Assembly (NCBI RefSeq): GCF_014217545.1
Contig: NZ_CP043178.1
Coordinates: forward strand, 2,666,001 to 2,730,000
Reading direction: 5' to 3'
Origin: Pseudarthrobacter sp. NBSH8
GTDB taxonomy: Bacteria; Actinomycetota; Actinomycetes; Actinomycetales; Micrococcaceae
Length of the DNA stretch: 64,000 nt
Shown: in pieces, positions 1 to 64,000 of the stretch
Numbering within the stretch: the first letter of the stretch is position 1
How the letters are laid out: each line of letters starts with the position of its first letter
Notes under the pieces: model-generated
Databases searched by the model: none
What the model was told of the DNA's origin: nothing
Seen by the model: only the letters and a program-made list of their open reading frames with translations
Position numbers and translations under genes: made by a program

Positions 1-72
1 AAGGCTGACATCGTCCAGCGCAGGCCGGGCCGTCTGGTCGTAGACCTTGGTGACATTTTCGAATCGGATCAT
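1..72 (-). CDS. ftsE: Cell division ATP-binding protein FtsE, N-terminus only
   Basis: The minus strand opens with ATG at 72 and reads MIRFENVTKVYDQT and onward without a stop to the window edge, giving 24 residues. This is the typical start of FtsE, the ABC-type ATPase that partners FtsX at the division site. In actinobacteria ftsE normally follows prfB in the same orientation, as here. The Walker motifs lie outside the window, so the name rests on the N-terminus and the gene order. Confidence 0.85.
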   Translation of the reverse strand, partial: MIRFENVTKVYDQTARPALDDVSL

Positions 73-250
73 GGCCCTAATTACCCTGCAGGGCACTACT
101 GATGCAGCCCAGATCTGCAGCCGGCGCACGGGCATTCGTGTGAGGGAATTAGAGCCCCGGCCCCTCGACTATACGCAGTCTTTTGGCCGGTTTTCGGGGG
201 CTACGGGGGTGTGTCGTGTGATCAGGCCTAGCGGGTAGGCACGGCAAGTG

Positions 251-1366
251 CTACTTCACGGCGTTGCGGTTGTCGGTGCGCCAGCGGATCCCGGCATCGA
301 TGAAGTCGTCAATTTCGCCGTCGAACACTGCGGACGTGTTGCCTACTTCGTGTTCGGTGCGGAGGTCCTTGACCATCTGGTACGGGTTCAGGACGTAGGA
401 GCGCATCTGGTCGCCCCAGGATGCCTTGACATCGCCGGCGAAAGCCTTCTTTTCAGCGTCCTCCTGTTCCTTCTTCAGGAGGAGGAGTCGCGACTGCAGA
501 ACGCGCAGGGCTGCTGCCCGGTTCTGGAGCTGCGACTTTTCATTCTGCATGGACACCACTGTGCCGGTGGGGATGTGGGTCAGGCGAACGGCGGAGTCAG
601 TGGTGTTAACTGACTGGCCGCCGGGGCCGGAGGACCGGAACACGTCCACACGGATCTCGTTGTCCGGGATATCGATGGAATCCGTTGACTCGATAAGTGG
701 AATGACCTCGACGGCGGCGAAGGACGTCTGGCGGCGGCCCTGGTTGTCGAAGGGGCTGATTCGGACCAGGCGGTGGGTTCCGGCTTCGACGCTGAGCGTG
801 CCGAACGCATACGGCGCCTTGACTTCGAATGTTGCGGACTTCAGCCCCGCCTCTTCGGCGTAGGACGTGTCCATCACGGTGGTGGGGTAACCATGGCGTT
901 CGGCCCAGCGAAGGTACATACGCATCAGCATTTCGGCGAAGTCTGCCGCGTCAACGCCGCCTGCCCCTGCCCTGATGGACACGACGGCTTCACGTTCGTC
1001 GTATTCTCCGGAAAGAAGCGTCACCACTTCGAGGTCTTTCAGGGATTTCCGGATGGACTCCAGCTCGGCAGCGGCTTCGCCCATGGAATCGGCGTCGTCC
1101 TCGTCCTGCCCGAGCTCCACCAGCACTTCGAGGTCATCGATCCGCGACACCAGCTTGTTCAGCCGCTCCAGCTCGGACTGGCGGTGCGAAAGGCGTGAGG
1201 TGATCTTCTGGGCCGCCGCGGGGTCATCCCACAGGTTGGGCTCGCCGGCGCGTTCGCTCAGTTCGGCGATGTCTTCCTTCAGAGCCTCAACATCGCTGAC
1301 TTGCTCGATGGAGGTGTAGGTGGCGCGAAGAGCGCGGATTTCTGCGGAAAAATCAATAGTGGCCAT
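251..1366 (-). CDS. prfB: Peptide chain release factor 2
   Basis: A 371-residue class I release factor that recognises UGA/UAA and triggers peptidyl-tRNA hydrolysis on the ribosome. The SPF stop-recognition tripeptide sits at residues 204-206 and the catalytic GGQ at 249-251, within [12 protein letters not shown]. Length is normal for RF2. The N-terminus reads [10 protein letters not shown] in one open frame, so the programmed +1 frameshift of many bacterial prfB genes is absent. It lies between the tad operon and ftsE on the same strand. Confidence 0.97.
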
Positions 1367-1428
1367 GGTTGTTTAAGCCTACGCTATTAGGCCGGAGTGC
1401 CGGACTTCCCTGACTTCTCCGCGTCCGG

Positions 1429-1911
1429 TCAGCGCGTGAGCCGGGAACGGGCCGTGGAGGCCGCTTCAATTCTGATCCCATCAGGCACGACGAAGTTCGC
1501 TATCGGCGGGTGGACAACAGCACTGAGAACCACGACGGCGGTGGATCCGTCAGGGCTGCCGGTCCCCGCTGAAACGGCTAAACCGTCGAACCGGGCCGAC
1601 GACGGGCTCCGGGCGATAAAGTCGGCCGCAACGCTGCGGACACGGCCAGAACCCAATATGGCTGAGGGGCTTCCGCCCTCTCCCCCGACCTCGCCCAAGG
1701 TATAGCTGTCGGCGGCGGCCAGCGAGGCGCCGTCGGCCAGGGACAACAGCCGCTTGTGTTCGAGGTAGACGCTGGAAATGCCGATGACAACCGTCACCAC
1801 CAGCAGGGCCACCGCGATGTAGCCAATGATCATCACGATCATCTGGCCGTCTTCACCTGAATCGCTGGGTTGGGTTTCAGGGATCGCTTCGTGCGTCATC
1901 TTTGGGGTCAC
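1429..1911 (-). CDS. TadG-like Flp pilus assembly protein
   Basis: A 160-residue protein with one N-terminal membrane segment (about residues 23-48, starting GQMIVMIIGYIAVALL) followed by the ADGASLAAAD motif of TadE/TadG-type pseudopilins. In this family a hydrophobic N-terminus anchors the protein while the remainder lies outside. It is the last gene of the tad operon; its start overlaps the stop of the upstream tadE-like gene by 4 bp, implying translational coupling. It is much shorter than classical TadG, so a minor pseudopilin role is inferred. Confidence 0.75.
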   Translation of the reverse strand: MTPKMTHEAIPETQPSDSGEDGQMIVMIIGYIAVALLVVTVVIGISSVYLEHKRLLSLADGASLAAADSYTLGEVGGEGGSPSAILGSGRVRSVAADFIARSPSSARFDGLAVSAGTGSPDGSTAVVVLSAVVHPPIANFVVPDGIRIEAASTARSRLTR

Positions 1912-2393
1912 CTGAACCTGCCCACCAGTTGGGTGGACGAGGCTTCAACTTCACTGGCCTCGAGCCTGAAGTCCTCGTTGAACGGCACGAAGGGCAGCGG
2001 CACAGTGAGGTTGACCGTGACGGTGACGGCAGTGCCCGCAGCCTGGCAGTCAGCAGGGACGCACCGGGTGGATACGCTTGCCTGCCCGGCATCGTGACCG
2101 AAGTCCGCGAGGGCGATGAGGGCTGCCTGTTCGGCGGCGGCCTGCGCCGATGGCGCATCCGGCTGGGCCACGAACACCTTTGCGGCCTGGTCAGCGGCGC
2201 CGACTACGGCAAAGGACCCGCCCTGGATCTGGCCTACGGTGATGATGAAGTAGACCAGCGGGACCATCAGGAGCAGTGCGAGGAACGTGAATTCGACCAC
2301 CGCGCTCCCTTCGTCCCCCGATCCCTCGCCAAGTGCTTCTTGGAATCTATGGTGGAGACGGGTTTGCAGGTTTTCAGGGTTGGATGGCTGCAT
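1908..2393 (-). CDS. TadE-like pilus protein (second of two)
   Basis: A 161-residue protein containing the TadE signature DEGSAVVEFTFLALLLMVPL at about residues 27-46, followed by a soluble region with four cysteines. TadE-like proteins are minor pseudopilins of Flp/Tad type IVb pili, processed at a glycine ahead of the hydrophobic helix with a conserved Glu near +5; the GSAVVEF segment fits this. The start lies 20 bp inside the upstream tadE-like gene, so the two are translated together. Confidence 0.8.
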   Translation of the reverse strand: MQPSNPENLQTRLHHRFQEALGEGSGDEGSAVVEFTFLALLLMVPLVYFIITVGQIQGGSFAVVGAADQAAKVFVAQPDAPSAQAAAEQAALIALADFGHDAGQASVSTRCVPADCQAAGTAVTVTVNLTVPLPFVPFNEDFRLEASEVEASSTQLVGRFR

Positions 2394-2817
2394 GCCCTTT
2401 CACCTCCAGCACGTCCCGCGGGCCGATAAGCCCGATGACGGGCACGGGAGCCTTGATGGTCACTTCCAAGGTCCGCAGGCCCTGAAACGTCACTTCCGTG
2501 GTGCTGATGTGCTGCGCGAAGTCAGCATTCAGTGCGGTTCCAATCAGCGTGGCCGCCCGTTCCTCTGCGTCTGATGCTCCCCGGTCCGCGAGCGTTCCAT
2601 AACGCGCCCCGGAGGCGGCGGCGTCGATCAGTGTGTTGCGCACGTGCAGGACCAGGGTGAGCTGGATGATCGCCAGGAAAAACATTGTGAGCAGCCCGCC
2701 AACCATGACGAAGTCCACTATGGCGGAGCCCCGTTCATCAGTGCGCCAGCCCGCATCGGCGCAGCCCCTGGACCGTCGCGGAGGCCTGTTGTAGGTGCAC
2801 TGGCTGGCGCCCAGCAT
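2374..2817 (-). CDS. TadE-like pilus protein (first of two)
   Basis: A 147-residue protein with a Tad pseudopilin core DERGSAIVDFVMVGGLLTMF at about residues 27-46, then an HVRNTLIDAAASGARYG stretch typical of TadE. The conserved Glu of the processing site is replaced by Asp. It starts 3 bp after the stop of the pilin-like gene and overlaps the next tadE-like gene by 20 bp. The first 25 residues are not needed for the fold, so a shorter start is possible. Confidence 0.8.
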   Translation of the reverse strand: MLGASQCTYNRPPRRSRGCADAGWRTDERGSAIVDFVMVGGLLTMFFLAIIQLTLVLHVRNTLIDAAASGARYGTLADRGASDAEERAATLIGTALNADFAQHISTTEVTFQGLRTLEVTIKAPVPVIGLIGPRDVLEVKGHAAIQP

Positions 2818-2820
2818 GCT

Positions 2821-3102
2821 TTACTTGCCGACCTTGTCCATCGCCTGGTTGAACATAGTTTCGAGGGCCGGTCCGGCGAGAGCGAGAAGAGCCGCCACCA
2901 GGACTGCGGACATTAAGGTGATCATCACCCAACCAGGCACGTCACCGCGCTCCGGGTGGTCGTGGATAGACCCGTCGGAGCCATTCCGGGCGTTTGTTGG
3001 ACCCCACGCGGCACTACTGGCCCAGACCCAAAGGCCGGCCAGCAACGCAAGGAGCAGCACGCTGCCCGAGATTCCCATGTATTTCATTTCGGTCCCATTC
3101 AT
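2821..3102 (-). CDS. Small two-helix protein of the tad operon, pilin candidate
   Basis: A protein of 93 residues, or 88 if it starts at the ATG at 3087 (MKYMGISGS). One hydrophobic helix lies near the N-terminus and a second follows ERGDVPGWVMITLMSAVLVA. Its position between tadC and the tadE genes is where actinobacterial tad loci usually encode the small Flp-like subunit, and the ERGDVPGW segment before a helix resembles those proteins. The canonical Glu of Flp pilins is not visible after the charged segment, and the leading helix is unusual, so pilin function is inferred mainly from position. Confidence 0.55.
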   Translation of the reverse strand: MNGTEMKYMGISGSVLLLALLAGLWVWASSAAWGPTNARNGSDGSIHDHPERGDVPGWVMITLMSAVLVAALLALAGPALETMFNQAMDKVGK

Positions 3103-3169
3103 TGTGTAAGTGACGCTGTGTAATTGACGTGGCGGCTAAGGGATATGAGCGCAGGGGTGATGGCCATGG

Positions 3170-4111
3170 CTACAATCCGAGGCTGATGGCCGCGATGCCG
3201 GGGAAAACTGCGAAGACCACCGTTAGGGGAAGGACACCAAAAACCAAGGGAACCATCATGGCAATTTCCTTTTTGCCCGCCGACTCCATCAGGTCCCGTT
3301 TTGCCGTGTCCCGGACGTCCTGGGCCTGAGCCCTCAGCACATCTGCCAACGGGGTACCCCGCTCGACCGCAACGATGATGCCGTCAACAAATCTGACGAG
3401 CGGCCCCAGATCAGTCCGGGAGGAAAACTCCTGGAGCGCTTCCACCAGCGGTTTCCCAGCCCTGGTCTCAGCAAGAATCTTGGAAAACTCCTTGGCCAGT
3501 TCCCCTCTCGCACTGCGGCAGACGCGGTCCAGTGCACCCGTGGCACTTTCACCGGCACCGACCGCCAGCGCCATAAGCTCGGCGAGACTGGGGAATTCTG
3601 CCATCATTCGGGATTCCCGCCTGCTGATCTGGACACCGAGCCAGAAGTCCCTGAACAGAAACCCGCCGAGCGCGCTTCCGAGAACGGCCACAACCGCTAG
3701 GAAGGGACTGAAGCGGCCGGATACCGCGCCCAGTACCACCGCCGCAAGGGCAGCGGCGAATCCGGCGGCAGCCCAGAGGAGCTGCTCGGCCCGGAAATCG
3801 ACGGGTGACTTGTTGATGCCGGCTTGGGCGAGCCTGCGGGTCAGCGCCTTTGACCCTAGGTTCAGCTTCCCCAAGGCTGCGAGTCCGTCGTGGAGCAGGG
3901 GACGCACGATCCGTTCCAACGGTCCGAATGGCGTGGTGTTCTGTCCGCTGGCCCGCAGCAACCGCGATTCAAGGTTTTGCGATTTCAGCTGCGGATCGAT
4001 GCGCTCGACGAAGGTGAGCGGCCGCATAAAGGGCAACCGGACGAAGATCAGCCAAAGGCCCGTCCCGAGGACGATGCCGCACACAATCGCAGCCGCCGAG
4101 ATCCCGTTCAT
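3170..4111 (-). CDS. tadC: TadC-like inner membrane platform protein
   Basis: A 313-residue type II secretion system F-domain protein. Membrane segments occur at the N-terminus, at about residues 115-155 and at the C-terminus; between them lies the cytoplasmic F domain with AEFPSLAELMALAVGAGES and later RTDLGPLVRFVDGI. With TadB it forms the membrane platform on which the TadA ATPase acts to polymerise pilin. The start overlaps the tadB stop by 4 bp. The homologous pair TadB-TadC in this order is diagnostic of tad loci. Confidence 0.9.
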   Translation of the reverse strand: MNGISAAAIVCGIVLGTGLWLIFVRLPFMRPLTFVERIDPQLKSQNLESRLLRASGQNTTPFGPLERIVRPLLHDGLAALGKLNLGSKALTRRLAQAGINKSPVDFRAEQLLWAAAGFAAALAAVVLGAVSGRFSPFLAVVAVLGSALGGFLFRDFWLGVQISRRESRMMAEFPSLAELMALAVGAGESATGALDRVCRSARGELAKEFSKILAETRAGKPLVEALQEFSSRTDLGPLVRFVDGIIVAVERGTPLADVLRAQAQDVRDTAKRDLMESAGKKEIAMMVPLVFGVLPLTVVFAVFPGIAAISLGL

Positions 4112-4962
4112 CGCAGCACCCGTTCGTCCTGCGGAAGGGCACCGATGCGGAGCATGATGGAGTAGCAGACCAGCGACACCACGAGCCCGCCGAGGAGGAC
4201 GCCGGCTCCCATGGGCGTGTTGTAAGCGTTCACGGCTTCAGGCCTGGTGGCCAGGAGGAGCATAACGATCCAGGGAGCGGCCACCGCGAGCCTGGCGGCG
4301 TTGACAGTCCAGGACTGCCGGGCCTCGAGCTCGCTGCGGGTCCGCGCATTTTCCCTGAGAAATTCGGCGAGGGTGCCCAACAGTTTCCCCAGGTCCGAAC
4401 CGCCCACTTCACGGGTCAGCCTGAGTGCCTCGACGATCCGGTCCGCCACCGGGTCCGCTAGCCGGTCCTTGAGTTTATTAAGAGAGGCATCGAACTGCCC
4501 GCCCGCGCGGTAGTCGGCTCCGAAGTCCCGGAAAACATGCCGAAGCTCCTCGGGGCCTTTCTCCCCCAGCTGGATCAGGGCCTCCGGCAGTGAAAGCCCG
4601 GCGCGGATGGCCGAGCGCAGGTGGTCCACCACGTCCGGCCAGAGCTGGCGTAGGACGGCAGTTCTCCTGTTCGCCCGCCACCGGACAATGCTAACGGGCA
4701 GCCAGGCGCCGAAAAGTCCGAAGCATACGGATATAGGCCATGACCGGCTGACCATAAAGAGGATGAGAGCGACAAATATGCCCAATCCCAAGCATGAGGC
4801 CACGAGGCCCGTCCCGGTGACCTTTTCGATTCCGGCGGAGGCCAGCAGGTCCTCGAGGCGGCTGGCCCGCGGGCGGCGCTTCAGCGCTGCCGGCTTTTCC
4901 CAGAACGACCACCAGATCAGGAAGAGCCCGGCGCCCGCAAGCACTCCTACCAGAGGCGCCAT
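4108..4962 (-). CDS. tadB: TadB-like inner membrane platform protein
   Basis: A 284-residue F-domain protein. Two N-terminal membrane segments precede LWPDVVDHLRSAIRAGLSLP, the typical TadB/GspF cytoplasmic core, and two more helices lie at the C-terminus. It pairs with TadC as the pilus assembly platform. Its ATG shares one base with the tadA stop codon (TGATG), so it is expected to be translated directly after tadA. Confidence 0.9.
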   Translation of the reverse strand: MAPLVGVLAGAGLFLIWWSFWEKPAALKRRPRASRLEDLLASAGIEKVTGTGLVASCLGLGIFVALILFMVSRSWPISVCFGLFGAWLPVSIVRWRANRRTAVLRQLWPDVVDHLRSAIRAGLSLPEALIQLGEKGPEELRHVFRDFGADYRAGGQFDASLNKLKDRLADPVADRIVEALRLTREVGGSDLGKLLGTLAEFLRENARTRSELEARQSWTVNAARLAVAAPWIVMLLLATRPEAVNAYNTPMGAGVLLGGLVVSLVCYSIMLRIGALPQDERVLR

Positions 4963-6185
4963 CAGCGCGGCTCCAGCAGCGCCGCGACGTCGTACCCTGC
5001 CCGGGAAAACTTCTCCGCCGCGGGCATGGAGTTGGCCCGCGGCTGCAGCTGGCCATCCTCCATGGCGAAAACCATGGAGGATTCGATGATGCCGTTTTCC
5101 ACCCGCCGGCCGAGGGAAAGGATCTCGGTTACTTGGCGTCTGCCGTTGGCGTGCCGGCTGCAGTGGACCACGAGGTCAATGCAGGACGCCACCGTGGGGA
5201 CGACGAAGGCAGACGAGATATTTTCACCGGCGAGTAGCGGAAGGGTACAGATCTTGGTCACAGCGTCGTGGGCTGAGTTTGCATGGACGGTGCACATGCC
5301 TGGTAAGCCACTATTTAGGGCGATGAGCATGTCGAGGCTTTCCGCTTCCCGTACCTCTCCAACGACCAAGCGGTCCGGGCGCATCCGGAGGGCTTCCTTG
5401 ACAAGCCTGCGCAGAGGGATTTCGCCCTCTCCTTCGAGGTTGGGCTGCCTGCATTGGAGTCCGACGACATCCCGGAGGGGGAACTGGAGCTCAAAGATTT
5501 CCTCGACCGTAATGACGCGCTCACGGCTGCCGATGCTCGCTGCCAGGCAGTTGAGCATGGTGGTTTTGCCCGCCTGGGTGGAGCCTGACACAAGGATGTT
5601 CAGTCCGCTGGATACGGCTGCACCGAGGAACCGGGCCGACTGGGGTGTCAGCGTGCCCAGCTCGACGAGGTGTTCAAGGCGGCTGGCCTTCACCACGAAC
5701 TTGCGGATATTCACGGCCCAGTGCCTGCGGGTGACATCCGGGATGACCACATGCAGCCTGGAACCATCGGGGAGTGCGGCGTCGACAAACGGCGATGACA
5801 TGTCCAGGCGCCGGCCGGAACTCTTCAGCATGCGCTCCACGAGATCGCGAACCTGCTGGTCAGTGAGGCTGAGCGAGGTCAGTTCCGACTCGCCGTTCCT
5901 GGCCACGTAGATTTCGTTTGGCGCGTTGATCCAGACTTCCTCGATGGTCGGATCGTCAAGAAGCGGCTGAAGGACACCGAACCCGGCCACCGCGTCAAAG
6001 ACAAACCGGCGTGCCGCTTCCAACGGACCAATCGGAGGCAGCGGCCCCATGAGGGCGCGTTCGTCGTAATCGCTGACGGCTGCTTCGACCAGACGGCGGA
6101 CCTCGCCCGCCTGCCGTAGCGGGTCCAGGCCCCGACGGCGGATCAGCTCGCGGACTTCGTCTTCCACGATTCGCACAGCGTCCAT
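4962..6185 (-). CDS. tadA: TadA/CpaF-type pilus assembly ATPase
   Basis: A type IVb pilus secretion ATPase of about 407 residues. It shows the Walker A motif GSTQAGKTT, an arginine-rich nucleotide-binding lobe, a Walker B-like stretch RPDRLVVGEVRE and the HANSAHDA histidine box of the GspE/CpaF superfamily. It drives pilin polymerisation through TadB and TadC. The frame extends upstream to a GTG at 6272, but ATG at 6185 is preferred because GGGGAA precedes it at suitable spacing and the protein then begins MDAVRIVEDEVRE as is usual in the family. It is the first gene of the operon; no prepilin peptidase or TadZ gene is visible nearby. Confidence 0.92.
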   Translation of the reverse strand: MDAVRIVEDEVRELIRRRGLDPLRQAGEVRRLVEAAVSDYDERALMGPLPPIGPLEAARRFVFDAVAGFGVLQPLLDDPTIEEVWINAPNEIYVARNGESELTSLSLTDQQVRDLVERMLKSSGRRLDMSSPFVDAALPDGSRLHVVIPDVTRRHWAVNIRKFVVKASRLEHLVELGTLTPQSARFLGAAVSSGLNILVSGSTQAGKTTMLNCLAASIGSRERVITVEEIFELQFPLRDVVGLQCRQPNLEGEGEIPLRRLVKEALRMRPDRLVVGEVREAESLDMLIALNSGLPGMCTVHANSAHDAVTKICTLPLLAGENISSAFVVPTVASCIDLVVHCSRHANGRRQVTEILSLGRRVENGIIESSMVFAMEDGQLQPRANSMPAAEKFSRAGYDVAALLEPR

Positions 6186-6452
6186 GTTGTTCCCCAATAC
6201 AACTGCCGCCCCCGGTGGAGGCAGTTCAACTGGGGTGAAAGCTAGAGGACTTACCACACGGTGCCAAGTCACATGAGCGGCGCTGTGGATAACACCAAAC
6301 GCGAAGTATCCCGGCGGGCGTCCACTCGACTCTTCATGAAATCGACGCGAGCGTCGTCGTGACCTTACGCAACGGAAAAAACCAATGGCAACCGCTGTCG
6401 CGCGGTGCTATCTTGATTGAGCACGAGCGGCTCTGAATCTTAGCCGGGGAGA

Positions 6453-8186
6453 ATGTTGAGTGGATTTCGCCGCAGCCGGAATCGCCACGCCCTGCGCGGG
6501 GCGTGGCCGCAGAAAAGCAGGCACGAAATCATGAACCGACACGGACACATCGCCTGTTCTCTTCGAAATCGATGGGAACGAGGACTAGCCGCAACGGTGC
6601 TCGGCTTTCTTGGGGTTCTTATAACGCCGGCGTCGTCAGTCGCGTCCGACGAGGCCATGCCCACTCTCTCTGTTGAAGCGTCAGATCCCCCCTTGAAGTC
6701 CGCTGCCGACGTTCTGACGGTAGATGCCGCGGGGCAGCTTAAGGTATTTCATTCCGACGGCGCGGGGCGTCTGGGCTTCCCCATGACCATTGGTTCGGGC
6801 TGGGCGAATGCGAAGGCGCTTTACGTCGTGGATTGGGACGCAGATGGCCTCCAGGACATTCTGTCGCAGTGGAGCGATGGGCGTCTCAAAGTCCACCCGG
6901 GGACAGACAATTCGGGTTTCGGGCTCCCAATCGAAGTGGGGACCGGATGGCAGGAGAAATCCATAACGGTTGGCCCCTGGAACAACGATGACGAGTACCC
7001 AGGGATTCTTGCGAAGGACACGGAAGGGGCACTGACCTACTACCCGAATACCAGTGGGACGAAACTGGATTCAGGCCGTCAAGTCGGGCGGGGATTTGTT
7101 GGCTATCAAATCACGCAAATTGACTTCGACGGTGATGGAAATCAGGACATCGCCGCGCGAAACACCAGCGGCACCATGCTCCTCTTCCGATCCGCCGGCG
7201 GAGGTGACTTCATCGATGAACCCCGTCAGGTAATCGGATCCGGATGGAACATGATGACGCACGTCAGCCCCGTAATTGGGTTCGCGGGGTCAGGAACAAG
7301 CGGTATCACAGCACGCACTGGAGCCGGCGAATTGTTGTACTATCCCGTCGACCATGGGGCCTGGGGTGCAGTCAGACGCATCGGAAGCGTGTGGCACGAC
7401 ACCGCACTGATCAGCGGCGCCGCGCTTCCTTCGGAACCCTCCGACGAATTAAATCCTGCGGATATCATCGCCGCTGACCCGGATTTCGATCTCCTCCGTT
7501 ACAGATCAACGGGGTCGGGGGCCTTCTTTGACGGAGAACAGGTAGGAACGGGCTGGATGGGGCTTCGCGCTGGCTTTGTCACAGACTGGAATGCTGACGG
7601 TGTTCAGGACCTCGTGGCGCATTGGGCAGATGGGCGTCTCAGTGTGTATGCCGGAGCCAAGGGTGGCGGTTTCAGCAGCCCGATAAGCATGGGTTCGGAA
7701 TGGCAGGACTGGACCCTAAGCGTTGGATCATGGGTTAACTCGGACCGCTTTCCTTCGCTTCTGGGCTACGACAGCCAAGGCAGGCTTTTCCAATTTCTCA
7801 ATCTGGGGGGAAGTTCCGTCTCCGAGGGCACGCAGATCGGCACCGGCTGGACTGGCCTACACATAGTACTGGCCGACCTCGACAAGGACGCCCGGACGGA
7901 TATCGTCGCCCAGACCCCTGACGGGGCACTGTGGCTGTATCGGTCCAGCGGCGATGGCGCTTTGCTTGATGCACCTCCGCAAATCATCGGGAGCGGATGG
8001 CACGCCATGACCGGGATGCTCCCCACATCCGGTTTTGCCGGTGCGAACACCACCGGAATCATAGGGCGGACGCCACAGGGCGACCTCCGCTACTATCCAA
8101 TGGGCGACAACCTTGAATGGGGAACGCCGACTATAGTCGGCCGCGGTTGGAATGGTTTCACCTTGTTTGGTTCACCAACATCGTAG
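6453..8186 (+). CDS. Secreted FG-GAP/VCBS-like repeat protein
   Basis: A 577-residue exported protein. A signal peptide runs through VLGFLGVLITPASSVAS; an internal ATG at 6531 would give a more ordinary signal peptide (MNRHGHIAC), so the start is uncertain. The mature part holds two related halves of about 265 residues, each with FG-GAP-like blades such as VDWDADGLQDILSQW and IDFDGDGNQDIAARN, plus IGSGW spacers. The Asp-rich loops would bind calcium in a beta-propeller. The same two-half module forms the C-terminus of the GH25 lysozyme at 43632-46223. No catalytic domain is seen; a role at the cell wall or in adhesion is inference. Confidence 0.8.
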   Translation: MLSGFRRSRNRHALRGAWPQKSRHEIMNRHGHIACSLRNRWERGLAATVLGFLGVLITPASSVASDEAMPTLSVEASDPPLKSAADVLTVDAAGQLKVFHSDGAGRLGFPMTIGSGWANAKALYVVDWDADGLQDILSQWSDGRLKVHPGTDNSGFGLPIEVGTGWQEKSITVGPWNNDDEYPGILAKDTEGALTYYPNTSGTKLDSGRQVGRGFVGYQITQIDFDGDGNQDIAARNTSGTMLLFRSAGGGDFIDEPRQVIGSGWNMMTHVSPVIGFAGSGTSGITARTGAGELLYYPVDHGAWGAVRRIGSVWHDTALISGAALPSEPSDELNPADIIAADPDFDLLRYRSTGSGAFFDGEQVGTGWMGLRAGFVTDWNADGVQDLVAHWADGRLSVYAGAKGGGFSSPISMGSEWQDWTLSVGSWVNSDRFPSLLGYDSQGRLFQFLNLGGSSVSEGTQIGTGWTGLHIVLADLDKDARTDIVAQTPDGALWLYRSSGDGALLDAPPQIIGSGWHAMTGMLPTSGFAGANTTGIIGRTPQGDLRYYPMGDNLEWGTPTIVGRGWNGFTLFGSPTS

Positions 8187-8371
8187 CTAAGAACCCTATG
8201 TTGGGTCTGCCCTCGCTTAGCCGTCGCATCAGTTAATGACAGCAACAGGTCGGCGCACGTGGTCTAATGAAGCATATTTCACCTACTTGCCGCGTTGCGC
8301 ACCTTGGATCCTGATCCTGAGCACTGGGACCGACGTCCACCGGGAGCGCCGATACAAGGAGCGATCCGGAC

Positions 8372-9718
8372 ATGGCGTTTAGCGTTTCAACGGCCAAGGT
8401 CGACATCACGCCGACACTCAGCACCAATCCCTTTATGGCCGGCTATGGAACGGTAGACGGGGGACGGATCGCCACCAGCAGCACACCTTACCAGCCGCTA
8501 TATGCCCGGGCCATTGTCCTTTGGGAAGACACTTTCCCGCATCTCATTTTGAGCGCGGATCTGCTTGCTTTCCCCCGTGCGATGCACCAGAGAATCCGGG
8601 CCCGGATTCTGGCCCTCGCTAGCTGGCAGAGCAGCGAGATTCTTTTGCAGGCAACACATACCCACAACGGCCCGGCTCTGATCGACTCGCTCCAGCCCTA
8701 TATTTCCTACGGCTTGTCCGACCTCACGCTCATCAGAAGCTACGGCTCTGCACTAGAGGACAAGATCGTGGCTTTGGTTGGCACGGTCCTTGCGGCTCCA
8801 CGGACCGCAGTCACCCTTGACTACAAAGTGGCCAGCCAGAATTATGCGGCCAACAGGGTTGGTCTCCCTTACACCGAGACGGCCGTCCCGATCCTTGTAG
8901 CCCGGCGCAGCAACGGGGTTCCGCGGGCTGTTATTTTCAGTTACGCGTGCCATCCAGTGAGTGCCGGGTGGCGCACGCTGTTCGATGGCGACTTTCCCGC
9001 CGCCGCATGCAACTACCTTGAAAATCAAACCGCCGGTTGCTTCGCCCTTTTCCTTCAGGGAGCATCAGGTGATCAGGATCCGCTCGGGGCCCGCGGCTGG
9101 GCCTTGCGGGACCAGCACGGGAACTCCTTGGGAACTGCCGTGAGTTCGGCCATGTCCAGCCCAGGCCGAACGATAACTGGGCCCCTGCTGACCTATTATC
9201 AGGAAGTCCGGCTCCCCCTCGATATCACTTTGACTCCGGCAAATCTCGTCGGCGTCCGTGCAGCATTCGTCGCAAGGCTTGGCAATCCTGAAGGGCAGCC
9301 ACTCTGGTACCAAAGGCATGCGCAGGGAATGATCGCACGGATCGACAGCAACAACCTCCCCACCTTTGTCCCCTCACCCTTCCAAGTATGGAAGCTTTCG
9401 GGCAGCCCCCAATTAAAGATTGCGATGGTTGGCGGGGAGCTTGTCAGCGGCTATGCCGCCTACTTCAGGGCCGGGCACGGCGGCGCGAATGGCATCGTCG
9501 TGGGTGGTTATGCCAACGAATCATGCTGTTACATACCGAGTAACGAGTTCCTGCCTCCCTATATGCCCTACGGGAGCTATGAAGGCGGATGGGATCCCGA
9601 TCACCCCGGCGTTGGTGGCGGGTCAATGACCGTCTACGGGCATCTGGCCCATTTCAGGGGAGGAAGCAATGGGGTGGAGGCCACAGTGGTCAATGCCATG
9701 AATGCCCTGCTGGGCTAG
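8372..9718 (+). CDS. Neutral/alkaline ceramidase N-terminal-like protein
   Basis: A 448-residue protein resembling the N-terminal catalytic domain of neutral ceramidases, amidases that cleave ceramide to sphingosine and fatty acid. Matching features are the opening AKVDITP, a His-rich segment QATHTHNGP at about residues 94-102 (zinc-binding region in the family), a second FSYACHPVSAG and LQGASGDQDPLGA. It is shorter than full ceramidases and lacks their C-terminal domain and an obvious signal peptide. Substrate is therefore uncertain; many bacterial members are annotated only as ceramidase-domain hydrolases. AAGGAG lies 10 bp ahead of the ATG. Confidence 0.7.
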   Translation: MAFSVSTAKVDITPTLSTNPFMAGYGTVDGGRIATSSTPYQPLYARAIVLWEDTFPHLILSADLLAFPRAMHQRIRARILALASWQSSEILLQATHTHNGPALIDSLQPYISYGLSDLTLIRSYGSALEDKIVALVGTVLAAPRTAVTLDYKVASQNYAANRVGLPYTETAVPILVARRSNGVPRAVIFSYACHPVSAGWRTLFDGDFPAAACNYLENQTAGCFALFLQGASGDQDPLGARGWALRDQHGNSLGTAVSSAMSSPGRTITGPLLTYYQEVRLPLDITLTPANLVGVRAAFVARLGNPEGQPLWYQRHAQGMIARIDSNNLPTFVPSPFQVWKLSGSPQLKIAMVGGELVSGYAAYFRAGHGGANGIVVGGYANESCCYIPSNEFLPPYMPYGSYEGGWDPDHPGVGGGSMTVYGHLAHFRGGSNGVEATVVNAMNALLG

Positions 9719-9787
9719 TCACAGCGTGACGCGTGTTGAGCCGCAACGGCCGCGCACAGCCTGGCCGCGTCCCGAATTTCTAACGTT

Positions 9788-10363
9788 TCAGGCGCTCTGT
9801 AGCCACCGTTCCAGCAGGACGGATTGTGGCGCCAAAGGGGCAAACGCAAGCGCGCCCTTGATGACTGGAGCTCCTAGCTCTGACAAACGAGTGTCCAGCT
9901 CCCGTGGATCGGTGCGAATGCACGCCTTCAAGATACGCAGGAACAGGGCTGACCTGTCGTCGCTTGGGGCACCGGCCGTAATTGCAACGTGCACTGCCGT
10001 TTCCTCTTCCGGGGTGAGGATGTGGGGACCACCCCCTACGTAGGTGACCTCGCAATTCGCTATGCGCATGTATCTCGACGAAGCCCACACTTCTTCCAGA
10101 CTGGAGAGCGTTCCAATCCTGGAGCCCCCGACCTCGAAACAATCGAACTGATACCGTGCTTTTGGCTCAGGCTTCTCAGGCGGTATTCGGTTTGCAGCCT
10201 CACCTCGTGCTCCGGCCGACGCCGCCACTTGGACGGGTTCAAGATAGGCCGCAGTGGAACAACTGGTTAGGACTAAGGTAGCAAAAGCCATCTGAACGAC
10301 GGTACGCCTGCGGATATCCACAATGGAGCCCCAATTTCTTTGGGATGCTCCCCAGCTCCGCAT
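9788..10363 (-). CDS. Predicted lipoprotein, paralogue of the upstream gene
   Basis: A lipoprotein of up to 191 residues. A signal peptide ends in the lipobox LTSC, so the mature protein would be acylated and tethered outside the membrane. A GTG at 10321 (VDIRRRTVV) would give a more typical signal peptide. The core SLEEVWASSRYMRIANCEVT followed by TYVGGGP and TPEEE is shared with the neighbouring lipoprotein at 10394-11125, so the two arose by tandem duplication. This copy lacks that protein's C-terminal domain. Function unknown; no enzyme motif is seen. Confidence 0.65.
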   Translation of the reverse strand: MRSWGASQRNWGSIVDIRRRTVVQMAFATLVLTSCSTAAYLEPVQVAASAGARGEAANRIPPEKPEPKARYQFDCFEVGGSRIGTLSSLEEVWASSRYMRIANCEVTYVGGGPHILTPEEETAVHVAITAGAPSDDRSALFLRILKACIRTDPRELDTRLSELGAPVIKGALAFAPLAPQSVLLERWLQSA

Positions 10364-10393
10364 GCAATTCCGAGTTCGGCCGTTTAGGCCGAG

Positions 10394-11125
10394 TTAGTCA
10401 ATTTTCCCCCAAATTCCGCATTTGTCACTAGTAAAAATTTCTCCATCGTCCAGGGTCACTTCATCCAGCCCCGATGCAGAGCCGTTCCGGTCGCTCACCA
10501 GGCCATCAGCACCGGCAACAGCCCAGGTGCATTCTTCTCCTTCAGCGCCTGCCTTACCCTTATCCAGGACGTACCTTCCTGGTTCTATGGAGACACCCGC
10601 GATATGCCGACCGTCACCTACCCGCGTGCCGTCAGCCCACGCCTGGATAATTTTTCCTTGCGGACCATCAGGACACACCTGGGCGGCCGCGCGCAGAATC
10701 TCTGACCGGTTGTCAGCAAAGCCGCCCGGAGCTGTCTCATCGCTGACGCGTGTGCAGAGCTCGACGGCGGTCAAATAGGCGTCGAGTCCAGCGGAAGAGT
10801 CAGCGCCTCCTGAATTCGCGATCTCGATAGCGGCGGCTTCCTCGACCGTGGGCCGGTATGGTTGCGGACCAACGTAGGTAACCACACATGATTCCATGCG
10901 CAGGTAATTGCTCGCCGCCCAGACCTCCTCAAGGCTCGATAACTGAACGTCCGGCGAATTATCGAGACTTGTGCAAAAGAAAGCCAGCCGCTGGTCCTGT
11001 TGACTTGAACTTCTGCCAGACGATACAGCCGGAGTGGGCGCGCTTCCCGGCTGGGCGGATGGCGGGCCCACGGAGCAACCAGAGAGGAGGATCGCCAACG
11101 TCCCCGTCAACAAGAAATTTTTCAC
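10394..11125 (-). CDS. Predicted lipoprotein with added C-terminal domain
   Basis: A 243-residue lipoprotein. The GTG at 11125 is chosen because AGGAGG lies 5 bp upstream and the product then begins with a clean signal peptide ending in the lipobox LSGC. The middle part, SLEEVWAASNYLRMESCVVT then TYVGPQP, matches the paralogue downstream. An extra C-terminal part with IAGVSIEPGRYVLDKG and a later paired cysteine resembles small extracellular beta domains. The two genes are 30 bp apart and probably cotranscribed. Function unknown. Confidence 0.68.
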   Translation of the reverse strand: MKNFLLTGTLAILLSGCSVGPPSAQPGSAPTPAVSSGRSSSQQDQRLAFFCTSLDNSPDVQLSSLEEVWAASNYLRMESCVVTYVGPQPYRPTVEEAAAIEIANSGGADSSAGLDAYLTAVELCTRVSDETAPGGFADNRSEILRAAAQVCPDGPQGKIIQAWADGTRVGDGRHIAGVSIEPGRYVLDKGKAGAEGEECTWAVAGADGLVSDRNGSASGLDEVTLDDGEIFTSDKCGIWGKID

Positions 11126-11278
11126 GCCGACCTCCTGTTCCATCATCGATCGCCGTCGCCACGCGGTCAACAAGGCGACGAGACTCACCTATAATGCTCG
11201 CGAAACGGGGTGCATGCCTCATTTGAGAAACGCTCGCGAAATCACGGGCCGCTACGGGCACGGCGGTGACGATGAGGG

Positions 11279-12001
11279 ATGGACCTGTCGATGGCAACGC
11301 GTAGGGAAATCACGAAGAAGCACGCAACCGATTATGCGAAGTCGTCGAAGACTGCCAAGGGGCTGATTCTGGACGAGCTTGTGGCTGTCACGGGGTGGTC
11401 CAGGGCCAACGCCCGCCGGGCACTGTCCACCGCGCGGAAACGCAAAGGCCCGGCAAGATCGGTCGTGCGGAAGCCGCGGGGGCGGACCTACGGCTATGAC
11501 ACCTTGAAGGTCCTGATCAGTGTGTGGCGGCTCGCCGGGATGCCCTCAGGAAAATACCTGGCCGCGACCATGGACCTGTGGTTGCCCAAGCTGGAAGCCT
11601 TCGGGGAGCTCGACGCGAAGAGGCTGACCCCGGCCGTGGCGGCGCAGCTGATGACGGTCTCCGGGGCCACGATCGACCGGCTCCTCAAACCCACCAGGGA
11701 CGCCGCCAGGCCCAAGGGCCTATCCGCGACCAAAGCCGGGCCGCTGCTGCGGAACTCCATCACGGTCCGCAAAGCCGGGGACGAACACGAACAGGCGCCG
11801 GGGTTCATCGAAGCGGACATGGTCGTCCACTGCGGTCCCACCCTGGCCGGGGAATTCGCCAGGACTCTGACCGCCACCGACGTGTTCACGGGCTGGACCG
11901 AGAACGTCGCGGTCCGCAACGGCGCGCACAAATGGGTACTCGCAGCCATGGACGAGGTCATAGCCCGGCTGCCGTTCCCCCTGGTTGGCCTGGACACCGA
12001 T
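11279..12001 (+). pseudogene. Integrase-core (rve-type) transposase, 5' half
   Basis: Codes for the first 241 residues of a DDE transposase; a start at 11291 (MATRREITKK) is also possible. It holds an N-terminal helix-turn-helix region, the first catalytic Asp in FIEADMVVHCGP and a TDVFTGW strand, and ends at GLDTD exactly where the DNG motif should follow. The missing part, beginning NGGEFIN, is found at 39569. A stop created by the inserted RIT element directly follows (TAA at 12002-12004). Family is ISNCY- or IS481-like; I cannot decide between them. Confidence 0.8.
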
Positions 12002-12088
12002 TAAGCCGAGGAAAACACTGAGCCGAGCGATGCCGGTTTTGTCCCGGGTTTCCGGGGATTCCGGAACTTTTCCTCGGTTTAGCGCTTT
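12002..12088 (+). repeat. Left terminal inverted repeat of the RIT element
   Basis: This stretch is about 90 percent identical to the reverse complement of 38498-38584. Within it TAAGCCGAG is followed by a near-copy, and CTTTTCCTCG near the inner end is the inverse of CGAGGAAAA at the outer end, so each terminal repeat is itself partly palindromic, as expected for clustered tyrosine recombinase binding sites. Confidence 0.8.
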
Positions 12089-12145
12089 GCCTCGATTTTG
12101 GCGTTACCTTCGTCGTGTCCATAGACCCAACGAAGGGAAGGCATC

Positions 12146-12693
12146 ATGGAGTCGACAGTTATCGGGCTTGGCGAGCTGGTGGTGGCCGCCTTGGAAGCGG
12201 CGGGCTACAAGCAGTCGACGATGCTGGAATACAGGAAATGGCTTCGCCGCCTGGAGTTGCTCGCCCGGAAACAGGATGGCCCTTATACCGTGGGGTTGGG
12301 TGCGGAATTCGCCTCGATGACCACGAGCCCGCGGACCGGCAGGTTCAGTGACCAGCGTCGAAAGTCGTACGGCCGGTTGGTGAGGTTGCTGGATTCGTAC
12401 CTTCTGACCGGTTCGGTGGATCTTTCCATGATGCCGCGAGGTGGTGGCAAGGCCGCTCCGCGGTCCGAGGAGCTTTGCCGGCTGCTGGCCGGGTGGTCAG
12501 TTGAGATGGGGCAACGCCACCTGGCGGTGAACACCCGGAACTCTTATGACCGCGAGGCTCGCGGGTACCTTCTCTATCTTGAAGACCAAGGGGTGACGTC
12601 GCTTCGGGAGGCCGGGGGTGCCAGCGTGCTGGGGTTCCTTGGATCGTTGCGGGGACGCTGGGCGGAGTCATCGATGTGGTCGGCGGTCCTTAA
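12146..12693 (+). pseudogene. ritA: RIT tyrosine recombinase A, 5' part
   Basis: Encodes about 183 residues beginning MESTVIGLGELVVAALEAAG, an N-terminal DNA-binding (core-binding) domain of the tyrosine recombinase family with LAVNTRNSYDREARGYLLYL as the SAM-like repeat. The frame is cut at 12693 by an IS1380 element and its TTAA duplication. It resumes at 35867; excising the insert with one TTAA gives ...SAVLNLRAFLKFLDR in frame and a 405-residue protein. GGAAGG lies 7 bp before the ATG. Confidence 0.8.
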
Positions 12694-12881
12694 CCTCGAT
12701 CTTTCATGAGGCGACGTTTTCAGTGGATCAGGGCTTACTGGCTGCCTGACGGTTGCCATGGTGGCATTTGGGTGTGACATTTTGACCGCTGGCCTGATGG
12801 CGGCTGTCGGTGACGGTTCCACACCGGTCACGGTGATGCTGTTTTTGTTTCTGAGTGAGTGCGGACCGATGGCGGCTGCGT

Positions 12882-13796
12882 CTATGGCGGGCTCAGCGCC
12901 GCGATTCGTTCCATCCCTTTGAGCAGCAGCTTTACCTCCGGTGCTGTCGCGGCGAGGTGCAGGGTTGTTTGGCGGGCATGGCTGGCAAGCTTGCCGCCGA
13001 TTTCGAACAGCCTTGCCCGGAGTTTCTTGGGCTCCCAACGCCTGGCTTTCGTACCTGTGAAAGCGATCATTTGGGTCCAGGCCATGATCTCAGCGGCGAG
13101 CATGACCACGTGGCACCAGAGTTCATTGCCGGTAAAGGCGTGGAAGGGCAGGTTGGCCAGGCCGGTGTCTTTGGCGTTGCGGATCCTGTCCTCGCAGCGC
13201 GCCCGGAGGCGGTGGCGGACCTCCAAGACGGCCAGCTGGCCTTTGGTTTGGTTGGTGGCGATGGCCGTGTAGCGGTTGCCGTCGATGTCGGTGATCCGCA
13301 GCTGGGCCCCGGCGTGCGGGACTTCCTTGCGGACGATGACACGCATCCCGGCAGGCCAAGAGGACAGGTCCAGCATGCCGGTGATGTCCGCGACCCAGGC
13401 GCCGTCACGCTCGACCCCGTCACTGTCATATGCTTTCGTCCACCCGATTTTGGGGACCAATGGCAGGACCTCGGCCACGGCTCCATGGATAGGGAACCCG
13501 ACCGAGTAGGAGAAGTTGCGGTGTTTGGCGGTCAGCCAGTCCAGGAAGCCGTGGGTGCCGCCGGCGGAATCCGTGCGGATCATGATTTTCCGCCCGGACC
13601 GGTACCCCGTGGGGAGTTGTTTGACAGAGTCTTTGACGACCTGGATGTGATCGGCAACCGTGTTGGAACCGGCATTTCCGGGCCGCAGCAGAGTCACGAG
13701 CGGCTCACCGGTGCCCAGAATCCCGTGGTCAAGGAAGGAACACAGTGGGTGGAATCCGAATCCTTTCTTCCACGTTGGACGGGCGTCTTCCTTCTC
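12882..13796 (-). pseudogene. IS1380 transposase copy 1, 3' part
   Basis: C-terminal 304 residues of an IS1380-type DDE transposase, starting EKEDARPTWKKGFGFHPL and ending MERIAALSPP. The IRTDSAGG segment and the later ATNQTKG/RCEDRIRNAKDTG region are typical of the family. The missing 5' part is at 35263-35742. The protein is almost identical to copy 2 at 31237-32629 (for example Ala in place of Asp in the HVVMLAAEIMAW stretch), so the two copies separated recently. Confidence 0.85.
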
Positions 13797-13855
13797 TGAC
13801 TCGCCCAGGTTCGTGGCAAGTTGTGCAAGGTCGTGCCTGCAGCGCCCGGGTTGGT

Positions 13856-15319
13856 TCAGGGTGTGTTGGTCGGGCTTCGGTGGAGCCGGTCGCGGTCGAC
13901 GTTGTCGGCGAGGTATCGCACGAGTCCGGTGTCTTGCATGCCCAGCTCGGTGGCCGTGAGCTTGGGGTCGAGGTCGGTGACGAGCTGGGTCAGGCGGGTC
14001 TGGCGGCAGACGGCGGGGTTGGTGCCGGCCGGGGCGAGCAGCCGCGTGATGTAGCTCGTGTCGACCGGGGTGTCTCGGCTCCGGGTGATCCGGCTGACGA
14101 TGAGGTGAGGATTCAGTGTGCCGATTGCCTCCCGATCCCGGCGGCACGCTTGGACTGCAGCCCATGTCGCGGGATCCATCGGGGCCGGGGAGGGTCGACC
14201 GTGCAGGGTCAGTGCCTGGCGGGCGAGGTCGATGTCAGCGAGGGTGAGCGCGCGGATCTCGGCGTTGGTGGCGGCGTGCAGGAGTGCCAGCAGACCGACC
14301 AGCCGCTCTTGCGGGCGGATGGTGTCTGTCGTCCATCGGCGGAACAGTGAACGTTGGGTGGCCAGATCCAGCACGATGCCGGTAAAGGCAGGCTGGGCTC
14401 CGAGGGCCAGTGAGCGAGCGGGGTTGGCCAGGACAAGCCGGCGACCCTTGGCCCAGGCGAAGAACCGCCGCAGGACATAAGTCTGCTGGTGCAGGGCGGC
14501 GGGTCTGCGTGCAAGGAAGCCTTCCAGGTCAGCGGTGGTCACTTCGGCCCATCCGGTCACCGGGCGCCCGGCGCACATGTGCCCGGCGAGGTCGCGGAGG
14601 ATGCGCAGTCTGGTCGCGAGCGTGATGTCGCTCAGAGTCTGCCGACCGGTGCGGGTCCGGCGGTCCTGCTCGGTGACCTGGGCGTCGTTGTACTGCGCGA
14701 CGGCCTGGCGTAGCGGGGTAGGGATGGCGTCCAGATGCCGTTGGCGCGTCGCAGCCGCGCGCTCCGGGGTGTCCGACTGCGCCAGGGTCAGGCTCTGGCT
14801 GGTGAAGAATGTGGCCAGGACACGTTCGGTCGTTGCGCTGATCACTGCGCCGGCCGCGCGGCGGAGCTGGTGCGGAGTCACGGCCGGGTTGACGACCAGA
14901 ATGCGTCCGGTTTCGCGTAGGACCGCCATCGTCCCGCCAGGGTGATATCGGGCGGCGGCGAAATCCACCAGCAGGTTCCACCACGGCGGTGGCGGCTGCA
15001 TCCGTTGAGCCAGCGACGCGGCATATCGAAACGGCCGGTCCGGGTCCGCGAGCAGGCACCGGTTACATAGCCCACGCCCGGCGTTGCGTCGTTGCTGGCC
15101 GCAGTGCCTGCAAGTGATGGTCTTGGCCGGTTTGCGCGGCGCGGCGGCGCGGACGCATCCAGCGCATCGTCCTTCTTGTAGATGGCTTGACTGCCCGCAC
15201 TCGACGCAGGCCCGCTTCAGGGCGGCGCGTTCCGCGCGGCGATGGCAGGCGTGGCAGTGGTCCCGGTCCCGGAATTTCACCGGTGCCGGGCAGCCCAGAC
15301 ACCGGCGATAGCCGCTCAC
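13856..15319 (-). CDS. Zinc-ribbon tyrosine recombinase-like protein with degenerate active site
   Basis: A 487-residue protein. Residues 1-90 carry six CxxC pairs (Cys 7/10, 22/25, 38/41, 52/55, 70/73, 85/88), i.e. three zinc-ribbon knuckles. The rest resembles a tyrosine recombinase: a core-binding segment (LRRFFAWAKGRRLVLANPAR) and a C-terminal fold. Its catalytic set looks incomplete: where the first Arg is expected the sequence reads AATNAEIRAL, the box II His is missing in AVCRQTRLTQL, and the LGH motif is LGM, though a Tyr follows in LVRYLADN. It may therefore be a DNA-binding partner of the intact recombinase gene upstream. Its start overlaps the XRE gene by 4 bp. Confidence 0.65.
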   Translation of the reverse strand: MSGYRRCLGCPAPVKFRDRDHCHACHRRAERAALKRACVECGQSSHLQEGRCAGCVRAAAPRKPAKTITCRHCGQQRRNAGRGLCNRCLLADPDRPFRYAASLAQRMQPPPPWWNLLVDFAAARYHPGGTMAVLRETGRILVVNPAVTPHQLRRAAGAVISATTERVLATFFTSQSLTLAQSDTPERAAATRQRHLDAIPTPLRQAVAQYNDAQVTEQDRRTRTGRQTLSDITLATRLRILRDLAGHMCAGRPVTGWAEVTTADLEGFLARRPAALHQQTYVLRRFFAWAKGRRLVLANPARSLALGAQPAFTGIVLDLATQRSLFRRWTTDTIRPQERLVGLLALLHAATNAEIRALTLADIDLARQALTLHGRPSPAPMDPATWAAVQACRRDREAIGTLNPHLIVSRITRSRDTPVDTSYITRLLAPAGTNPAVCRQTRLTQLVTDLDPKLTATELGMQDTGLVRYLADNVDRDRLHRSPTNTP

Positions 15320-15621
15320 AGCGGCGGCATCGAGCGGCCGCGGGCGGCCTTCGGCTCGGCCTTGGCCCGGGCCTGCTTCACCGGCTGCGTAACCGGGGTG
15401 GTGTCGACCTCGATCAGGTCATTGGGGGTGCACTCCAGCGCCGTGCAGAGCGCGGCGAGGGTGTCGAGCTTGACTTGGCTGGGTTGCTTGGCGAACAGGG
15501 CCGATACAGATGCCGAGGACAGCTCAAGGCCGGCGCGTTCGGCCAGGAGCCGGCGCAACTGCGCCCCGGTCCAGATCTCCCGCTGTGCTGCAGCCATCCG
15601 CAGCCGCCACCTAATCTCCAT
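15316..15621 (-). CDS. XRE-family helix-turn-helix protein
   Basis: A 101-residue Cro/CI-like protein. The HTH spans about residues 18-70, with LRRLLAERAGLELSSASVSA and LDTLAALCTALECTPNDLIE, which is the standard XRE layout. A basic, Ala/Lys/Arg-rich tail follows. It overlaps the recombinase gene upstream by 11 bp and the zinc-ribbon gene downstream by 4 bp, so it belongs to the same operon. It could repress the operon or act as a directionality factor; neither can be shown from the sequence. Confidence 0.75.
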   Translation of the reverse strand: MEIRWRLRMAAAQREIWTGAQLRRLLAERAGLELSSASVSALFAKQPSQVKLDTLAALCTALECTPNDLIEVDTTPVTQPVKQARAKAEPKAARGRSMPPL

Positions 15622-15900
15622 CTCCCTCTCCTCTCAGCTCAGCCAGAGTCCCTGAGACCGCCCGGCGGTAAGCATCTTCGATGAACGTCGCCGACGGCGT
15701 CACATACCGCATCGTCGTCCCCACGTGCCAATGCCCCAGCATCTGCTGGATAGCAACGAGGTCAACGCCACGTTCGTAATTTCGGGTCGCGCAGGCATGA
15801 CGCAGCGTGTGCGGGCTGAACCTGACCAGCGTAGCCGGGCCTGTGTGGTTTTCGCCGCGGGCCGCCTGCTCAAGCTCGAGCAAGTGAGCCAACCGGTTAC
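15611..15900 (-). pseudogene. Tyrosine recombinase of the three-gene element, C-terminal part
   Basis: Encodes the catalytic end of a XerC/D-like recombinase: FSPHTLRHACATRNYERGVD holds box II His-x-x-Arg, and LGHWHVGTTMRYV supplies the second His and the nucleophilic Tyr. The N-terminal part, including the first catalytic Arg in AGLRAEE, is at 34315-35188. Tn3 transposon A separates the halves with duplication GGATA; excision restores ...RGTIRNRLAHLLELEQ and a 387-residue protein. Confidence 0.85.
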
Positions 15901-15905
15901 GGATA
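15901..15905 (+). repeat. Target duplication GGATA, left side of Tn3 transposon A
   Basis: GGATA here is repeated at 34315-34319. Five base pairs is the usual Tn3-family duplication. Both lie inside the split tyrosine recombinase gene and one copy is needed to restore its frame. Confidence 0.85.
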
Positions 15906-15988
15906 GGGGCTTGAGCAACATCGGAACGGTCAGTGGCGGTAGTGAGGGTTTAGTCGCCTGCTTGGCGCCACTGACCGTTCCAATGTTG
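15906..15988 (+). repeat. Left terminal repeat of Tn3 transposon A with inverted sub-repeat
   Basis: The outer 62 bp match the right end (34253-34314, inverted). In addition 15967-15988 is the inverse of the inner part of the repeat (CAACATYGGAACGGTCAG), so the left end can fold back on itself. Extra copies of the end sequence may be additional transposase binding sites. Confidence 0.75.
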
Positions 15989-16035
15989 GTGGGTTTTTCG
16001 GGGTTGTGGACGGTGTCGTGGGATACCCTCACTTC

Positions 16036-19000
16036 ATGCCGGTGGAGTTTCTGAGTGATGCTGAAGCTGGGGCCTATGGTCGGTACGCTGCGACGGTGGC
16101 GCAGGCGGATCTGGATCGGGTGTTCTTCCTCGACGACGCGGACCTGGTGCTGATAGGACGGCGTCGAGGCGAGCATATGAGGCTCGGGTTTGGACTCCAG
16201 CTTGCGACTGTTCGTCATTTGGGTGCTTTCCTGGAAGATCCCCTGGATGTTCCAACCGCTGTCGTCGATTTCGTTGCCGGGCAGGTTGGCGTGGCCGATC
16301 CGTCGTGCCTTAAAAGGTATGTAGAGCGGGAGAAAACCCGGTTCGAGCACCAGTGGGAGATCCGGCAGGCGTTCGGGTGGAAGGACTTCGCGGACGTCGA
16401 GGAACAGTTCGTTGAGTGGATCGCGGCCCGGTCGTGGACGTCCGGGGACGGGCCGAAGGCGATCTTCCACGACGGCGTGTCGTGGCTGAGGGAACGCAAG
16501 GTGCTGCTGCCCGGGGTGACGACGCTGACGCGGCTGGTTGCGAAGGTCCGCGAGGACACGAACCAGCGGCTGTGGAACGAGCTCGAACTCCTGCTCACGC
16601 CCGGTCAGCGGCTTGCCCTGGACCGGCTGCTGGAGGTCAGGCCGGGAGAGCGGGTTTCGGATCTGGAGCGTTGGCGTAAGGGTCCGCCGCCGCGCGGGAG
16701 CGGGCTGGTGATCATCAAGGCTTTGGATCAGGTGTCCGAGATCATGGGACTGGGACTGGCGGACATCGGCGCTGAGAAGCTGTTGCCGCCGCGTCGTCTG
16801 GGAGGGCTTGCCAGGTACGGGATGAGCGCGGATGCCTCGCTGATCCGCAGGCACCCGCCGGGGCGTCGGCTGGCGACATTGTTGGCCACGGTCCGGCATC
16901 TGGAGGGCGCGTCGGTCGATAACGCCCTGGAGCTGCTGGATTTGTTGATGACAGCCGAGCTGTTGAACAAGGCCCATAGTGCTTCGGACAGGGCGAAGGT
17001 CCGTAAGCACCCGCGCCTGGCGAGGGCTTCAGCCCGTTTGGCGGTAGCAGTGCAGGCGTTGTTTGAATCCGATCAGTGGGCCGTCTCGGAATCGGAGCCG
17101 CCGCGGGTGTCGAAGGTGTGGGAGGCCATCGAATCGGTTGTTTCCCGGGCCGAACTGCGCGCGGCCCTTGTCGTGGTGGGTGAGGATGTTCCGCCGGTCA
17201 ACGGCCCGGACCCCGATGACTGGCGGGCGGAGTTGACGGGGCGGTACGCCAGCATTTCGGGGTTTGTGAAGATGCTGCCGCAGACGATCGAGTTCGCGGC
17301 GAATGCTGAGGGTACGCCCGTGTTGGACGCGATGCAGGCCCTGCCCGAAGTGTTGGCGTACAGGGGCCGCCTGCCTGCACCATTGATCCCCGGACGGTTG
17401 ATCAACGCCGAGATAGTGAACGGGCCGTGGCGGCACCTGGTATTCGGGGCCCACGAGGACGGTGCGGTGAACCGCCATGCCTACGCTTTTTGCGTGTTGG
17501 AGCAGTTCTGGCGGCACTTGAAGCGCCGCGAGATCTACGCCGAGGCCTCGACGAAGTGGCGCAACCCGCAGGCGCAGCTGCTCGAGGGTGCCCGGTGGGA
17601 GGCGATCCGTGCCGATGTGCTGACCACCTTGAGTCTGCCCGAGGACCCGGACGTGCTCCTGGCCGGGCACGCCCAGGCGCTGGAGGAAGCTTACCGGGAG
17701 GTCGGCGACCGCCTCATCGTCAACAGCGAGGTCCGTATCGACGATGACGGGAAGATCCACTTGACCGGCCTGAAGGCGCTCGAGGAACCGCCGTCGCTGG
17801 TTGACCTGCGTACCAGAAGCACGGCGATGCTTCCGCGCATCGATCTTCCGGAAGCCATTCTGGAGGTCATGACGTGGGTCCCTGAGCTGCCCGCGGCCTT
17901 CACGGCCGTCTCCGGGGGACGGTCCCGGCTGGAGGACTTACCGACGTCGCTGGCCGCGTGCCTGGCAGCCCACTCGATGAACGTCGGGTACCGGCCGATC
18001 GCGAAGAAAGGCGTGCCGGCACTGGAACGCTCGCGCCTATCGCACGTGTTCCAGAACTACGTGCGCCCTGAAACTCTTGCGGCCGCGAACGTCCCGCTGC
18101 TCGCCCGGCAGGCCGGTCTTGAGCTTGCCCAGGCGTGGGGTGGCGGCATGGTCGCCGCGGTCGACGGGATGCGTTTCGTGGTCCCGGTGCCGGCCGTGTT
18201 CGCCCGCCCCAACTGTAAGTACTTCGGTCCCAAACGTGGCATGACGTGGCTGAATGCGATGAGCGAGCGGGGCATGGGCCGCGGCGCGAAAATCGTGGCG
18301 GGGACCGTGCGGGACTCCCTGCACATGGTCGATGTCATCTTCGGTATGGACGGCGGCAGTCTGCCCGAGATCGTCGTTTCCGATACCGGGTCCTACTCGG
18401 ATCTGGTGTTCGGGTTGCTCGAACTGCTCGGTATCTCCTACCGGCCGGCTCTGGCTGACCTGCCCGACCAGAAAGGCTGGCGCATCCGTCCCGAGGCCGA
18501 CTACGGCCCGCTGAACACCTTCGCGAGGGGCCGCATCGACCTGGAGAAGGTCCGTCGGAACTGGGACGACATCCTGCGCGTGGTCGCCTCGATCTATACC
18601 GGCACCGTGCGCGCCTACGACGTGGTGACGATGCTTCAGCGAGACGGGCATCCTACCGCCCTGGGTGAGGCGATCGCCTCCTATGGCCGGATCTTCAAAT
18701 CCCTGCACATCCTGGCCTATATCGACGTCGACGAGTCTTACCGCCGCGACATCAAAGGCGTGCGCAACCTCCAGGAAGGCCGCCACGATCTGGCCCGCAG
18801 GATCTGCCACGGACGCAAAGGCGAGCTGTACCACCGGTACGAACGCGGTCTGGAGAACCAGCTCGGGGCCCTGGGCCTGGTCCTGAATTGCGTCGTGCTG
18901 TGGACGAGCGTCTATCTCGACGCCGCCGTGCGACAACTCAAAGCCCAGGGCTACCCCGTACGTGAGGAGGACATGGCCCGATTGTCCCCGTTCGTCCGAA

Positions 19001-19107
19001 CCCATTTGAGCGTGCATGGAACCTACAGCTTTGTTCTGCCCGACATGGAACCAGGAACCATCCGCGAACTGCGGGACCCGGACGCCACCGACGAAGACGA
19101 CGAATGA
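16036..19107 (+). CDS. tnpA: Tn3-family transposase of transposon A
   Basis: A 1023-residue Tn3-type DDE transposase counted from MPVEFLSDAEAGAY (frame open from 16006). Family length is normal. The N-terminal DUF4158-type DNA-binding region is followed by the C-terminal catalytic domain with Asp in VAAVDGMRFVVPV, Asp in EIVVSDTGSYSDLVFGLLEL and Glu in RGLENQLGALGLVLNCVVLW. The frame is uninterrupted, so it may be active. It is homologous along its whole length to the broken tnpA of transposon B. Its stop lies 14 bp from the convergent tnpR stop. Confidence 0.95.
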   Translation: MPVEFLSDAEAGAYGRYAATVAQADLDRVFFLDDADLVLIGRRRGEHMRLGFGLQLATVRHLGAFLEDPLDVPTAVVDFVAGQVGVADPSCLKRYVEREKTRFEHQWEIRQAFGWKDFADVEEQFVEWIAARSWTSGDGPKAIFHDGVSWLRERKVLLPGVTTLTRLVAKVREDTNQRLWNELELLLTPGQRLALDRLLEVRPGERVSDLERWRKGPPPRGSGLVIIKALDQVSEIMGLGLADIGAEKLLPPRRLGGLARYGMSADASLIRRHPPGRRLATLLATVRHLEGASVDNALELLDLLMTAELLNKAHSASDRAKVRKHPRLARASARLAVAVQALFESDQWAVSESEPPRVSKVWEAIESVVSRAELRAALVVVGEDVPPVNGPDPDDWRAELTGRYASISGFVKMLPQTIEFAANAEGTPVLDAMQALPEVLAYRGRLPAPLIPGRLINAEIVNGPWRHLVFGAHEDGAVNRHAYAFCVLEQFWRHLKRREIYAEASTKWRNPQAQLLEGARWEAIRADVLTTLSLPEDPDVLLAGHAQALEEAYREVGDRLIVNSEVRIDDDGKIHLTGLKALEEPPSLVDLRTRSTAMLPRIDLPEAILEVMTWVPELPAAFTAVSGGRSRLEDLPTSLAACLAAHSMNVGYRPIAKKGVPALERSRLSHVFQNYVRPETLAAANVPLLARQAGLELAQAWGGGMVAAVDGMRFVVPVPAVFARPNCKYFGPKRGMTWLNAMSERGMGRGAKIVAGTVRDSLHMVDVIFGMDGGSLPEIVVSDTGSYSDLVFGLLELLGISYRPALADLPDQKGWRIRPEADYGPLNTFARGRIDLEKVRRNWDDILRVVASIYTGTVRAYDVVTMLQRDGHPTALGEAIASYGRIFKSLHILAYIDVDESYRRDIKGVRNLQEGRHDLARRICHGRKGELYHRYERGLENQLGALGLVLNCVVLWTSVYLDAAVRQLKAQGYPVREEDMARLSPFVRTHLSVHGTYSFVLPDMEPGTIRELRDPDATDEDDE

Positions 19108-19121
19108 GCGGGCGTGGTGGC

Positions 19122-19531
19122 TCATTCCTCCGATGGCACGGCCTTCTCGCCGTGCTCACGGAACATACGCAGCACCGTCGCCGGCGATGGGTGCCCACCC
19201 TTCCTCTTGCCCTTTGCAATGACCAGCCGGCCTGCGATATCGCGCAGACTATGCTGCTGCTCGCGCAAGTACAACGCGAGGGCGAGCATCGCCTCGTCGG
19301 TCACCGATGCCCCGCCAATCGTCTTGCCCCGCGCCCGGGCAGACTCGTGCCCCTCCAAGGTGCGGGTACGAATGTACTCACGTTCCATTCCCGACAACGC
19401 CGCAAGCACCGTGAACACGACCCCCGACGGGTCGTGCAGGCCCTGCAACTCCCCGGAGAGGAACTCCAAGCCGATACCGGACGCCTTCAACCGCTCGGCG
19501 AGCATCGCCAGTTCCAGGCCGCGGCCGAGCC
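19122..19531 (-). pseudogene. tnpR: Resolvase of transposon A, C-terminal part
   Basis: Encodes the C-terminal part of a serine recombinase: LGRGLELAMLAERLKASGIG then AALSGMEREYIRTRTLEGHE, the end of the catalytic domain, and a DNA-binding tail with HPSPATVLRMFREHGEKAVP. The catalytic Ser lies in the other half at 30383-30844. Transposon B separates them with duplication GAGCC (19527-19531 and 30383-30387); joining restores HKRLGRGLEL. Confidence 0.85.
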
Positions 19532-19571
19532 GGCCCGTCACGAACAATGGAACAGGATCCGGCGCTAACGG
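19532..19571 (+). repeat. Left terminal inverted repeat of transposon B
   Basis: About 40 bp, identical to the inverse of 30343-30382 up to the first mismatch three bases further in. Direct GAGCC duplications lie outside both ends. Confidence 0.88.
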
Positions 19572-19711
19572 CCCTCGCTCATGTTCGGGGCGTAAAGACG
19601 CCGCGATTGCATCCAACGAATCGTTCTCCGTGCGGACTAAGACGTTCGCTGACTGACCCGCGGCTATGCGCCGCGAAGGACTTTCCAGCGCTCTTCGCCG
19701 TACAAGAACAC

Positions 19712-20308
19712 CTACATCGTGGTGCTCTCGCGGGTGGCGAGGGTTTGCTGGTGGCGGTAGAGAGTGGCACGGCTCCAGCCGACGAGGTGGGCCGCGTCTT
19801 CCGCGGTGCGTCCCTTCGCCCGGGCGTCTTGCGCGATCACTAGCTTGTCCGCAATGACAATCGGATCAGTCAGCGGCCGGCCAAAGCGTGTCCCGTTCTG
19901 CCTGGCAGCGGCGATGCCGGCATTTACACGCTCGACAATCAACTCGCGCTCATACTCGGCCAACGTGGCGAGCATGTTCAGCATCAGCCGGCCCGTCGAG
20001 GTCGCCGGGTCAATACCGTCGGAGATGGATCGGACCTGGACGCCGCGTTCCCTCAGCAGGTTCACTGTGTTCAGCACGTCGATCAATGACCGGCCCAGCC
20101 GATCGACCCGCCACACAACGACTGTGTCGCCCTCCTCTGCGTACTCGAGGAGCCTCTTCATCCCAGGCCGCTCGATCGCCGTCTTACTTCCGGAGGTCAC
20201 GTCGGCGAAAACGTCGCGCTTCTGCACGCCGGCGGAGACCAGTGCGTCGAGCTGCAGCTTGGCATCCTGGCTCGAAGTACTAACTCGCGTATAACCCAAA
20301 TGCCTCAT
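19712..20308 (-). CDS. tnpR: Serine resolvase/invertase of transposon B
   Basis: A 198-residue small serine recombinase starting MRHLGYTRVSTSSQDAKLQL (frame open to 20338). The catalytic Ser is in YTRVSTSSQ, with conserved VWRVDRLGRSL and a later YERELIVERVNAG helix E; a C-terminal helix-turn-helix ends WSRATLYRHQQTLA. The length is normal for a Tn3 resolvase. It would resolve cointegrates at a res site expected just upstream (20310-20490). It is intact, unlike the resolvase of transposon A. Confidence 0.92.
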   Translation of the reverse strand: MRHLGYTRVSTSSQDAKLQLDALVSAGVQKRDVFADVTSGSKTAIERPGMKRLLEYAEEGDTVVVWRVDRLGRSLIDVLNTVNLLRERGVQVRSISDGIDPATSTGRLMLNMLATLAEYERELIVERVNAGIAAARQNGTRFGRPLTDPIVIADKLVIAQDARAKGRTAEDAAHLVGWSRATLYRHQQTLATRESTTM

Positions 20309-20497
20309 TAGGCCATTCTGACTCAAAAAGTCCCTCACTGGGCGCCGCTGAGACGATTTGTGGTGAGACGTGTTTCCGAGACATAAGCGAGCCCGGCTTT
20401 CTCAGCCGGCCGCTAACCCCTCCTCAGATCCAGAACAGTGTCTTGAAAAGCTGTACGTTTGCGGGACACCGGTTCCTGACCATTCGTCTCCGACAGG
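20309..20497 (-). promoter_or_regulatory. Probable res/promoter region of transposon B resolvase
   Basis: This gap upstream of the resolvase is where a Tn3 res site is expected. A pair of half-site-like sequences bounds 20433-20466: TGTCTTGAAAAG and, inverted, ACGTTTGCGGGACA. I cannot resolve three clear subsites, so this is a positional call. Confidence 0.35.
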
Positions 20498-20710
20498 TCA
20501 GGGCTGCGGAGCCGGGAAGAGATGATCTAAGAACCGACGCCCGGCGGGGGTGATGGCTCCGGAAGTGATGTCTTCAGATCGTGGAATCAAAGTCCCGTAC
20601 TCGTCGCGGAGGCGATTCGCGAGCCAAAGCGTGTACTTCTTCTTGGAGCCGCGCCGGAGCGGATGAACCCAGATCCAGGCCAGCTCGCCGCCATCGAGCG
20701 TCCGATGCAA
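20498..20710 (-). CDS. Small unrecognised protein, third gene of transposon B cargo
   Basis: A 70-residue ORF (MHRTLDGGELAWIWVHPLRR ... FLDHLFPAPQP) that starts 6 bp after the lipoprotein stop on the same strand. It is rich in basic residues with a plausible helix-turn-helix-like layout near LANRLRDEYG, but I cannot assign it to a family. The tight spacing suggests one transcript with the protease and lipoprotein genes; it may also be a truncated remnant. Confidence 0.4.
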   Translation of the reverse strand: MHRTLDGGELAWIWVHPLRRGSKKKYTLWLANRLRDEYGTLIPRSEDITSGAITPAGRRFLDHLFPAPQP

Positions 20711-20716
20711 GCGTCG

Positions 20717-21094
20717 CTAGTCGCTGCCGAGGATCTTCCTTGCGTTAATCGGATTCGGCAGCTGGACATATGTTATGAACGTAATCAATTGCTGCGTACA
20801 AGGTCCCCCCGCGGGTGTTCCGAGCACTTTGAGCGTGATCGATTGCTCGCTCTCGACAACAGATGCCCCGTCTGGATAGCTGCATTCAAAATTTTGGGTT
20901 GTGAGGTAAATTCTGCGCTCAGATTCATCTACCCTGTTCAATGTCCAGGGGATTACGGTCAGGGACCTGACCTTGGACGATTCAATAACCGGAAGTCCGT
21001 TCGGGAACGCGGGCGGCGCGATTGCCCCGCCCGGTACCGATTCCTGACGGCAGGACGTAAGAATGGCCACGAGGCACACGAAAACCGCGGTCAC
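20717..21094 (-). CDS. Lipoprotein encoded next to the protease gene
   Basis: About 125 residues from a GTG at 21094 (VTAVFVCLVAILTSC), preceded by GAGGTG. The signal peptide ends in the lipobox LTSC. The mature part has a Pro-rich linker and a C-terminal domain with two cysteines (FECSYPDG and GGPCTQQL) that may pair. It starts 32 bp after the protease stop, so the pair probably forms an operon. A role as protease inhibitor or anchor would fit the pairing but is only a guess. Confidence 0.55.
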   Translation of the reverse strand: MTAVFVCLVAILTSCRQESVPGGAIAPPAFPNGLPVIESSKVRSLTVIPWTLNRVDESERRIYLTTQNFECSYPDGASVVESEQSITLKVLGTPAGGPCTQQLITFITYVQLPNPINARKILGSD

Positions 21095-21125
21095 ACGGTA
21101 CCGTGCACCTCGTGGCCAAGGGCTC

Positions 21126-21904
21126 TTAGTAGTGAGCAACCGCCACACCCTTTGTGTTGACGATCTTGTTGATGTGCGTGAAATACAAGGTGGTCCCTGA
21201 TGCTGTTCCGCCACTGATGATGCCGGCCATGCTGGCCGAACTTCCCCCGTTATTTACCACAACAGGCCCCCCGCTATCACCGGATTGAACGAGCCGGTAG
21301 GACGCCGTTGCCCGGTCCAGTCCGCATACTGTGTTGCCATCCGTGTAGATGGTGCAAATGTCAACGAGATCCACTCGTACCTCCACAGACGAAGCCGGTG
21401 AATGAGCCATCACTGCATATTTGCGTTCCGTTTCCCACTGCGGCCTGTCCCACTACGGGAAGTGAAGATGTGGCTGAGGTCCAGATACTCGGAGCATAGG
21501 AGTTGCCTGAGAGCATGGCCGCATCGATGGCCCCTCCGCCGTACTGGGAAGCGATGGTATTGCCCATGGTTCCGGTATAGTACACCTGCTGGGCAGCCGC
21601 GTCAAAGTACCCCTGAAGCCAGACCGTCCCGGTGGGTCCGCAGTGGCCGGCGGTTGACATCTTCAGCGTGCCGCCGCTGGTGTAGACCCCGCCAGCTGTG
21701 CACTGCTGGACATATGTCGTACCTCCTGAGGAATAGGTGCGTACCAATCTGTCCCCGCCGTAGTATGGGGTGCTGTCAATCAAAGGCGGGCTCGTGACGG
21801 GCCCCGCCATCGGCGAGACGAGTGACGCAGACTGGGCGCCGGGCTTTTCCGGACCGGCAACCAGCTTGGACGTGACCGGCCCGCTGACAGGAGTCGTCTT
21901 ATCC
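21126..21904 (-). pseudogene. Secreted S1-type serine protease, catalytic part (frameshifted)
   Basis: Carries the trypsin-like triad: His in MSTAGHCGPTG, Asp in GGAIDAAML and Ser in VQSGDSGGPVVV. The frame breaks between SFTGFVCGG and VRVDLVDICT near 21385-21400, a shift of one base, so the Ser-bearing end is in another frame. The 5' end of the gene, with signal peptide and propeptide, is at 23353-23677; an ISL3 element separates them. It was a secreted protease of chymotrypsin fold carried as cargo of transposon B. Confidence 0.82.
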
Positions 21905-23352
21905 GGCTCTTCAGAATGCAGAGTGTAGTTTCGGTCTGAATCCTCCAGATTCCAGCAGTGATCTGGCGACGTAGTTGGTGAGATTGCGGAAGCCGAGGGC
22001 AGAGCCGCGCAGGTGTTCCAGACGTCCGTTGATTGCCTCCGTTGGGCCGTTGGAGGTGCCTGGTCGGTCAAAGTACGCGAGCACGTCTGCTGCCCTGCGT
22101 TTGAGTGTTCCGCCCATCTTTTTCAGTTCTTTCAGGGCGGCGGGGACCCCAGAGCTGAGGGAGTCAATGAGGGCCTGCATGAGCTTCTTACCTTGATCCT
22201 GGTCCTTCTCCCGGTAGGCGGCGATCATGCGTTGATACGCGCCCCACGTCGCTTCGACCTCGACATGCTTCTCCTCGGCGAAGAGGTCAGCAATTCGCTT
22301 TTGTTGTTTCTCGGTCAGCAACCCGTCACCGGTATGCAGCGTCAGCCGGGCCTTGTAGAGCGGATCCCCGGCCCGTCCCCGGTGCCCGCACGTGGCTTGC
22401 TGAACCCGGCGACGGCAGTCATTGAGTGCGTCGCCGGCAAGACGGACGACATGGAACGGATCCATCACCGCAACAGCGGAAGGCAGCTCTTCGGACGCGG
22501 CACTCTTGAACCCGGAGAAGCCGTCCATGGCCACGACTTCCACCCCGTCCCGCCACGCTTGAGGACGTTGTTTCAGCCAAGTAGCGAAGACCTGTTTGGA
22601 ACGGCCCTCGACCATATCCAGCAGCCGGGACGGGCCGGTCTTGTCGCGAACCGGGGTCAGGTCAATGATGACGGTGACGTACTTGTCTCCATGCCTGGTG
22701 TGTCGCCACACATGCTCATCAACGCCGATAATCTTCACCCCGTCGAAGCGGTTGGGGTCATTGATCAGCACACGCCGCCCTTCAGCCAGTACAGCCTTGT
22801 TCGCGGTATTCCAGGACACACCCAGGCCCTCGGCGACGCGGGCCACGGTGAGGTGCTGACACACGATGCCTTCCAACGCCCACACCAGGCCGCGACGGGA
22901 AAGCTTTGACCGTGGTTCGGCCGCCTGGGACGTGTCTTGCCGCCATACATGCCCGCACCCGGTACATCGATAGCGACGGATTCGTACCAGCAAGGTGGTT
23001 GGCCGCCAGCCGAAGGGTTCATGGCCAAGTTCCCGGGTCACTGTGTCCCGCGGGATGCCTTGGCAACCGCACTTGCGGCACCATTCGTCCGTGGCCACCA
23101 CACGGCAGGCGATCACGGCACGATCGGCAGCAAGGAACTGCCCGGTCGCTTCCAAGCCAAGCTCGTCCAAGCGGCAGAAAGTAGTCAGGTCAGGGCATTG
23201 AAAGGTAGTTTTAAACACGAGGGCCTTGCGGTAGAAAAATCAGAACTAGACACTCCGATTCTTACCCAAGGCCCTCACCTATGCCGAACCAACTTCCCGG
23301 CCTCGGAAGTCACGCGCGCCAACCCCGGCTACACTCTGCATTCGGAAGAGCC
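21905..23352 (-). mobile_element. ISL3-family insertion sequence
   Basis: A 1448 bp element with inverted repeats GGCTCTTCAGAATGCAGAGT (left) and the inverse GGCTCTTCCGAATGCAGAGT (right). It is flanked by perfect 8 bp duplications TCTTATCC (21897-21904 and 23353-23360), the size typical of ISL3. It interrupts the protease gene after the codons for IVTMDK. Confidence 0.95.
21911..23218 (-). CDS. ISL3-family transposase
   Basis: A 435-residue intact DDE transposase. An N-terminal zinc finger (CRVVATDEWCRKCGCQG and RYRCTGCGHVW) precedes the catalytic core with Asp in KIIGVDEHVWRH, Asp in VVAMDGFSGFK and the DPFHVVRLAGDALNDCRR stretch, and the end carries TEAINGRLEHLRGSALGFRN with the conserved Glu. 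The length is typical. No disruption is visible. Confidence 0.93.
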   Translation of the reverse strand: MFKTTFQCPDLTTFCRLDELGLEATGQFLAADRAVIACRVVATDEWCRKCGCQGIPRDTVTRELGHEPFGWRPTTLLVRIRRYRCTGCGHVWRQDTSQAAEPRSKLSRRGLVWALEGIVCQHLTVARVAEGLGVSWNTANKAVLAEGRRVLINDPNRFDGVKIIGVDEHVWRHTRHGDKYVTVIIDLTPVRDKTGPSRLLDMVEGRSKQVFATWLKQRPQAWRDGVEVVAMDGFSGFKSAASEELPSAVAVMDPFHVVRLAGDALNDCRRRVQQATCGHRGRAGDPLYKARLTLHTGDGLLTEKQQKRIADLFAEEKHVEVEATWGAYQRMIAAYREKDQDQGKKLMQALIDSLSSGVPAALKELKKMGGTLKRRAADVLAYFDRPGTSNGPTEAINGRLEHLRGSALGFRNLTNYVARSLLESGGFRPKLHSAF

Positions 23353-23677
23353 TCTTATCCATGGTGACGATTGGCTCTTCCTTGGTCACCATGACTGGAA
23401 GCGGCAGCAACCGCTGCAACGCGGCCCGCTCCTGACCCGTCACCGAGGTCAGGCCAACCCGCACGGCTCCGTCCTGGACTGACCAGAAGACCAACCGGTC
23501 CTTGAACCCGTTTTCGCCTGCCGCCCTGGTGACCAACGGCGCTATGGATTCTGAACTAACCGGCGTATTGGAGACAAGATTTCCCGCTGGCTCACTTGGT
23601 GCGGCGGAGGCGGGGGTAATACCCGCCAGCGTAATGATCGAGGCGCCCAGCAGGGCAAGTATTCTGTGTTTTTTCAT
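23353..23677 (-). pseudogene. Secreted S1-type serine protease, signal peptide and propeptide part
   Basis: Begins MKKHRILALLGASIITLAG, a signal peptide ending at PASAAP, and continues through a propeptide-like region to EEPIVTMDK at the ISL3 junction. Removing the IS with one TCTTATCC joins this to TTPVSGPVTSK at 21904 in frame. Past the junction the frame read into the IS is not protease sequence. Confidence 0.8.
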
Positions 23678-24068
23678 TCGAGACCATCCAATCGTCGAAG
23701 CACCGTATGGTGCCGGGAAAGGCTGGTCAAGAGAACTGCGCTGAACCCCCGTACCAGCCCATGGTGGTACGGACGCAAAACAAAAGCACCCCCAATGCCC
23801 AAAGGCTAACTCGACTTCCGAAGAAACGTCAAAGGATTAAACCGAACTGCGCTATTCCGAGCCTCTTCCAGGCGTTAGTCCGGAAGAAGCTTGTTGCTCA
23901 CGCAGCCATGCTGAAGGACACGACCCCCCAATACAAGTCTCTGTCAAGTTACTTGTCGGGTAGGGACAGCAACAGGAGTACCGGGCCTTTACCGACGCAT
24001 CGCCACCATCGAAGCTCAGCACTGGATCATGGCCCAGGGCTAACGATTCCCACCATCCTCGGCTGGGG
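23678..24068. other. 391 bp without a recognisable gene
   Basis: Lies between the divergent ends of the protease gene start and the tnpA stop of transposon B. It should hold the protease promoter. I see no convincing coding frame, repeat or terminator hairpin. Confidence 0.5.
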
Positions 24069-24242
24069 TTAGTCTTCCTCGGCAATGGCGGCGTCTGGAT
24101 CGCGCAGCGGTCGTCTACCGTCGAGGAGCTCGGGTAGTAAAAATGAGTAGTGGCCGTGGACGTTGATGTGTTTGCGCATGTAGGGCGAAAGCCGGGCGAC
24201 GTCGGCGTCGAGCACGGGATAGCCGGTCGCTCGCAAGGCGTC
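24069..24242 (-). pseudogene. tnpA: tnpA of transposon B, 3' end
   Basis: The minus strand reads ALRATGYPVLDADVARLSPY then INVHGHYSFLLPELLDG and ends AIAEED with TAA at 24069-24071. This matches the C-terminus of the transposon A transposase (GYPVREEDMARLSPF, HGTYSF). It is separated from the main part (27338-30220) by an IS3 and an IS1182 element; removing both gives YLDRVLDALRATGYPV in frame. Confidence 0.85.
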
Positions 24243-24288
24243 TGAGGTGTACTACTGATGTGAGACACAGTTTGAAAGGATTGTGCCC

Positions 24289-24579
24289 ATGTCTGCTCGA
24301 CCAACCTATTCCGATGAGTTCAAGGCCGATGCTGTTGCGTTGGTGATTTCCTCGGGACGTTCGCCGGCGTCGGTTGCGCCGGAACTGGGGATTTCCGTCA
24401 CCGCTCTGAAACGCTGGGTGCGGCTGCATAATGAGGGCCAACCGGAGGGCGGGGGCAAACCAGATGACCCGGTGGATCCAGCGAAATACAAGGCACTGGA
24501 AGCCCGGCTGCGTGAAGTGGAGAGGGAAAATGACTTCCTAAAAAAAGTTTCAGCGTTCTTCGCCAGAGAACAACGGTAG
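24289..24579 (+). CDS. IS3 OrfA, transposase DNA-binding subunit
   Basis: A 96-residue protein with the helix-turn-helix of IS3 OrfA (SPASVAPELGISVTALKRWV) and a C-terminal leucine zipper (LEARLREVERENDFLKK). AAGGA lies 8 bp before the ATG. Near its end, A7 followed by G (24540-24547) is a classical slippery run for -1 frameshifting into orfB, producing the OrfAB transposase. Confidence 0.93.
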   Translation: MSARPTYSDEFKADAVALVISSGRSPASVAPELGISVTALKRWVRLHNEGQPEGGGKPDDPVDPAKYKALEARLREVERENDFLKKVSAFFAREQR

Positions 24580-24632
24580 AGGATCTCTACCGCCTTGTTC
24601 AGACGAAGAACGCGCAGTTCCCCGTCCAATGG

Positions 24633-25469
24633 ATGTGTGGGCGGCTGGGCATTTCCAGGGCCTCCTATTACCGGTGGCTGGCTGCGGAAGAGTCCCCGAC
24701 GGCGGCCCGGCACCGGGAGCTGACGGAACACGTAAAGGTCATGTTCGATTCCTCCGACGGGATTTTCGGGCACCGTATGGTCCATACGAAACTTGCCGCT
24801 GCCGGCATCGAGGTATCGGTGGGAACCGTGGCGGTCATCATGGCAGAGAACGGCTGGGCTGCGAAGCGGATGCGGGCGTTCAAGCGCACGACGATTCCCT
24901 CGGATCCGGACAAGGTCTTCGCGGATCTCATCGGGCGGGATTTCACCTCCGCCGCCCCGGGAACGCGTCTGGTCGGGGACATCACATACCTGCGCACCGG
25001 TGAGGGTTGGCTCTACTTGGCCACCGTCATCGATCTGTGCACGCGCATGGTCGTCGGCTGGGCGATGGCTGAGCACATGCGCGCCTCCCTGACTACCGGG
25101 GCGCTGAAGATGGCCAGGGACCGCGGTCACCTGCAGCCTGGCGCCATTTTCCACAGCGACAGAGGAACGCAATACACCTCCCGGGAAATGAGCGTCTGGT
25201 GCACCGGGAACGGCGTCCGACAGTCCATGGGAGCCACCGGAGTGTGCTGGGACAATGCAGTGGCCGAATCGGCGTTCTCATCCCTGAAAAACGAGTTCTA
25301 CCACCACCACAGCTTCACGACCCGACAGGAGGCCCGGCGCGGAGTGATGAAGTACATCGAAGTGTTCTACAACCGTTGGCGGCCCCACAGCAACAATGAC
25401 GGACTGCCGCCGGCCACCGCAATGGCGGCCTTCACCTCCACCGCGCAACCGCTACCCGCGGCTGCATGA
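24633..25469 (+). CDS. IS3 OrfB, transposase catalytic part
   Basis: A 278-residue rve-type catalytic domain read by -1 frameshift from orfA, so the true 5' boundary is the A7G slip site near 24540. The DDE triad is visible: Asp in LVGDITYLRTG, Asp in IFHSDRGTQYTS and Glu in AVAESAFSSLKNEF, spaced as in IS3. No defect is seen, so this IS may be active. Confidence 0.93.
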   Translation: MCGRLGISRASYYRWLAAEESPTAARHRELTEHVKVMFDSSDGIFGHRMVHTKLAAAGIEVSVGTVAVIMAENGWAAKRMRAFKRTTIPSDPDKVFADLIGRDFTSAAPGTRLVGDITYLRTGEGWLYLATVIDLCTRMVVGWAMAEHMRASLTTGALKMARDRGHLQPGAIFHSDRGTQYTSREMSVWCTGNGVRQSMGATGVCWDNAVAESAFSSLKNEFYHHHSFTTRQEARRGVMKYIEVFYNRWRPHSNNDGLPPATAMAAFTSTAQPLPAAA

Positions 25470-25520
25470 CCAAAAAGAAACTACGCGACTGTCTCACATC
25501 CTTGACACACCTCAGTCTAG

Positions 25521-27337
25521 GAGCCTGCTGATTTAGGCGGATCTAGGACGCCCGGGTTTTCCGGAGGGCCATTTTTTGTGCCGGAGCCGGACGTCGGTTG
25601 GGGCGCTGCGGGGCTGAAATCCTGGTCCGTCGCCAGTCTTGGGCACTCCGCGGGGTCTCTGGCGGCTGTTCAGGCCGTTCTCTCCGTGGCGGTCCTGGTC
25701 CGGGGTCTTATCCAAGCGCCCACGCCCCGTTCTGGCCGGTCAATCCAAGGTTGAGGAGTCGTTTGAGGTTGATTCCGGCAGCACGGGTCATCCACCAAGC
25801 ATTATTCTTGGTGACCCCGCGGTAAGGGACGCGTCTGGCTCCGCGGGTCATCCACGCGATCGAGCGCTCGACCATCGGCCGGTGTTGCCGGTAGTCCGCC
25901 AGGAACTCCGGGTCAGTAGCCTTGGCCCGGTGTTCTCGGCGGAGCCGGTCGTGCGGGTGGATCTGCATTTTCCGCCCGTTCTTCGCCGTCGTGCACCGGC
26001 TCATCAGCGGGCACGATGCGCAGGCTCCACCAAAACTTACCCGTCCTTTCGCACTGATCGCACGGGTGATCTTCGCCGGGCAGGTCACCGTGTTCGCGGC
26101 ATAGTCGATGGTGAAGTCATCGACAGTGAACCCGTCGGGGACGGCACGGCCCAGCGGCATCGGTTTGATGACCGGGGTGTGCCCGGCGGCCGTGAGAGCG
26201 GCCAGCAGCTCGCCGCTGCCGTAGGCGGAATCGCCCAGCACCTGGGCCTGTTGCGTTCCGATGCTCGTGTCGGCGGCGACGAGTTCGGCACCGCGGGCCG
26301 CGTCGCTGTTCTCCGGCCCGGCCGCTTTCGTCAGGGCCGCGGCGGTGACCAGGCCGGTCTCGGGCTCGATCACGACGTGGCTTTTGAACCCGTCGATCTT
26401 CTTCTGCCGGCTCTTATGCGCGTGCCGGGCGTCCGGGTCAACGGTGGAGATGACCCGGTCCGGGGCGACCTTGCGGGCGATCCTCCACCGACCGTCCGTG
26501 CCGTCGGAGCCTTCGGCCGGCTCGACGTCCTGCCCTGCGACCAAGGCCAGGAGTGCAAGTGTTTCCTGCTGCGCCTCGTCCAGGGATTCGGCATCGATAC
26601 TGCCCAGCAGGGTCAGGGCGTCGGTGACCAGCGCCGACACGAGATCATCGCGGGCACCCTTGTCATCCCAGGCGATGTCCGGTTTTCCCGGTTTGGAGTA
26701 ATCATGGCCGGCCAGACCCGTCACCACCAGGTCCGCGCCGGGGATTTCCCGGCCGACCCGGCGGATCTGCGCGATCAGCTGGGTGACCGTGTCCTGCCGG
26801 GCCACAGCGTCTTCAAGGATTGTCGAATCAATGGCCCGGCGCCTGCGCCCGGAGAGCGCACCCGAGCCGGCGATGACCTGGGTGACGGCCTCGAAAATAC
26901 GGTGCGGACGGTCACTTTTCGCCAGGCGCCGACGCCAATACGTCAACACCGTCGGATGGAACGCGCCCTGATCCAGGCCGAACCCGCACGCCGCCTTCCA
27001 CCTCAGGTCAAACGTCAATGCCTCGGCGGTTTCGCGGTCGGAGAGATTATGGAGGGTCTGCAGGACCATGACCGAAGCGATCACGTCCGCCGGGGTCGAG
27101 GGGCGGCCGCGTCCGGAGACGAACAGGTCCGCGAAGGCCTCATCGGGGAACAGTTCGTGCCGGTGCTCGGCGAGGAACCTGAACACCGACCCGGCCGGGA
27201 GCATATGCCCTGCCAGAGCACCGACATCCAAAAGCTGACGCTGACCATCATCACGACCCTGCACGCACCAAGTCTTAACCATCCCCGGGAATCCGCCCGG
27301 AGGCGCGCCTTAAAGTGCCGGATTAATCAGCGCCGTC
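25521..27337 (-). mobile_element. IS1182-family insertion sequence
   Basis: An 1817 bp element with ends GAGCCTGCTGATTTAGG (left) and GACGGCGCTGATTAATCC (right, inverted). It is flanked by CTAG on both sides (25517-25520, 27338-27341), a palindromic target usual for the family. It sits 3 bp beyond the IS3 element, in the same split tnpA. Confidence 0.9.
25708..27282 (-). CDS. IS1182-family transposase
   Basis: A 524-residue intact transposase. The N-terminal FFAEHRHELFPDEAFADLF-like region (here FLAEHRHELFPDEAF), RRRRAIDSTILEDAV, KSRQKKIDGFKSHVVIEPET and QVLGDSAYGSGELL place the catalytic Asp residues; CASCPLMSRCTT is the Cys-rich insert of the family and the Glu follows in HRPMVERSIAWMTRG. 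Large open frames on the opposite strand are shadows. Confidence 0.93.
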   Translation of the reverse strand: MVKTWCVQGRDDGQRQLLDVGALAGHMLPAGSVFRFLAEHRHELFPDEAFADLFVSGRGRPSTPADVIASVMVLQTLHNLSDRETAEALTFDLRWKAACGFGLDQGAFHPTVLTYWRRRLAKSDRPHRIFEAVTQVIAGSGALSGRRRRAIDSTILEDAVARQDTVTQLIAQIRRVGREIPGADLVVTGLAGHDYSKPGKPDIAWDDKGARDDLVSALVTDALTLLGSIDAESLDEAQQETLALLALVAGQDVEPAEGSDGTDGRWRIARKVAPDRVISTVDPDARHAHKSRQKKIDGFKSHVVIEPETGLVTAAALTKAAGPENSDAARGAELVAADTSIGTQQAQVLGDSAYGSGELLAALTAAGHTPVIKPMPLGRAVPDGFTVDDFTIDYAANTVTCPAKITRAISAKGRVSFGGACASCPLMSRCTTAKNGRKMQIHPHDRLRREHRAKATDPEFLADYRQHRPMVERSIAWMTRGARRVPYRGVTKNNAWWMTRAAGINLKRLLNLGLTGQNGAWALG

Positions 27338-30220
27338 CTAGGACACGGTCGAGGTAGACGGTGTTCCAAAGGGTGATGCAGTTCAGAACCAGTCCGAGCG
27401 CGCCGAGCTGGTCTTCCATGCCCTCTCGGTAGCCGTGGCGAAGTTCGCCCTTGCGGCCGTGGAAGAGGTGCCGGCCCAGGTCATGGCGACCTTCCTGGAG
27501 GTTGCGCATGCCCTTGATCTCGCGCCGGTATGACTCGTCCTGGACGACACGAAGAACGTGCAGTGTCTTGAAGATCCGCCCGTAGTGCGCGAAGGCGTCC
27601 CCGAGCGGCGTGGGGCGGCCATCGCGTTGCAGCATCCGGATGACGTCGTAGGCGCTGACCGCACCGGTGTGGATCGAAGCGACCACCCGCAGGATCTCTG
27701 GCCACCGCCGGTCAATTCGTGTCAGGTCAATCCTGCCGCGGGCGGCGCTGTTGAGCGGTCCGTAATCGGCGTCCAGATCAGTCCGCCACAGCTTCGCGTC
27801 AGGCAGGTCGGCCAGCTGCGGCCGGTAGTCGAAGCCCAGGAGCTGGAGTAGCCCGAAGATAATGTCACTGTAAGACCCGGAGTCGGTGATGATCACATCC
27901 GGTCGGCGGCCGCCGTCTTGGCTGTAGATCAGGTCGACCACGTGCAGGGTATCCTTCGGGGTTCCGGACACAACCCGCCCGGCCAGGCCCACCGACTGGT
28001 CATTGACCATGTTGAGCCAGGTCACGCCGCGGCCCCGGCCGAAGTATTTCGGGTTCGGGCGGGCGTCGACGCTGCGGACCGGGACGACGAACCGGATCCC
28101 GTCGACCGCGGCGACCAGCCCGCCGCCCCATGCCTGAGCCAGCGCCACCTCAGCTTGACCAGTGATCAGGGAGGCGTTGGCTGCGGCGTAGCTCTCCGCC
28201 CGCAGGTAGTTCTGGTCCACATGACTGATCCGGCTCCGGGTCAGGGCCTGGGCCCCGGAGATGACGGGGGTGAAACCGACGTTGAGCGCTTGCGCGGTCA
28301 ACGCTGCCGCGATCGTGACGTGCAAGTCATCCAGCCTGGTCTGCCCGCCGGATGCGGCGGTGAACGCCTTGAAGAAATCTGGCTCCCAGGTCATTACCTC
28401 CAAGATCTGCTCACCGACGTCAACCTGGGGCATCATCGCCTCGCAGCGTTTGCGCAAGTCGGTCAAGCTCGGCGGGTCCGTGATCGCAGGGTCCTTCTTC
28501 ACGTGCAGGCGCCCCTCGTCATCGATGCGGACCCCGGCGTCACCGTCCAACCCCGCGGCCACGTGGCGCCAGGCCGCATCGAGGTCGCCCGTCCGGCTGG
28601 CCAATAGCTCGGCGGGGGCCAAGGGAAGCTGAAGGTCGTTGAGGACGGGGCCACGGGCGGCGTCCCACGCTGCCCCGGTCAGCAGTTGTGCCCGAGGGTC
28701 AGCCCACCGGGTCGAGGCAGCGGCGTAGATGTCGCGGCGCTTGAGGTGCCGGTGGAACTGCTCCAGCACACAGAACACGTACCCTGCCCTGTCCACGGTG
28801 CCTTCGGGACGTCCGGGCCGGAACACCAGCGGTCGCCACCACCCTGCCGGTACCAGGTCCACCGCAACCAGCCGTGCATCGAGGAACCCGGCCGGTACAC
28901 GCTTGCTCGCCTTGGCCGCGAGTAACGCAGGCAAGGCACGCATCGCGTCGAGCACCGGTGTGGACTCGACCGTAGCCCCGAATGCGACTACCTCGGTGAG
29001 CAGCGGCAGGAATCCCCGCACCGCGGCGAACCGGGTCACCAGTGTGGCCCGCCAGTCCCCGTTCGGGTCGGCGTCCGGCGGGGGGATGACGTCGCTCAGG
29101 TTGGTCACCGCAGTGCGGAGCTCGGCGCGCGAGACCACGCTTTCGATCGCGTCCCACAGCAACTCGATGGTGATCTCCTCGCCCCATTCGGTGGAAGCCA
29201 GCATCACCTCCACCGCGGCGGCGCACTTCGCGGCGTCCTTGGACAACCGCGGGTAGCGTCGCAGCTTCTCCGTCTTGGACTCCCGCTCCGCCCGAGCGAG
29301 CAGATCGGTGGTCATCAGGACATCGAACATTTCCAGGGTGTCGTCAGTCGCTTTGGCCTCCAGATACACCACAGTGGCGAGCATGGTGGCGAGTTTGCGG
29401 GAACGCCGATGACGGCGCAGCGCCGTGGCGGTCCCCGAGATGCCCCACCGGGCCAGCTCCACCACCCGCCGATGCGGCACCGCGTCCAGGCCCAACGCCC
29501 CCACCCCCAACCCAGCCACCTCAGCCACCCGATCCAAGGACTTGACCATGTTCCGCCCGGACGGCGGCCGTGGCGCCTTCCGCAACCGCTCCAGATCCGA
29601 AACCCGCGCACCCTCGGGAACCTCCAGCAGCCGCTCCACCAGCCGGGCTTGCTCGGCCGTCAGCATCGAGGCCATAACCTCCCACAACCGCTGCATCGCC
29701 TCGTCACGCACCCGTGCGGTCAGTCGCGCGAGAATAGTCACCCCTGGCAGCAGGACCCGCCGTTCCCGAAGCCACACCACCGCCCCCTCGAACAGCGCTT
29801 TCGGACCATCCCCGGTGTTCCACGCCCGGTCGTCCACCCACCGCACCAGCTCAGCCTCGACGGCTGGGAAGTCGCGGTACCCGAACTCGCGGGCGATCTC
29901 CCACTGGTGCTCCAGCCGGGTCTTCTCCCGCTCCCCGTATGCCTTCAGACATGACGGGTCAGCCACCCCAACTGTTCGGCGAGGAAATCGACCGCTTCAG
30001 TCGGCACGTCCAACGGATCCGCCAGGAACGAACCGAGCAGACGCGCTGTGCCCAGCTGAAGGCTGAAGCCCAACCGGTTGTAGTCTCCGCGCCGCTTGTT
30101 CACCAGCGCCATGTCCGTGTCGTCGAGGAAAAAGAACCGTTCCAACTCCGCCAATGACGGCGGCTGTGTGAAACGTGAATAGGCCGCGGCCTGGACATCA
30201 GTGAGGAACTCAACCGGCAT
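27338..30220 (-). pseudogene. tnpA: tnpA of transposon B, main part (frameshifted)
   Basis: A Tn3-family transposase beginning MPVEFLTDVQAAAYSRF. A single base is missing in a G run near 29965: the first frame ends EQLGWLTRHV while the family sequence continues in the next frame as VADPSCLKAYGE. The rest runs to TVYLDRVL where the IS1182 cuts it; the end is at 24069-24242. The DDE residues are present (AAVDGIRFVVPV, VIITDSGSYSDIIF, GMEDQLGALGLVLN). Two independent lesions make it inactive. Confidence 0.9.
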
Positions 30221-30342
30221 AAACCCCAACATAGAGCCAAGACCCGGCAGACATCACAGAACGGAAGAACTGTTACAGGCGTTCCAGCTATCGCTCGGCG
30301 AGGTTCACCGCCGCTGCGTTTGCCCAGGTCACCGAGCCAGGA

Positions 30343-30382
30343 CCGTTAGCGCCGGATCCTGTTCCATTGTTCGTGACGGGCC
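30343..30382 (-). repeat. Right terminal inverted repeat of transposon B
   Basis: The inverse of 19532-19571, followed by the second GAGCC duplication at 30383-30387 inside the split resolvase gene. Confidence 0.88.
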
Positions 30383-30844
30383 GAGCCGCTTGTGCTCGTG
30401 TACCACGATGGTGGCTGCCACACCGGAAACCCGCATTTCCCCAGCCAGGGCCACCGCACGCTCGAGCTCGGGCCGCTTCGTCGCCCTGGTCGAGATCTTC
30501 TCCGAAAACACCCGGGCAACCCCGGCCCGCTTGAGCGAGTCGAGCTGGGCGTCCAGCGACTGCCGCACGGTCGAGGCACGGGCATACCCGATGCGCACAT
30601 GCCCCGCCGGCGCGGCATCGGCTGCGACCGGGCGCGGCAACTCGACCCAAACCGACCCCGGCCGGCGAGCCGACAATGTCGGAACACTCAAAGCCTTCGC
30701 CAACGAGGGCACAAGCCGGAACCGGGACGTGTGGTACTGGACCGCAACTTTCCCCCGACCCGTCCGACAAGGCGACCCCGCCGGCACGGCGCAGGAGGAC
30801 ATAGGGCAGTCATTGCCCTCGACAAGCTCGAAGTCATCACTCAC
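30383..30844 (-). pseudogene. tnpR: Resolvase of transposon A, N-terminal catalytic part
   Basis: Encodes the N-terminal end of a serine recombinase, with the catalytic Ser in HVRIGYARASTVRQSLDAQL and conserved ATIVVHEHKRLG. The remainder is at 19122-19531. The frame is open for about 80 residues before GYARAST, longer than usual; the true start is probably nearer the catalytic domain. It reads away from the res-like region and toward tnpA. Confidence 0.85.
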
Positions 30845-30853
30845 CCCGAAATT

Positions 30854-30965
30854 GTTTCATAGATACGTTTCACGCATCATTCCAAATGCAACATCCTATG
30901 AAACATAATCGGCCCCGAACCAGTCACACCACCCACCATGTTTCATAGGCGGTCACCTATGAAAC
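30854..30965 (+). promoter_or_regulatory. Probable res site of transposon A
   Basis: Upstream of the split resolvase gene lie repeated half-sites: GTTTCATAG (30854-30862), CCTATGAAAC (30895-30904), and the pair GTTTCATAGG (30940-30949) and CCTATGAAAC (30956-30965) as a perfect inverted repeat with 6 bp between. Several inverted half-sites in about 110 bp next to tnpR is the layout of a Tn3-type res site, where resolvase dimers bind and recombine cointegrates. Confidence 0.65.
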
Positions 30966-30997
30966 GCCCCAACTCGGTTTACCACCGCCACTGACTG

Positions 30998-31036
30998 ATT
31001 TTGTCAATCTGACCGTTCGAATGTTGCTCATGCCCC
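30998..31036 (-). repeat. Extra, diverged terminal repeat inside transposon A
   Basis: Read on the minus strand from 31036 it begins GGGGCATGAGCAACATTCGA then ACGGTCAG, clearly related to the true ends of transposon A. It lies just outside the tnpR/res region, where the right end of a minimal tnpA-tnpR transposon would be. The actual right end, with matching target duplication, is 3.3 kb further at 34314. Confidence 0.7.
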
Positions 31037-31048
31037 GACGCCGATCTG

Positions 31049-31097
31049 CCGATACAAGGATGGCCCGGACCATAGGTCCGGACCATCCTTGTATCGG
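31049..31097. repeat. Near-perfect 23 bp stem hairpin
   Basis: CCGATACAAGGATGGCC (31049 onward) pairs with GGACCATCCTTGTATCGG ending at 31097: 22 of 23 pairs around a 3-base loop. There is no following T run, so a simple terminator is unlikely. It lies between the extra Tn3 end and the IS1380 copy and could be a recombination site or a remnant of another element. Confidence 0.6.
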
Positions 31098-31116
31098 ACT
31101 CCCCGAGAGAAGCTAA

Positions 31117-32817
31117 CCTCGAGATTTCATCGGGGGTGTTACCGGGCCGCGTAATTAAAGCCTGAAGGGTGCCCTGACGTGGGAAAATGTAGTTACCACA
31201 CAACATTTTTCATGACACATCAGGAGCACCCTGCAGGTGAGTTACTTTACCGGTTTTTACCCGCCTGTCCGTGTTGATTCTTCCGGAGACGGGGTGGTGT
31301 CTCAGGCTGGCGGTGTGGTCCTGACCTCAATGGTGAAGGTCGCTGGTCTTGGTGCTGGTTTGTCGGAGGCTGGAGCCGTGGCGCAAACCCTTTGCCACGC
31401 ACGACCCGGGCAAAATCCTCAGCGATCTGGCCCTGTCATTGGCCACGGGCGGCGACAGCGTCTCTGACATTGACCGGCTCCGCAACCAGCCCGAGGTCTA
31501 CGGGCTCGTTGCCTCGGATCCGACCATCAGCCGGCTGTTCAAGATCCTGGCAACGGTAGAGCCTGCCAAGGCGCTGGCGGCCATCAACGGCGCCCGTGCC
31601 AAGGCTCGGGCCCATGTGTGGGCGCAGGCCGGCAAGGACTCGCCCCTGCACGGCGTGAGCGCGGAGAACCCGCTGATCATTGACCTCGACGCTTCCCTCC
31701 TGAATTCCCATTCAGAGAAGGAAGACGCCCGTCCAACGTGGAAGAAAGGATTCGGATTCCACCCACTGTGTTCCTTCCTTGACCACGGGATTCTGGGCAC
31801 CGGTGAGCCGCTCGTGACTCTGCTGCGGCCCGGAAATGCCGGTTCCAACACGGTTGCCGATCACATCCAGGTCGTCAAAGACTCTGTCAAACAACTCCCC
31901 ACGGGGTACCGGTCCGGGCGGAAAATCATGATCCGCACGGATTCCGCCGGCGGCACCCACGGCTTCCTGGACTGGCTGACCGCCAAACACCGCAACTTCT
32001 CCTACTCGGTCGGGTTCCCTATCCATGGAGCCGTGGCCGAGGTCCTGCCATTGGTCCCCAAAATCGGGTGGACGAAAGCATATGACAGTGACGGGGTCGA
32101 GCGTGACGGCGCCTGGGTCGCGGACATCACCGGCATGCTGGACCTGTCCTCTTGGCCTGCCGGGATGCGTGTCATCGTCCGCAAGGAAGTCCCGCACGCC
32201 GGGGCCCAGCTGCGGATCACCGACATCGACGGCAACCGCTACACGGCCATCGCCACCAACCAAACCAAAGGCCAGCTGGCCGTCTTGGAGGTCCGCCACC
32301 GCCTCCGGGCGCGCTGCGAGGACAGGATCCGCAACGCCAAAGACACCGGCCTGGCCAACCTGCCCTTCCACGCCTTTACCGGCAATGAACTCTGGTGCCA
32401 CGTGGTCATGCTCGACGCTGAGATCATGGCCTGGACCCAAATGATCGCTTTCACAGGTACGAAAGCCAGGCGTTGGGAGCCCAAGAAACTCCGGGCAAGG
32501 CTGTTCGAAATCGGCGGCAAGCTTGCCAGCCATGCCCGCCAAACAACCCTGCACCTCGCCGCGACAGCACCGGAGGTAAAGCTGCTGCTCAAAGGGATGG
32601 AACGAATCGCGGCGCTGAGCCCGCCATAGACGCAGCCGCCATCGGTCCGCACTCACTCAGAAACAAAAACAGCATCACCGTGACCGGTGTGGAACCGTCA
32701 CCGACAGCCGCCATCAGGCCAGCGGTCAAAATGACACACCCAAATGCCACCATGGCAACCGTCAGGCAGCCAGTAAGCCCTGATCCACTGAAAACGTCGC
32801 CTCATGAAAGATCGAGG
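31117..32817 (+). mobile_element. IS1380-family element, copy 2
   Basis: A continuous 1701 bp element with ends CCTCGAGATTTCATCGGG and the inverse CCTCGATCTTTCATGAGG. CTAA flanks both sides (31113-31116, 32818-32821), the same size as the TTAA of copy 1. It is nearly identical to copy 1 but 2 bp shorter within the transposase gene. Confidence 0.93.
31237..32629 (+). pseudogene. IS1380 transposase copy 2 (2 bp deletion)
   Basis: Starts GTG with MSYFTGFYPPVRVDSSGDGV and breaks after AGLGAGLSE: this copy reads GAGGCTGGAGCC where copy 1 has GAGGATTTGGAGCC, a net loss of 2 bases near 31369. The rest of the transposase (EPWRKPFATHDPGKIL to MERIAALSPP) is open in the next frame from 31349. Copy 1 shows the intact join, so this copy is probably inactive unless a later start is used. 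Confidence 0.85.
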
Positions 32818-32830
32818 CTAAGACGCGCAG

Positions 32831-33580
32831 TTATCCGTTGGTCAGGATCCCATAGTTTGGGTTGGCATTAAAGAATGCCTGGACCGGGGCCGTGATGATT
32901 GTGGCGCTACATTTACGGGTAGGTGTGGATGGGAACCCTTCGCAGTTGTCGCCGGCATTCTGCATTCCGCTGATGATGCCAGCCGCGTATGCATAACCCT
33001 TGCGCTGAGCGACCACCGGCCCTCCTGAATCGCCGTTTCCTGCTGCGGAGATCCCGTCCTGCTGAACGGAAAAAGCCAGTTGGCTGTAGCAAGGACCAAT
33101 CCCAAGGCCGCCGTAACAGACGCTCGCGTTGATTGACGTCACTTTGTTAATGCAAACCATGCCTGATCGAGAACCTGAGGTGCACCAGTAGTCGTTCAGG
33201 ATGGGAGGTACGGCACCCTTGATCCCCATCCCCAGGTTGCTGTAACGATCACCGTGGTAAATGACGCCACCAAAATGCACCGGTGCGCCGGCTGGAGGGG
33301 CAGGAGGCTGGATCAGCTTCAAATCAGAGCCACCGCTGTTTGTTGCTACAAATAACCCAAGCATGGGTGACGTCGAGGACATGCCGGTACGCCAGATGGA
33401 ACCGGTGGAACCGGTGGGACCGCAGTGATCCGCGGTCAGATTCCTTGTTTCTAGCGTCGACCCGTTCATGAATCCCACACCAAATCCCGTGGTGCAAATG
33501 TTGTAATAATCGGGAGCCTCTTTACGTCTTGGTGAAGAATGGGCTTTAGGAAACTGATGGGAGTCTAAGAATTGCCACAA
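32831..33580 (-). pseudogene. S1-type serine protease, N-terminally truncated
   Basis: A 249-residue frame with a full trypsin-like triad: His in NLTADHCGPTGS, Asp in GGSDLKLIQ and Ser in AAGNGDSGGPVVA, plus several cysteines suited to disulphides. It lacks a signal peptide and propeptide; the frame begins abruptly at a TTG. The family is normally secreted, so this is most likely a truncated gene. It resembles, but is clearly distinct from, the protease carried by transposon B. Confidence 0.72.
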
Positions 33581-33895
33581 GAATCACCTTCCCCTGGTGG
33601 AATTCGAAAGCGTCAAGCTCTGGCGATAGCTGCTCTGGTTGTCGCTGTACTTACAGTCGTGGCTACGGTTGTGCCGTTTTTCTGGACAGACAGTTATCCG
33701 GTTAGACCGGTCTCGGCCAGTATGGTGTTTGCCGGAGCGGGGCTCCTTTGCCTTTGTTACTTCTCAAGCGTCCTCCTGCCTCCAGGAACACGCGCACGAG
33801 AATTCACGGTGATTGGGTCCGGCATGGTAGGCATGGCACTACTCCTGATAGGCGGACTTACGCTCATCGAAATCTATAGGCCGGCTTCGATTTAA
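33572..33895 (+). CDS. Small three-helix membrane protein
   Basis: A 107-residue protein starting at a TTG, with membrane segments at about residues 16-36, 49-68 and 80-100. No family is recognised. Its start overlaps the truncated protease frame by 9 bp on the opposite strand, so the two gene starts face away from each other. It lies in the right arm of transposon A as cargo. It may be a real gene or part of a larger lost one. Confidence 0.5.
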   Translation: MPQESPSPGGIRKRQALAIAALVVAVLTVVATVVPFFWTDSYPVRPVSASMVFAGAGLLCLCYFSSVLLPPGTRAREFTVIGSGMVGMALLLIGGLTLIEIYRPASI

Positions 33896-34252
33896 GGACT
33901 AATTGCGGGCTGTCCATCCGGGAAGCCGCGGCCGCGCTGAGCGTCCCCGAGAGTTCTCGTACGAGTCGAACAGGCGCTCGGGAGCCCCCGCGGCGAAGCA
34001 CTGCGCCCAACTTCCAGCCCAGATTGACTCCATCCTGGAGACCGAGGTCCATCCAGCCCCAAGCCTCCCGCAGGAGAATGGACATGAGCGGCGTCACCGA
34101 CGAGGAAGACCCTGCCGCTTCGGTAGTGGAGTGGGAGGCAACGCATTCGTAGCTGCCGAAGCGCGAGAGCCATCGTGGATCGTGCACCCCGACGTCTGTT
34201 CCCAGGATATTCGTCACCATCGAGCGGAGACGGTCGAAGTCCTCAGCCTGAT
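33890..34252 (-). pseudogene. FAD-dependent monooxygenase remnant
   Basis: Pieces of a PF01494-type flavoprotein are visible in more than one frame: DFDRLRSMVTNILGTDVGVH first, then YRSGRVFLVGDAAHVHSPAG (the GD-motif that contacts FAD) and LGLQDGVNLGWKLGAVL. Frame changes occur between them, and both ends of the gene are missing. It abuts the right terminal repeat of transposon A. Confidence 0.7.
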
Positions 34253-34314
34253 CGCCAAGCGGGCCACTAAACCCTCGCTGCCGCCACTGACCGTTCCAAT
34301 GTTGCTCAGGCCCC
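34253..34314 (-). repeat. Right terminal inverted repeat of transposon A
   Basis: 62 bp matching the inverse of 15906-15967 with few mismatches, followed by the second GGATA duplication (34315-34319). Confidence 0.88.
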
Positions 34315-35188
34315 GGATAGTGCCCCTGCTGATACGTCCTCCGCCCTCATCGGAAAACAGTGACGGTCCTTCGCCGAGACGGGGCGCGATCTCCTCCAGG
34401 TACCACCCCAGGATCAGGTCAAGGCCGTCGAGCATCGGCACCCACCGCGGCCGGGGTCCGGAGGTCTTGGCTCCCTTGCCAAAGCGGACGTGGACCTTCC
34501 CGAAGGGGCCGCGACCGAAGTGCACGTCTGCCCGATCCAGCGACGCCGTCTCCTCCGCCCGCAGCCCCGCGAGATAGAGCGTGCGGAACAAGGCATAGTC
34601 GCGTCCGGCGACCGCATACTTCCGCGCGCCGGCGATGCGCTCCTTGAGGAAGTCGAAGAACTCCTCCATCCGCTCATCACTGGGCGGAGCGATCGCGGAC
34701 GGCGACGAGGAATCGACGTGGCGTGCAGCGTTGAAATCATCGATCGGGTCAACCAGACGGACGCCAAAAACAGACTCGATCTCATTGGCCTTGCGCACGG
34801 ACAAAAACGCATGGAATCCCTTGAAGGCCTGGACATACCCACGCCGGGTCGCAGCCGATAGGCCAAGCTCGACAAGCCCGGCAACGACCCGGTCGACGTC
34901 CTCGGCCGTAACTTCCCACGCCGGCCGGCCGCAAGCGGTCAGGAACCGATCGAGCACCCCGGCGTTGTTCTCAATCGAAGTCTGGGCGAACCCTCGCACG
35001 GCCTGGGAGGTCCTGAACGCCTCCACACACGAATCCTGGAACGCCAGAGGATCCGCCGGAGGGTCGATGGCCGGAGCGGGCGCGGCGCCGCCGTGAACAA
35101 GACGCAATCCGTCATTGACCACGCACACCTTCTTCCAGCCTTGTAACTGTAGGCGCCACCTTATCGAGCAAGGCGCTATCTTGAGCAT
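34315..35188 (-). pseudogene. Tyrosine recombinase of the three-gene element, N-terminal part
   Basis: Encodes the core-binding domain (AVRGFAQTSIENNAGVLDRF and SAATRRGYVQAFKGFHAFLS) and the start of the catalytic domain, with the first conserved Arg in TLYLAGLRAEETASLDRADV. It is cut at GRISRGTIR by transposon A. The first 25-30 residues are doubtful; a GTG at about 35119 (VNDGLRLVHGG) is an alternative start. With the part at 15611-15900 it gives a recombinase of up to 387 residues with all catalytic residues. Confidence 0.85.
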
Positions 35189-35262
35189 GGCGACACGACG
35201 AAAAGACCTATATGCCCGGGTCAGTGACGGGATTCCGCCTACAAACCTGTGCCAATGCCAGT

Positions 35263-35742
35263 TGAATGGGAATTCAGGAGGGAAGCGTCGAGGTCAATGA
35301 TCAGCGGGTTCTCCGCGCTCACGCCGTGCAGGGGCGAGCCCTTGCCGGCCTGCGCCCACACATGGGCCCGAGCCTTGGCACGGGCGCCGTTGATGGCCGC
35401 CAGCGCCTTGGCAGGCTCTACCGTTGCCAGGATCTTGAACAGCCGGCTGATGGTCGGATCCGAGGCAACGAGCCCGTAGACCTCGGGCTGGTTGCGGAGC
35501 CGGTCAATGTCAGAGACGCTGTCGCCGCCCGTGGCCAATGACAGGGCCAGATCGCTGAGGATTTTGCCCGGGTCGTGCGTGGCAAAGGGTTTGCGCCACG
35601 GCTCCAAATCCTCCGACAAACCAGCACCAAGACCAGCGACCTTCACCATTGAGGTCAGGACCACACCGCCAGCCTGAGACACCACCCCGTCTCCGGAAGA
35701 ATCAACACGGACAGACGGGTAAAAACCGGTAAAGTAACTCAC
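35263..35742 (-). pseudogene. IS1380 transposase copy 1, 5' part
   Basis: Encodes the first 160 residues, MSYFTGFYPSVRVDSSGDGV to LDASLLNSHS, in one frame. It is interrupted at the TGA duplication by the three-gene element and resumes at 13796. The intact AGLSEDLEPWRK stretch here shows that copy 2 carries a deletion. Confidence 0.87.
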
Positions 35743-35866
35743 CTGCAGGGTGCTCCTGATGTGTCATGAAAAATGTTGTGTGGTAACTACATTTTCCCAC
35801 GTCAGGGCACCCTTCAGGCTTTAATTACGCGGCCCGGTAACACCCCCGATGAAATCTCGAGGTTAA

Positions 35867-36536
35867 TCTGCGGGCCTTCCTGAAATTCCTGGACCGCGAC
35901 GACCTGCAGGACGCCCTGGACTTGGCCAACGCCAAACGTCATCACGGGATCTTTCCAACCCTGGGCGACGAGGATGAACAGACGGTTCTCCGGGCCGGCA
36001 CCGGGGGCTTGGTCGCGGCCCGGGATGCTGCCATCACCTTGCTGGCGTTGGTGACGGGCCTGCGCGCGTGCGACCTGATCGCCCTGCGGTTGGGTGACAT
36101 CAACTGGCGGGAATCGACGATCGGGATTGTGCAGCAAAAAACGGGCAACCCGCTGACGCTTCCCCTGCTGCCGGCGATCGCAGACAGGCTTGCGGAGTAT
36201 GTCCTCACCGAGCGTCCCGATGTCGGTAACGACCACGTATTCTTGCGGTCAGTGGCGCCCCACACCGAGTTCTCGGATCACTCGTCCATCTATGATGTGA
36301 CCAGACGAACCTTCAGCGCGGCAGGAACGGACTGCCCGAAGGTCGGGACGAGGTTGCTGCGCCACAACGCCGCCACCAGGCTCCTGCGTGCGGGGACCCC
36401 GCTGCCGACGATCTCGGCGGTCCTTGGCCACTCCGGCCCGGATTCCACCAACGCGTATCTCTCCACCGACACCGAGCACATGCGCGCGTGCGTCCTCCCG
36501 CTGCCACCGGCTTTGCAACAAGGAGCGGGACGGTGA
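35867..36536 (+). pseudogene. ritA: RIT tyrosine recombinase A, 3' part
   Basis: Encodes the catalytic domain of RitA: Arg in LVTGLRACDLIALRLGDINW, box II in GTRLLRHNAATRLLRAGTPL and the LGHSGPDSTNAYL motif with the nucleophilic Tyr. The 5' part is at 12146-12693. The stop overlaps the GTG of ritB (GTGA), indicating translational coupling. Confidence 0.85.
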
Positions 36537-37454
36537 ACGGGCCCAGATTCACCAGCGCGCTCGGCCCCGAGCTGGAGCGTTACCTTGCCTTCAAGAAAAG
36601 CATGGGCATCTACTGCGACACCCGGGTCTGGTATTTGAGGAGTTTCGACCGCTACTGCACGCAACGAGCCGTGGATAACCTTGACCGGGCCACCGTGAAG
36701 GCTGGGTTTCTTCCCTGATCGCATGCCTCCCGAACGGCCGCCGGTCGTGGATGTCATATATCAGGGACTTCGGCCGTTGGGAACGACTCAATGGCGATGA
36801 GGACGCCTACGTTCTGTCTGACCAGTGGAGGTCCGACCTCGTCCGCCCGCAGCCATACCTGCTGACGAACAAGGAGATCACCAGGTTCTTCGATGCCGCG
36901 ACACGGTTGGAGACCAGGTCCCCGTGGAGGTGGCAGGGGTCCGCGTTCTTCGCCCTCATGCATTCGTGCGGGTTGCGCACCTGCGAGGCGCGAGGGTTGG
37001 CGCCGGGGGACGTGAACCTGGCCGAGGGCATCATCGACGTGCTCTGGTCCAAGGGCAACCGCAGCCGACAACTTCTCCTCAACGATCAGATCGTTGACGT
37101 TCTGGCTGATTGCGATCCTTCTTCGTTTCCACCACCGGCGACCCGGTGACGGGATCAATGGCTGCGTCCATGTTCCACAAGATCTGGGACCAGGCCGGGC
37201 TGCCGCACCCGGTCGGAGGGAAACAATCTAGGCCGTACGATTTTCGGCATCATTTTGCCTATGCCAACATCGAACGTTGGATGGCCGAAGGCACCGACGT
37301 CAACGCGATACTGCCCTACCTGGCCAGGTATATGGGCCACGCCTCGCTTCAGAGCACGAACTACTACATCCATACATCCCCGGATTTCATGAACGGCTAC
37401 GCCGACATCGTCCGTGAAGGCCAGGGAATTCTTCCCGAGGTGGGATTCGAATGA
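36533..37454 (+). pseudogene. ritB: RIT tyrosine recombinase B (two frameshifts)
   Basis: Starts at a GTG with AGGAGCGG 5 bp upstream and reads NGPRFTSALGPELERYLAFK. One base is lost near 36703 (GTGAAGGC where GTGGAAGGC is needed), moving the frame to MSYIRDFGRWERLNGDEDAY, and another near 37115, moving it to SFFVSTTGDPVTGSMAAS. Catalytic residues are all encoded: Arg in MHSCGLRTCEARGL, box II in YDFRHHFAYANIERW, and MGHASLQSTNYYIH with the Tyr. It ends at a TGA overlapping the ritC ATG. Confidence 0.82.
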
Positions 37455-38492
37455 AACGCGACACCAGGAACGACACCCCCCAACTTTTGGGGCTACGCAC
37501 GGAACTACCTGCACGAATACATGCCCCAAGTCAGGGGCCTGTCCCCGAAGACCATCGGGGCCTACCGGATTTCCCTGGAATGTTTCGTGGGCTCCCTCGT
37601 GGACGAGCAATCCGTCCAGCGTAAGGACATCGGCTTCGAGCATTTCGAACGGAAGTTCCTCAAGGCATGGCTGATCTGGATGCGGGAAACCAAGCACTAC
37701 CAGCCGAAGACCGCGGGCCTGCGCCTGACCGCCATCAAGGCGTTCCTGCGCTACGCCTCCCAGGAGGACCTCCGGCTGGTGGCCTTGCACGAAGCAGCCA
37801 AGGCGCTCAAGGCCCCCGCCGCGGCAATGAAGCCCATCGAATACCTGCAGGAGAACGAGACCGCCGCGATCCTTGCAGCCTTCACCGGCTCCACCCCGAA
37901 GTCGCGGCGCAACCGCATGCTACTGATACTCCTCTACGAGTCCGCGGCACGCATCAGCGAACTCACCGGACTTGCCCTCGGTGACCTGACGCTGGCGAAA
38001 CCGGCGCACCTGACACTTACCGCGAAAGGGAACAAAAGCCGCGTGGTGCCCCTTGGCGACAAAACCGTCGGGCACCTGCAGGTCTATCTCCAGGAGTTCC
38101 ACCCCCAGCGTCCGGCCCTGCCGGCCACGCGTCCGCTGTTCAACAGCCTCCACCATGGCGAACCGACCCGGCTTTCGGAAGACAGCGTCGCCGCGATACT
38201 CAAGAAGGCCGGGGACATCGCCCGGGCAACTTGTCCGTCGATCCCCGTCAAGCTGCACTGCCACCTGTTCCGTAAGACAAAGGCGATGGACCTCTACAAG
38301 CAAGGAATCCCGCTGCCGATCATCATGCAACTGCTCGGACACGTTAGCGAGAGCACCACCTCGGCTTTCTACGCCTTCGCGACCTCGGACATGATGAAAG
38401 CAGCCATGAACACGGCAGCTCCCGGCATCGGCCAGGCCACCGTGAAATGGCTCAGCGAAGAAAACCTGCAGAAGCTCTACACCCTCCGATAA
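37451..38492 (+). pseudogene. ritC: RIT tyrosine recombinase C (N-terminal frameshift)
   Basis: ATG at 37451 overlaps the ritB stop (ATGA). A run of six C near 37484 puts the next codons out of frame; with five C it would read [20 protein letters not shown] and on into the long frame. From 37521 ([20 protein letters not shown]) 323 residues are open, with Arg in [17 protein letters not shown], box II in [20 protein letters not shown] and [15 protein letters not shown] with the Tyr. A shortened protein from 37521 would retain most of the core-binding domain, so activity is not excluded. Confidence 0.75.
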
Positions 38493-38497
38493 CCATG

Positions 38498-38584
38498 AAA
38501 ACGCTAAGTCGAGGAAAAGTTCCGGAATCCCCGGAAACCCGGGACAAAACCGGCAGCTCTCGGCTTAGCGTTTTCCTCGGCTTA
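38498..38584 (-). repeat. Right terminal inverted repeat of the RIT element
   Basis: The inverse of 12002-12088 with about 90 percent identity. The perfect 20 bp palindrome CTAAGCCGATATCGGCTTAG lies just outside it (38592-38611) and has no counterpart at the left end. Confidence 0.8.
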
Positions 38585-38659
38585 ATCGGAACTAAGCCGA
38601 TATCGGCTTAGGGTGTGTTGCTAAACCGTTGTGGGGTTAGTTTCCGACAGGTTGGATTC

Positions 38660-39043
38660 ATGGCAGCAAGGCAGGAGATTTCCGACGAGGCATGGGCCGT
38701 GATGGCGCCGCATTTCCCGGTATGGAAGGGTAACGGGCGTCCGATCATGGATATGCGCCGAACGGTCGAAGCTATCGTGTGGCGGTTCCGTACCGGGGCG
38801 CCCTGGCGTGATGTTCCTGAGAGGTTCGGGAACTGGAACTCGATCTATGGTCGTTTCGCGGACTGGTCCAGGGACGGAACGTGGGCAAACGTTCTCGCGG
38901 CCGCGCAGGCTGCCGGCCAGCGTGCCGGTGATGTTGACTGGACAGTATCCGTGGACGCGACGATCACACGCGTGCACCAGCATGGTGCCACCCTTCCCCG
39001 CGTCACAGGGGGCCCCGCCAAATTACAAGAAACTCGGCGATGA
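38660..39043 (+). CDS. IS5 transposase, first frame
   Basis: 128 residues from MAARQEISDEAWAVMAPHFP, the N-terminal DUF4096-type domain with WRFRTGAPWRDVPERFGNWN. The first catalytic Asp is in WTVSVDATITRVHQHGA. The frame passes a GGGGGCCCC run near 39009 and ends shortly after; the catalytic part continues in the +1 frame, so the product is either made by frameshifting or broken. Confidence 0.85.
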   Translation: MAARQEISDEAWAVMAPHFPVWKGNGRPIMDMRRTVEAIVWRFRTGAPWRDVPERFGNWNSIYGRFADWSRDGTWANVLAAAQAAGQRAGDVDWTVSVDATITRVHQHGATLPRVTGGPAKLQETRR

Positions 39044-39548
39044 AGAGCCCGCGGACCACGCGATCGGCAAGTCCAGGGGTGGAATGACGTGCAAAATCCA
39101 CCTTGCCACGGACGGGAAGGGACGGCCGCTGGGCCTGGTCCTCACAGCCGGTCAGGCCGCTGACACTTCGTTTTTCCAGACCGTACTGGCGAACATCTCA
39201 GTCACCGGCGGATCCCGGGGACGGCCACGCACGAGGCCCGACAGGGTGCTGGCAGACAAGGCCTATACCTCCAGCGCCAACCGCGGCTACCTGGCCAGCA
39301 GAGGAATCAAAATCACGATTCCGGAGCGTTCCGACCAGATCACAGGACGGGCCCGGCGCGGCTCCAAAGGCGGACGGCCCCGATCCTTCGACAAGGAAGC
39401 CTACAAAGGCCGAAACGTCGTTGAACGCTGCTTCAACCGGCTCAAGCAATGGCGTGGCATCGCGACCAGAAGCGACAAAACAGCGCGCAGCTACCTCGCC
39501 GGCGTCACCCTCGCCTCGGCCCTGATCTGGATCAAATCAGTGGTTTAG
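39012..39548 (+). CDS. IS5 transposase, second frame
   Basis: About 178 residues of the catalytic domain, in frame from APPNYKKLGDEEPADHAIGK. It has the second Asp in DRVLADKAYTSSANRGYLAS and the Glu in GRNVVERCFNRLKQWRGIAT. It has no likely start of its own where homology begins (the frame is open from 38808 but its early part is a shadow of the first frame), which supports ribosomal frameshifting as in other IS427-group elements. Confidence 0.8.
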   Translation, partial: APPNYKKLGDEEPADHAIGKSRGGMTCKIHLATDGKGRPLGLVLTAGQAADTSFFQTVLANISVTGGSRGRPRTRPDRVLADKAYTSSANRGYLASRGIKITIPERSDQITGRARRGSKGGRPRSFDKEAYKGRNVVERCFNRLKQWRGIATRSDKTARSYLAGVTLASALIWIKSVV

Positions 39549-39568
39549 CAACACACCCTAGCACTGAT

Positions 39569-40093
39569 AACGGCGGGGAATTCATCAACTACGCCCTGAT
39601 CGCCTGGGCTGGCGACAAAGACATTTACTTCACCCGGTCCCGGCCCTACAAGTCCAACGACAACGCCCACGTCGAGCAGAAAAACGGCGACGTGGTCCGC
39701 CGGCACGCGTTCCACTACCGTTACGACACCGCCGCCGAACTCAAACTCCTCAATGCTCTCTACGCCCTCGTCCGGGTCCGGCTGAACCTCTTCACCGCCA
39801 CCACCAAGGCCGTCGGTTGGCGCTCAAACAAACACGGGAAAAAGACCCGGATCTACGACAAACCGCGGACCCCGTACCAACGCGTCATCGACTCCGGAAT
39901 CCTCACCGAAGCCAAAGCCGCCGAACTCGCCCAACTGATGGAGATCACCAACCCGGCCGACCTCACCCGAGGCATCACCAAAATTCAGACCCAGCTGATA
40001 GCCCTCGCAGCAGCCAAAACCCGGGCCCTGGAAGCCTCATCCACGCGAGCAGAAATAGCTGAGGCACGCACAACCCTCTCGCGAGCATCTTGA
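39569..40093 (+). pseudogene. Integrase-core transposase, 3' half
   Basis: Begins NGGEFINYALIAWAGDKDIY, which completes the DNG motif of the 5' half at 11279-12001, and has the catalytic Glu in NAHVEQKNGDVVRRHAFHYR. The joined protein is about 415 residues. The stop codon lies inside the presumed right terminal repeat of the IS. Confidence 0.82.
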
Positions 40094-40274
40094 CATGAGT
40101 CGTTACGCAAGGCGCCTCTGATCGGTATCGAAAGTAATCGAAAGCGTGTGCCCTTCAGAAAAGACCTCCGAAGGACGGCCCGGCCTTGCCGCGGCGGCCA
40201 ACACCTATATCCCCGGCGCTGGGTGCCGATTTATATGAGTACCACTACTTATTCACTTGGTCCGCTGGTCGGTC

Positions 40275-40280
40275 TAGCAT
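40275..40280 (+). promoter_or_regulatory. Candidate -10 box for a leaderless transcript
   Basis: TAGCAT ends 7 bp before the ATG at 40288, the spacing expected when transcription starts at the A of the start codon. No good -35 hexamer is seen at 17 bp. It supports 40288 rather than 40186 as the start of the next gene. Confidence 0.35.
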
Positions 40281-40287
40281 TCAGCTC

Positions 40288-43200
40288 ATGAAGGAATACC
40301 GCTCCCGGAGCGGCGTTGGATGGGGACTTCGACGACATCGGATTACGGCATTTATTGCTTCGGTTGGCATCGCAGTGGCGGTACTCACCGGCGTGTTTTT
40401 TTCTGCGCCAGCGACCGCAGACCAGACCCGCCACACCCTGGCCGTTGGTCTGACGACGGCCGCGGGATCGGTTCAGGATCCAGCCGGCAGAATTTGGATT
40501 TCTGATGCCACGGCAGGATTTTGTCGCGTTCTTGAAACCTCCGACAGCACGGTCGGCAGGATCGAGCACCCACTGACAGCAACGGATCCGGCAGCAAAGA
40601 CCTGTCTCGGAGGCACTTTGCCTTACCGTGGAAAAGGACCCGCGCTGGCAGCGAGTCCCGCTTTGCTCGACCCAACCCCCACTTCCCCGGGCAGCGGGGA
40701 TGAACTCGTGTTCATTCCGGACGCAGCTGCAGGAAGCGCTGAACTGATTCGCGCGAAGTGGAATCCAGCCACGGGTAAGTTCGAATACCTCGATCAGCTC
40801 ACGGTCCTGGATGGCGATCTCAGACCCAACGCTGCGAGCGCGGGTCCAGACAACAACATCTACCTGTCTTTTGCGCGGGCACGGGCGATCGTTAAGATCA
40901 CGAGACCAGCAGCGAACCAACCAAGTATCGAACAGATAGCTTCGGTCAATTCGGCCGCATCGGGTCTTTCCGCTACTACGTTCAATAGCCAGGGACGAGT
41001 CACGGTCTTCGTGGCCGAGGCCGCCGGGCTGACAACTTTTACAGCTCCATCCGACGGAAGCCTGACTGACTACGTTCCCCTTGCCGCCTACAACGTCGGG
41101 AAGCCAACACGAGTCTATTTCGATAGGGCTACCAACATGCTTTATACCGGAACCTCCGGAGGCACATCGGCGGCCAACGCAGGCATGGACTCAGTTGCCC
41201 GTATCAATCTGCAGACCGGTGTCGTTGAATCGCAGTGGGCCCTTGGATTCAGCATGGTCAGCGGCCTCGGCATGAAGGCCGGAAAACTCCTGGTCATGGA
41301 CGACGCCGGCCAGTTGGACGCGAATAAACCCGCGGGACAGGGCAAGCTCTACCTCTTGTCGAACACAGCGGCGCAGATCCTGACAGGCCCCACGGCGGCA
41401 GATGGGACGCAGGCCGCAAACCCCGGGATCACCAACGATCCAACACCAACGTTTACGGTAGGAACGGTTCCGGCAGGCAGCCAGATTGAATGCAGCTTAA
41501 CGGGGGCAGGACAGACTGAGGTTTGGCAGGATTGCACCTCCGGGAGCTACACCCCTTCGTCGCCCCGGGCAGATGGCTCGTATTCCTTTGCGGTTCGCCC
41601 CATCCCCGGCATCGCAGCGACCCGTACGTTCCAGATCGATACCGTTCCTCCCGCAGTGCCAGCCATCACCGCCCCGACCGCCGGCGAGATCGTTACCGGC
41701 AATCCCGTGCTCGCAGCCTCATCCGAGTCCGGAAGTTCACTGCGCTGCTCCGTTGATTCAACGGCGGACAACAGCTTCATCGCCTGTGCCTCCGGCCAGC
41801 CCTTTGCTTTGACGAAGGAGGGGCCCGTGACCCTCCGAGTCAAAGCTGTTGACCTCGCCGGGAACGTGAGCGCCGCAGCTTCAGTCAATGTCACCGTCGA
41901 CCGCACCCCTCCCCTGATCACGATCACGGAACCTGCGGAAGGTGCGACCGTGTCGGATTCGATGTCCATACAGTTTTCGTCGACGTCAGCTGACAGCTCA
42001 GGGTTCAGGTGCAGCCTTGATGGCGACGCTTTGTCAGCTTGCACTTCTCCGAAGGCGTATAGCGGCCTTGGGAACGGCCAGCATCACGTTGATATTGAGG
42101 TTTCGGACGTCGCCGGGAACAAGAGCCTCGCCACCCGTAACTTCACTGTCCAGGTCGCTGACACTGTTCCGCCCGTCGTCACGGCGTCACCTCAGTCCGG
42201 AACGTACGGACCGGGAACGACCATAACGTTGTCGGCGAACGAGCCTGCGTCGGTCTATTACACAACTGACGGTTCAACCCCCACCGCCTCCAGCACCCGG
42301 TACGTCGAGCCCATCCTGCTCGGCGCCTCGATGACTGTTAGATATCTGGGAGTCGACTCGGCATCGAATGCCTCGGACGTGGGGCAGCAGGCCTACGTCC
42401 TTGATGCCACACTTCCCGGGGTGGTCGCCTCGCCAGCCGCCGGCACATACCCGGTCGGGCAGCAGATCACGCTGACGGCCAATGAGCCCTCGACGATCTA
42501 TTACACGACCAATGGTTCGACGCCCACGTCCGGAAGCACGAAGTACACAGGGCCCATCACGCTGTCTGCGTCGATGACACTGAAATATCTTGCGATTGAC
42601 GTTTCCAACAATGCGTCGCCGGTGGGAACGCAGGCATATACGGTTATTCCTCCCGTTTCCGGACTCTGGAAGGACTTCAACAGCGACTCCAAGGCGGATG
42701 TCATAGCCCGGGACAGTGGGGGTACGCTCTGGATTTACCCCGGCACCGGGAAAGGCGGTTTCCTGGCCCGCAAAAACACCGGTCCTGGCTGGAATGACAT
42801 GTCGGCAATAATGCCGACTCCGGACTTCAGCGGGGACGGCCGCAGTGACGTGCTTGCCCGGGATAGCAGCGGAGCCTTGTGGCTCTACGCAGGCACTGGC
42901 ACGGGTGGCTGGCAGCCCAGAGTCAAGAATGGTGAAGCGTGGAACGGAATGTCCGCAATTTTCTCGCCCGGCGACTTTGATGGCAACGGCAAAACGGACA
43001 TCCTGGCGCGGGACGAGGCTGGCGCCCTCTGGCTGTACCCGGGCAACGGTTCTGGCGGGTTCCTGGAGCGCGTTCAGGTGGGTAGCGGCTGGAACGTCAT
43101 GAGCTTCATCTTTAGCCCGGGCGACTTCAATGGTGACGGCAAGAGTGATGTATTGGCTCGGGATTCCGGAGGAAGCCTCTGGCTTTATCCGGGCAACGGC

Positions 43201-43413
43201 AGTGGTGGCTGGCTCGCCCCGCAACAGGTGGGTAGTGGCTGGAACGCCATGAGCACCATGCTGGGCCCAGGTGACTTCAACAGCGATGGAAAGCCGGACG
43301 TCTTGGCACGCGATGCGGCCGGGCGCCTCTGGCTCTACCCCGGCAACGGCAAGGCCGGTTGGCTGCCCCAGAAGCAAATCGGTACAGGGTGGAATGGGTA
43401 TCTGATCCCCTAG
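40288..43413 (+). CDS. Secreted multidomain protein with chitobiase C-terminal and FG-GAP repeats
   Basis: About 1041 residues from ATG at 40288 (MKEYRSRSGV); an upstream start at 40186 would add 34 residues ahead of the signal peptide. The signal peptide is SVGIAVAVLTGVFFSAPATA. Then follow a beta-propeller-like region (to about residue 400), Ig-like bacterial domains (VPPAVPAITAPTAGEIV, TPPLITITEPAEGATVSD), two chitobiase/beta-hexosaminidase C-terminal-type domains (each with SVYYTTDGSTPT or TIYYTTNGSTPT) and five FG-GAP repeats of the GDFNGDGKSDVLARD type. No enzyme domain is recognised; surface binding or adhesion is likely. Confidence 0.8.
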   Translation: MKEYRSRSGVGWGLRRHRITAFIASVGIAVAVLTGVFFSAPATADQTRHTLAVGLTTAAGSVQDPAGRIWISDATAGFCRVLETSDSTVGRIEHPLTATDPAAKTCLGGTLPYRGKGPALAASPALLDPTPTSPGSGDELVFIPDAAAGSAELIRAKWNPATGKFEYLDQLTVLDGDLRPNAASAGPDNNIYLSFARARAIVKITRPAANQPSIEQIASVNSAASGLSATTFNSQGRVTVFVAEAAGLTTFTAPSDGSLTDYVPLAAYNVGKPTRVYFDRATNMLYTGTSGGTSAANAGMDSVARINLQTGVVESQWALGFSMVSGLGMKAGKLLVMDDAGQLDANKPAGQGKLYLLSNTAAQILTGPTAADGTQAANPGITNDPTPTFTVGTVPAGSQIECSLTGAGQTEVWQDCTSGSYTPSSPRADGSYSFAVRPIPGIAATRTFQIDTVPPAVPAITAPTAGEIVTGNPVLAASSESGSSLRCSVDSTADNSFIACASGQPFALTKEGPVTLRVKAVDLAGNVSAAASVNVTVDRTPPLITITEPAEGATVSDSMSIQFSSTSADSSGFRCSLDGDALSACTSPKAYSGLGNGQHHVDIEVSDVAGNKSLATRNFTVQVADTVPPVVTASPQSGTYGPGTTITLSANEPASVYYTTDGSTPTASSTRYVEPILLGASMTVRYLGVDSASNASDVGQQAYVLDATLPGVVASPAAGTYPVGQQITLTANEPSTIYYTTNGSTPTSGSTKYTGPITLSASMTLKYLAIDVSNNASPVGTQAYTVIPPVSGLWKDFNSDSKADVIARDSGGTLWIYPGTGKGGFLARKNTGPGWNDMSAIMPTPDFSGDGRSDVLARDSSGALWLYAGTGTGGWQPRVKNGEAWNGMSAIFSPGDFDGNGKTDILARDEAGALWLYPGNGSGGFLERVQVGSGWNVMSFIFSPGDFNGDGKSDVLARDSGGSLWLYPGNGSGGWLAPQQVGSGWNAMSTMLGPGDFNSDGKPDVLARDAAGRLWLYPGNGKAGWLPQKQIGTGWNGYLIP

Positions 43414-43631
43414 CCGCTGATATCTGCTCCTTGCCGGGCAGCACATCGATAACAGTGCCGCATCTTTCACTTTGGCAACATCAGGATCACTGGTTTCACA
43501 AGCTCGTACGGTGTTAGTGTGAGCGCGTTAAGTCTCAGCAACCCCAGTTCGGTGTCTCCTGACCGGATTTCACTGGAAACTGAAACCCTGATGTTGCGCT
43601 ATAGGGAGCGCCTCATGTCATCGGAGCCAAA

Positions 43632-46223
43632 ATGATTCGGAACCACTTAGTCAGCTATCGTCCCCTTCTGCGGGTCTTGGGCACAGCCGCCTTGGCGGCG
43701 GCCCTTGTTGCAGGCCCAGGGCTGGCAGAAACTTCCGTAGCGTTGGAACCCAGCCCAACGCCGGCGGCGCCCACGGCGGATCCGGGTGCTCAGCCTTCAG
43801 CTTCGGCTCCAACGGTATCCGCGCCGGCGACATCGGCTCCTGCCCTGACCGGGGAGCAGCCGGCAACAGCTGCCACATCGGCTGCTGCCGCCTCCACACC
43901 CACGGAAGAATCGATGGCTGAAGCCATCGGCGAGGGCGGGGCGGAGATGGGCCAGCGCTCCGCCCGGGTGACTGCGTCGGCTACTTCTGACTCCTTGAAG
44001 AAACTCAGCACCGAATCCCTGGCAACCGAAGGTACTTGGATGCCCACGTTTGGTGTCCAGGGACTGGACGTTAGCGGCCATCAACCCAGCGTGGACTGGC
44101 AACAGCAGTGGAATATGGGCGCCAGGTTCGCCTATGTCAAGGCAACAGAAGGAAGTTACTTCACCAACGACTACTTCAACTCCCAGTACCAAGGATCTCG
44201 CAACGTCGGGATGATCCGCGGCGCTTACCACTTCGCAATCCCGAACGGCTCCTCCGGATCCGACCAGGCGCGCTTCTTCGTGCAGAACGGCGGCGGCTGG
44301 CCCGCGGACGGTTACACAATGCCGCCTGTGCTCGACTTTGAGTTCAACCCCTATGAGGGCCGAACCATCAACGGGTTCTATTTCGGCAACACTTGTTACA
44401 ACATGTCACCAACGCAGCTGGCGTCCTGGGTCCGCGACTTCGGCAACACGATGCTGTCACTGACGGGTCGTCTGCCAATGATCTACACGAACACAAACTG
44501 GTGGAAGCAGTGCCTTGGGGATCCTGCCGGCTTTGGTGACTACCCGTTATGGGTTGCAGCCTACCCACTGACGTCAACTAACAACGCTGGCGCCGTTCCC
44601 TCAAGCTGGAGCACTTACAGCATCTGGCAGTACAGCAGCACCGGGCCGTTCGCAGGCGATTCGAACGTATGGAACGGCAGTCTGGCGCAACTGAAAGAAT
44701 TCGCTGCCATAGGTGACTCCGGGCATAGCGGACCCTCTATAAAGTCCGATGCCGACATTCTCGCCGCTGACGCAGCGGGCAACCTGTTGAACTATGCCTC
44801 GAACGGCGCGGGCGGCCTCCGCGCGCCACGAACCATCGGCTCGGGCTGGACGAGCCTGCGATCTGCCACTACCACCGACTGGGACGGTGACGGCGTCCGC
44901 GACATCTTTTCACAATGGGATAACGGGGACCTTCTTGTCTACAAGGGGCTGTCCTCTGGAGGGTTTTCGACACCAACCCGGATTGGCCAGGGCTTTCAAG
45001 AAAACCTCATCACTGTCGGTGCCTGGCGGACGACCGATTCGCGTCCTGGTGTAATGGCACGGAAACCCTCGGGCGAACTTGTCTACTACGCAAGGTCGGG
45101 TGACGGGCTGCAAGCCGGGGTCGTTTCCGGGACTGGTTGGGGAAATATCAACGTCACGATGCTCGACTTCGACGGCGATGGCAATCAAGACATCCTGGCC
45201 CAAACCGGAGCCGGTGAATTGAAGCTCTACCGTTCAAACGGCGGCGGGGCGTTCATTGCCGAGACACGGACTGTGGTCGGAACGGGATGGAAGGCCATCA
45301 CCGCGGTTTCGCTGAGTGGCGGCTTCACCGGAAGCGGAACACGAGGCCTCGTGGTACGCCGTGACGGCGGAGCCTTACAGTATTTTCCGTTCGGACAGGG
45401 AGCTTGGGGACAGGCTGCGACAATCGGCACAGGTTGGAATCCGCTGCTTATCCTTGGCTCCGTTGACCAGACTGGACCTCAGCCGTGGGCCACACCGGCA
45501 GACACAATGGGCATTACAGGTGAGGGAAAGCTGCTGCTGTATCCTGCGGAAGCCGGCGGCCTCCTGTCAGGGCGGACGGTCGGCACAGGGTGGACAAACG
45601 TCCAAGCCGTCTTCAACACGGATTGGGACATGGACGGGAGGCTGGATCTGTTGACCCAATGGAAAGATGGTGCCGTGACCCTTTATAAGGGCCTCGCGGG
45701 AGGGGGGTACTCGGTTCCTGTCGGACTGGCCACCGGATTCCAGGACAAGACCGTGACGATTGGCCCCTGGAATAGCAAGGATAAGAGGCCCTTCATAGTG
45801 GCGAAGTCCGCGAACGGCGACCTCTTGCTCTACGCCCGCGGGACTGCGGATGCGCTGAAAGCTGCTGTTCCCATTGGTTGGGGATGGAGCGGACTCGACA
45901 TCACCATGTTCGACTTTGACGGAGACGGCAACCAGGACCTGCTCGCCCGGCGCTCCGATGGTCAACTGCTTCTTTACCGAACGGATGGAGCGTCCAATTT
46001 CCTGAACGAGAACCGGAGGCCAGTGGGCAGCGGTTGGGGCCCGGTGGACGCCGCGACCTCCACTTTGGGGTTCCAGGGGGCCGGCACGACTGGTCTTACC
46101 GTTAGGTTCAAGGACGGCACCCTTGCCTATTATCCTGTTGTGGGCGGGGCGTGGCGGGCGCCTGTGACGATCGGTTCCGGTTGGACGCCGCTGTCGATTG
46201 CCGGATCTGCGCGCTGGCCATAG
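43632..46223 (+). CDS. Secreted GH25 lysozyme with C-terminal FG-GAP-like modules
   Basis: An 863-residue exported muramidase. GGAG lies 5 bp before the ATG. A signal peptide ending GPGLAETSVA is followed by an Ala/Pro/Thr-rich linker, a GH25 domain at about residues 137-345 (catalytic Asp in GVQGLDVSGHQPSVDW, acidic pair in PPVLDFEFNPY) and two FG-GAP-like halves, the same module as the protein at 6453-8186. GH25 enzymes cleave the MurNAc-GlcNAc bond of peptidoglycan; the modules may hold the enzyme on the wall. It starts 218 bp after the previous FG-GAP gene. Confidence 0.92.
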   Translation: MIRNHLVSYRPLLRVLGTAALAAALVAGPGLAETSVALEPSPTPAAPTADPGAQPSASAPTVSAPATSAPALTGEQPATAATSAAAASTPTEESMAEAIGEGGAEMGQRSARVTASATSDSLKKLSTESLATEGTWMPTFGVQGLDVSGHQPSVDWQQQWNMGARFAYVKATEGSYFTNDYFNSQYQGSRNVGMIRGAYHFAIPNGSSGSDQARFFVQNGGGWPADGYTMPPVLDFEFNPYEGRTINGFYFGNTCYNMSPTQLASWVRDFGNTMLSLTGRLPMIYTNTNWWKQCLGDPAGFGDYPLWVAAYPLTSTNNAGAVPSSWSTYSIWQYSSTGPFAGDSNVWNGSLAQLKEFAAIGDSGHSGPSIKSDADILAADAAGNLLNYASNGAGGLRAPRTIGSGWTSLRSATTTDWDGDGVRDIFSQWDNGDLLVYKGLSSGGFSTPTRIGQGFQENLITVGAWRTTDSRPGVMARKPSGELVYYARSGDGLQAGVVSGTGWGNINVTMLDFDGDGNQDILAQTGAGELKLYRSNGGGAFIAETRTVVGTGWKAITAVSLSGGFTGSGTRGLVVRRDGGALQYFPFGQGAWGQAATIGTGWNPLLILGSVDQTGPQPWATPADTMGITGEGKLLLYPAEAGGLLSGRTVGTGWTNVQAVFNTDWDMDGRLDLLTQWKDGAVTLYKGLAGGGYSVPVGLATGFQDKTVTIGPWNSKDKRPFIVAKSANGDLLLYARGTADALKAAVPIGWGWSGLDITMFDFDGDGNQDLLARRSDGQLLLYRTDGASNFLNENRRPVGSGWGPVDAATSTLGFQGAGTTGLTVRFKDGTLAYYPVVGGAWRAPVTIGSGWTPLSIAGSARWP

Positions 46224-46425
46224 CCGGTGTGGCTCCGACCAGGGAGGGCTCCTGACGCATGCCCCTCCAGCCGGAGGACGGCAACTGGCCGTGGCTGGGG
46301 CGCCGGCCTCGCGCCAGGAGACCGGACATCCAGGCGGCCATGCCTTCTGCTGTAGAATTACACACCGGGTGCGTTCACTCAGGGCCCTTTCGGCTCAAGA
46401 CACAAAGCAACAGGAGGCTTCTTCA

Positions 46426-48018
46426 GTGATCTCTGCCCGGATAACCGGTTTCCGTGCGGCCCAAGGCAGATCCTGGTTTTTGCCATCTTTCCTGGTGTTG
46501 CTGTTCCTGAGCTGGTCGTGGGCCTTCGCCTCGCCAATTGCTGCTATCCCCGACGAGCCGGCCCATGTCACAAAAGCCGCCGCCGTCGCCCGCGGTCAAC
46601 TTGGTGGTACACAAGTCGGTACCGATGGGCCGCTGCTCGCTGTCGATGTCCCTCGTTACATCCGATACGTGGATGCTATGACCTGTTTCGCGAGGCATTT
46701 GGACAAAACGCCAACGTGCGCCCCCCACCTCGACGGAGACCCTGACGATACGGTCAAAGCACTAACCACTGCGGGACTTTACAACCCGATTTACTACGCA
46801 ATCGTTGGTTGGCCGTCGCTTGCCGCATCGGGGTTCCCCGCAGTGTACGTAATGCGTTTCGTCAGCGCCTTGTTGAGCAGCTTCTTTCTCGCCGCGGCAT
46901 TCGGCGCGGTAAGCCAGTTGCGTCGCAACAAGTGGGCACTCATCACTCTGTCGGGCGCTATTACGCCAATGATCCTTTTTCTCAATGGATCAGTTAACCC
47001 GAACAGTCTCGAGTACGCGACAACGGCAGCGATATCAGCCAATCTGCTCTTGCTTCTTCGGAAGTCCTCATTGGAGCGCCTGCCAATTCTTCCAATAGCA
47101 ATAACCACAGCCGCCGCTGCGCTGCTTGCCAATACCAAGGCTCTTTCCTTACTTTGGCTGCTAATAATCGTTCTGGCTGTCATGCTCACGGCGACAGGCG
47201 TCCAACTGAAACGCTTAGTCAAGACCCCCGCAGTCCTCGCTGGTGCCGGCGTCATTGCTCTTGCGTGCGCGTTCGCTGTCAGGTGGATCGTCCGGCACGA
47301 CAGCCTGAGCAGCAAACCATTTGAGGGCGCCGGCCTGGAGCCCGCCGATGGCGTGGAAATCATGCTCGATAAAACATTCAGCCACATGCTCGGGTGGATA
47401 GGTCAATTCGGCTGGTTGGAACTCGATGCCCCTGTAGGCGTACTTGCCTTTTGGATGGCGATCATTTTCGTGGCCACCTTCTCTGTCCTGCTATTTACCC
47501 GGGGACGATCCCGCCTCGCCGCCCTGCTCTTGGCAGTCAGCCTTATCGTCCTTCCCATAGCACTTCAAGCCCAAGTCATTTCCGAGCAGGGAATCATCTG
47601 GCAGGGGCGCTACATCCTCGCCCTATTCGTTCCGTTTATGCTTATGGCCGGCTTCGCCCTTGACAGGTCGCTTACTGGGCGCATCCCGACGCAGGGGCGG
47701 AGGGCCCTCGGCGCCGTTGTCAATATCGCGGTAGTTGCACAAATCGTCACCTTTGTATGGGTGCTCCGGCGATACACGACCGGCCTTTCACTGGACGTTC
47801 GGTGGGGTGACATGCTTGGGGCCCCAGAATGGCAGCCGCCGCTTGGCATTGTTGGTGTCGTAATCATCTTCTCGGCGACTTTGGTAATAGCCGCTGTGCT
47901 TCTCAAACGACATATTAATAGCCCTGACGGTTTGCCCGCTGCCGGTAACACCACCGAACCTGTATCAGCAGAAAGCGTCTGCGGGCATCCTGCGGACAGG
48001 ATGACGGATCATGCATAA
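46426..48018 (+). CDS. DUF2142 polytopic membrane protein
   Basis: A 530-residue protein with about ten or more membrane helices. The GTG at 46426 is chosen because AGGAGG lies 8 bp upstream; the frame is open from 46198 but that part is not protein-like. Family marks are IPDEPAHVTKAAAVARGQ after the first helix, NGSVNPNSLEYAT and QGRYILALFVPF. DUF2142 proteins resemble GT-C glycosyltransferases and are often encoded with surface polysaccharide genes. It overlaps the next gene by 8 bp. Confidence 0.87.
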   Translation: MISARITGFRAAQGRSWFLPSFLVLLFLSWSWAFASPIAAIPDEPAHVTKAAAVARGQLGGTQVGTDGPLLAVDVPRYIRYVDAMTCFARHLDKTPTCAPHLDGDPDDTVKALTTAGLYNPIYYAIVGWPSLAASGFPAVYVMRFVSALLSSFFLAAAFGAVSQLRRNKWALITLSGAITPMILFLNGSVNPNSLEYATTAAISANLLLLLRKSSLERLPILPIAITTAAAALLANTKALSLLWLLIIVLAVMLTATGVQLKRLVKTPAVLAGAGVIALACAFAVRWIVRHDSLSSKPFEGAGLEPADGVEIMLDKTFSHMLGWIGQFGWLELDAPVGVLAFWMAIIFVATFSVLLFTRGRSRLAALLLAVSLIVLPIALQAQVISEQGIIWQGRYILALFVPFMLMAGFALDRSLTGRIPTQGRRALGAVVNIAVVAQIVTFVWVLRRYTTGLSLDVRWGDMLGAPEWQPPLGIVGVVIIFSATLVIAAVLLKRHINSPDGLPAAGNTTEPVSAESVCGHPADRMTDHA

Positions 48019-48505
48019 TCACCAACGGGATCAGAACGTTGACGAGCGCAAGCCGATCCAGTCTCTACGGCGAGCCATAAATCATAGCGCCTTCCGATAC
48101 CTGTTTTTTGGGGGCCTGTCGTTCTCAGTCGACCTGGGTCTTCTCGTTCTATTCCGGGAGGTTTTCCAATGGAACCTCTCTGTGGCCACTGCCATCGCGT
48201 TCCTGCTCAGCTTCGCCTTCAGCTACACAGTCCAGAAGCTCTTTTCCTTCGAATCCGCCCACAGAACACACGTTAGTCTCGGCCGATACACCCTCTTGGT
48301 TGGCGCAAACACAATAGCAACCGTCTTCATCGTGCAGCTTTTATCCCTCACCGGCCTGGGTTATGGCGGAGCAAAAGTGGTTTCCACGGCCGCGACCACT
48401 GTATGGAACTATTTCCTCTACAAGCACTGGGTATTCGGAGGCAAGCAGCCGACGCGGGACCATGTCGAGGAAGAAAATCGAAAGGACCCCATCCACAATG
48501 TATAA
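48011..48505 (+). CDS. GtrA-family membrane protein
   Basis: A 164-residue protein with four membrane helices and the GtrA marks FRYLFFGGLSFSVDLGLLVL and VWNYFLYKHWVFGG. GtrA-like proteins are thought to flip polyprenyl-phosphate-linked sugars across the membrane for cell-surface glycosylation. It overlaps both neighbours by 8 bp, so the DUF2142, GtrA and glycosyltransferase genes form a tight operon. Confidence 0.9.
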   Translation: MHNHQRDQNVDERKPIQSLRRAINHSAFRYLFFGGLSFSVDLGLLVLFREVFQWNLSVATAIAFLLSFAFSYTVQKLFSFESAHRTHVSLGRYTLLVGANTIATVFIVQLLSLTGLGYGGAKVVSTAATTVWNYFLYKHWVFGGKQPTRDHVEEENRKDPIHNV

Positions 48506-49475
48506 CGGCGCCCGAATCGCTGCAGTCGTTCCCGCCTATAAAGAGGAGAGAATGATCGGGCAAGTCATTGAAACCATGCCCGACTACGTGGACCACATTG
48601 TTATCGTTGATGACTGCAGCCCGGACAATACTTCTGCGGCAGTCCGTGCAATGTCAGACTCCAGGGTGGAGCTCATTCGTCATGACGTCAACCAGGGTGT
48701 TGGAGGTGCCATTATCACGGGGCACCGAAAAGCCATGGAGCTCGGCGCCGATGTGAATGTCGTGATGGCCGGCGATGCCCAGATGGACCCTGCTTATCTT
48801 CCCGATCTCTTGGAAAAGGTCGTGGACGACGGCTACGGATTCGCCAAGGCGAACCGGTTCTTTTCCGCAGGCTCATTCTCGGGGATGCCCAAATACCGCA
48901 TTTTTGGCAACATTCTCTTGTCCTTCATGACCAAACTTGCGTCGGGATACTGGCATCTCTTTGATCCTCAGAACGGTTATACCGCCGTCCGGACTGAAAT
49001 TTTGCAGCGCCTGCCCCTGGACACGATCTCCAAGCGCTATAGCTTCGAGAACGATATGCTCCTGAACTTGAATATCCTCCAGGTTCCCGCCATAGACGTC
49101 CCCATCCCAGCGGTGTACGGCGACGAAGTTTCCAGCATCAGGCTCAGCAAAGTTGTTCCCGAACTGCTGCATATGCTTGGGACCGGATTCTGGAAGCGGA
49201 TTTGGTACCGCTATGTGCTGTGGTCCTTCTCCCCTGTTGCCCTCATGCTCTTCCTCGGAATGGCCCTGTTTGGGGTGGGTTCCGTCATCAGCATCTGGGT
49301 TTGCTTCCAGATCCTGTCCAGTACTGTGGCAACCGCGGCCACCGTGATGCTAGCCGCATTGCCGTTGATGCTGGGAACCCAACTATTGATTAGTGCGCTG
49401 CAGCTTGACATACAGGCCAGTCCCTCGGCACCCAGTCTGCCGCACATTCGAAACCACGGCAGGACAAAGCGTTAA
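48498..49475 (+). CDS. Family 2 glycosyltransferase, polyprenyl-phosphate type
   Basis: About 325 residues from ATG at 48498, overlapping the gtrA stop. A GT-A domain begins IAAVVPAYKEERMIGQVIET with the nucleotide-binding IVIVDDCSPDNT; VVMAGDAQMDP provides the metal-binding DxD-like motif and KRYSFENDMLLNL follows. Two membrane helices lie at the C-terminus. This is the dolichol-phosphate mannosyltransferase-like subgroup that loads a sugar onto polyprenyl phosphate, which suits the adjacent GtrA flippase. A strong terminator follows. Confidence 0.9.
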   Translation: MYNGARIAAVVPAYKEERMIGQVIETMPDYVDHIVIVDDCSPDNTSAAVRAMSDSRVELIRHDVNQGVGGAIITGHRKAMELGADVNVVMAGDAQMDPAYLPDLLEKVVDDGYGFAKANRFFSAGSFSGMPKYRIFGNILLSFMTKLASGYWHLFDPQNGYTAVRTEILQRLPLDTISKRYSFENDMLLNLNILQVPAIDVPIPAVYGDEVSSIRLSKVVPELLHMLGTGFWKRIWYRYVLWSFSPVALMLFLGMALFGVGSVISIWVCFQILSSTVATAATVMLAALPLMLGTQLLISALQLDIQASPSAPSLPHIRNHGRTKR

Positions 49476-49477
49476 GC

Positions 49478-49516
49478 GAAGCGAGGCCCGGGCTGGTTCA
49501 GCCCGGGCCTCGCTTC
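49478..49516. terminator. Bidirectional hairpin terminator
   Basis: GAAGCGAGGCCCGGGCT pairs perfectly with AGCCCGGGCCTCGCTTC over 17 bp around a 5-base loop. It lies between two convergent transcription units, the glycosyltransferase operon and the rmlCD gene, and can serve both. Confidence 0.9.
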
Positions 49517-49567
49517 TTATGTTGCCGCCGCCGTGAAGGGAAAGGGATACTGCCGATTTGCCGTTGG

Positions 49568-50971
49568 CTACTTGCTGTTCTGTAGGTAGCCCTTGAGGCG
49601 GGTATCAGCAAGTTCAGGGCGGAAACCCGTGCCGGTGATCTTTGTCAGGTCCAGCACGCTGTTAGAGGGCCGGGGCGCGGCCTCCTTTCCGCGAAAATAC
49701 TCGGATGTGGAGACGCCGGTGACGCTGCCCCGCGGGCGCCCGGAAAGTTCGAAAACGTCAGCCGCAACGTCCGCCCAGGACCGGGGCTCGCCGTCGTTCG
49801 TCAGGTTGTACGTACCAAACGGTGCCCCGACATCCAAGAGGTGCTTGATCCCGGCTGCAAGGTCTTCCGAGAAGGTCAGACGGCCAATCTGGTCGTTGAC
49901 AACGGCGGGTGAAACTCCTTTTTCCGCGAGGGACGCCATGGTTCGGACAAAGTTCGGCCCGTCACCAATGACCCAGCTGGTCCGGATGATGTAATGCCGT
50001 GGAACCACACTGACAACGGCGTCGCCCGCAGCCTTGGTCTGGGCATAGACGCCCAGAGGAGCCGGGCCCTCGGTCTCATCATGGGAAGGACGGGACCCGT
50101 CGAAGACGTAGTCGCTTGAGACCTGCACCATCACCAGGCCATGGGCGACGGCGATCCTTGCCAGTTCCGCAACCGCGGTGACATTCAGTGCCCACGCAGC
50201 CTGGCGGCCTTCTTCCGTTTCAGCCGCATCCACCGCCGTGAACGCTGCAGCGTTGATGACGGTGGAATATTTCCGCCAGTTTCGGTTGCCAAACGACGCA
50301 GGATCGAGGAGGTCAAAGGTGCTCCGGTCAGCAAACTCCACGCCGGGATCCCCCGCGTACGCCGATCGCAGGGCCTTCCCAAGCTGCCCGTCAGCCCCGA
50401 GCACCAGCGTTTTCTTGGGCGCCATCGGGGTGACCTCCGCCAGCCGCGGGTGAGCCATGTCCTTTTCGGACAGTTCCGCTTTCTCCAGCGGAATAGGCCA
50501 GGAGATGCCCACGGTTTCGTCAGCTAGATTCACGAACGTGTACTCCGCATCGGCGGACCAATGGTCATTCACCAAATAGACGTAGGACGTGTTGTCCTCC
50601 AGCGTCTGGTAGGAGTTTGCGACGCCGCGGGGAATGAAGATCGCCTTGCCGGCATCCAGCTCAGCCGTGAACACGGCGCCAAAAGTCGGACCTTCGCGAA
50701 GATCCACCCAGGCGCCAAAAATGCGGCCAGTCGCCACGGAAACAAATTTGTCCCATGGTTCGGCATGAATCCCCCGGGTCGTACCGGCTTTGTCGTTATA
50801 CGAGATGTTGTTCTGCACGGGGCTGAAATCGGGCAGCCCGAGCGCCATCATCTTCTCCCGCTGCCAGTTTTCCTTGAACCAGCCACGGTTGTCGCCATAT
50901 ACCGGGAGGTCGAAAAGCAGCATGCCAGGAATGGGCGTCTCCGTGGCAGCGAGCTTTTTCTGGAAGTCCAT
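49568..50971 (-). CDS. rmlCD: Fused dTDP-4-dehydrorhamnose 3,5-epimerase and reductase (RmlC-RmlD)
   Basis: A 467-residue two-domain enzyme for the last two steps of dTDP-L-rhamnose synthesis. Residues 1-185 are an RmlC cupin (GWFKENWQREKM, TTRGIHAEPWDKFV, FIPRGVANSYQ); the typical second-domain start KKTLVLGADGQLGKALR at about 188 gives an RmlD SDR with the Rossmann glycine motif, VSSDYVFDG and the YAQTK catalytic Tyr-Lys. Such fusions occur in actinobacteria. It starts 2 bp after rmlB. Confidence 0.95.
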   Translation of the reverse strand: MDFQKKLAATETPIPGMLLFDLPVYGDNRGWFKENWQREKMMALGLPDFSPVQNNISYNDKAGTTRGIHAEPWDKFVSVATGRIFGAWVDLREGPTFGAVFTAELDAGKAIFIPRGVANSYQTLEDNTSYVYLVNDHWSADAEYTFVNLADETVGISWPIPLEKAELSEKDMAHPRLAEVTPMAPKKTLVLGADGQLGKALRSAYAGDPGVEFADRSTFDLLDPASFGNRNWRKYSTVINAAAFTAVDAAETEEGRQAAWALNVTAVAELARIAVAHGLVMVQVSSDYVFDGSRPSHDETEGPAPLGVYAQTKAAGDAVVSVVPRHYIIRTSWVIGDGPNFVRTMASLAEKGVSPAVVNDQIGRLTFSEDLAAGIKHLLDVGAPFGTYNLTNDGEPRSWADVAADVFELSGRPRGSVTGVSTSEYFRGKEAAPRPSNSVLDLTKITGTGFRPELADTRLKGYLQNSK

Positions 50972-50973
50972 GC

Positions 50974-52008
<1,035 letters not shown>

Positions 52009-52029
52009 TCAGCAGGAAAGATAGGCTAT

Positions 52030-52899
52030 ATGCGCGGAATCATTCTGGCCGGCGGTACCGGCTCACGGCTCCATCCGATCACTCTAGGCGTCAGCAAGCA
52101 ACTGATGCCTGTCTTCGATAAGCCGATGATCTACTATCCGCTCTCCACCCTCATTTTGGCCGGAATCCGGGACATCCTCATAATCACCACGCCCCACGAC
52201 GCCGAACAGTTTGAGCGCCTACTGGGGGATGGCTCGCAGTTTGGTATCAACTTGAGCTATCTCCAACAGCCGTCTCCCGACGGGCTGGCGCAAGCGTTCA
52301 TCCTCGGAGCGGAGCACATTGGCAACGAGCCAGTGGCGCTTGTTCTAGGCGACAACATCTTTTACGGTCAGGGTATGGGAACCCAGCTTCGCCGTTTCGA
52401 GAACATCGACGGCGGTGCAGTCTTTGGATATTGGGTCGCTGACCCGAAGTCATACGGTGTTGTGGAATTCGACGCCAGCGGCAAGGCCATCTCTTTGGAA
52501 GAGAAGCCGGAAAAGCCCAAGAGCCACTATGCCGTTCCCGGGCTGTACTTCTATGACAATGACGTCGTTGAAATTGCGCGGAGCCTCAAGCCATCGCCTC
52601 GCGGGGAGCTGGAAATCACAGACGTGAACCGGACATACCTGGACCAAGGAAAACTTCAGGTTGAGATACTTCCCCGCGGCACGGCCTGGCTGGATACCGG
52701 TACATTCAATGACCTCAACGATGCTTCCAATTTCGTGCGCACGACCGAGAACCGGCAGGGTCTGAAGATCGGGGCACCGGAAGAGATCGCATGGCGGCTA
52801 GGCTTCCTTAGCGATGACGACCTTCGACAGCGGGCCGAACCCCTGCGCAAGAGCGGCTACGGAACGTACCTGCTGGGCCTCCTGGAAAACGGCCGCTAA
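52030..52899 (+). CDS. rmlA: Glucose-1-phosphate thymidylyltransferase
   Basis: A 289-residue nucleotidyltransferase that makes dTDP-glucose from dTTP and glucose-1-phosphate, the first step of the rhamnose pathway. ATG at 52030 gives [20 protein letters not shown], the family start with the signature glycine-rich loop; [11 protein letters not shown] and [12 protein letters not shown] follow, with EEKPEKPKS later. AGGAAAGATAGG precedes the start. With rmlB and rmlCD the complete dTDP-rhamnose pathway is encoded here. Confidence 0.96.
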
Positions 52900-52905
52900 T
52901 CCACA

Positions 52906-54425
52906 GTGCGGCTCCGTCACAGTCGGGATAGGTTCCTCGATCGGATCCGGAAGATGGTCGGACATAGCGGCGGCGAGGACTCCGGACGGAAAACGTTCTG
53001 GCTGACATTCCTTCTGCTGATGGGACTCTCCACGGCGTGGACTGTGGCAACGCCGCTGATGGGTGCGCCCGATGAACCTGCCCAGGTCATCAAAGCGGCG
53101 GCTGTTGTCCGGGGCGAGATGGCAGGCCTGGAAAAGGCCGGGGTCGGCACCTTTCGGTACGTCATAATCCCGACAGGAATTGCGTACTTAGACAGCTTCG
53201 ATTGCTTCGCCCAGCATGCAGATGTCACACAGGGAACAGTGATGAACTGGTTGGGGCACGCACTTCGGCAGGAAACTACAACCCCGTCTACTACGCCGTA
53301 GCCGGTCTCCGGTCTCTGTTCAGCAGCGACCCTGGAGTTGTCTATGGCATGCGGATGGTCAGTTCCCTACTAAGTTGCTTTTCCTGGCCCTCACCTTTAC
53401 CGCACTCTCGCAAATGCGCCAACGCAAGTGGGCCATGGTCTCGACAGCTGTCGCTGTTACCCCAATGGTTCTCTTCCTCAATGGCGTAGTGAATCCAAAT
53501 TCGCTCGAATACGCGACTGCGGCCCCCCTGCTGGCCAACCTCGCGTTGCCTTCTGGAACGTTCCTTGGAGCCGGCAGCCTACCCACGCTTCGTGCCAATC
53601 ATCGCTGCCTCTGGATGTCTGTTGGCCAACACGAAAAGCCTGTCGCTCCTGTGGCTTGCCTTGATGATGGTCGCGGCCTGCATTCTTGGGACCGGGACGC
53701 AGGTGAAAGCCTTGAGCCGCAACCCGTGGGTGGTTGTTAACCCATGACAGTCTCGCCAGCAGTCCCTTTGAGGCGGCAGGCTCGTCGCCTGTAACGGGCT
53801 TCTTGATAGTGCTCAGTCGCACCCTAGAGTACTCAACGGCCTACGTCGGCCAGTTCGGTTGGCTGGAAGTATCACCCCTCGTTGGGGGCGGTTGTACTCT
53901 GGCTGGGCATCGCGACAGCGCTGATCCTGTCCGCTACCGTGCGCGCCAAGGGCGGTCCGCATGCGGCGACAGTCTTCCTTGTTACAGCGCTCCTGCTCCT
54001 CCCGCCGCTTCTTTCAGGCACAGGCCATCGGCACTATCGGAATTGCGTGGCAGGGCCGCTACATCCTGGCCGTTTTCATTCCGCTGGTGATAGTTTCCGG
54101 AATGGCACTCGACCGCATCGACCCGGGCCCCTTCTCGCGGCACATGGCGGCGGGCTTGAAGGGAGCAGCCGTGCTGGTCGCATTTTTCTACTTCTGGACG
54201 TTTGCGCAGACCCTGCAGCCCTATGTAAGCAGTTGGGCTGCGGACCGTGCGTGGACCGATGTGTCCGCCAACCCGTCCTGGCAGCCGCCAGGCGGCACCT
54301 CGCTGTCCCTTGCATTCATCACTGTCATGCTGGTTGCCGCTTTGTGGCTGGTGTGGCGCGGTGTTACTGCGGAGCACGGCCAGCAACATGGTGCCCCAAA
54401 CCCGCTGGCTCAACGAAGTAGCTGA
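52906..54425 (+). pseudogene. Decayed DUF2142 membrane protein gene
   Basis: A second DUF2142 gene, homologous to 46426-48018, broken by at least five frame changes. Fragments in order: PLMGAPDEPAQVIKAAAVVR; NYNPVYYAVAGLRSLFSSDP; FLNGVVNPNSLEYATAA; LLANTKSLSLLWLALMMVAA; AYVGQFGWLEVSP; GIAWQGRYILAVFIPLVIVS. All the fragments keep their family order, so the gene was complete once. Adjacent rml genes have no such lesions. Confidence 0.85.
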
Positions 54426-54874
54426 CAGCGTAGACATGATCGGGTCACCTTGACACAGCAGTTTCGGAATCGCCTGGCGGCGCGTCGCAGTTGCCAAGTG
54501 GATGTGAAGGCACGGTCCGGATCAGCTTTGGCCAGGCGCACCAAACAGGAGGGGTCAATCTGCTCGACGGCGTCGAAGTCGTTGATCTTGAATGTCGGCC
54601 GCGGACCGGGTCTCCCATGACTCGTCATTGCTGCAGCTAAGCCAACACCTAAGCCGCGTTTTCGGCCACCGTGGGCGTCGACTGGCTCGGTTAAGTCCAG
54701 CGGCCCGAGTTCTCTCCCCACCAACGTCAAGGCCACAACGTTGTGAAAATACCCCAAGTCATGAACACTCTGGGCGAAAGCGGCCTGGCCTCGATAACAA
54801 GGGACTGGACCTTCAGTGACAGGCAATACGTAGATGCCGGGGAAACCATAACCCTCCCCGGCCCGGGTCATCGT
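54426..54874. other. 449 bp with no confident gene
   Basis: Short plus-strand pieces look faintly protein-like (LASITRDWTFSDRQYVDAGE near 54785-54845), and a 153-codon frame is open on the minus strand (54410-54871), but neither has homology I recognise, and codon use does not settle it. Possibly the remains of a polysaccharide gene lost together with the DUF2142 copy. Confidence 0.4.
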
Positions 54875-57181
54875 CTACCGTATTCCCTCGTAGGAAGGTG
54901 CCGGCTGTTTGGTACCGTCGTCTGCTGGCTGGGGCTGCATTGGACCGTCAGACCGCTTCCGCCTGATGGTTAACAGGCTCCAGAGCAGCATCCCCGCAAC
55001 TGCGAGGGCCCACAACGCGATCCCTATGCGCCACCCCGGCGGTTCGAAGCTTATGGTGATCAGCTTGCCCTTAGCGTCAGCGGGAATGGCCAGCCCAAGC
55101 AGATACCCGCCGATGGGGCGATTGGTAGATTGGGCGCCTTCCACACTGTATCCGGGCCAGGGAAGGCGGCTCAAAGCGGCACGGCCGCCTTCGGCCGGCA
55201 CGTCCTCGACCTTGAGTACGACTTTGGTGTCGTCCCGCGAAACCTCACTCAATTCGGTGCCAGGCCGGGTCCAGGTTACACCTCCGGCAGGGCCCAGGGG
55301 CACGTCGCGGCTCCACAGGACGGTGTCGTCAGTCTCCGTTGCGACATGCCATCCGTCGGGAACAGCGGGTATCTCGACTTCTTCATCCCGTGACACGTAA
55401 TTGTTGGAGGCCATGGCCACTTGCGGTTTGTCGAATGACCGCTTGAGGATCTGTACGTTGTCGAGATGGAGTTCATCGACGAGCAGCAGGCCGGTCTCTG
55501 CCCGGCGATCGAAGAGTTTCTCCGCGAGTTCGGGGCAGGTTCCGCCCAGGTACCGCAGACAGAGCAACTCATTGAGCTTGGAGAATCCGACCAGCTGGTA
55601 GCGGTTCACTACGTTCGCGTTGCTGAGGTACCACGCGTTCGCCATGAGCGTCTCTTCCCATGTCGCCTTCTCCTGTGGGTAGTCCAGCGGATCCCCCACA
55701 ACGATGACGTCATTCTGGACGCCCTCGAGCACACCTTTATAGGTGGAGACGTCTTCGGGCTGGTTGGCGATCGACAAGCCGCTTCGGGCAGTCGTGCGGT
55801 GCTGAAGTACGGTCGTGGCTGTCGTTGCCAACAAAACCCCGATAGCCAACAACGATAGTGCGGGAAGACCAAACTTATTCCACTTGTGCCTAACGACCTC
55901 AGGGTGATTCAACAGCCATCTCATAGACACCAGGCCAGCGACGATCAAGACAGCACACAACGTGATAGTGAAGTAACGCCACGGGGCCTGGGACCAGCCG
56001 AGGTAGGACCCAAGCACTACAAGGCCGAGTGCAAAGAAAAGCGACCCTCGACTGATCGAAGGCTGCCTGGAACGGGCCAGTGCAACCACGACCAGGAGAA
56101 CAGCGGCCAACGCCACGTATGGCATAAAGCGAGCGGGATAGCGCAGGGGGCCTATTGTCGTTGGAAGCAAGACAAAGGCCGCGGACGCTGCGAGGAAGAA
56201 GAAAAGGTCCCGCAGATCGGTTGAAAGCTTCTTGAACTGAACCCAGCTCACGAACGCAATGGCGGGTAGGAACCACGCGATATAAGCGGCCGGGCTTGTT
56301 GCTGCGGTTCCGGACCACCACCATGAAAGGAGCTGTGGGTAAGCGGTGGCGATCGGCGCCATTAACAGGCTGGTGAAGTCAATGCTCATGTAGTCGTCGT
56401 TCCAGATGCCCGTTGTTCCACGCGTGGTGACAGCGGCTGTCAAAACCCCAGGCAGGAACACGACAACGGCGACAAGCCCGATAGATATGCCGGTGAGCGC
56501 AATCCTGGCGGCCGGCCACCACGCCTTGCGGATCAGTGCTTCAATACCGACGGCCAGAAGGATAAACCCGATAGCGACAGTCCCAGCGACGTAGCCTACT
56601 GTGACTATCAGGTACCCCGTGACGAAAGCCCAGAAGGGGTTTCGTTTGCCAAGCATCAACTGACGTAGCTCCGCCCAGAAAAACGGAAAAATCGCCCACA
56701 CGAGCGCTCCCGTGACCCATGATGGGGCATCGAAATACATCGTGAATCCGTTCAACGGCACGGCTATGCCTGCAATGAAGGCCCACTCGGGCGACAGCGT
56801 GTAGCTCCTCGCGAGAACGAACGTACCAACGCCGGCGAGGACCAGCATGGCCACCTTCAGTGCGGTGGTGAGCACAACCGCGTTAGGGCTGACGTAGGCG
56901 AGGAGACCGAACAGCATGACCAGCGGGTTCCAAGTGCCCCACTGCCCCTCCGCGATGTAGTTTCCGCTCGACCAGACTGAGGGGTTCAGGACCGGCACTT
57001 TCCCCTGGAGCAGACTCTCGCCAAGGTGATACCACACGCCGTATGCACCGTTCTCGGTGTCATCTTGGAAGTAGAAGCGGCCGTGGAAGATGAGCGGGAT
57101 AAGGCTTAGCACCAACACCGATCCGGCGGTTGACAGTAGCCACTTCCTGTTGCGTGACGACGGCGATAGGGAAGGCTGCAA
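54875..57181 (-). CDS. YfhO-like large membrane protein
   Basis: A 768-residue protein with about twelve membrane helices in the first 480 residues, a soluble extracytoplasmic part (about 490-720) and a final helix followed by a charged tail. The early FYFQDDTENGAYGVWYHLGE and NPLVMLFGLLAYVSPNAVVL segments fit the YfhO/GT-C type, thought to use lipid-linked sugars to modify surface polymers. The frame starts at a TTG (57181) and no better start is seen. A paralogue is at 62332-64000. It is divergent from the next glycosyltransferase operon. Confidence 0.8.
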   Translation of the reverse strand: MQPSLSPSSRNRKWLLSTAGSVLVLSLIPLIFHGRFYFQDDTENGAYGVWYHLGESLLQGKVPVLNPSVWSSGNYIAEGQWGTWNPLVMLFGLLAYVSPNAVVLTTALKVAMLVLAGVGTFVLARSYTLSPEWAFIAGIAVPLNGFTMYFDAPSWVTGALVWAIFPFFWAELRQLMLGKRNPFWAFVTGYLIVTVGYVAGTVAIGFILLAVGIEALIRKAWWPAARIALTGISIGLVAVVVFLPGVLTAAVTTRGTTGIWNDDYMSIDFTSLLMAPIATAYPQLLSWWWSGTAATSPAAYIAWFLPAIAFVSWVQFKKLSTDLRDLFFFLAASAAFVLLPTTIGPLRYPARFMPYVALAAVLLVVVALARSRQPSISRGSLFFALGLVVLGSYLGWSQAPWRYFTITLCAVLIVAGLVSMRWLLNHPEVVRHKWNKFGLPALSLLAIGVLLATTATTVLQHRTTARSGLSIANQPEDVSTYKGVLEGVQNDVIVVGDPLDYPQEKATWEETLMANAWYLSNANVVNRYQLVGFSKLNELLCLRYLGGTCPELAEKLFDRRAETGLLLVDELHLDNVQILKRSFDKPQVAMASNNYVSRDEEVEIPAVPDGWHVATETDDTVLWSRDVPLGPAGGVTWTRPGTELSEVSRDDTKVVLKVEDVPAEGGRAALSRLPWPGYSVEGAQSTNRPIGGYLLGLAIPADAKGKLITISFEPPGWRIGIALWALAVAGMLLWSLLTIRRKRSDGPMQPQPADDGTKQPAPSYEGIR

Positions 57182-57342
57182 TTCTGGTTCCGTTCAGTTT
57201 GGGCATGCGTCCGCCGCATGACAGCGCGCGAGGGACAGGTTCATAATACCTGAGGGTCCATTCCTCGTGCTCGAGAAGGGTCTCCCCCGCCGCTCAGGGG
57301 CGCGGGAGCGGGCTTCGGCCCAACAAAGCCAGCCTGAGCCGG

Positions 57343-57348
57343 TAGAAT
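57343..57348 (+). promoter_or_regulatory. Candidate -10 box for a leaderless transcript
   Basis: TAGAAT ends 8 bp before the ATG at 57357, and no ribosome binding site is present there. This layout suggests that transcription begins at or next to the start codon, as is common in actinobacteria. Confidence 0.4.
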
Positions 57349-57356
57349 CTCCTGAC

Positions 57357-58412
57357 ATGACACTGGCTCAACCCGAGACTAACTTGACGCCCCACCGCAT
57401 ATCCGTGGTCATACCCGTCTACCAAGGCGAAAAGACCCTCGTTGGTGTAGTTAACGAACTCCTCCCCTATCGGCAAATGTCAACGAGTAAGGGCGGCCAC
57501 AATTTCGTCATCTCGGAAGTCCTGCTGGTCTTCGATCACGGCCCCGACGACTCTGCTGCCGTGATCCGCTCTTTGACTCAGTCCATTGACATCGTCCGCG
57601 GCGTCTGGCTGAGCCGGAACTTCGGCCAACATGCGGCTACGTTGGCGGGTATGGCTTCGGCAGGTGGGGACTGGATCGTCACCATGGACGAGGACGGCCA
57701 GCACGACCCCGCAGCAATCGCCGACCTGCTGGATACGGCCATGGAGCACAACGCCTCTGTCACTTACGCAATGCCGAGCAACCCGGCCCCGCATGGCTTC
57801 CTGCGGAACGTCGGGTCGAAGGGCGCCAAAAAAGCAGTGCGCTTCCTGCTGTCCAGCGACGACGCCACGAGCTACCAGAGCTTCAGGCTGGTCACCGGAG
57901 AAGTAGCACGCTCTGTGGCCGCCTACGCCGGGCACGGCGTCTATCTGGACGTCGCAATGGGCTGGATTGCTGACAAGACAGCGACTTGCCCGGTCCTGCT
58001 GAGGGAAGAAGGCGACCGCCGCTCCGGATACCGGTTGCGGTCGCTGCTCTCCCATTTCTGGCGGATGGTGATTTCGAGCGGGACGCGTGGGCTTCGAATG
58101 GTTAGCCTGATAGGTGCAATCTTCGCCTTGACCGGAATCGGACTGGCCATCTATTTTGTCATCGCGTACCTGACCGGCCATGGCGCAGGCCAACAGGGCT
58201 GGACGTCGACGATGGTGGTCCTCCTCGTCAGTACCGGCGCAATACTCTTCGCTCTGGGGGTCATCGCAGAATACGTCGGGGTCAACGTCAACATGGCCAT
58301 GGGCAAACCGGCGTACCTCATTGTGAGTGACCCCGCTCTGGGTCCGCTCGGCAAGACTATCCACAAAGCACCCGCCCAGTTGCCCTCGGGCCCGGTGGCT
58401 GATGCAGGCTAG
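57357..58412 (+). CDS. Family 2 glycosyltransferase with C-terminal membrane helices
   Basis: A 351-residue protein from ATG at 57357 (MTLAQPETNL). The GT-A domain begins RISVVIPVYQGEKTLVGVVN, with VSLSRNFGQHAA-like SRNFGQHAATLAGM and the acidic motif VTMDEDGQHDP; two membrane helices follow (about 265-325). This is the ArnC/GtrB-like group that transfers a sugar to undecaprenyl phosphate. The stop overlaps the next gene by 11 bp. Confidence 0.88.
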   Translation: MTLAQPETNLTPHRISVVIPVYQGEKTLVGVVNELLPYRQMSTSKGGHNFVISEVLLVFDHGPDDSAAVIRSLTQSIDIVRGVWLSRNFGQHAATLAGMASAGGDWIVTMDEDGQHDPAAIADLLDTAMEHNASVTYAMPSNPAPHGFLRNVGSKGAKKAVRFLLSSDDATSYQSFRLVTGEVARSVAAYAGHGVYLDVAMGWIADKTATCPVLLREEGDRRSGYRLRSLLSHFWRMVISSGTRGLRMVSLIGAIFALTGIGLAIYFVIAYLTGHGAGQQGWTSTMVVLLVSTGAILFALGVIAEYVGVNVNMAMGKPAYLIVSDPALGPLGKTIHKAPAQLPSGPVADAG

Positions 58413-59361
58413 GCCCACGTGGGTCATCGGTGCCGGCGGTCTCCTCGGAAGAGCCGTTGTCCGAGAGCTCGAGTCACGCAAGACACCGGTCTTAACAAGC
58501 AAGATCTCGTGGGCTGACCCGGAGGCGGCACTCCGCGAATTCCGGTTCGGCGCCGAGAAGCTGCGGAACGCAGCTGCTTCGGGTCAATGGACTATCGCCT
58601 GGTGCGCCGGCGCGGGAGTGACCGGGACCTCACAGGCCGCATTAGACGCGGAACTTTCGTTGTTCTCCCGTGCCTTGGGCGTGTTCGAGGAGACCCTTTG
58701 CGCCGACGGTGACGGGCGGATGGGTGCGATGTTCCTTGCTTCTTCGGCCGGCGGAGTCTATGCCGGTTCAAGCACGCCGCCGTTCACTGAGGAGAGCCCC
58801 GTGCAGCCACTGGCGCCTTATGGTTTCGCCAAATTAAAGGCGGAGGCGGCGGTGACGGATTTTGCGAAGCGGACAGCGGTCCGGACTCTCATCGGAAGGG
58901 TCAGCAATCTTTACGGACCGGGACAGAACCTCCGGAAACCGCAGGGCCTTATCTCAGTGTTCGCCAAGGCTCACCTGACTGGCGCACCGGTTTCGGTCTA
59001 CGTGTCGTTGGACACGCTGAGGGACTATCTTTTCGTTGACGACGCCAGCCGGTTGGTGTCCGATGGAATCGACAGGCTCGTCCTGCCGGACGTCCTCCCT
59101 GGCGAGACCATCGTGAAGATCCTTGCCTCTCAGAGGGCGGATACGATCGGCAACCTCATTGGTGCATGCCGCGCTATCTTCAAGCGCCGTCCGTTGATTA
59201 TCCTTGGCGCCTCGCCCTTCGCTAAAGCCCAGGCACACGACCTTCGGCTGCGCTCCGTGGTTTGGCCTGAGCTGGACGAACACCCTGTGACTCCGCTTGC
59301 TGTTGGCATCAACTACACCGTGCAGGAAGTCCAGCGGCTGGCGGTATCAGGAAAGCTCTGA
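58402..59361 (+). CDS. NAD-dependent sugar epimerase/dehydratase
   Basis: A 319-residue extended SDR protein. ATG at 58402 inside the glycosyltransferase end gives MQARPTWVIGAGGLLGRAVV with a GxGGLLG nucleotide-binding loop. The catalytic set is Ser in FLASSAGGVYAG and Tyr/Lys in YGFAKLKAEA; NLYGPGQNLRKPQG is a substrate-side motif. It likely modifies an NDP-sugar or lipid-linked sugar used by the adjacent glycosyltransferases; the substrate is not apparent. Confidence 0.85.
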   Translation: MQARPTWVIGAGGLLGRAVVRELESRKTPVLTSKISWADPEAALREFRFGAEKLRNAAASGQWTIAWCAGAGVTGTSQAALDAELSLFSRALGVFEETLCADGDGRMGAMFLASSAGGVYAGSSTPPFTEESPVQPLAPYGFAKLKAEAAVTDFAKRTAVRTLIGRVSNLYGPGQNLRKPQGLISVFAKAHLTGAPVSVYVSLDTLRDYLFVDDASRLVSDGIDRLVLPDVLPGETIVKILASQRADTIGNLIGACRAIFKRRPLIILGASPFAKAQAHDLRLRSVVWPELDEHPVTPLAVGINYTVQEVQRLAVSGKL

Positions 59362-59365
59362 TGTG

Positions 59366-59394
59366 CTCCCACACCAGGCCTGTGGGCACAAGGA
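59366..59394 (+). terminator. Weak hairpin after the epimerase gene
   Basis: GTGCTCCCACA and TGTGGGCAC can pair with one bulge around CCAGGCC. No T run follows, so this may be only a partial terminator or attenuator ahead of the GtrA gene. Confidence 0.35.
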
Positions 59395-59470
59395 TTGTGA
59401 TGCCCCCTGCCGTCTTCGGTAGTCTGGGGTGTGAAGTTGCCGGTTACCGGCCCTAGAGTTCGGAGATTAT

Positions 59471-59977
59471 GTGGCTTCCACGAAGCAACCCGATTCCCCA
59501 GTGGAAGTTGTGAAGGGTATCCATGATGGTCCCCCCGGTCCCCTACTGAGAATCATCAAGGATCAGCGGATCGCTTTCCTGTTGGTTGGAGTCAGCAACA
59601 CTGCCTTCAGTACCGGATTATTCGTGGCGATCGCCTGGGCCTATCCTGCGCTACCCTCGCCAGTCGTGCTGAGTATCGCATTTGTCGTTTCCCTTGTCGC
59701 AGTCTTTTTTGTCTATCGGAAGCTTGTTTTTCGGGTGAAGGGCCACTTCTGGCTGGACCTCGGGCGTTTCACGTTAGTCAATCTAACGATGTTCTTCACC
59801 AACATGGCGCTGCTCCTGGTTGCCCATGAAATTCTCGGATATCCGAAGATCCCCGCCCAGATCGCGATCACGTTCGTGACAGTTTTCATCAATTACTTCG
59901 GGCACAAGTATTTCTCGTTCCGCAGACGGCCTGAACCCGCTTCCCCCACACAAGCCACCGAGGAAAGTGCACCATGA
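59471..59977 (+). CDS. GtrA-family membrane protein
   Basis: A 168-residue protein starting at a GTG, with four membrane helices and marks AFLLVGVSNTAFSTGLFVAI, VFFVYRKLVFRVKG and VFINYFGHKYFSFR. As with the GtrA at 48011-48505, it probably helps move polyprenyl-phosphate-linked sugar across the membrane. Its last codon and stop overlap the start of the next glycosyltransferase gene (ATGA). Confidence 0.9.
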   Translation: MASTKQPDSPVEVVKGIHDGPPGPLLRIIKDQRIAFLLVGVSNTAFSTGLFVAIAWAYPALPSPVVLSIAFVVSLVAVFFVYRKLVFRVKGHFWLDLGRFTLVNLTMFFTNMALLLVAHEILGYPKIPAQIAITFVTVFINYFGHKYFSFRRRPEPASPTQATEESAP

Positions 59978-60834
59978 GTCCCAAAGTCTCCATCGTCATT
60001 CCGGCCTACAATAACGTGCAGTACATCGAAGAGACTCTCCAGTCCGTCTTGAACCAGACCTTCGACGACTACGAAGTGGTTGTCGCAGACCACTCCTCCA
60101 TTGACGGCACGGCTGAAGTGATCGCCCGATTTAAGGAACACCCAAAAGTCCGGGTGCTGTCCCCCACCCCGACAGGCGGCGGCGCCCAGGCAAACTGGAA
60201 CCGTGTCAGCCAGGCTGCAACCGGTGAATACCTGAAGCTCGTGTGTGGCGATGACCTGATTGCGTCCAATGCCCTCACCCTGCAGGTCGCAGCCCTCGAG
60301 GCAAATCCGGGTGCCGTGATGGTCTCCTCGCATCGGGATCTGGTAGATGCGAACGGCCGCCTGTTCCTGAAGGGACGTGGGCTGCAGGGCGTAGACGGAC
60401 TGGTCAGCGGCCGCCAAGCCATCCGTGCAACTGTGCGTGCAGGTTCAAACATCTTCGGCGAGCCAGCATGCTCCTTGTTCAGGCGGGATCTTCTTGCCCA
60501 GGAAGGCTGGTGGGACAACACCCATCCGTACCTCATTGACGAAGCGACCCTCGTGCGGATCTGCCGTCACGGTGACTTCGTAGCGCTCCGGGAAACCTTG
60601 GCGTCATTCAGGATCAGCGCCAGCCAATGGAGCGTCCGGCTCGCCCGTCAACAGTCAGGCCAGGCGATTGCTTTTCACAATCAGCAGCGAGCGGATGATC
60701 CTACGCTGCTAAGCCGGCTCGATGTGACGGTAGGTAATGCCAAAGCCATCGCCATGTCCTACGCGCGGCGCCTGGCCTACGTCCGCCTGAACCGCCGCAT
60801 GGGGCACCAACACGCCGTAGAGAGTACTGTCTGA
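59974..60834 (+). CDS. Family 2 glycosyltransferase, soluble type
   Basis: A 286-residue GT-A enzyme. It begins VSIVIPAYNNVQYIEETLQS with the nucleotide-binding strand VVVADHSSIDGTAEV and has the metal site LVCGDDLIASNA. No membrane helix is seen, unlike the two other glycosyltransferases here, so it probably extends a glycan at the inner membrane face using a nucleotide sugar, possibly dTDP-rhamnose from the Rml enzymes (inference). Confidence 0.88.
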   Translation: MSPKVSIVIPAYNNVQYIEETLQSVLNQTFDDYEVVVADHSSIDGTAEVIARFKEHPKVRVLSPTPTGGGAQANWNRVSQAATGEYLKLVCGDDLIASNALTLQVAALEANPGAVMVSSHRDLVDANGRLFLKGRGLQGVDGLVSGRQAIRATVRAGSNIFGEPACSLFRRDLLAQEGWWDNTHPYLIDEATLVRICRHGDFVALRETLASFRISASQWSVRLARQQSGQAIAFHNQQRADDPTLLSRLDVTVGNAKAIAMSYARRLAYVRLNRRMGHQHAVESTV

Positions 60835-60873
60835 CAACGGAGCTTGGCGAACTGCCGGGCACCAATGGTGTAA

Positions 60874-60893
60874 ACGTTCGGAGGGGCTAGGCC
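60874..60893 (+). terminator. Left half of a hairpin terminator split by IS4
   Basis: AACGTTCGGAGGGGCTAGGC (60873 onward) is the left arm. Its partner CCTCCGAACGTT lies beyond the IS4 element at about 62313-62324. Without the IS these form a 14 bp stem between the convergent glycosyltransferase and YfhO genes. Confidence 0.7.
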
Positions 60894-62302
60894 CAATACC
60901 GTTTACTTAGGCGGTTTGGGTATTCGTTTGAGTTGCCAGCCGGACATCTTGCGTTTGACGACGCGGGGGTTGATTCGTTGTCGGCGTGGCGGCAGGAGGT
61001 CGTGGAGGATCTCGCCGGTGAAGCTGGTGAAGGCTTTCCGGAGTTTTTCAGGGGGAAAAAGCCGGGCGGTCGGCGAGGGTTCGCCGGGCCGCCCGGAGGG
61101 TGCGTGTAAAGGAAAACCGTAAGGGGTCTTCTTCGAACAGCAGTGCGACCTCGCCGATGAGGGACCGCAGGGCGTAGTGGACGCAGAGGTAGCCTTAGAT
61201 TTCCTGGAGGACCCCGTCGGGGGTTTTGGAGCGCAGGACGATTCCGGGGCCGCGCTGGTGTGTTTTGAGTTCGTCGAAACAGGACTCGATTTCCCAGCGC
61301 CGTCCGTAGAGGTCTGCCAGGTCCTGCGCCGGTGCTGTGTCAGGGTCCAGGATGGTGGTGATGAGGCGGAAATCGCTCGTGCTGGCGCCGGTGGCGACGG
61401 TGTATTCGATGACCCGGACGGGGATTGCGTCCGTGTTGTTCCGGCGGGCCTTGGGGTTGGCGTAGACCGCGGAACGGTACGAGCCATCGGGCAGTTCCTC
61501 GAGCACCGGCAGGACGTTGCTGGCCTTCATGCGCCATAGCAGTGCCGCGCCGGTTGCGGCACTGTCCCGCCACGCGTGGTAACTGAAGAACCCGCGGTCG
61601 GCCATCAGCAGCATGGAGGCATCCAAGTCCGCGTGCAGCCCCGGGAACATGTCCTGCTCAGCCGTGCCATAGCCAGTGACCACGGCTCCGATCACCGCGT
61701 GGGTGCCGCACTCCACGAGTCCGAGAACCCGGGCCTGTGGGTAGGCGCTCTTGATCTGGGTGGCCGTGCCGGGCCGCCCGTAGTACTTCTCGTTCGCGGG
61801 CGTATCTGCGATGTCCAGGCACGTCCCGTCAACGCTGACCAGCCGCCAGTCCTTGTAAAAACCGCTGCTTCCCGGTGCCGCGAGGGGCTTGGCGACCTCC
61901 GCGAAGAGTTCAGCCATCACCGTCGAACCAAGCCGCGTGCGCGCCTTGAAAATCGCGGCCTTCGTCGGCATTTGCCATTCCCTGAACCGGCCCGTGATCC
62001 ACTCCATTCCGGAGAGCAGGGACCGCATCACCTCTTCATACGAGCCAGAGGCGAACAACGCCATGGCCATGACGTAATAGACCATCAGCCGAGACGGCAG
62101 CAGCCTGTTCCGCACTTGGCGCGCGCCCGTGCGGGCGATCACCCGGTCCACCACATCCGGCGGGAAAGCGCGCGTCAAAACACCCAGCGAGACATGGTCA
62201 CTCAAACGCTCCTGGGTTTCGGGCTTAACATTTCGGGCTTAATCCATCCGCTGCGAGCCATGCACCAAGATTAACAGAACCTGCGCTAAGTAAACGGTAT
62301 TG
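60894..62302 (-). mobile_element. IS4-family insertion sequence
   Basis: A 1409 bp element with ends CAATACCGTTTACTTAG and its inverse. It is flanked by 10 bp duplications GGGCTAGGCC (60884-60893, 62303-62312), the size typical of IS4. It lies in the loop of a transcription terminator. The transposase frame is broken. Confidence 0.92.
60903..62205 (-). pseudogene. IS4-family transposase (stop and frameshift)
   Basis: Starts at a TTG after CAGGAG (MSDHVSLGVLTRAFPPDVVD). The DDE core is visible: Asp in WRLVSVDGTCLDIADTPAN, Asp in SMLLMADRGFFSYHAW and the Y-(2)-R-(3)-E-(6)-K signature in LYGRRWEIESCFDELKTH. A TAA at 61195 follows GVLQEI, where the sequence continues with GYLCVHYALRSLIGEV in the same frame, and a further shift near 61050 moves the end (FTGEILHDLLPPRRQRINPR) into another frame. 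Confidence 0.88.
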
Positions 62303-62331
62303 GGGCTAGGCCCCTCCGAACGTTCTTCACT

Positions 62332-64000
62332 TTAAGGTGAGATGGCTGCGGGCAGCGTGGCGCCGGTCATTTTCCGGGGCCGCCGTCGAACCGTTAGTGC
62401 CTCGGCGACACTCCAGAACACAGTGACAGCAACAGCGAAAATAATGCTTCCAATGACAACTGGCCAGCCGGGTGGACTGAAGCGAAGGACGATGTCCTTA
62501 CCCTCGGAGCCGGCGGGAATGTCGAGACCCACAAGGTAGCCCCGTAGCGGCGCTGCCAGGCTCGCACCTTCGGCAGTGTAGCCGGGCCACGCCAGCCTGC
62601 TAAGAACGGCATTTCCTGCGCCGTCGTCCAATCTGTTCACCCTAATCACCACTTCCTGACTGCTTTCTGAGACCACCGTCAGGTCCGCGCCAGCGGAAGC
62701 CCAGACAACCTGGCCTGTGTTCAGCAGTGGCATGTTCCGGGCCCACATCACAGAATTTTCTGACCGGCTGGTTTCATGCCATCCCGCGGGCGGGGTGTCC
62801 CGAAAGGCGTCGTTGGCCTGAGGCTGCGGATCCCGGAGTATCTGGACGGTATCCAAGGAGAGGAGATCCGCGAGTACATCGCCCGTGGTCTCATCGGTTT
62901 CGAACAGCTTTCTTCCAGCAGCCGCGCAGGTCCAGCCGTGGCTTGAGATACAAAGATCCTCTGCGTACTCGGCAAACATGATGGGCGAGTACAGGTTTTG
63001 AACCTCCGCTGGATTCAGGTACCAGGCGTTGGATGCCAGGGTCTCGTCCCAGATTCCAATACCGAGTACGGTGGGATCTCCCACCACAAAGGTACCGCCT
63101 TTGGCACCTGGAAGCTGTTGGGTGTACCCGGCCGATGCGTCGGGCATCCGGTAGTCAGGCAGCGGTGAGCCTTTGAACGCCGCATGCTGCCCACCTGCTA
63201 TAACGAGGCTGATGAGAATGGGAACGGCAGCTGTGAGTGCCGGCGTCCTGAAACGACCCCTAACCCGGCCCGAGTATAGGAAAAAGTACAGCACTGCGAT
63301 GCCCGCCACGGATAGCAAGCCGAATGAAGCGGCCAACCGGAAGGATGGAAACTGGGTCCACGCCAGATAGAGACCGGAGACGACAATAGCCGCAGTAAAC
63401 GCCAATCGTGCCCGGCTCAAAGCTGCGACCCGGTAGCGTGAAACGAGGACGGCAGTACCGATGAGCACCGCCAAGGAAACGTAGGGCATAAGCCGGACAG
63501 GAAAGCGGAGGGGTCCAAGGTCACTGGGTGCCAAAGTCAGCCCCAGCGACAGCAGCCCGAAGACACCGATTGCAGCCAACTCCTTGATGCCACCCCTGAC
63601 ACGCCCGTAATTAACGAGGACGAGTGCGGGCAGGAACCATGCCACATAGAGGAGGGGCACGGGCGCAAAGCCGCCCCACCAGCCTGTGACCTGAGGCAGG
63701 CTCCCAGGCACCCATGCTGTGGCCAGCCCAGTCAGGTCGAGGGTCAGGAACCCGCTGTTGACGATGCCGCCGGTCCGCGCCGTTACGGGGGCCGTCAGGA
63801 CACCGGGCAGATAGACAGCCAGCGCCACAGTGCCACAGACCAGACCTGTCAGCAGGAGCCTGAGGGCGGCGCGGCGTGACGCGTGGACCCAGGCTTCAGT
63901 CAGAAGCCCAAGGAAAAGGATGGCCAGCATGAGCGTTCCGTGGACATAGCCGATGGTTATCAGCACGTATGACGTCGCTAGTGCAAGGATGGGGTTGGCC
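62332..64000 (-). CDS. YfhO-like large membrane protein, incomplete at the window edge
   Basis: The C-terminal 556 residues of a paralogue of the protein at 54875-57181. The frame is open to the end of the window (ANPILALATSYVLITIGYVH matches the paralogue's NPFWAFVTGYLIVTVGYVAG). Shared blocks include LPGVLTAPVTAR, DLGPLRFPVRLMPYVSLAVL, WDETLASNAWYLNPAEVQNL and LSRLAWPGYTAEGASLAAPL, ending with a final helix and basic tail. It was probably also a surface-glycan GT-C-like enzyme. Confidence 0.82.
   Translation of the reverse strand, partial: ANPILALATSYVLITIGYVHGTLMLAILFLGLLTEAWVHASRRAALRLLLTGLVCGTVALAVYLPGVLTAPVTARTGGIVNSGFLTLDLTGLATAWVPGSLPQVTGWWGGFAPVPLLYVAWFLPALVLVNYGRVRGGIKELAAIGVFGLLSLGLTLAPSDLGPLRFPVRLMPYVSLAVLIGTAVLVSRYRVAALSRARLAFTAAIVVSGLYLAWTQFPSFRLAASFGLLSVAGIAVLYFFLYSGRVRGRFRTPALTAAVPILISLVIAGGQHAAFKGSPLPDYRMPDASAGYTQQLPGAKGGTFVVGDPTVLGIGIWDETLASNAWYLNPAEVQNLYSPIMFAEYAEDLCISSHGWTCAAAGRKLFETDETTGDVLADLLSLDTVQILRDPQPQANDAFRDTPPAGWHETSRSENSVMWARNMPLLNTGQVVWASAGADLTVVSESSQEVVIRVNRLDDGAGNAVLSRLAWPGYTAEGASLAAPLRGYLVGLDIPAGSEGKDIVLRFSPPGWPVVIGSIIFAVAVTVFWSVAEALTVRRRPRKMTGATLPAAISP

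Follow-up and report, generated by a model that had tools for sequence, protein, structure and literature searches.

In the excerpts of the literature considered here, RIT (recombinase in trio) elements are described as units of about 3.5 kb that comprise three adjacent tyrosine-recombinase genes, with an inverted repeat and an overlapping palindrome, and they have been reported in a Tn6049-like transposase gene, IS66 tnpA and radC (PMC3414803, PMC2864759). GInt islands and strand-biased SE elements are similar in their three-recombinase modules, site specificity and attachment-site sequence variants, yet the excerpted accounts assign them ssb and other genes as targets, a fourth essential gene and, on the islands, other cargo (PMC5385486, PMC10214605). 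A further parallel is the group II intron RmInt1, whose natural target lies inside the insertion sequence (IS) ISRm2011-2 and which blocks the spread of that IS, although it moves by RNA-based retrohoming and not by a tyrosine recombinase (PMC5894124). Excerpts of PMC8138268 were also part of this comparison.

Here, we analysed a 64-kb stretch of the Pseudarthrobacter sp. NBSH8 chromosome (hereafter, the window), which contains a nest of mobile elements seven layers deep, with 11 elements in total. Its second layer is an RIT element. We consider it probable that the outer part of this eleven-element nest was built largely by targeted hyper-parasitism, that is, by elements inserting at defined codons of other elements' transposition genes.

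Results

Extent of the nest

A sequence-only reading of the window had proposed seven nested layers, and their identities and nesting were borne out by the junctions, by uninterrupted relatives and by restored reading frames. Each duplication it named (TTAA, TGA, GGATA, GAGCC, TCTTATCC, GTC and CTAG) is present at its junction. Its limits were too narrow by 42 bp on the left and 8 bp on the right, the true outer IS spanning 11176-40107, and its inventory lacked the outer target duplication CAAGG (11171-11175 and 40108-40112, no strand assigned; empty site at locus L072 of the relative G346), an IS1380 copy at 31117-32817 and an IS5-type element at 38611-39558. When related loci were compared, uninterrupted relatives were found for layers 1-6 and for the IS3 and IS1182 insertions; among the same loci there was none for the ISL3 or second IS1380 insertion. 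Upon virtual excision, six host genes regained full frames whose translations match homologues. The claim that removing each insert rejoins its host frame holds for these six; the ISL3 host gene was not rejoined.

The outer layers

Layer 1 (11176..40107, plus strand; duplication CAAGG) is a single-ORF, rve-fold IS. Its transposase is split by the RIT element into an N part (11279-12001) and a C part (39569-40093), which together restore an ORF of 416 aa (92.5% match over 416). An intact copy lies at L069, and further uninterrupted relatives are L070, L071 and L079. Pfam rve scored above cutoff in L069, while the window's own C part gave no Pfam match. All matches of L069 to IS481, IS3 and IS30 profiles were below cutoff; assignments to IS481 (38.6 bits against an NCBIfam transposase cutoff of 224) and IS3 (29.4 against 160) were rejected.

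Layer 2, the RIT element (12002..39565, right end approximate, plus strand), interrupts the layer 1 transposase gene where ACC-GAT encodes Thr-Asp; its cores read ACC-GAT on the left and ACT-GAT on the right. We observed the three adjacent tyrosine-recombinase genes expected of an RIT: ritA (12146-12693 and 35867-36538), ritB (~36535-37454) and ritC (37521-38492). Pfam phage integrase was found in 36751-37149 and across ritC, whereas the ritA part at 12146-12709 had a weak, below-cutoff SAM-like match. Not all genes are intact, as ritB has a broken frame and ritA is interrupted by an IS1380 element, but three open frames occur in the relatives L077 and L081. Rejoined ritA is an ORF of 412 aa (67% match over 404) similar to that of L077, which, like L068, has an uninterrupted ritA. 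The termini form a 92-bp inverted repeat, 92% complementary, with a palindrome into which an IS5-type IS has inserted (38611..39558, plus strand; duplication TA; 99% copy in G246).

Layer 3 is this interrupting element, IS1380-1 (12694..35862, minus strand; duplication TTAA), whose transposase is restored as a 471-aa ORF (99.5% match over 419). Uninterrupted relatives are L074, L076 and the nest's own second copy (31117..32817, plus strand; duplication CTAA), which scores above the NCBIfam NF033539 cutoff. The two copies show ~5 differences in ~1703 bases (~99.7% alike), and the second is enclosed by Tn3 transposon A, in turn by the zinc-ribbon element and in turn by IS1380-1.

Layer 4, the zinc-ribbon element (13800..35262, minus strand), separates the His-Ser and Glu-Lys-Glu codons of IS1380-1 at a core TGA (TCA in coding sense). 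Instead of the three recombinases of an RIT, it encodes one zinc-ribbon integrase-like protein (13856-15319; no Pfam or NCBIfam match), one XRE-type regulator (15316-15621) and one tyrosine recombinase (15560-15905 and 34320-35188), the last interrupted by Tn3 A. Excision of Tn3 A restores an integrase ORF of 411 aa (93% match over 411), and an uninterrupted counterpart without Tn3 A exists at L065 in G370. TGA had been taken for a target duplication; it is indeed present on both sides, but is better read as a probable recombinase crossover sequence, as are the RIT cores.

The inner layers

Layer 5 is the Tn3-family transposon A (15906..34314, plus strand; duplication GGATA), with tnpA at 16006-19107 and a tnpR split by layer 6. 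A second copy at L010 of the same genome has an uninterrupted tnpR, is flanked by its own duplication GACTC, and differs by 15 mismatches over 3642 aligned columns; it also provides the empty site for layer 6. This layer, Tn3-family transposon B (19532..30382, minus strand; duplication GAGCC), has its tnpA at about 27342-30220, with the C-terminal end near 24070-24242. Excision restores tnpR of A as a 314-aa ORF (97% match over 278) and tnpA of B as a 943-aa ORF (98% match over 639), or one of 928 aa, depending on how one junction base is handled; uninterrupted relatives of the latter gene are L066 and L067. The Tn3 transposase domain PF01526 was detected in both transposons, and A, which was tested against NF033527, exceeded its cutoff.

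Three insertions into B constitute layer 7: an ISL3-family IS (21905..23352, minus strand; duplication TCTTATCC) in a passenger gene that looks trypsin-like by eye, and, adjoining each other in tnpA, an IS3-family IS (24243..25514, plus strand; GTC) and an IS1182-family IS (25521..27337, minus strand; CTAG). All three exceed the cutoffs of their family models (NF033550, NF033516 and NF033551, respectively), and an identical IS1182 copy, also with CTAG, resides at L011.

Same-codon insertion by close RIT relatives

We examined 13 loci of the close RIT family (RitC at least 59% identical), not counting L140, which overlaps L080; L055, which lies at the edge of a contig, and L068, in which no end of the RIT was found, were not readable. 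In all 11 readable loci the element abuts (S/T)-D codons of an rve-fold transposase, in both orientations, and in seven of them both gene sides could be read. On the IS3 model NF033516, flank pieces start or stop precisely at position 282 (L077, L080-L084, L134, L135 and L136), this being the RIT junction wherever a flank could be placed, and break at Pfam rve position 73 in L081, L082, L084, L134, L135 and L136. Since L077 is a layer 1-type gene, both host transposase types are struck at a homologous residue. Pfam gave no match for the right piece of L065, the left piece of L136 or either piece of L077.

The inner core is TCC, TCG, AGC or TCA followed by GAT, i.e. Ser-Asp with both serine codon types, in nine of 10 loci. 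This variable sequence was probably carried over from the previous target, although selective constraint instead of inheritance could also account for its Ser-Asp-like character. Distant RITs (L137-L139) have other motifs at their insertion sites, which limits the rule to the close family. Among 746 plasmid records matching RitC, one was examined, the Arthrobacter sp. U41 plasmid. In contrast to this codon-level regularity, the excerpted literature on published RITs states no such target; Ricker et al. 2013 (Plasmid) lies outside its scope, and the aspartate-codon rule may already be in print.

The zinc-ribbon family and a parallel nest

In all 27 zinc-ribbon loci examined, the element lies within or next to a gene of one of four kinds: istB, IS1380, IS256 or AAA ATPase. 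Matching gene pieces occur on both sides in 13 (IstB in 10, IS1380 in two, IS256 in one), while 14 are one-sided or weak: nine with IstB on one side or weakly matched, and five with an AAA ATPase on one side, perhaps itself a transposition gene. The loci are partly non-independent, L092 and L128 being identical at the compared flanks and L093 and L146 close; in the latter two, the second flank gave no recognisable gene. The set omits G805 and further copies in G748. When 197 genomes of the family were searched for the zinc-ribbon protein, eight matched, the seven besides the window partially and weakly, and no relatives were confirmed in genome-contig or viral-contig collections. Distant relatives occur on plasmids and in other genomes; of 55 plasmid records, 16 were examined, and among the 40 listed, Mycobacterium records from human isolates were left out. 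For this three-gene element, too, the excerpts searched state no codon-level target.

G370 contains a second nest that repeats the window's four outer layers in identical order (layer 1-type IS, RIT, IS1380, zinc-ribbon element). In this nest the RIT has the opposite orientation and IS1380 occupies a different site; one of its IS1380 flank pieces had no Pfam match and the other fell below cutoff. The zinc-ribbon element DNA is 91-92% identical between the two nests, whereas the host IS1380 proteins are about 36-38% identical. This disparity indicates separate insertions at the same motif and opposes a single IS1380-plus-zinc-ribbon ancestor for both. The G370 nest is an independent assembly, and its existence points to recurrent targeting.

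Discussion

The same-spot insertions suggest how the outer nest might form. The RIT tyrosine recombinases would join their element at a core of ~6 bases encoding Ser/Thr-Asp, whose aspartate is the second of the catalytic aspartates in rve-fold transposases. The recombinase pair of the zinc-ribbon element may act equivalently on motifs that are conserved in other genes for transposition: HS|EKE of IS1380 in the nest, TSN..P of istB in most relatives examined, IS256 and perhaps AAA ATPases. We infer from the sequences that strand exchange takes place at these cores and that a transposase struck in this way is silenced. IS1380, Tn3 A, Tn3 B, ISL3, IS3, IS1182 and IS5, in turn, would have transposed into the nest in the ordinary way, each generating a short duplication.

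How the layers came together is a separate matter. The sequence-only reading had ordered them from oldest outside to youngest inside. The nest fixes only the entry of each element into its immediate host. As an element can move together with its load, the order of events at the chromosomal site does not follow from the nesting, a difficulty that the second IS1380 copy illustrates. IS1380-1 is interrupted around this near-identical copy and cannot have been its donor, so the origin of the copy would require a lost IS1380, excision of inner layers, or arrival of a Tn3 A already loaded. Parts of the nest, such as Tn3 A with B and the second IS1380 copy, might therefore have been built elsewhere and arrived jointly, to which we assign somewhat less than an even chance: the two closely similar Tn3 A copies of this genome also fit such mobility, but the one at L010 is without Tn3 B, and among the matches listed no other genome has an A/B or zinc-ribbon/A junction.

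Random insertion with survival of only those hits that fall in dispensable mobile DNA would likewise produce nests, and may apply to layers other than 2 and 4, where the ordinarily transposing elements share no site. As an account of the whole it is unlikely, since survival explains neither the one residue position occupied by every readable RIT copy across different transposases nor the recurring istB, IS1380 or IS256 motif of the 13 both-sided zinc-ribbon loci; with at least two layers from such families, the stack is not a mere chance pile-up. Near-identical copies of several layers elsewhere could in principle have been falsely joined, yet this is highly improbable, as the chromosome is a single contig of 4,060,736 bases, every join has its own duplication or core and the outer flanks align with the uninterrupted chromosome of G346; the single contig and the empty sites rule out chance repeats or an artefact and confirm the nest as genuine.

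Targeted hyper-parasitism yields a rule on nest formation that can be tested, namely that some elements seek the catalytic codons of others' transposition genes. Such codons would offer landing sites that are conserved, abundant and harmless, their occupation would be predicted to curb the spread of transposons, and the recombinases would appear to track a protein-coding motif, not a single fixed DNA sequence. More tentatively, there may be a guild of small tyrosine-recombinase elements that use these codons as attachment sites, their recognition tolerating just the codon-allowed variation (TCN and AGC serine codons alike), so that they could follow a protein motif from one IS family to another, unrelated one and naturally silence transposons, with deep nests as the product.

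Layers 5 and 6 resemble known Tn3-family transposons in their DDE_Tnp_Tn3 transposase, inverted repeats and 5-bp duplications (including that of the L010 copy), and A has a resolvase gene. Tn3 A differs from the family in two respects: it has a third inverted repeat of the Tn3 type, at 31009-31036, and carries an additional passenger segment.

Architecture of the nest

The nest of mobile elements, which lies within a single contig of 4,060,736 bases, is confirmed. From a reading of positions 10361-40400 together with Pfam and NCBIfam profiles, we assigned its layers, from the outside in, to a single-ORF rve-fold insertion sequence (L1), a RIT element (genes ritA, ritB and ritC), IS1380, a three-gene element encoding a tyrosine recombinase, an XRE regulator and a Zn-ribbon integrase-like protein, Tn3 A, Tn3 B and finally ISL3, IS3 and IS1182. 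The sequence-only reading had named these layers, and all seven target duplications it listed are present. Its list was incomplete, however, lacking both an IS5-type IS in the terminal palindrome of the RIT and another IS1380 copy within Tn3 A, so that the nest totals 11 elements at depth seven. The outer IS it described exists but is larger than proposed, spanning 11176-40107 and flanked by the 5-bp duplication CAAGG. Ordinary transposition of most layers, combined with codon-level targeted insertion of two, best accounts for the nest.

Uninterrupted relatives and order of events

The chromosomal site is empty in genome G346, where the nest flanks are contiguous: window 8247-11177 and 40118-45218 correspond to 2897-5852 and 5854-11000 of its region L072, and the rejoined 600 flank bases match at 81% over 604 alignment columns. 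Uninterrupted counterparts were likewise found for L1 without the RIT (L069, L070, L071, L079), ritA without IS1380 (L068, L077), IS1380 lacking the Zn-ribbon element (L074, L076 and copy 2 within the nest), the Zn-ribbon integrase without Tn3 A (L065), the Tn3 A tnpR without Tn3 B (L010, same genome) and the Tn3 B tnpA without IS3 and IS1182 (L066, L067). Removing the inserts in silico restores complete reading frames in six host genes. Further L1 copies carry 5-bp duplications (GCAGC, GATTC, CCCCG), imperfect in L069. Among the regions compared, no uninterrupted relative was found for the ISL3 site or the second IS1380 site. The two pieces of the ISL3 host gene are in phase by ORF-coordinate arithmetic only, and an apparent extra frame break near 21361-21413 suggests that this gene was already not intact.

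The nesting had been read as an insertion history, oldest outside. It does show in which order the elements entered their respective hosts, but not the order in which insertions occurred in place at this site. IS1380 copy 2 is enclosed by copy 1, with two intermediate layers between, and differs from it by about 5 of about 1703 bases (of the nine alignment columns that differ, two are terminal, at the start of the target site); the interrupted copy 1 cannot be the source of this 1.7-kb copy. Nor can the relative order of the adjoining IS3 and IS1182 be fixed. Elsewhere in the genome, L014 2223-2384 holds IS1380 end remnants (83-94%) without the middle.

Close RIT relatives abut a Ser/Thr-Asp codon pair in transposase genes

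RITs were searched by DNA and by RitC protein in 206 genus genomes, 8 of which had a RitC match (E 1e-60), and 394 class genomes were also searched, with matches in 4 (E 1e-40). Of 13 close loci examined, 11 had a readable end, and in every one of these the RIT adjoins a Ser/Thr-Asp codon pair, the gene then continuing with Asn, Arg or Ala and Gly. The targets are L1-type genes in the window, L065 and L077 (DTD/NGGEF, DSD/NGSEF) and IS3-type genes in L080-L084 and L134-L136 (HSD/RGTQY, DRGSVY, DAGSQY, DRGSTY and others), with the HSD side alone visible in L084. Scanned separately, flank pieces from L077 and all the IS3-type loci begin or end at the Asp, which is position 282 in the IS3 model NF033516 (length 369), and those from L081, L082, L084 and L134-L136 do so at position 73 in Pfam rve (length 102). 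Pfam gave no match for the C part of the window L1, the right piece of L065, either piece of L077 or the left piece of L136; the intact L1 relative in L069 scores above the rve cutoff. The targeted Asp is the second of the DDE triad.

Both gene sides are readable in seven loci (the window, L065, L077, L081, L082, L134, L136). L080 is rearranged, since the right half of its target stands inverted at both RIT ends, each with palindrome modules. RIT orientation relative to the target varies, being reversed in L065, L082, L084 and L136. By eye, L135 seemingly holds a further IS3-type element inside ritC, its own HSDRGS site uninterrupted.

A second, inner core lies at the palindrome end of the RITs, an end that L084 lacks. 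It reads Ser-Asp in 9 of 10 loci, the codon before GAT being TCC (window, L080, L083, L136), TCG (L077, L135), AGC (L081, L082) or TCA (L134); the exception is TCC-CAT in L065. TCN and AGC differ in their first two positions; the common feature is serine. On the simplest reading, this core was inherited from the previous target, so that the earlier hop, too, would have struck a Ser-Asp codon pair.

In more distant RITs (RitC about 31-35% identical), translations by eye place L137 close to the HKPTD motif in an rve-like transposase and L138 in a DUF1016-like nuclease (one side each), and L139 in the reverse-transcriptase gene of a group II intron (PQGG/..SPLL, both sides). The exact target codon thus appears to differ in these.

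Probable targeting of transposition genes by the Zn-ribbon element

Of 8000 candidates scored against the Zn-ribbon protein, 290 are homologues at E 0.001 or better; neither Pfam nor NCBIfam has a match for it. Annotation shows the three-gene order in seven of the plasmid regions. We examined 27 loci: the window, G370, 16 of 55 plasmid records and 9 other genome loci. istB pieces flank the element on both sides in ten (L089, L090, L126, L127, L129, L141, L143, L144, L147, L150) and on one side or weakly in nine (L091, L130, L131, L133, L142, L148, L153, which begins at a contig edge, and the weak L093 and L146), with cuts at about 188-206 of 238 on the Pfam profile. IS1380 is the target in the window and L065, and an IS256-type transposase in L145 (Transposase_mut, between 205 and 208 of 379). 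The remaining five (L092 and its twin L128, L094, L132, L149) show, on one side, an AAA ATPase with a candidate role in transposition; by eye, the ATPase of L092/L128, L094 and L149 is cut near a DEAQ motif. In several copies, 0.3-1 kb separates the Zn-ribbon integrase from the right end. In both the window and G370, the IS1380 cut follows His-Ser; the element DNAs are 91-92% identical and the IS1380 proteins only 36-38%, which makes these separate insertions at one motif.

RITs in transposase genes are known as single cases (PMC3414803, PMC2864759). In the literature covered, outside which the key RIT paper lies, neither the codon rule nor the serine core memory was found, nor was any targeting of transposition genes by the three-gene element.

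A second nest and further observations

G370 (region L065) holds an L1-type IS, a RIT, an IS1380 and a Zn-ribbon element nested in the same order. Its RIT is reversed, and its IS1380, of a divergent type, occupies a CTAA site at the end of the RIT, not in ritA, so this nest was assembled independently. Window 60888-62312 has an 88% similar copy in the G370 nest (L065 11731-13137).

A second Tn3 A copy in the window's genome (L010 5579-11031) has another passenger segment and the duplication GACTC; the Tn3 A end at 34132-34315 matches it at 99%. At 31009-31036, Tn3 A contains a third Tn3-type inverted repeat, oriented as though a smaller Tn3 formerly ended there. Pfam gave no match for the passenger ORFs 21361-22071 and 32831-33580. 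By eye, two passenger genes (20700-23700 and 32831-33580) resemble secreted trypsin-like serine proteases, one of them broken by ISL3.
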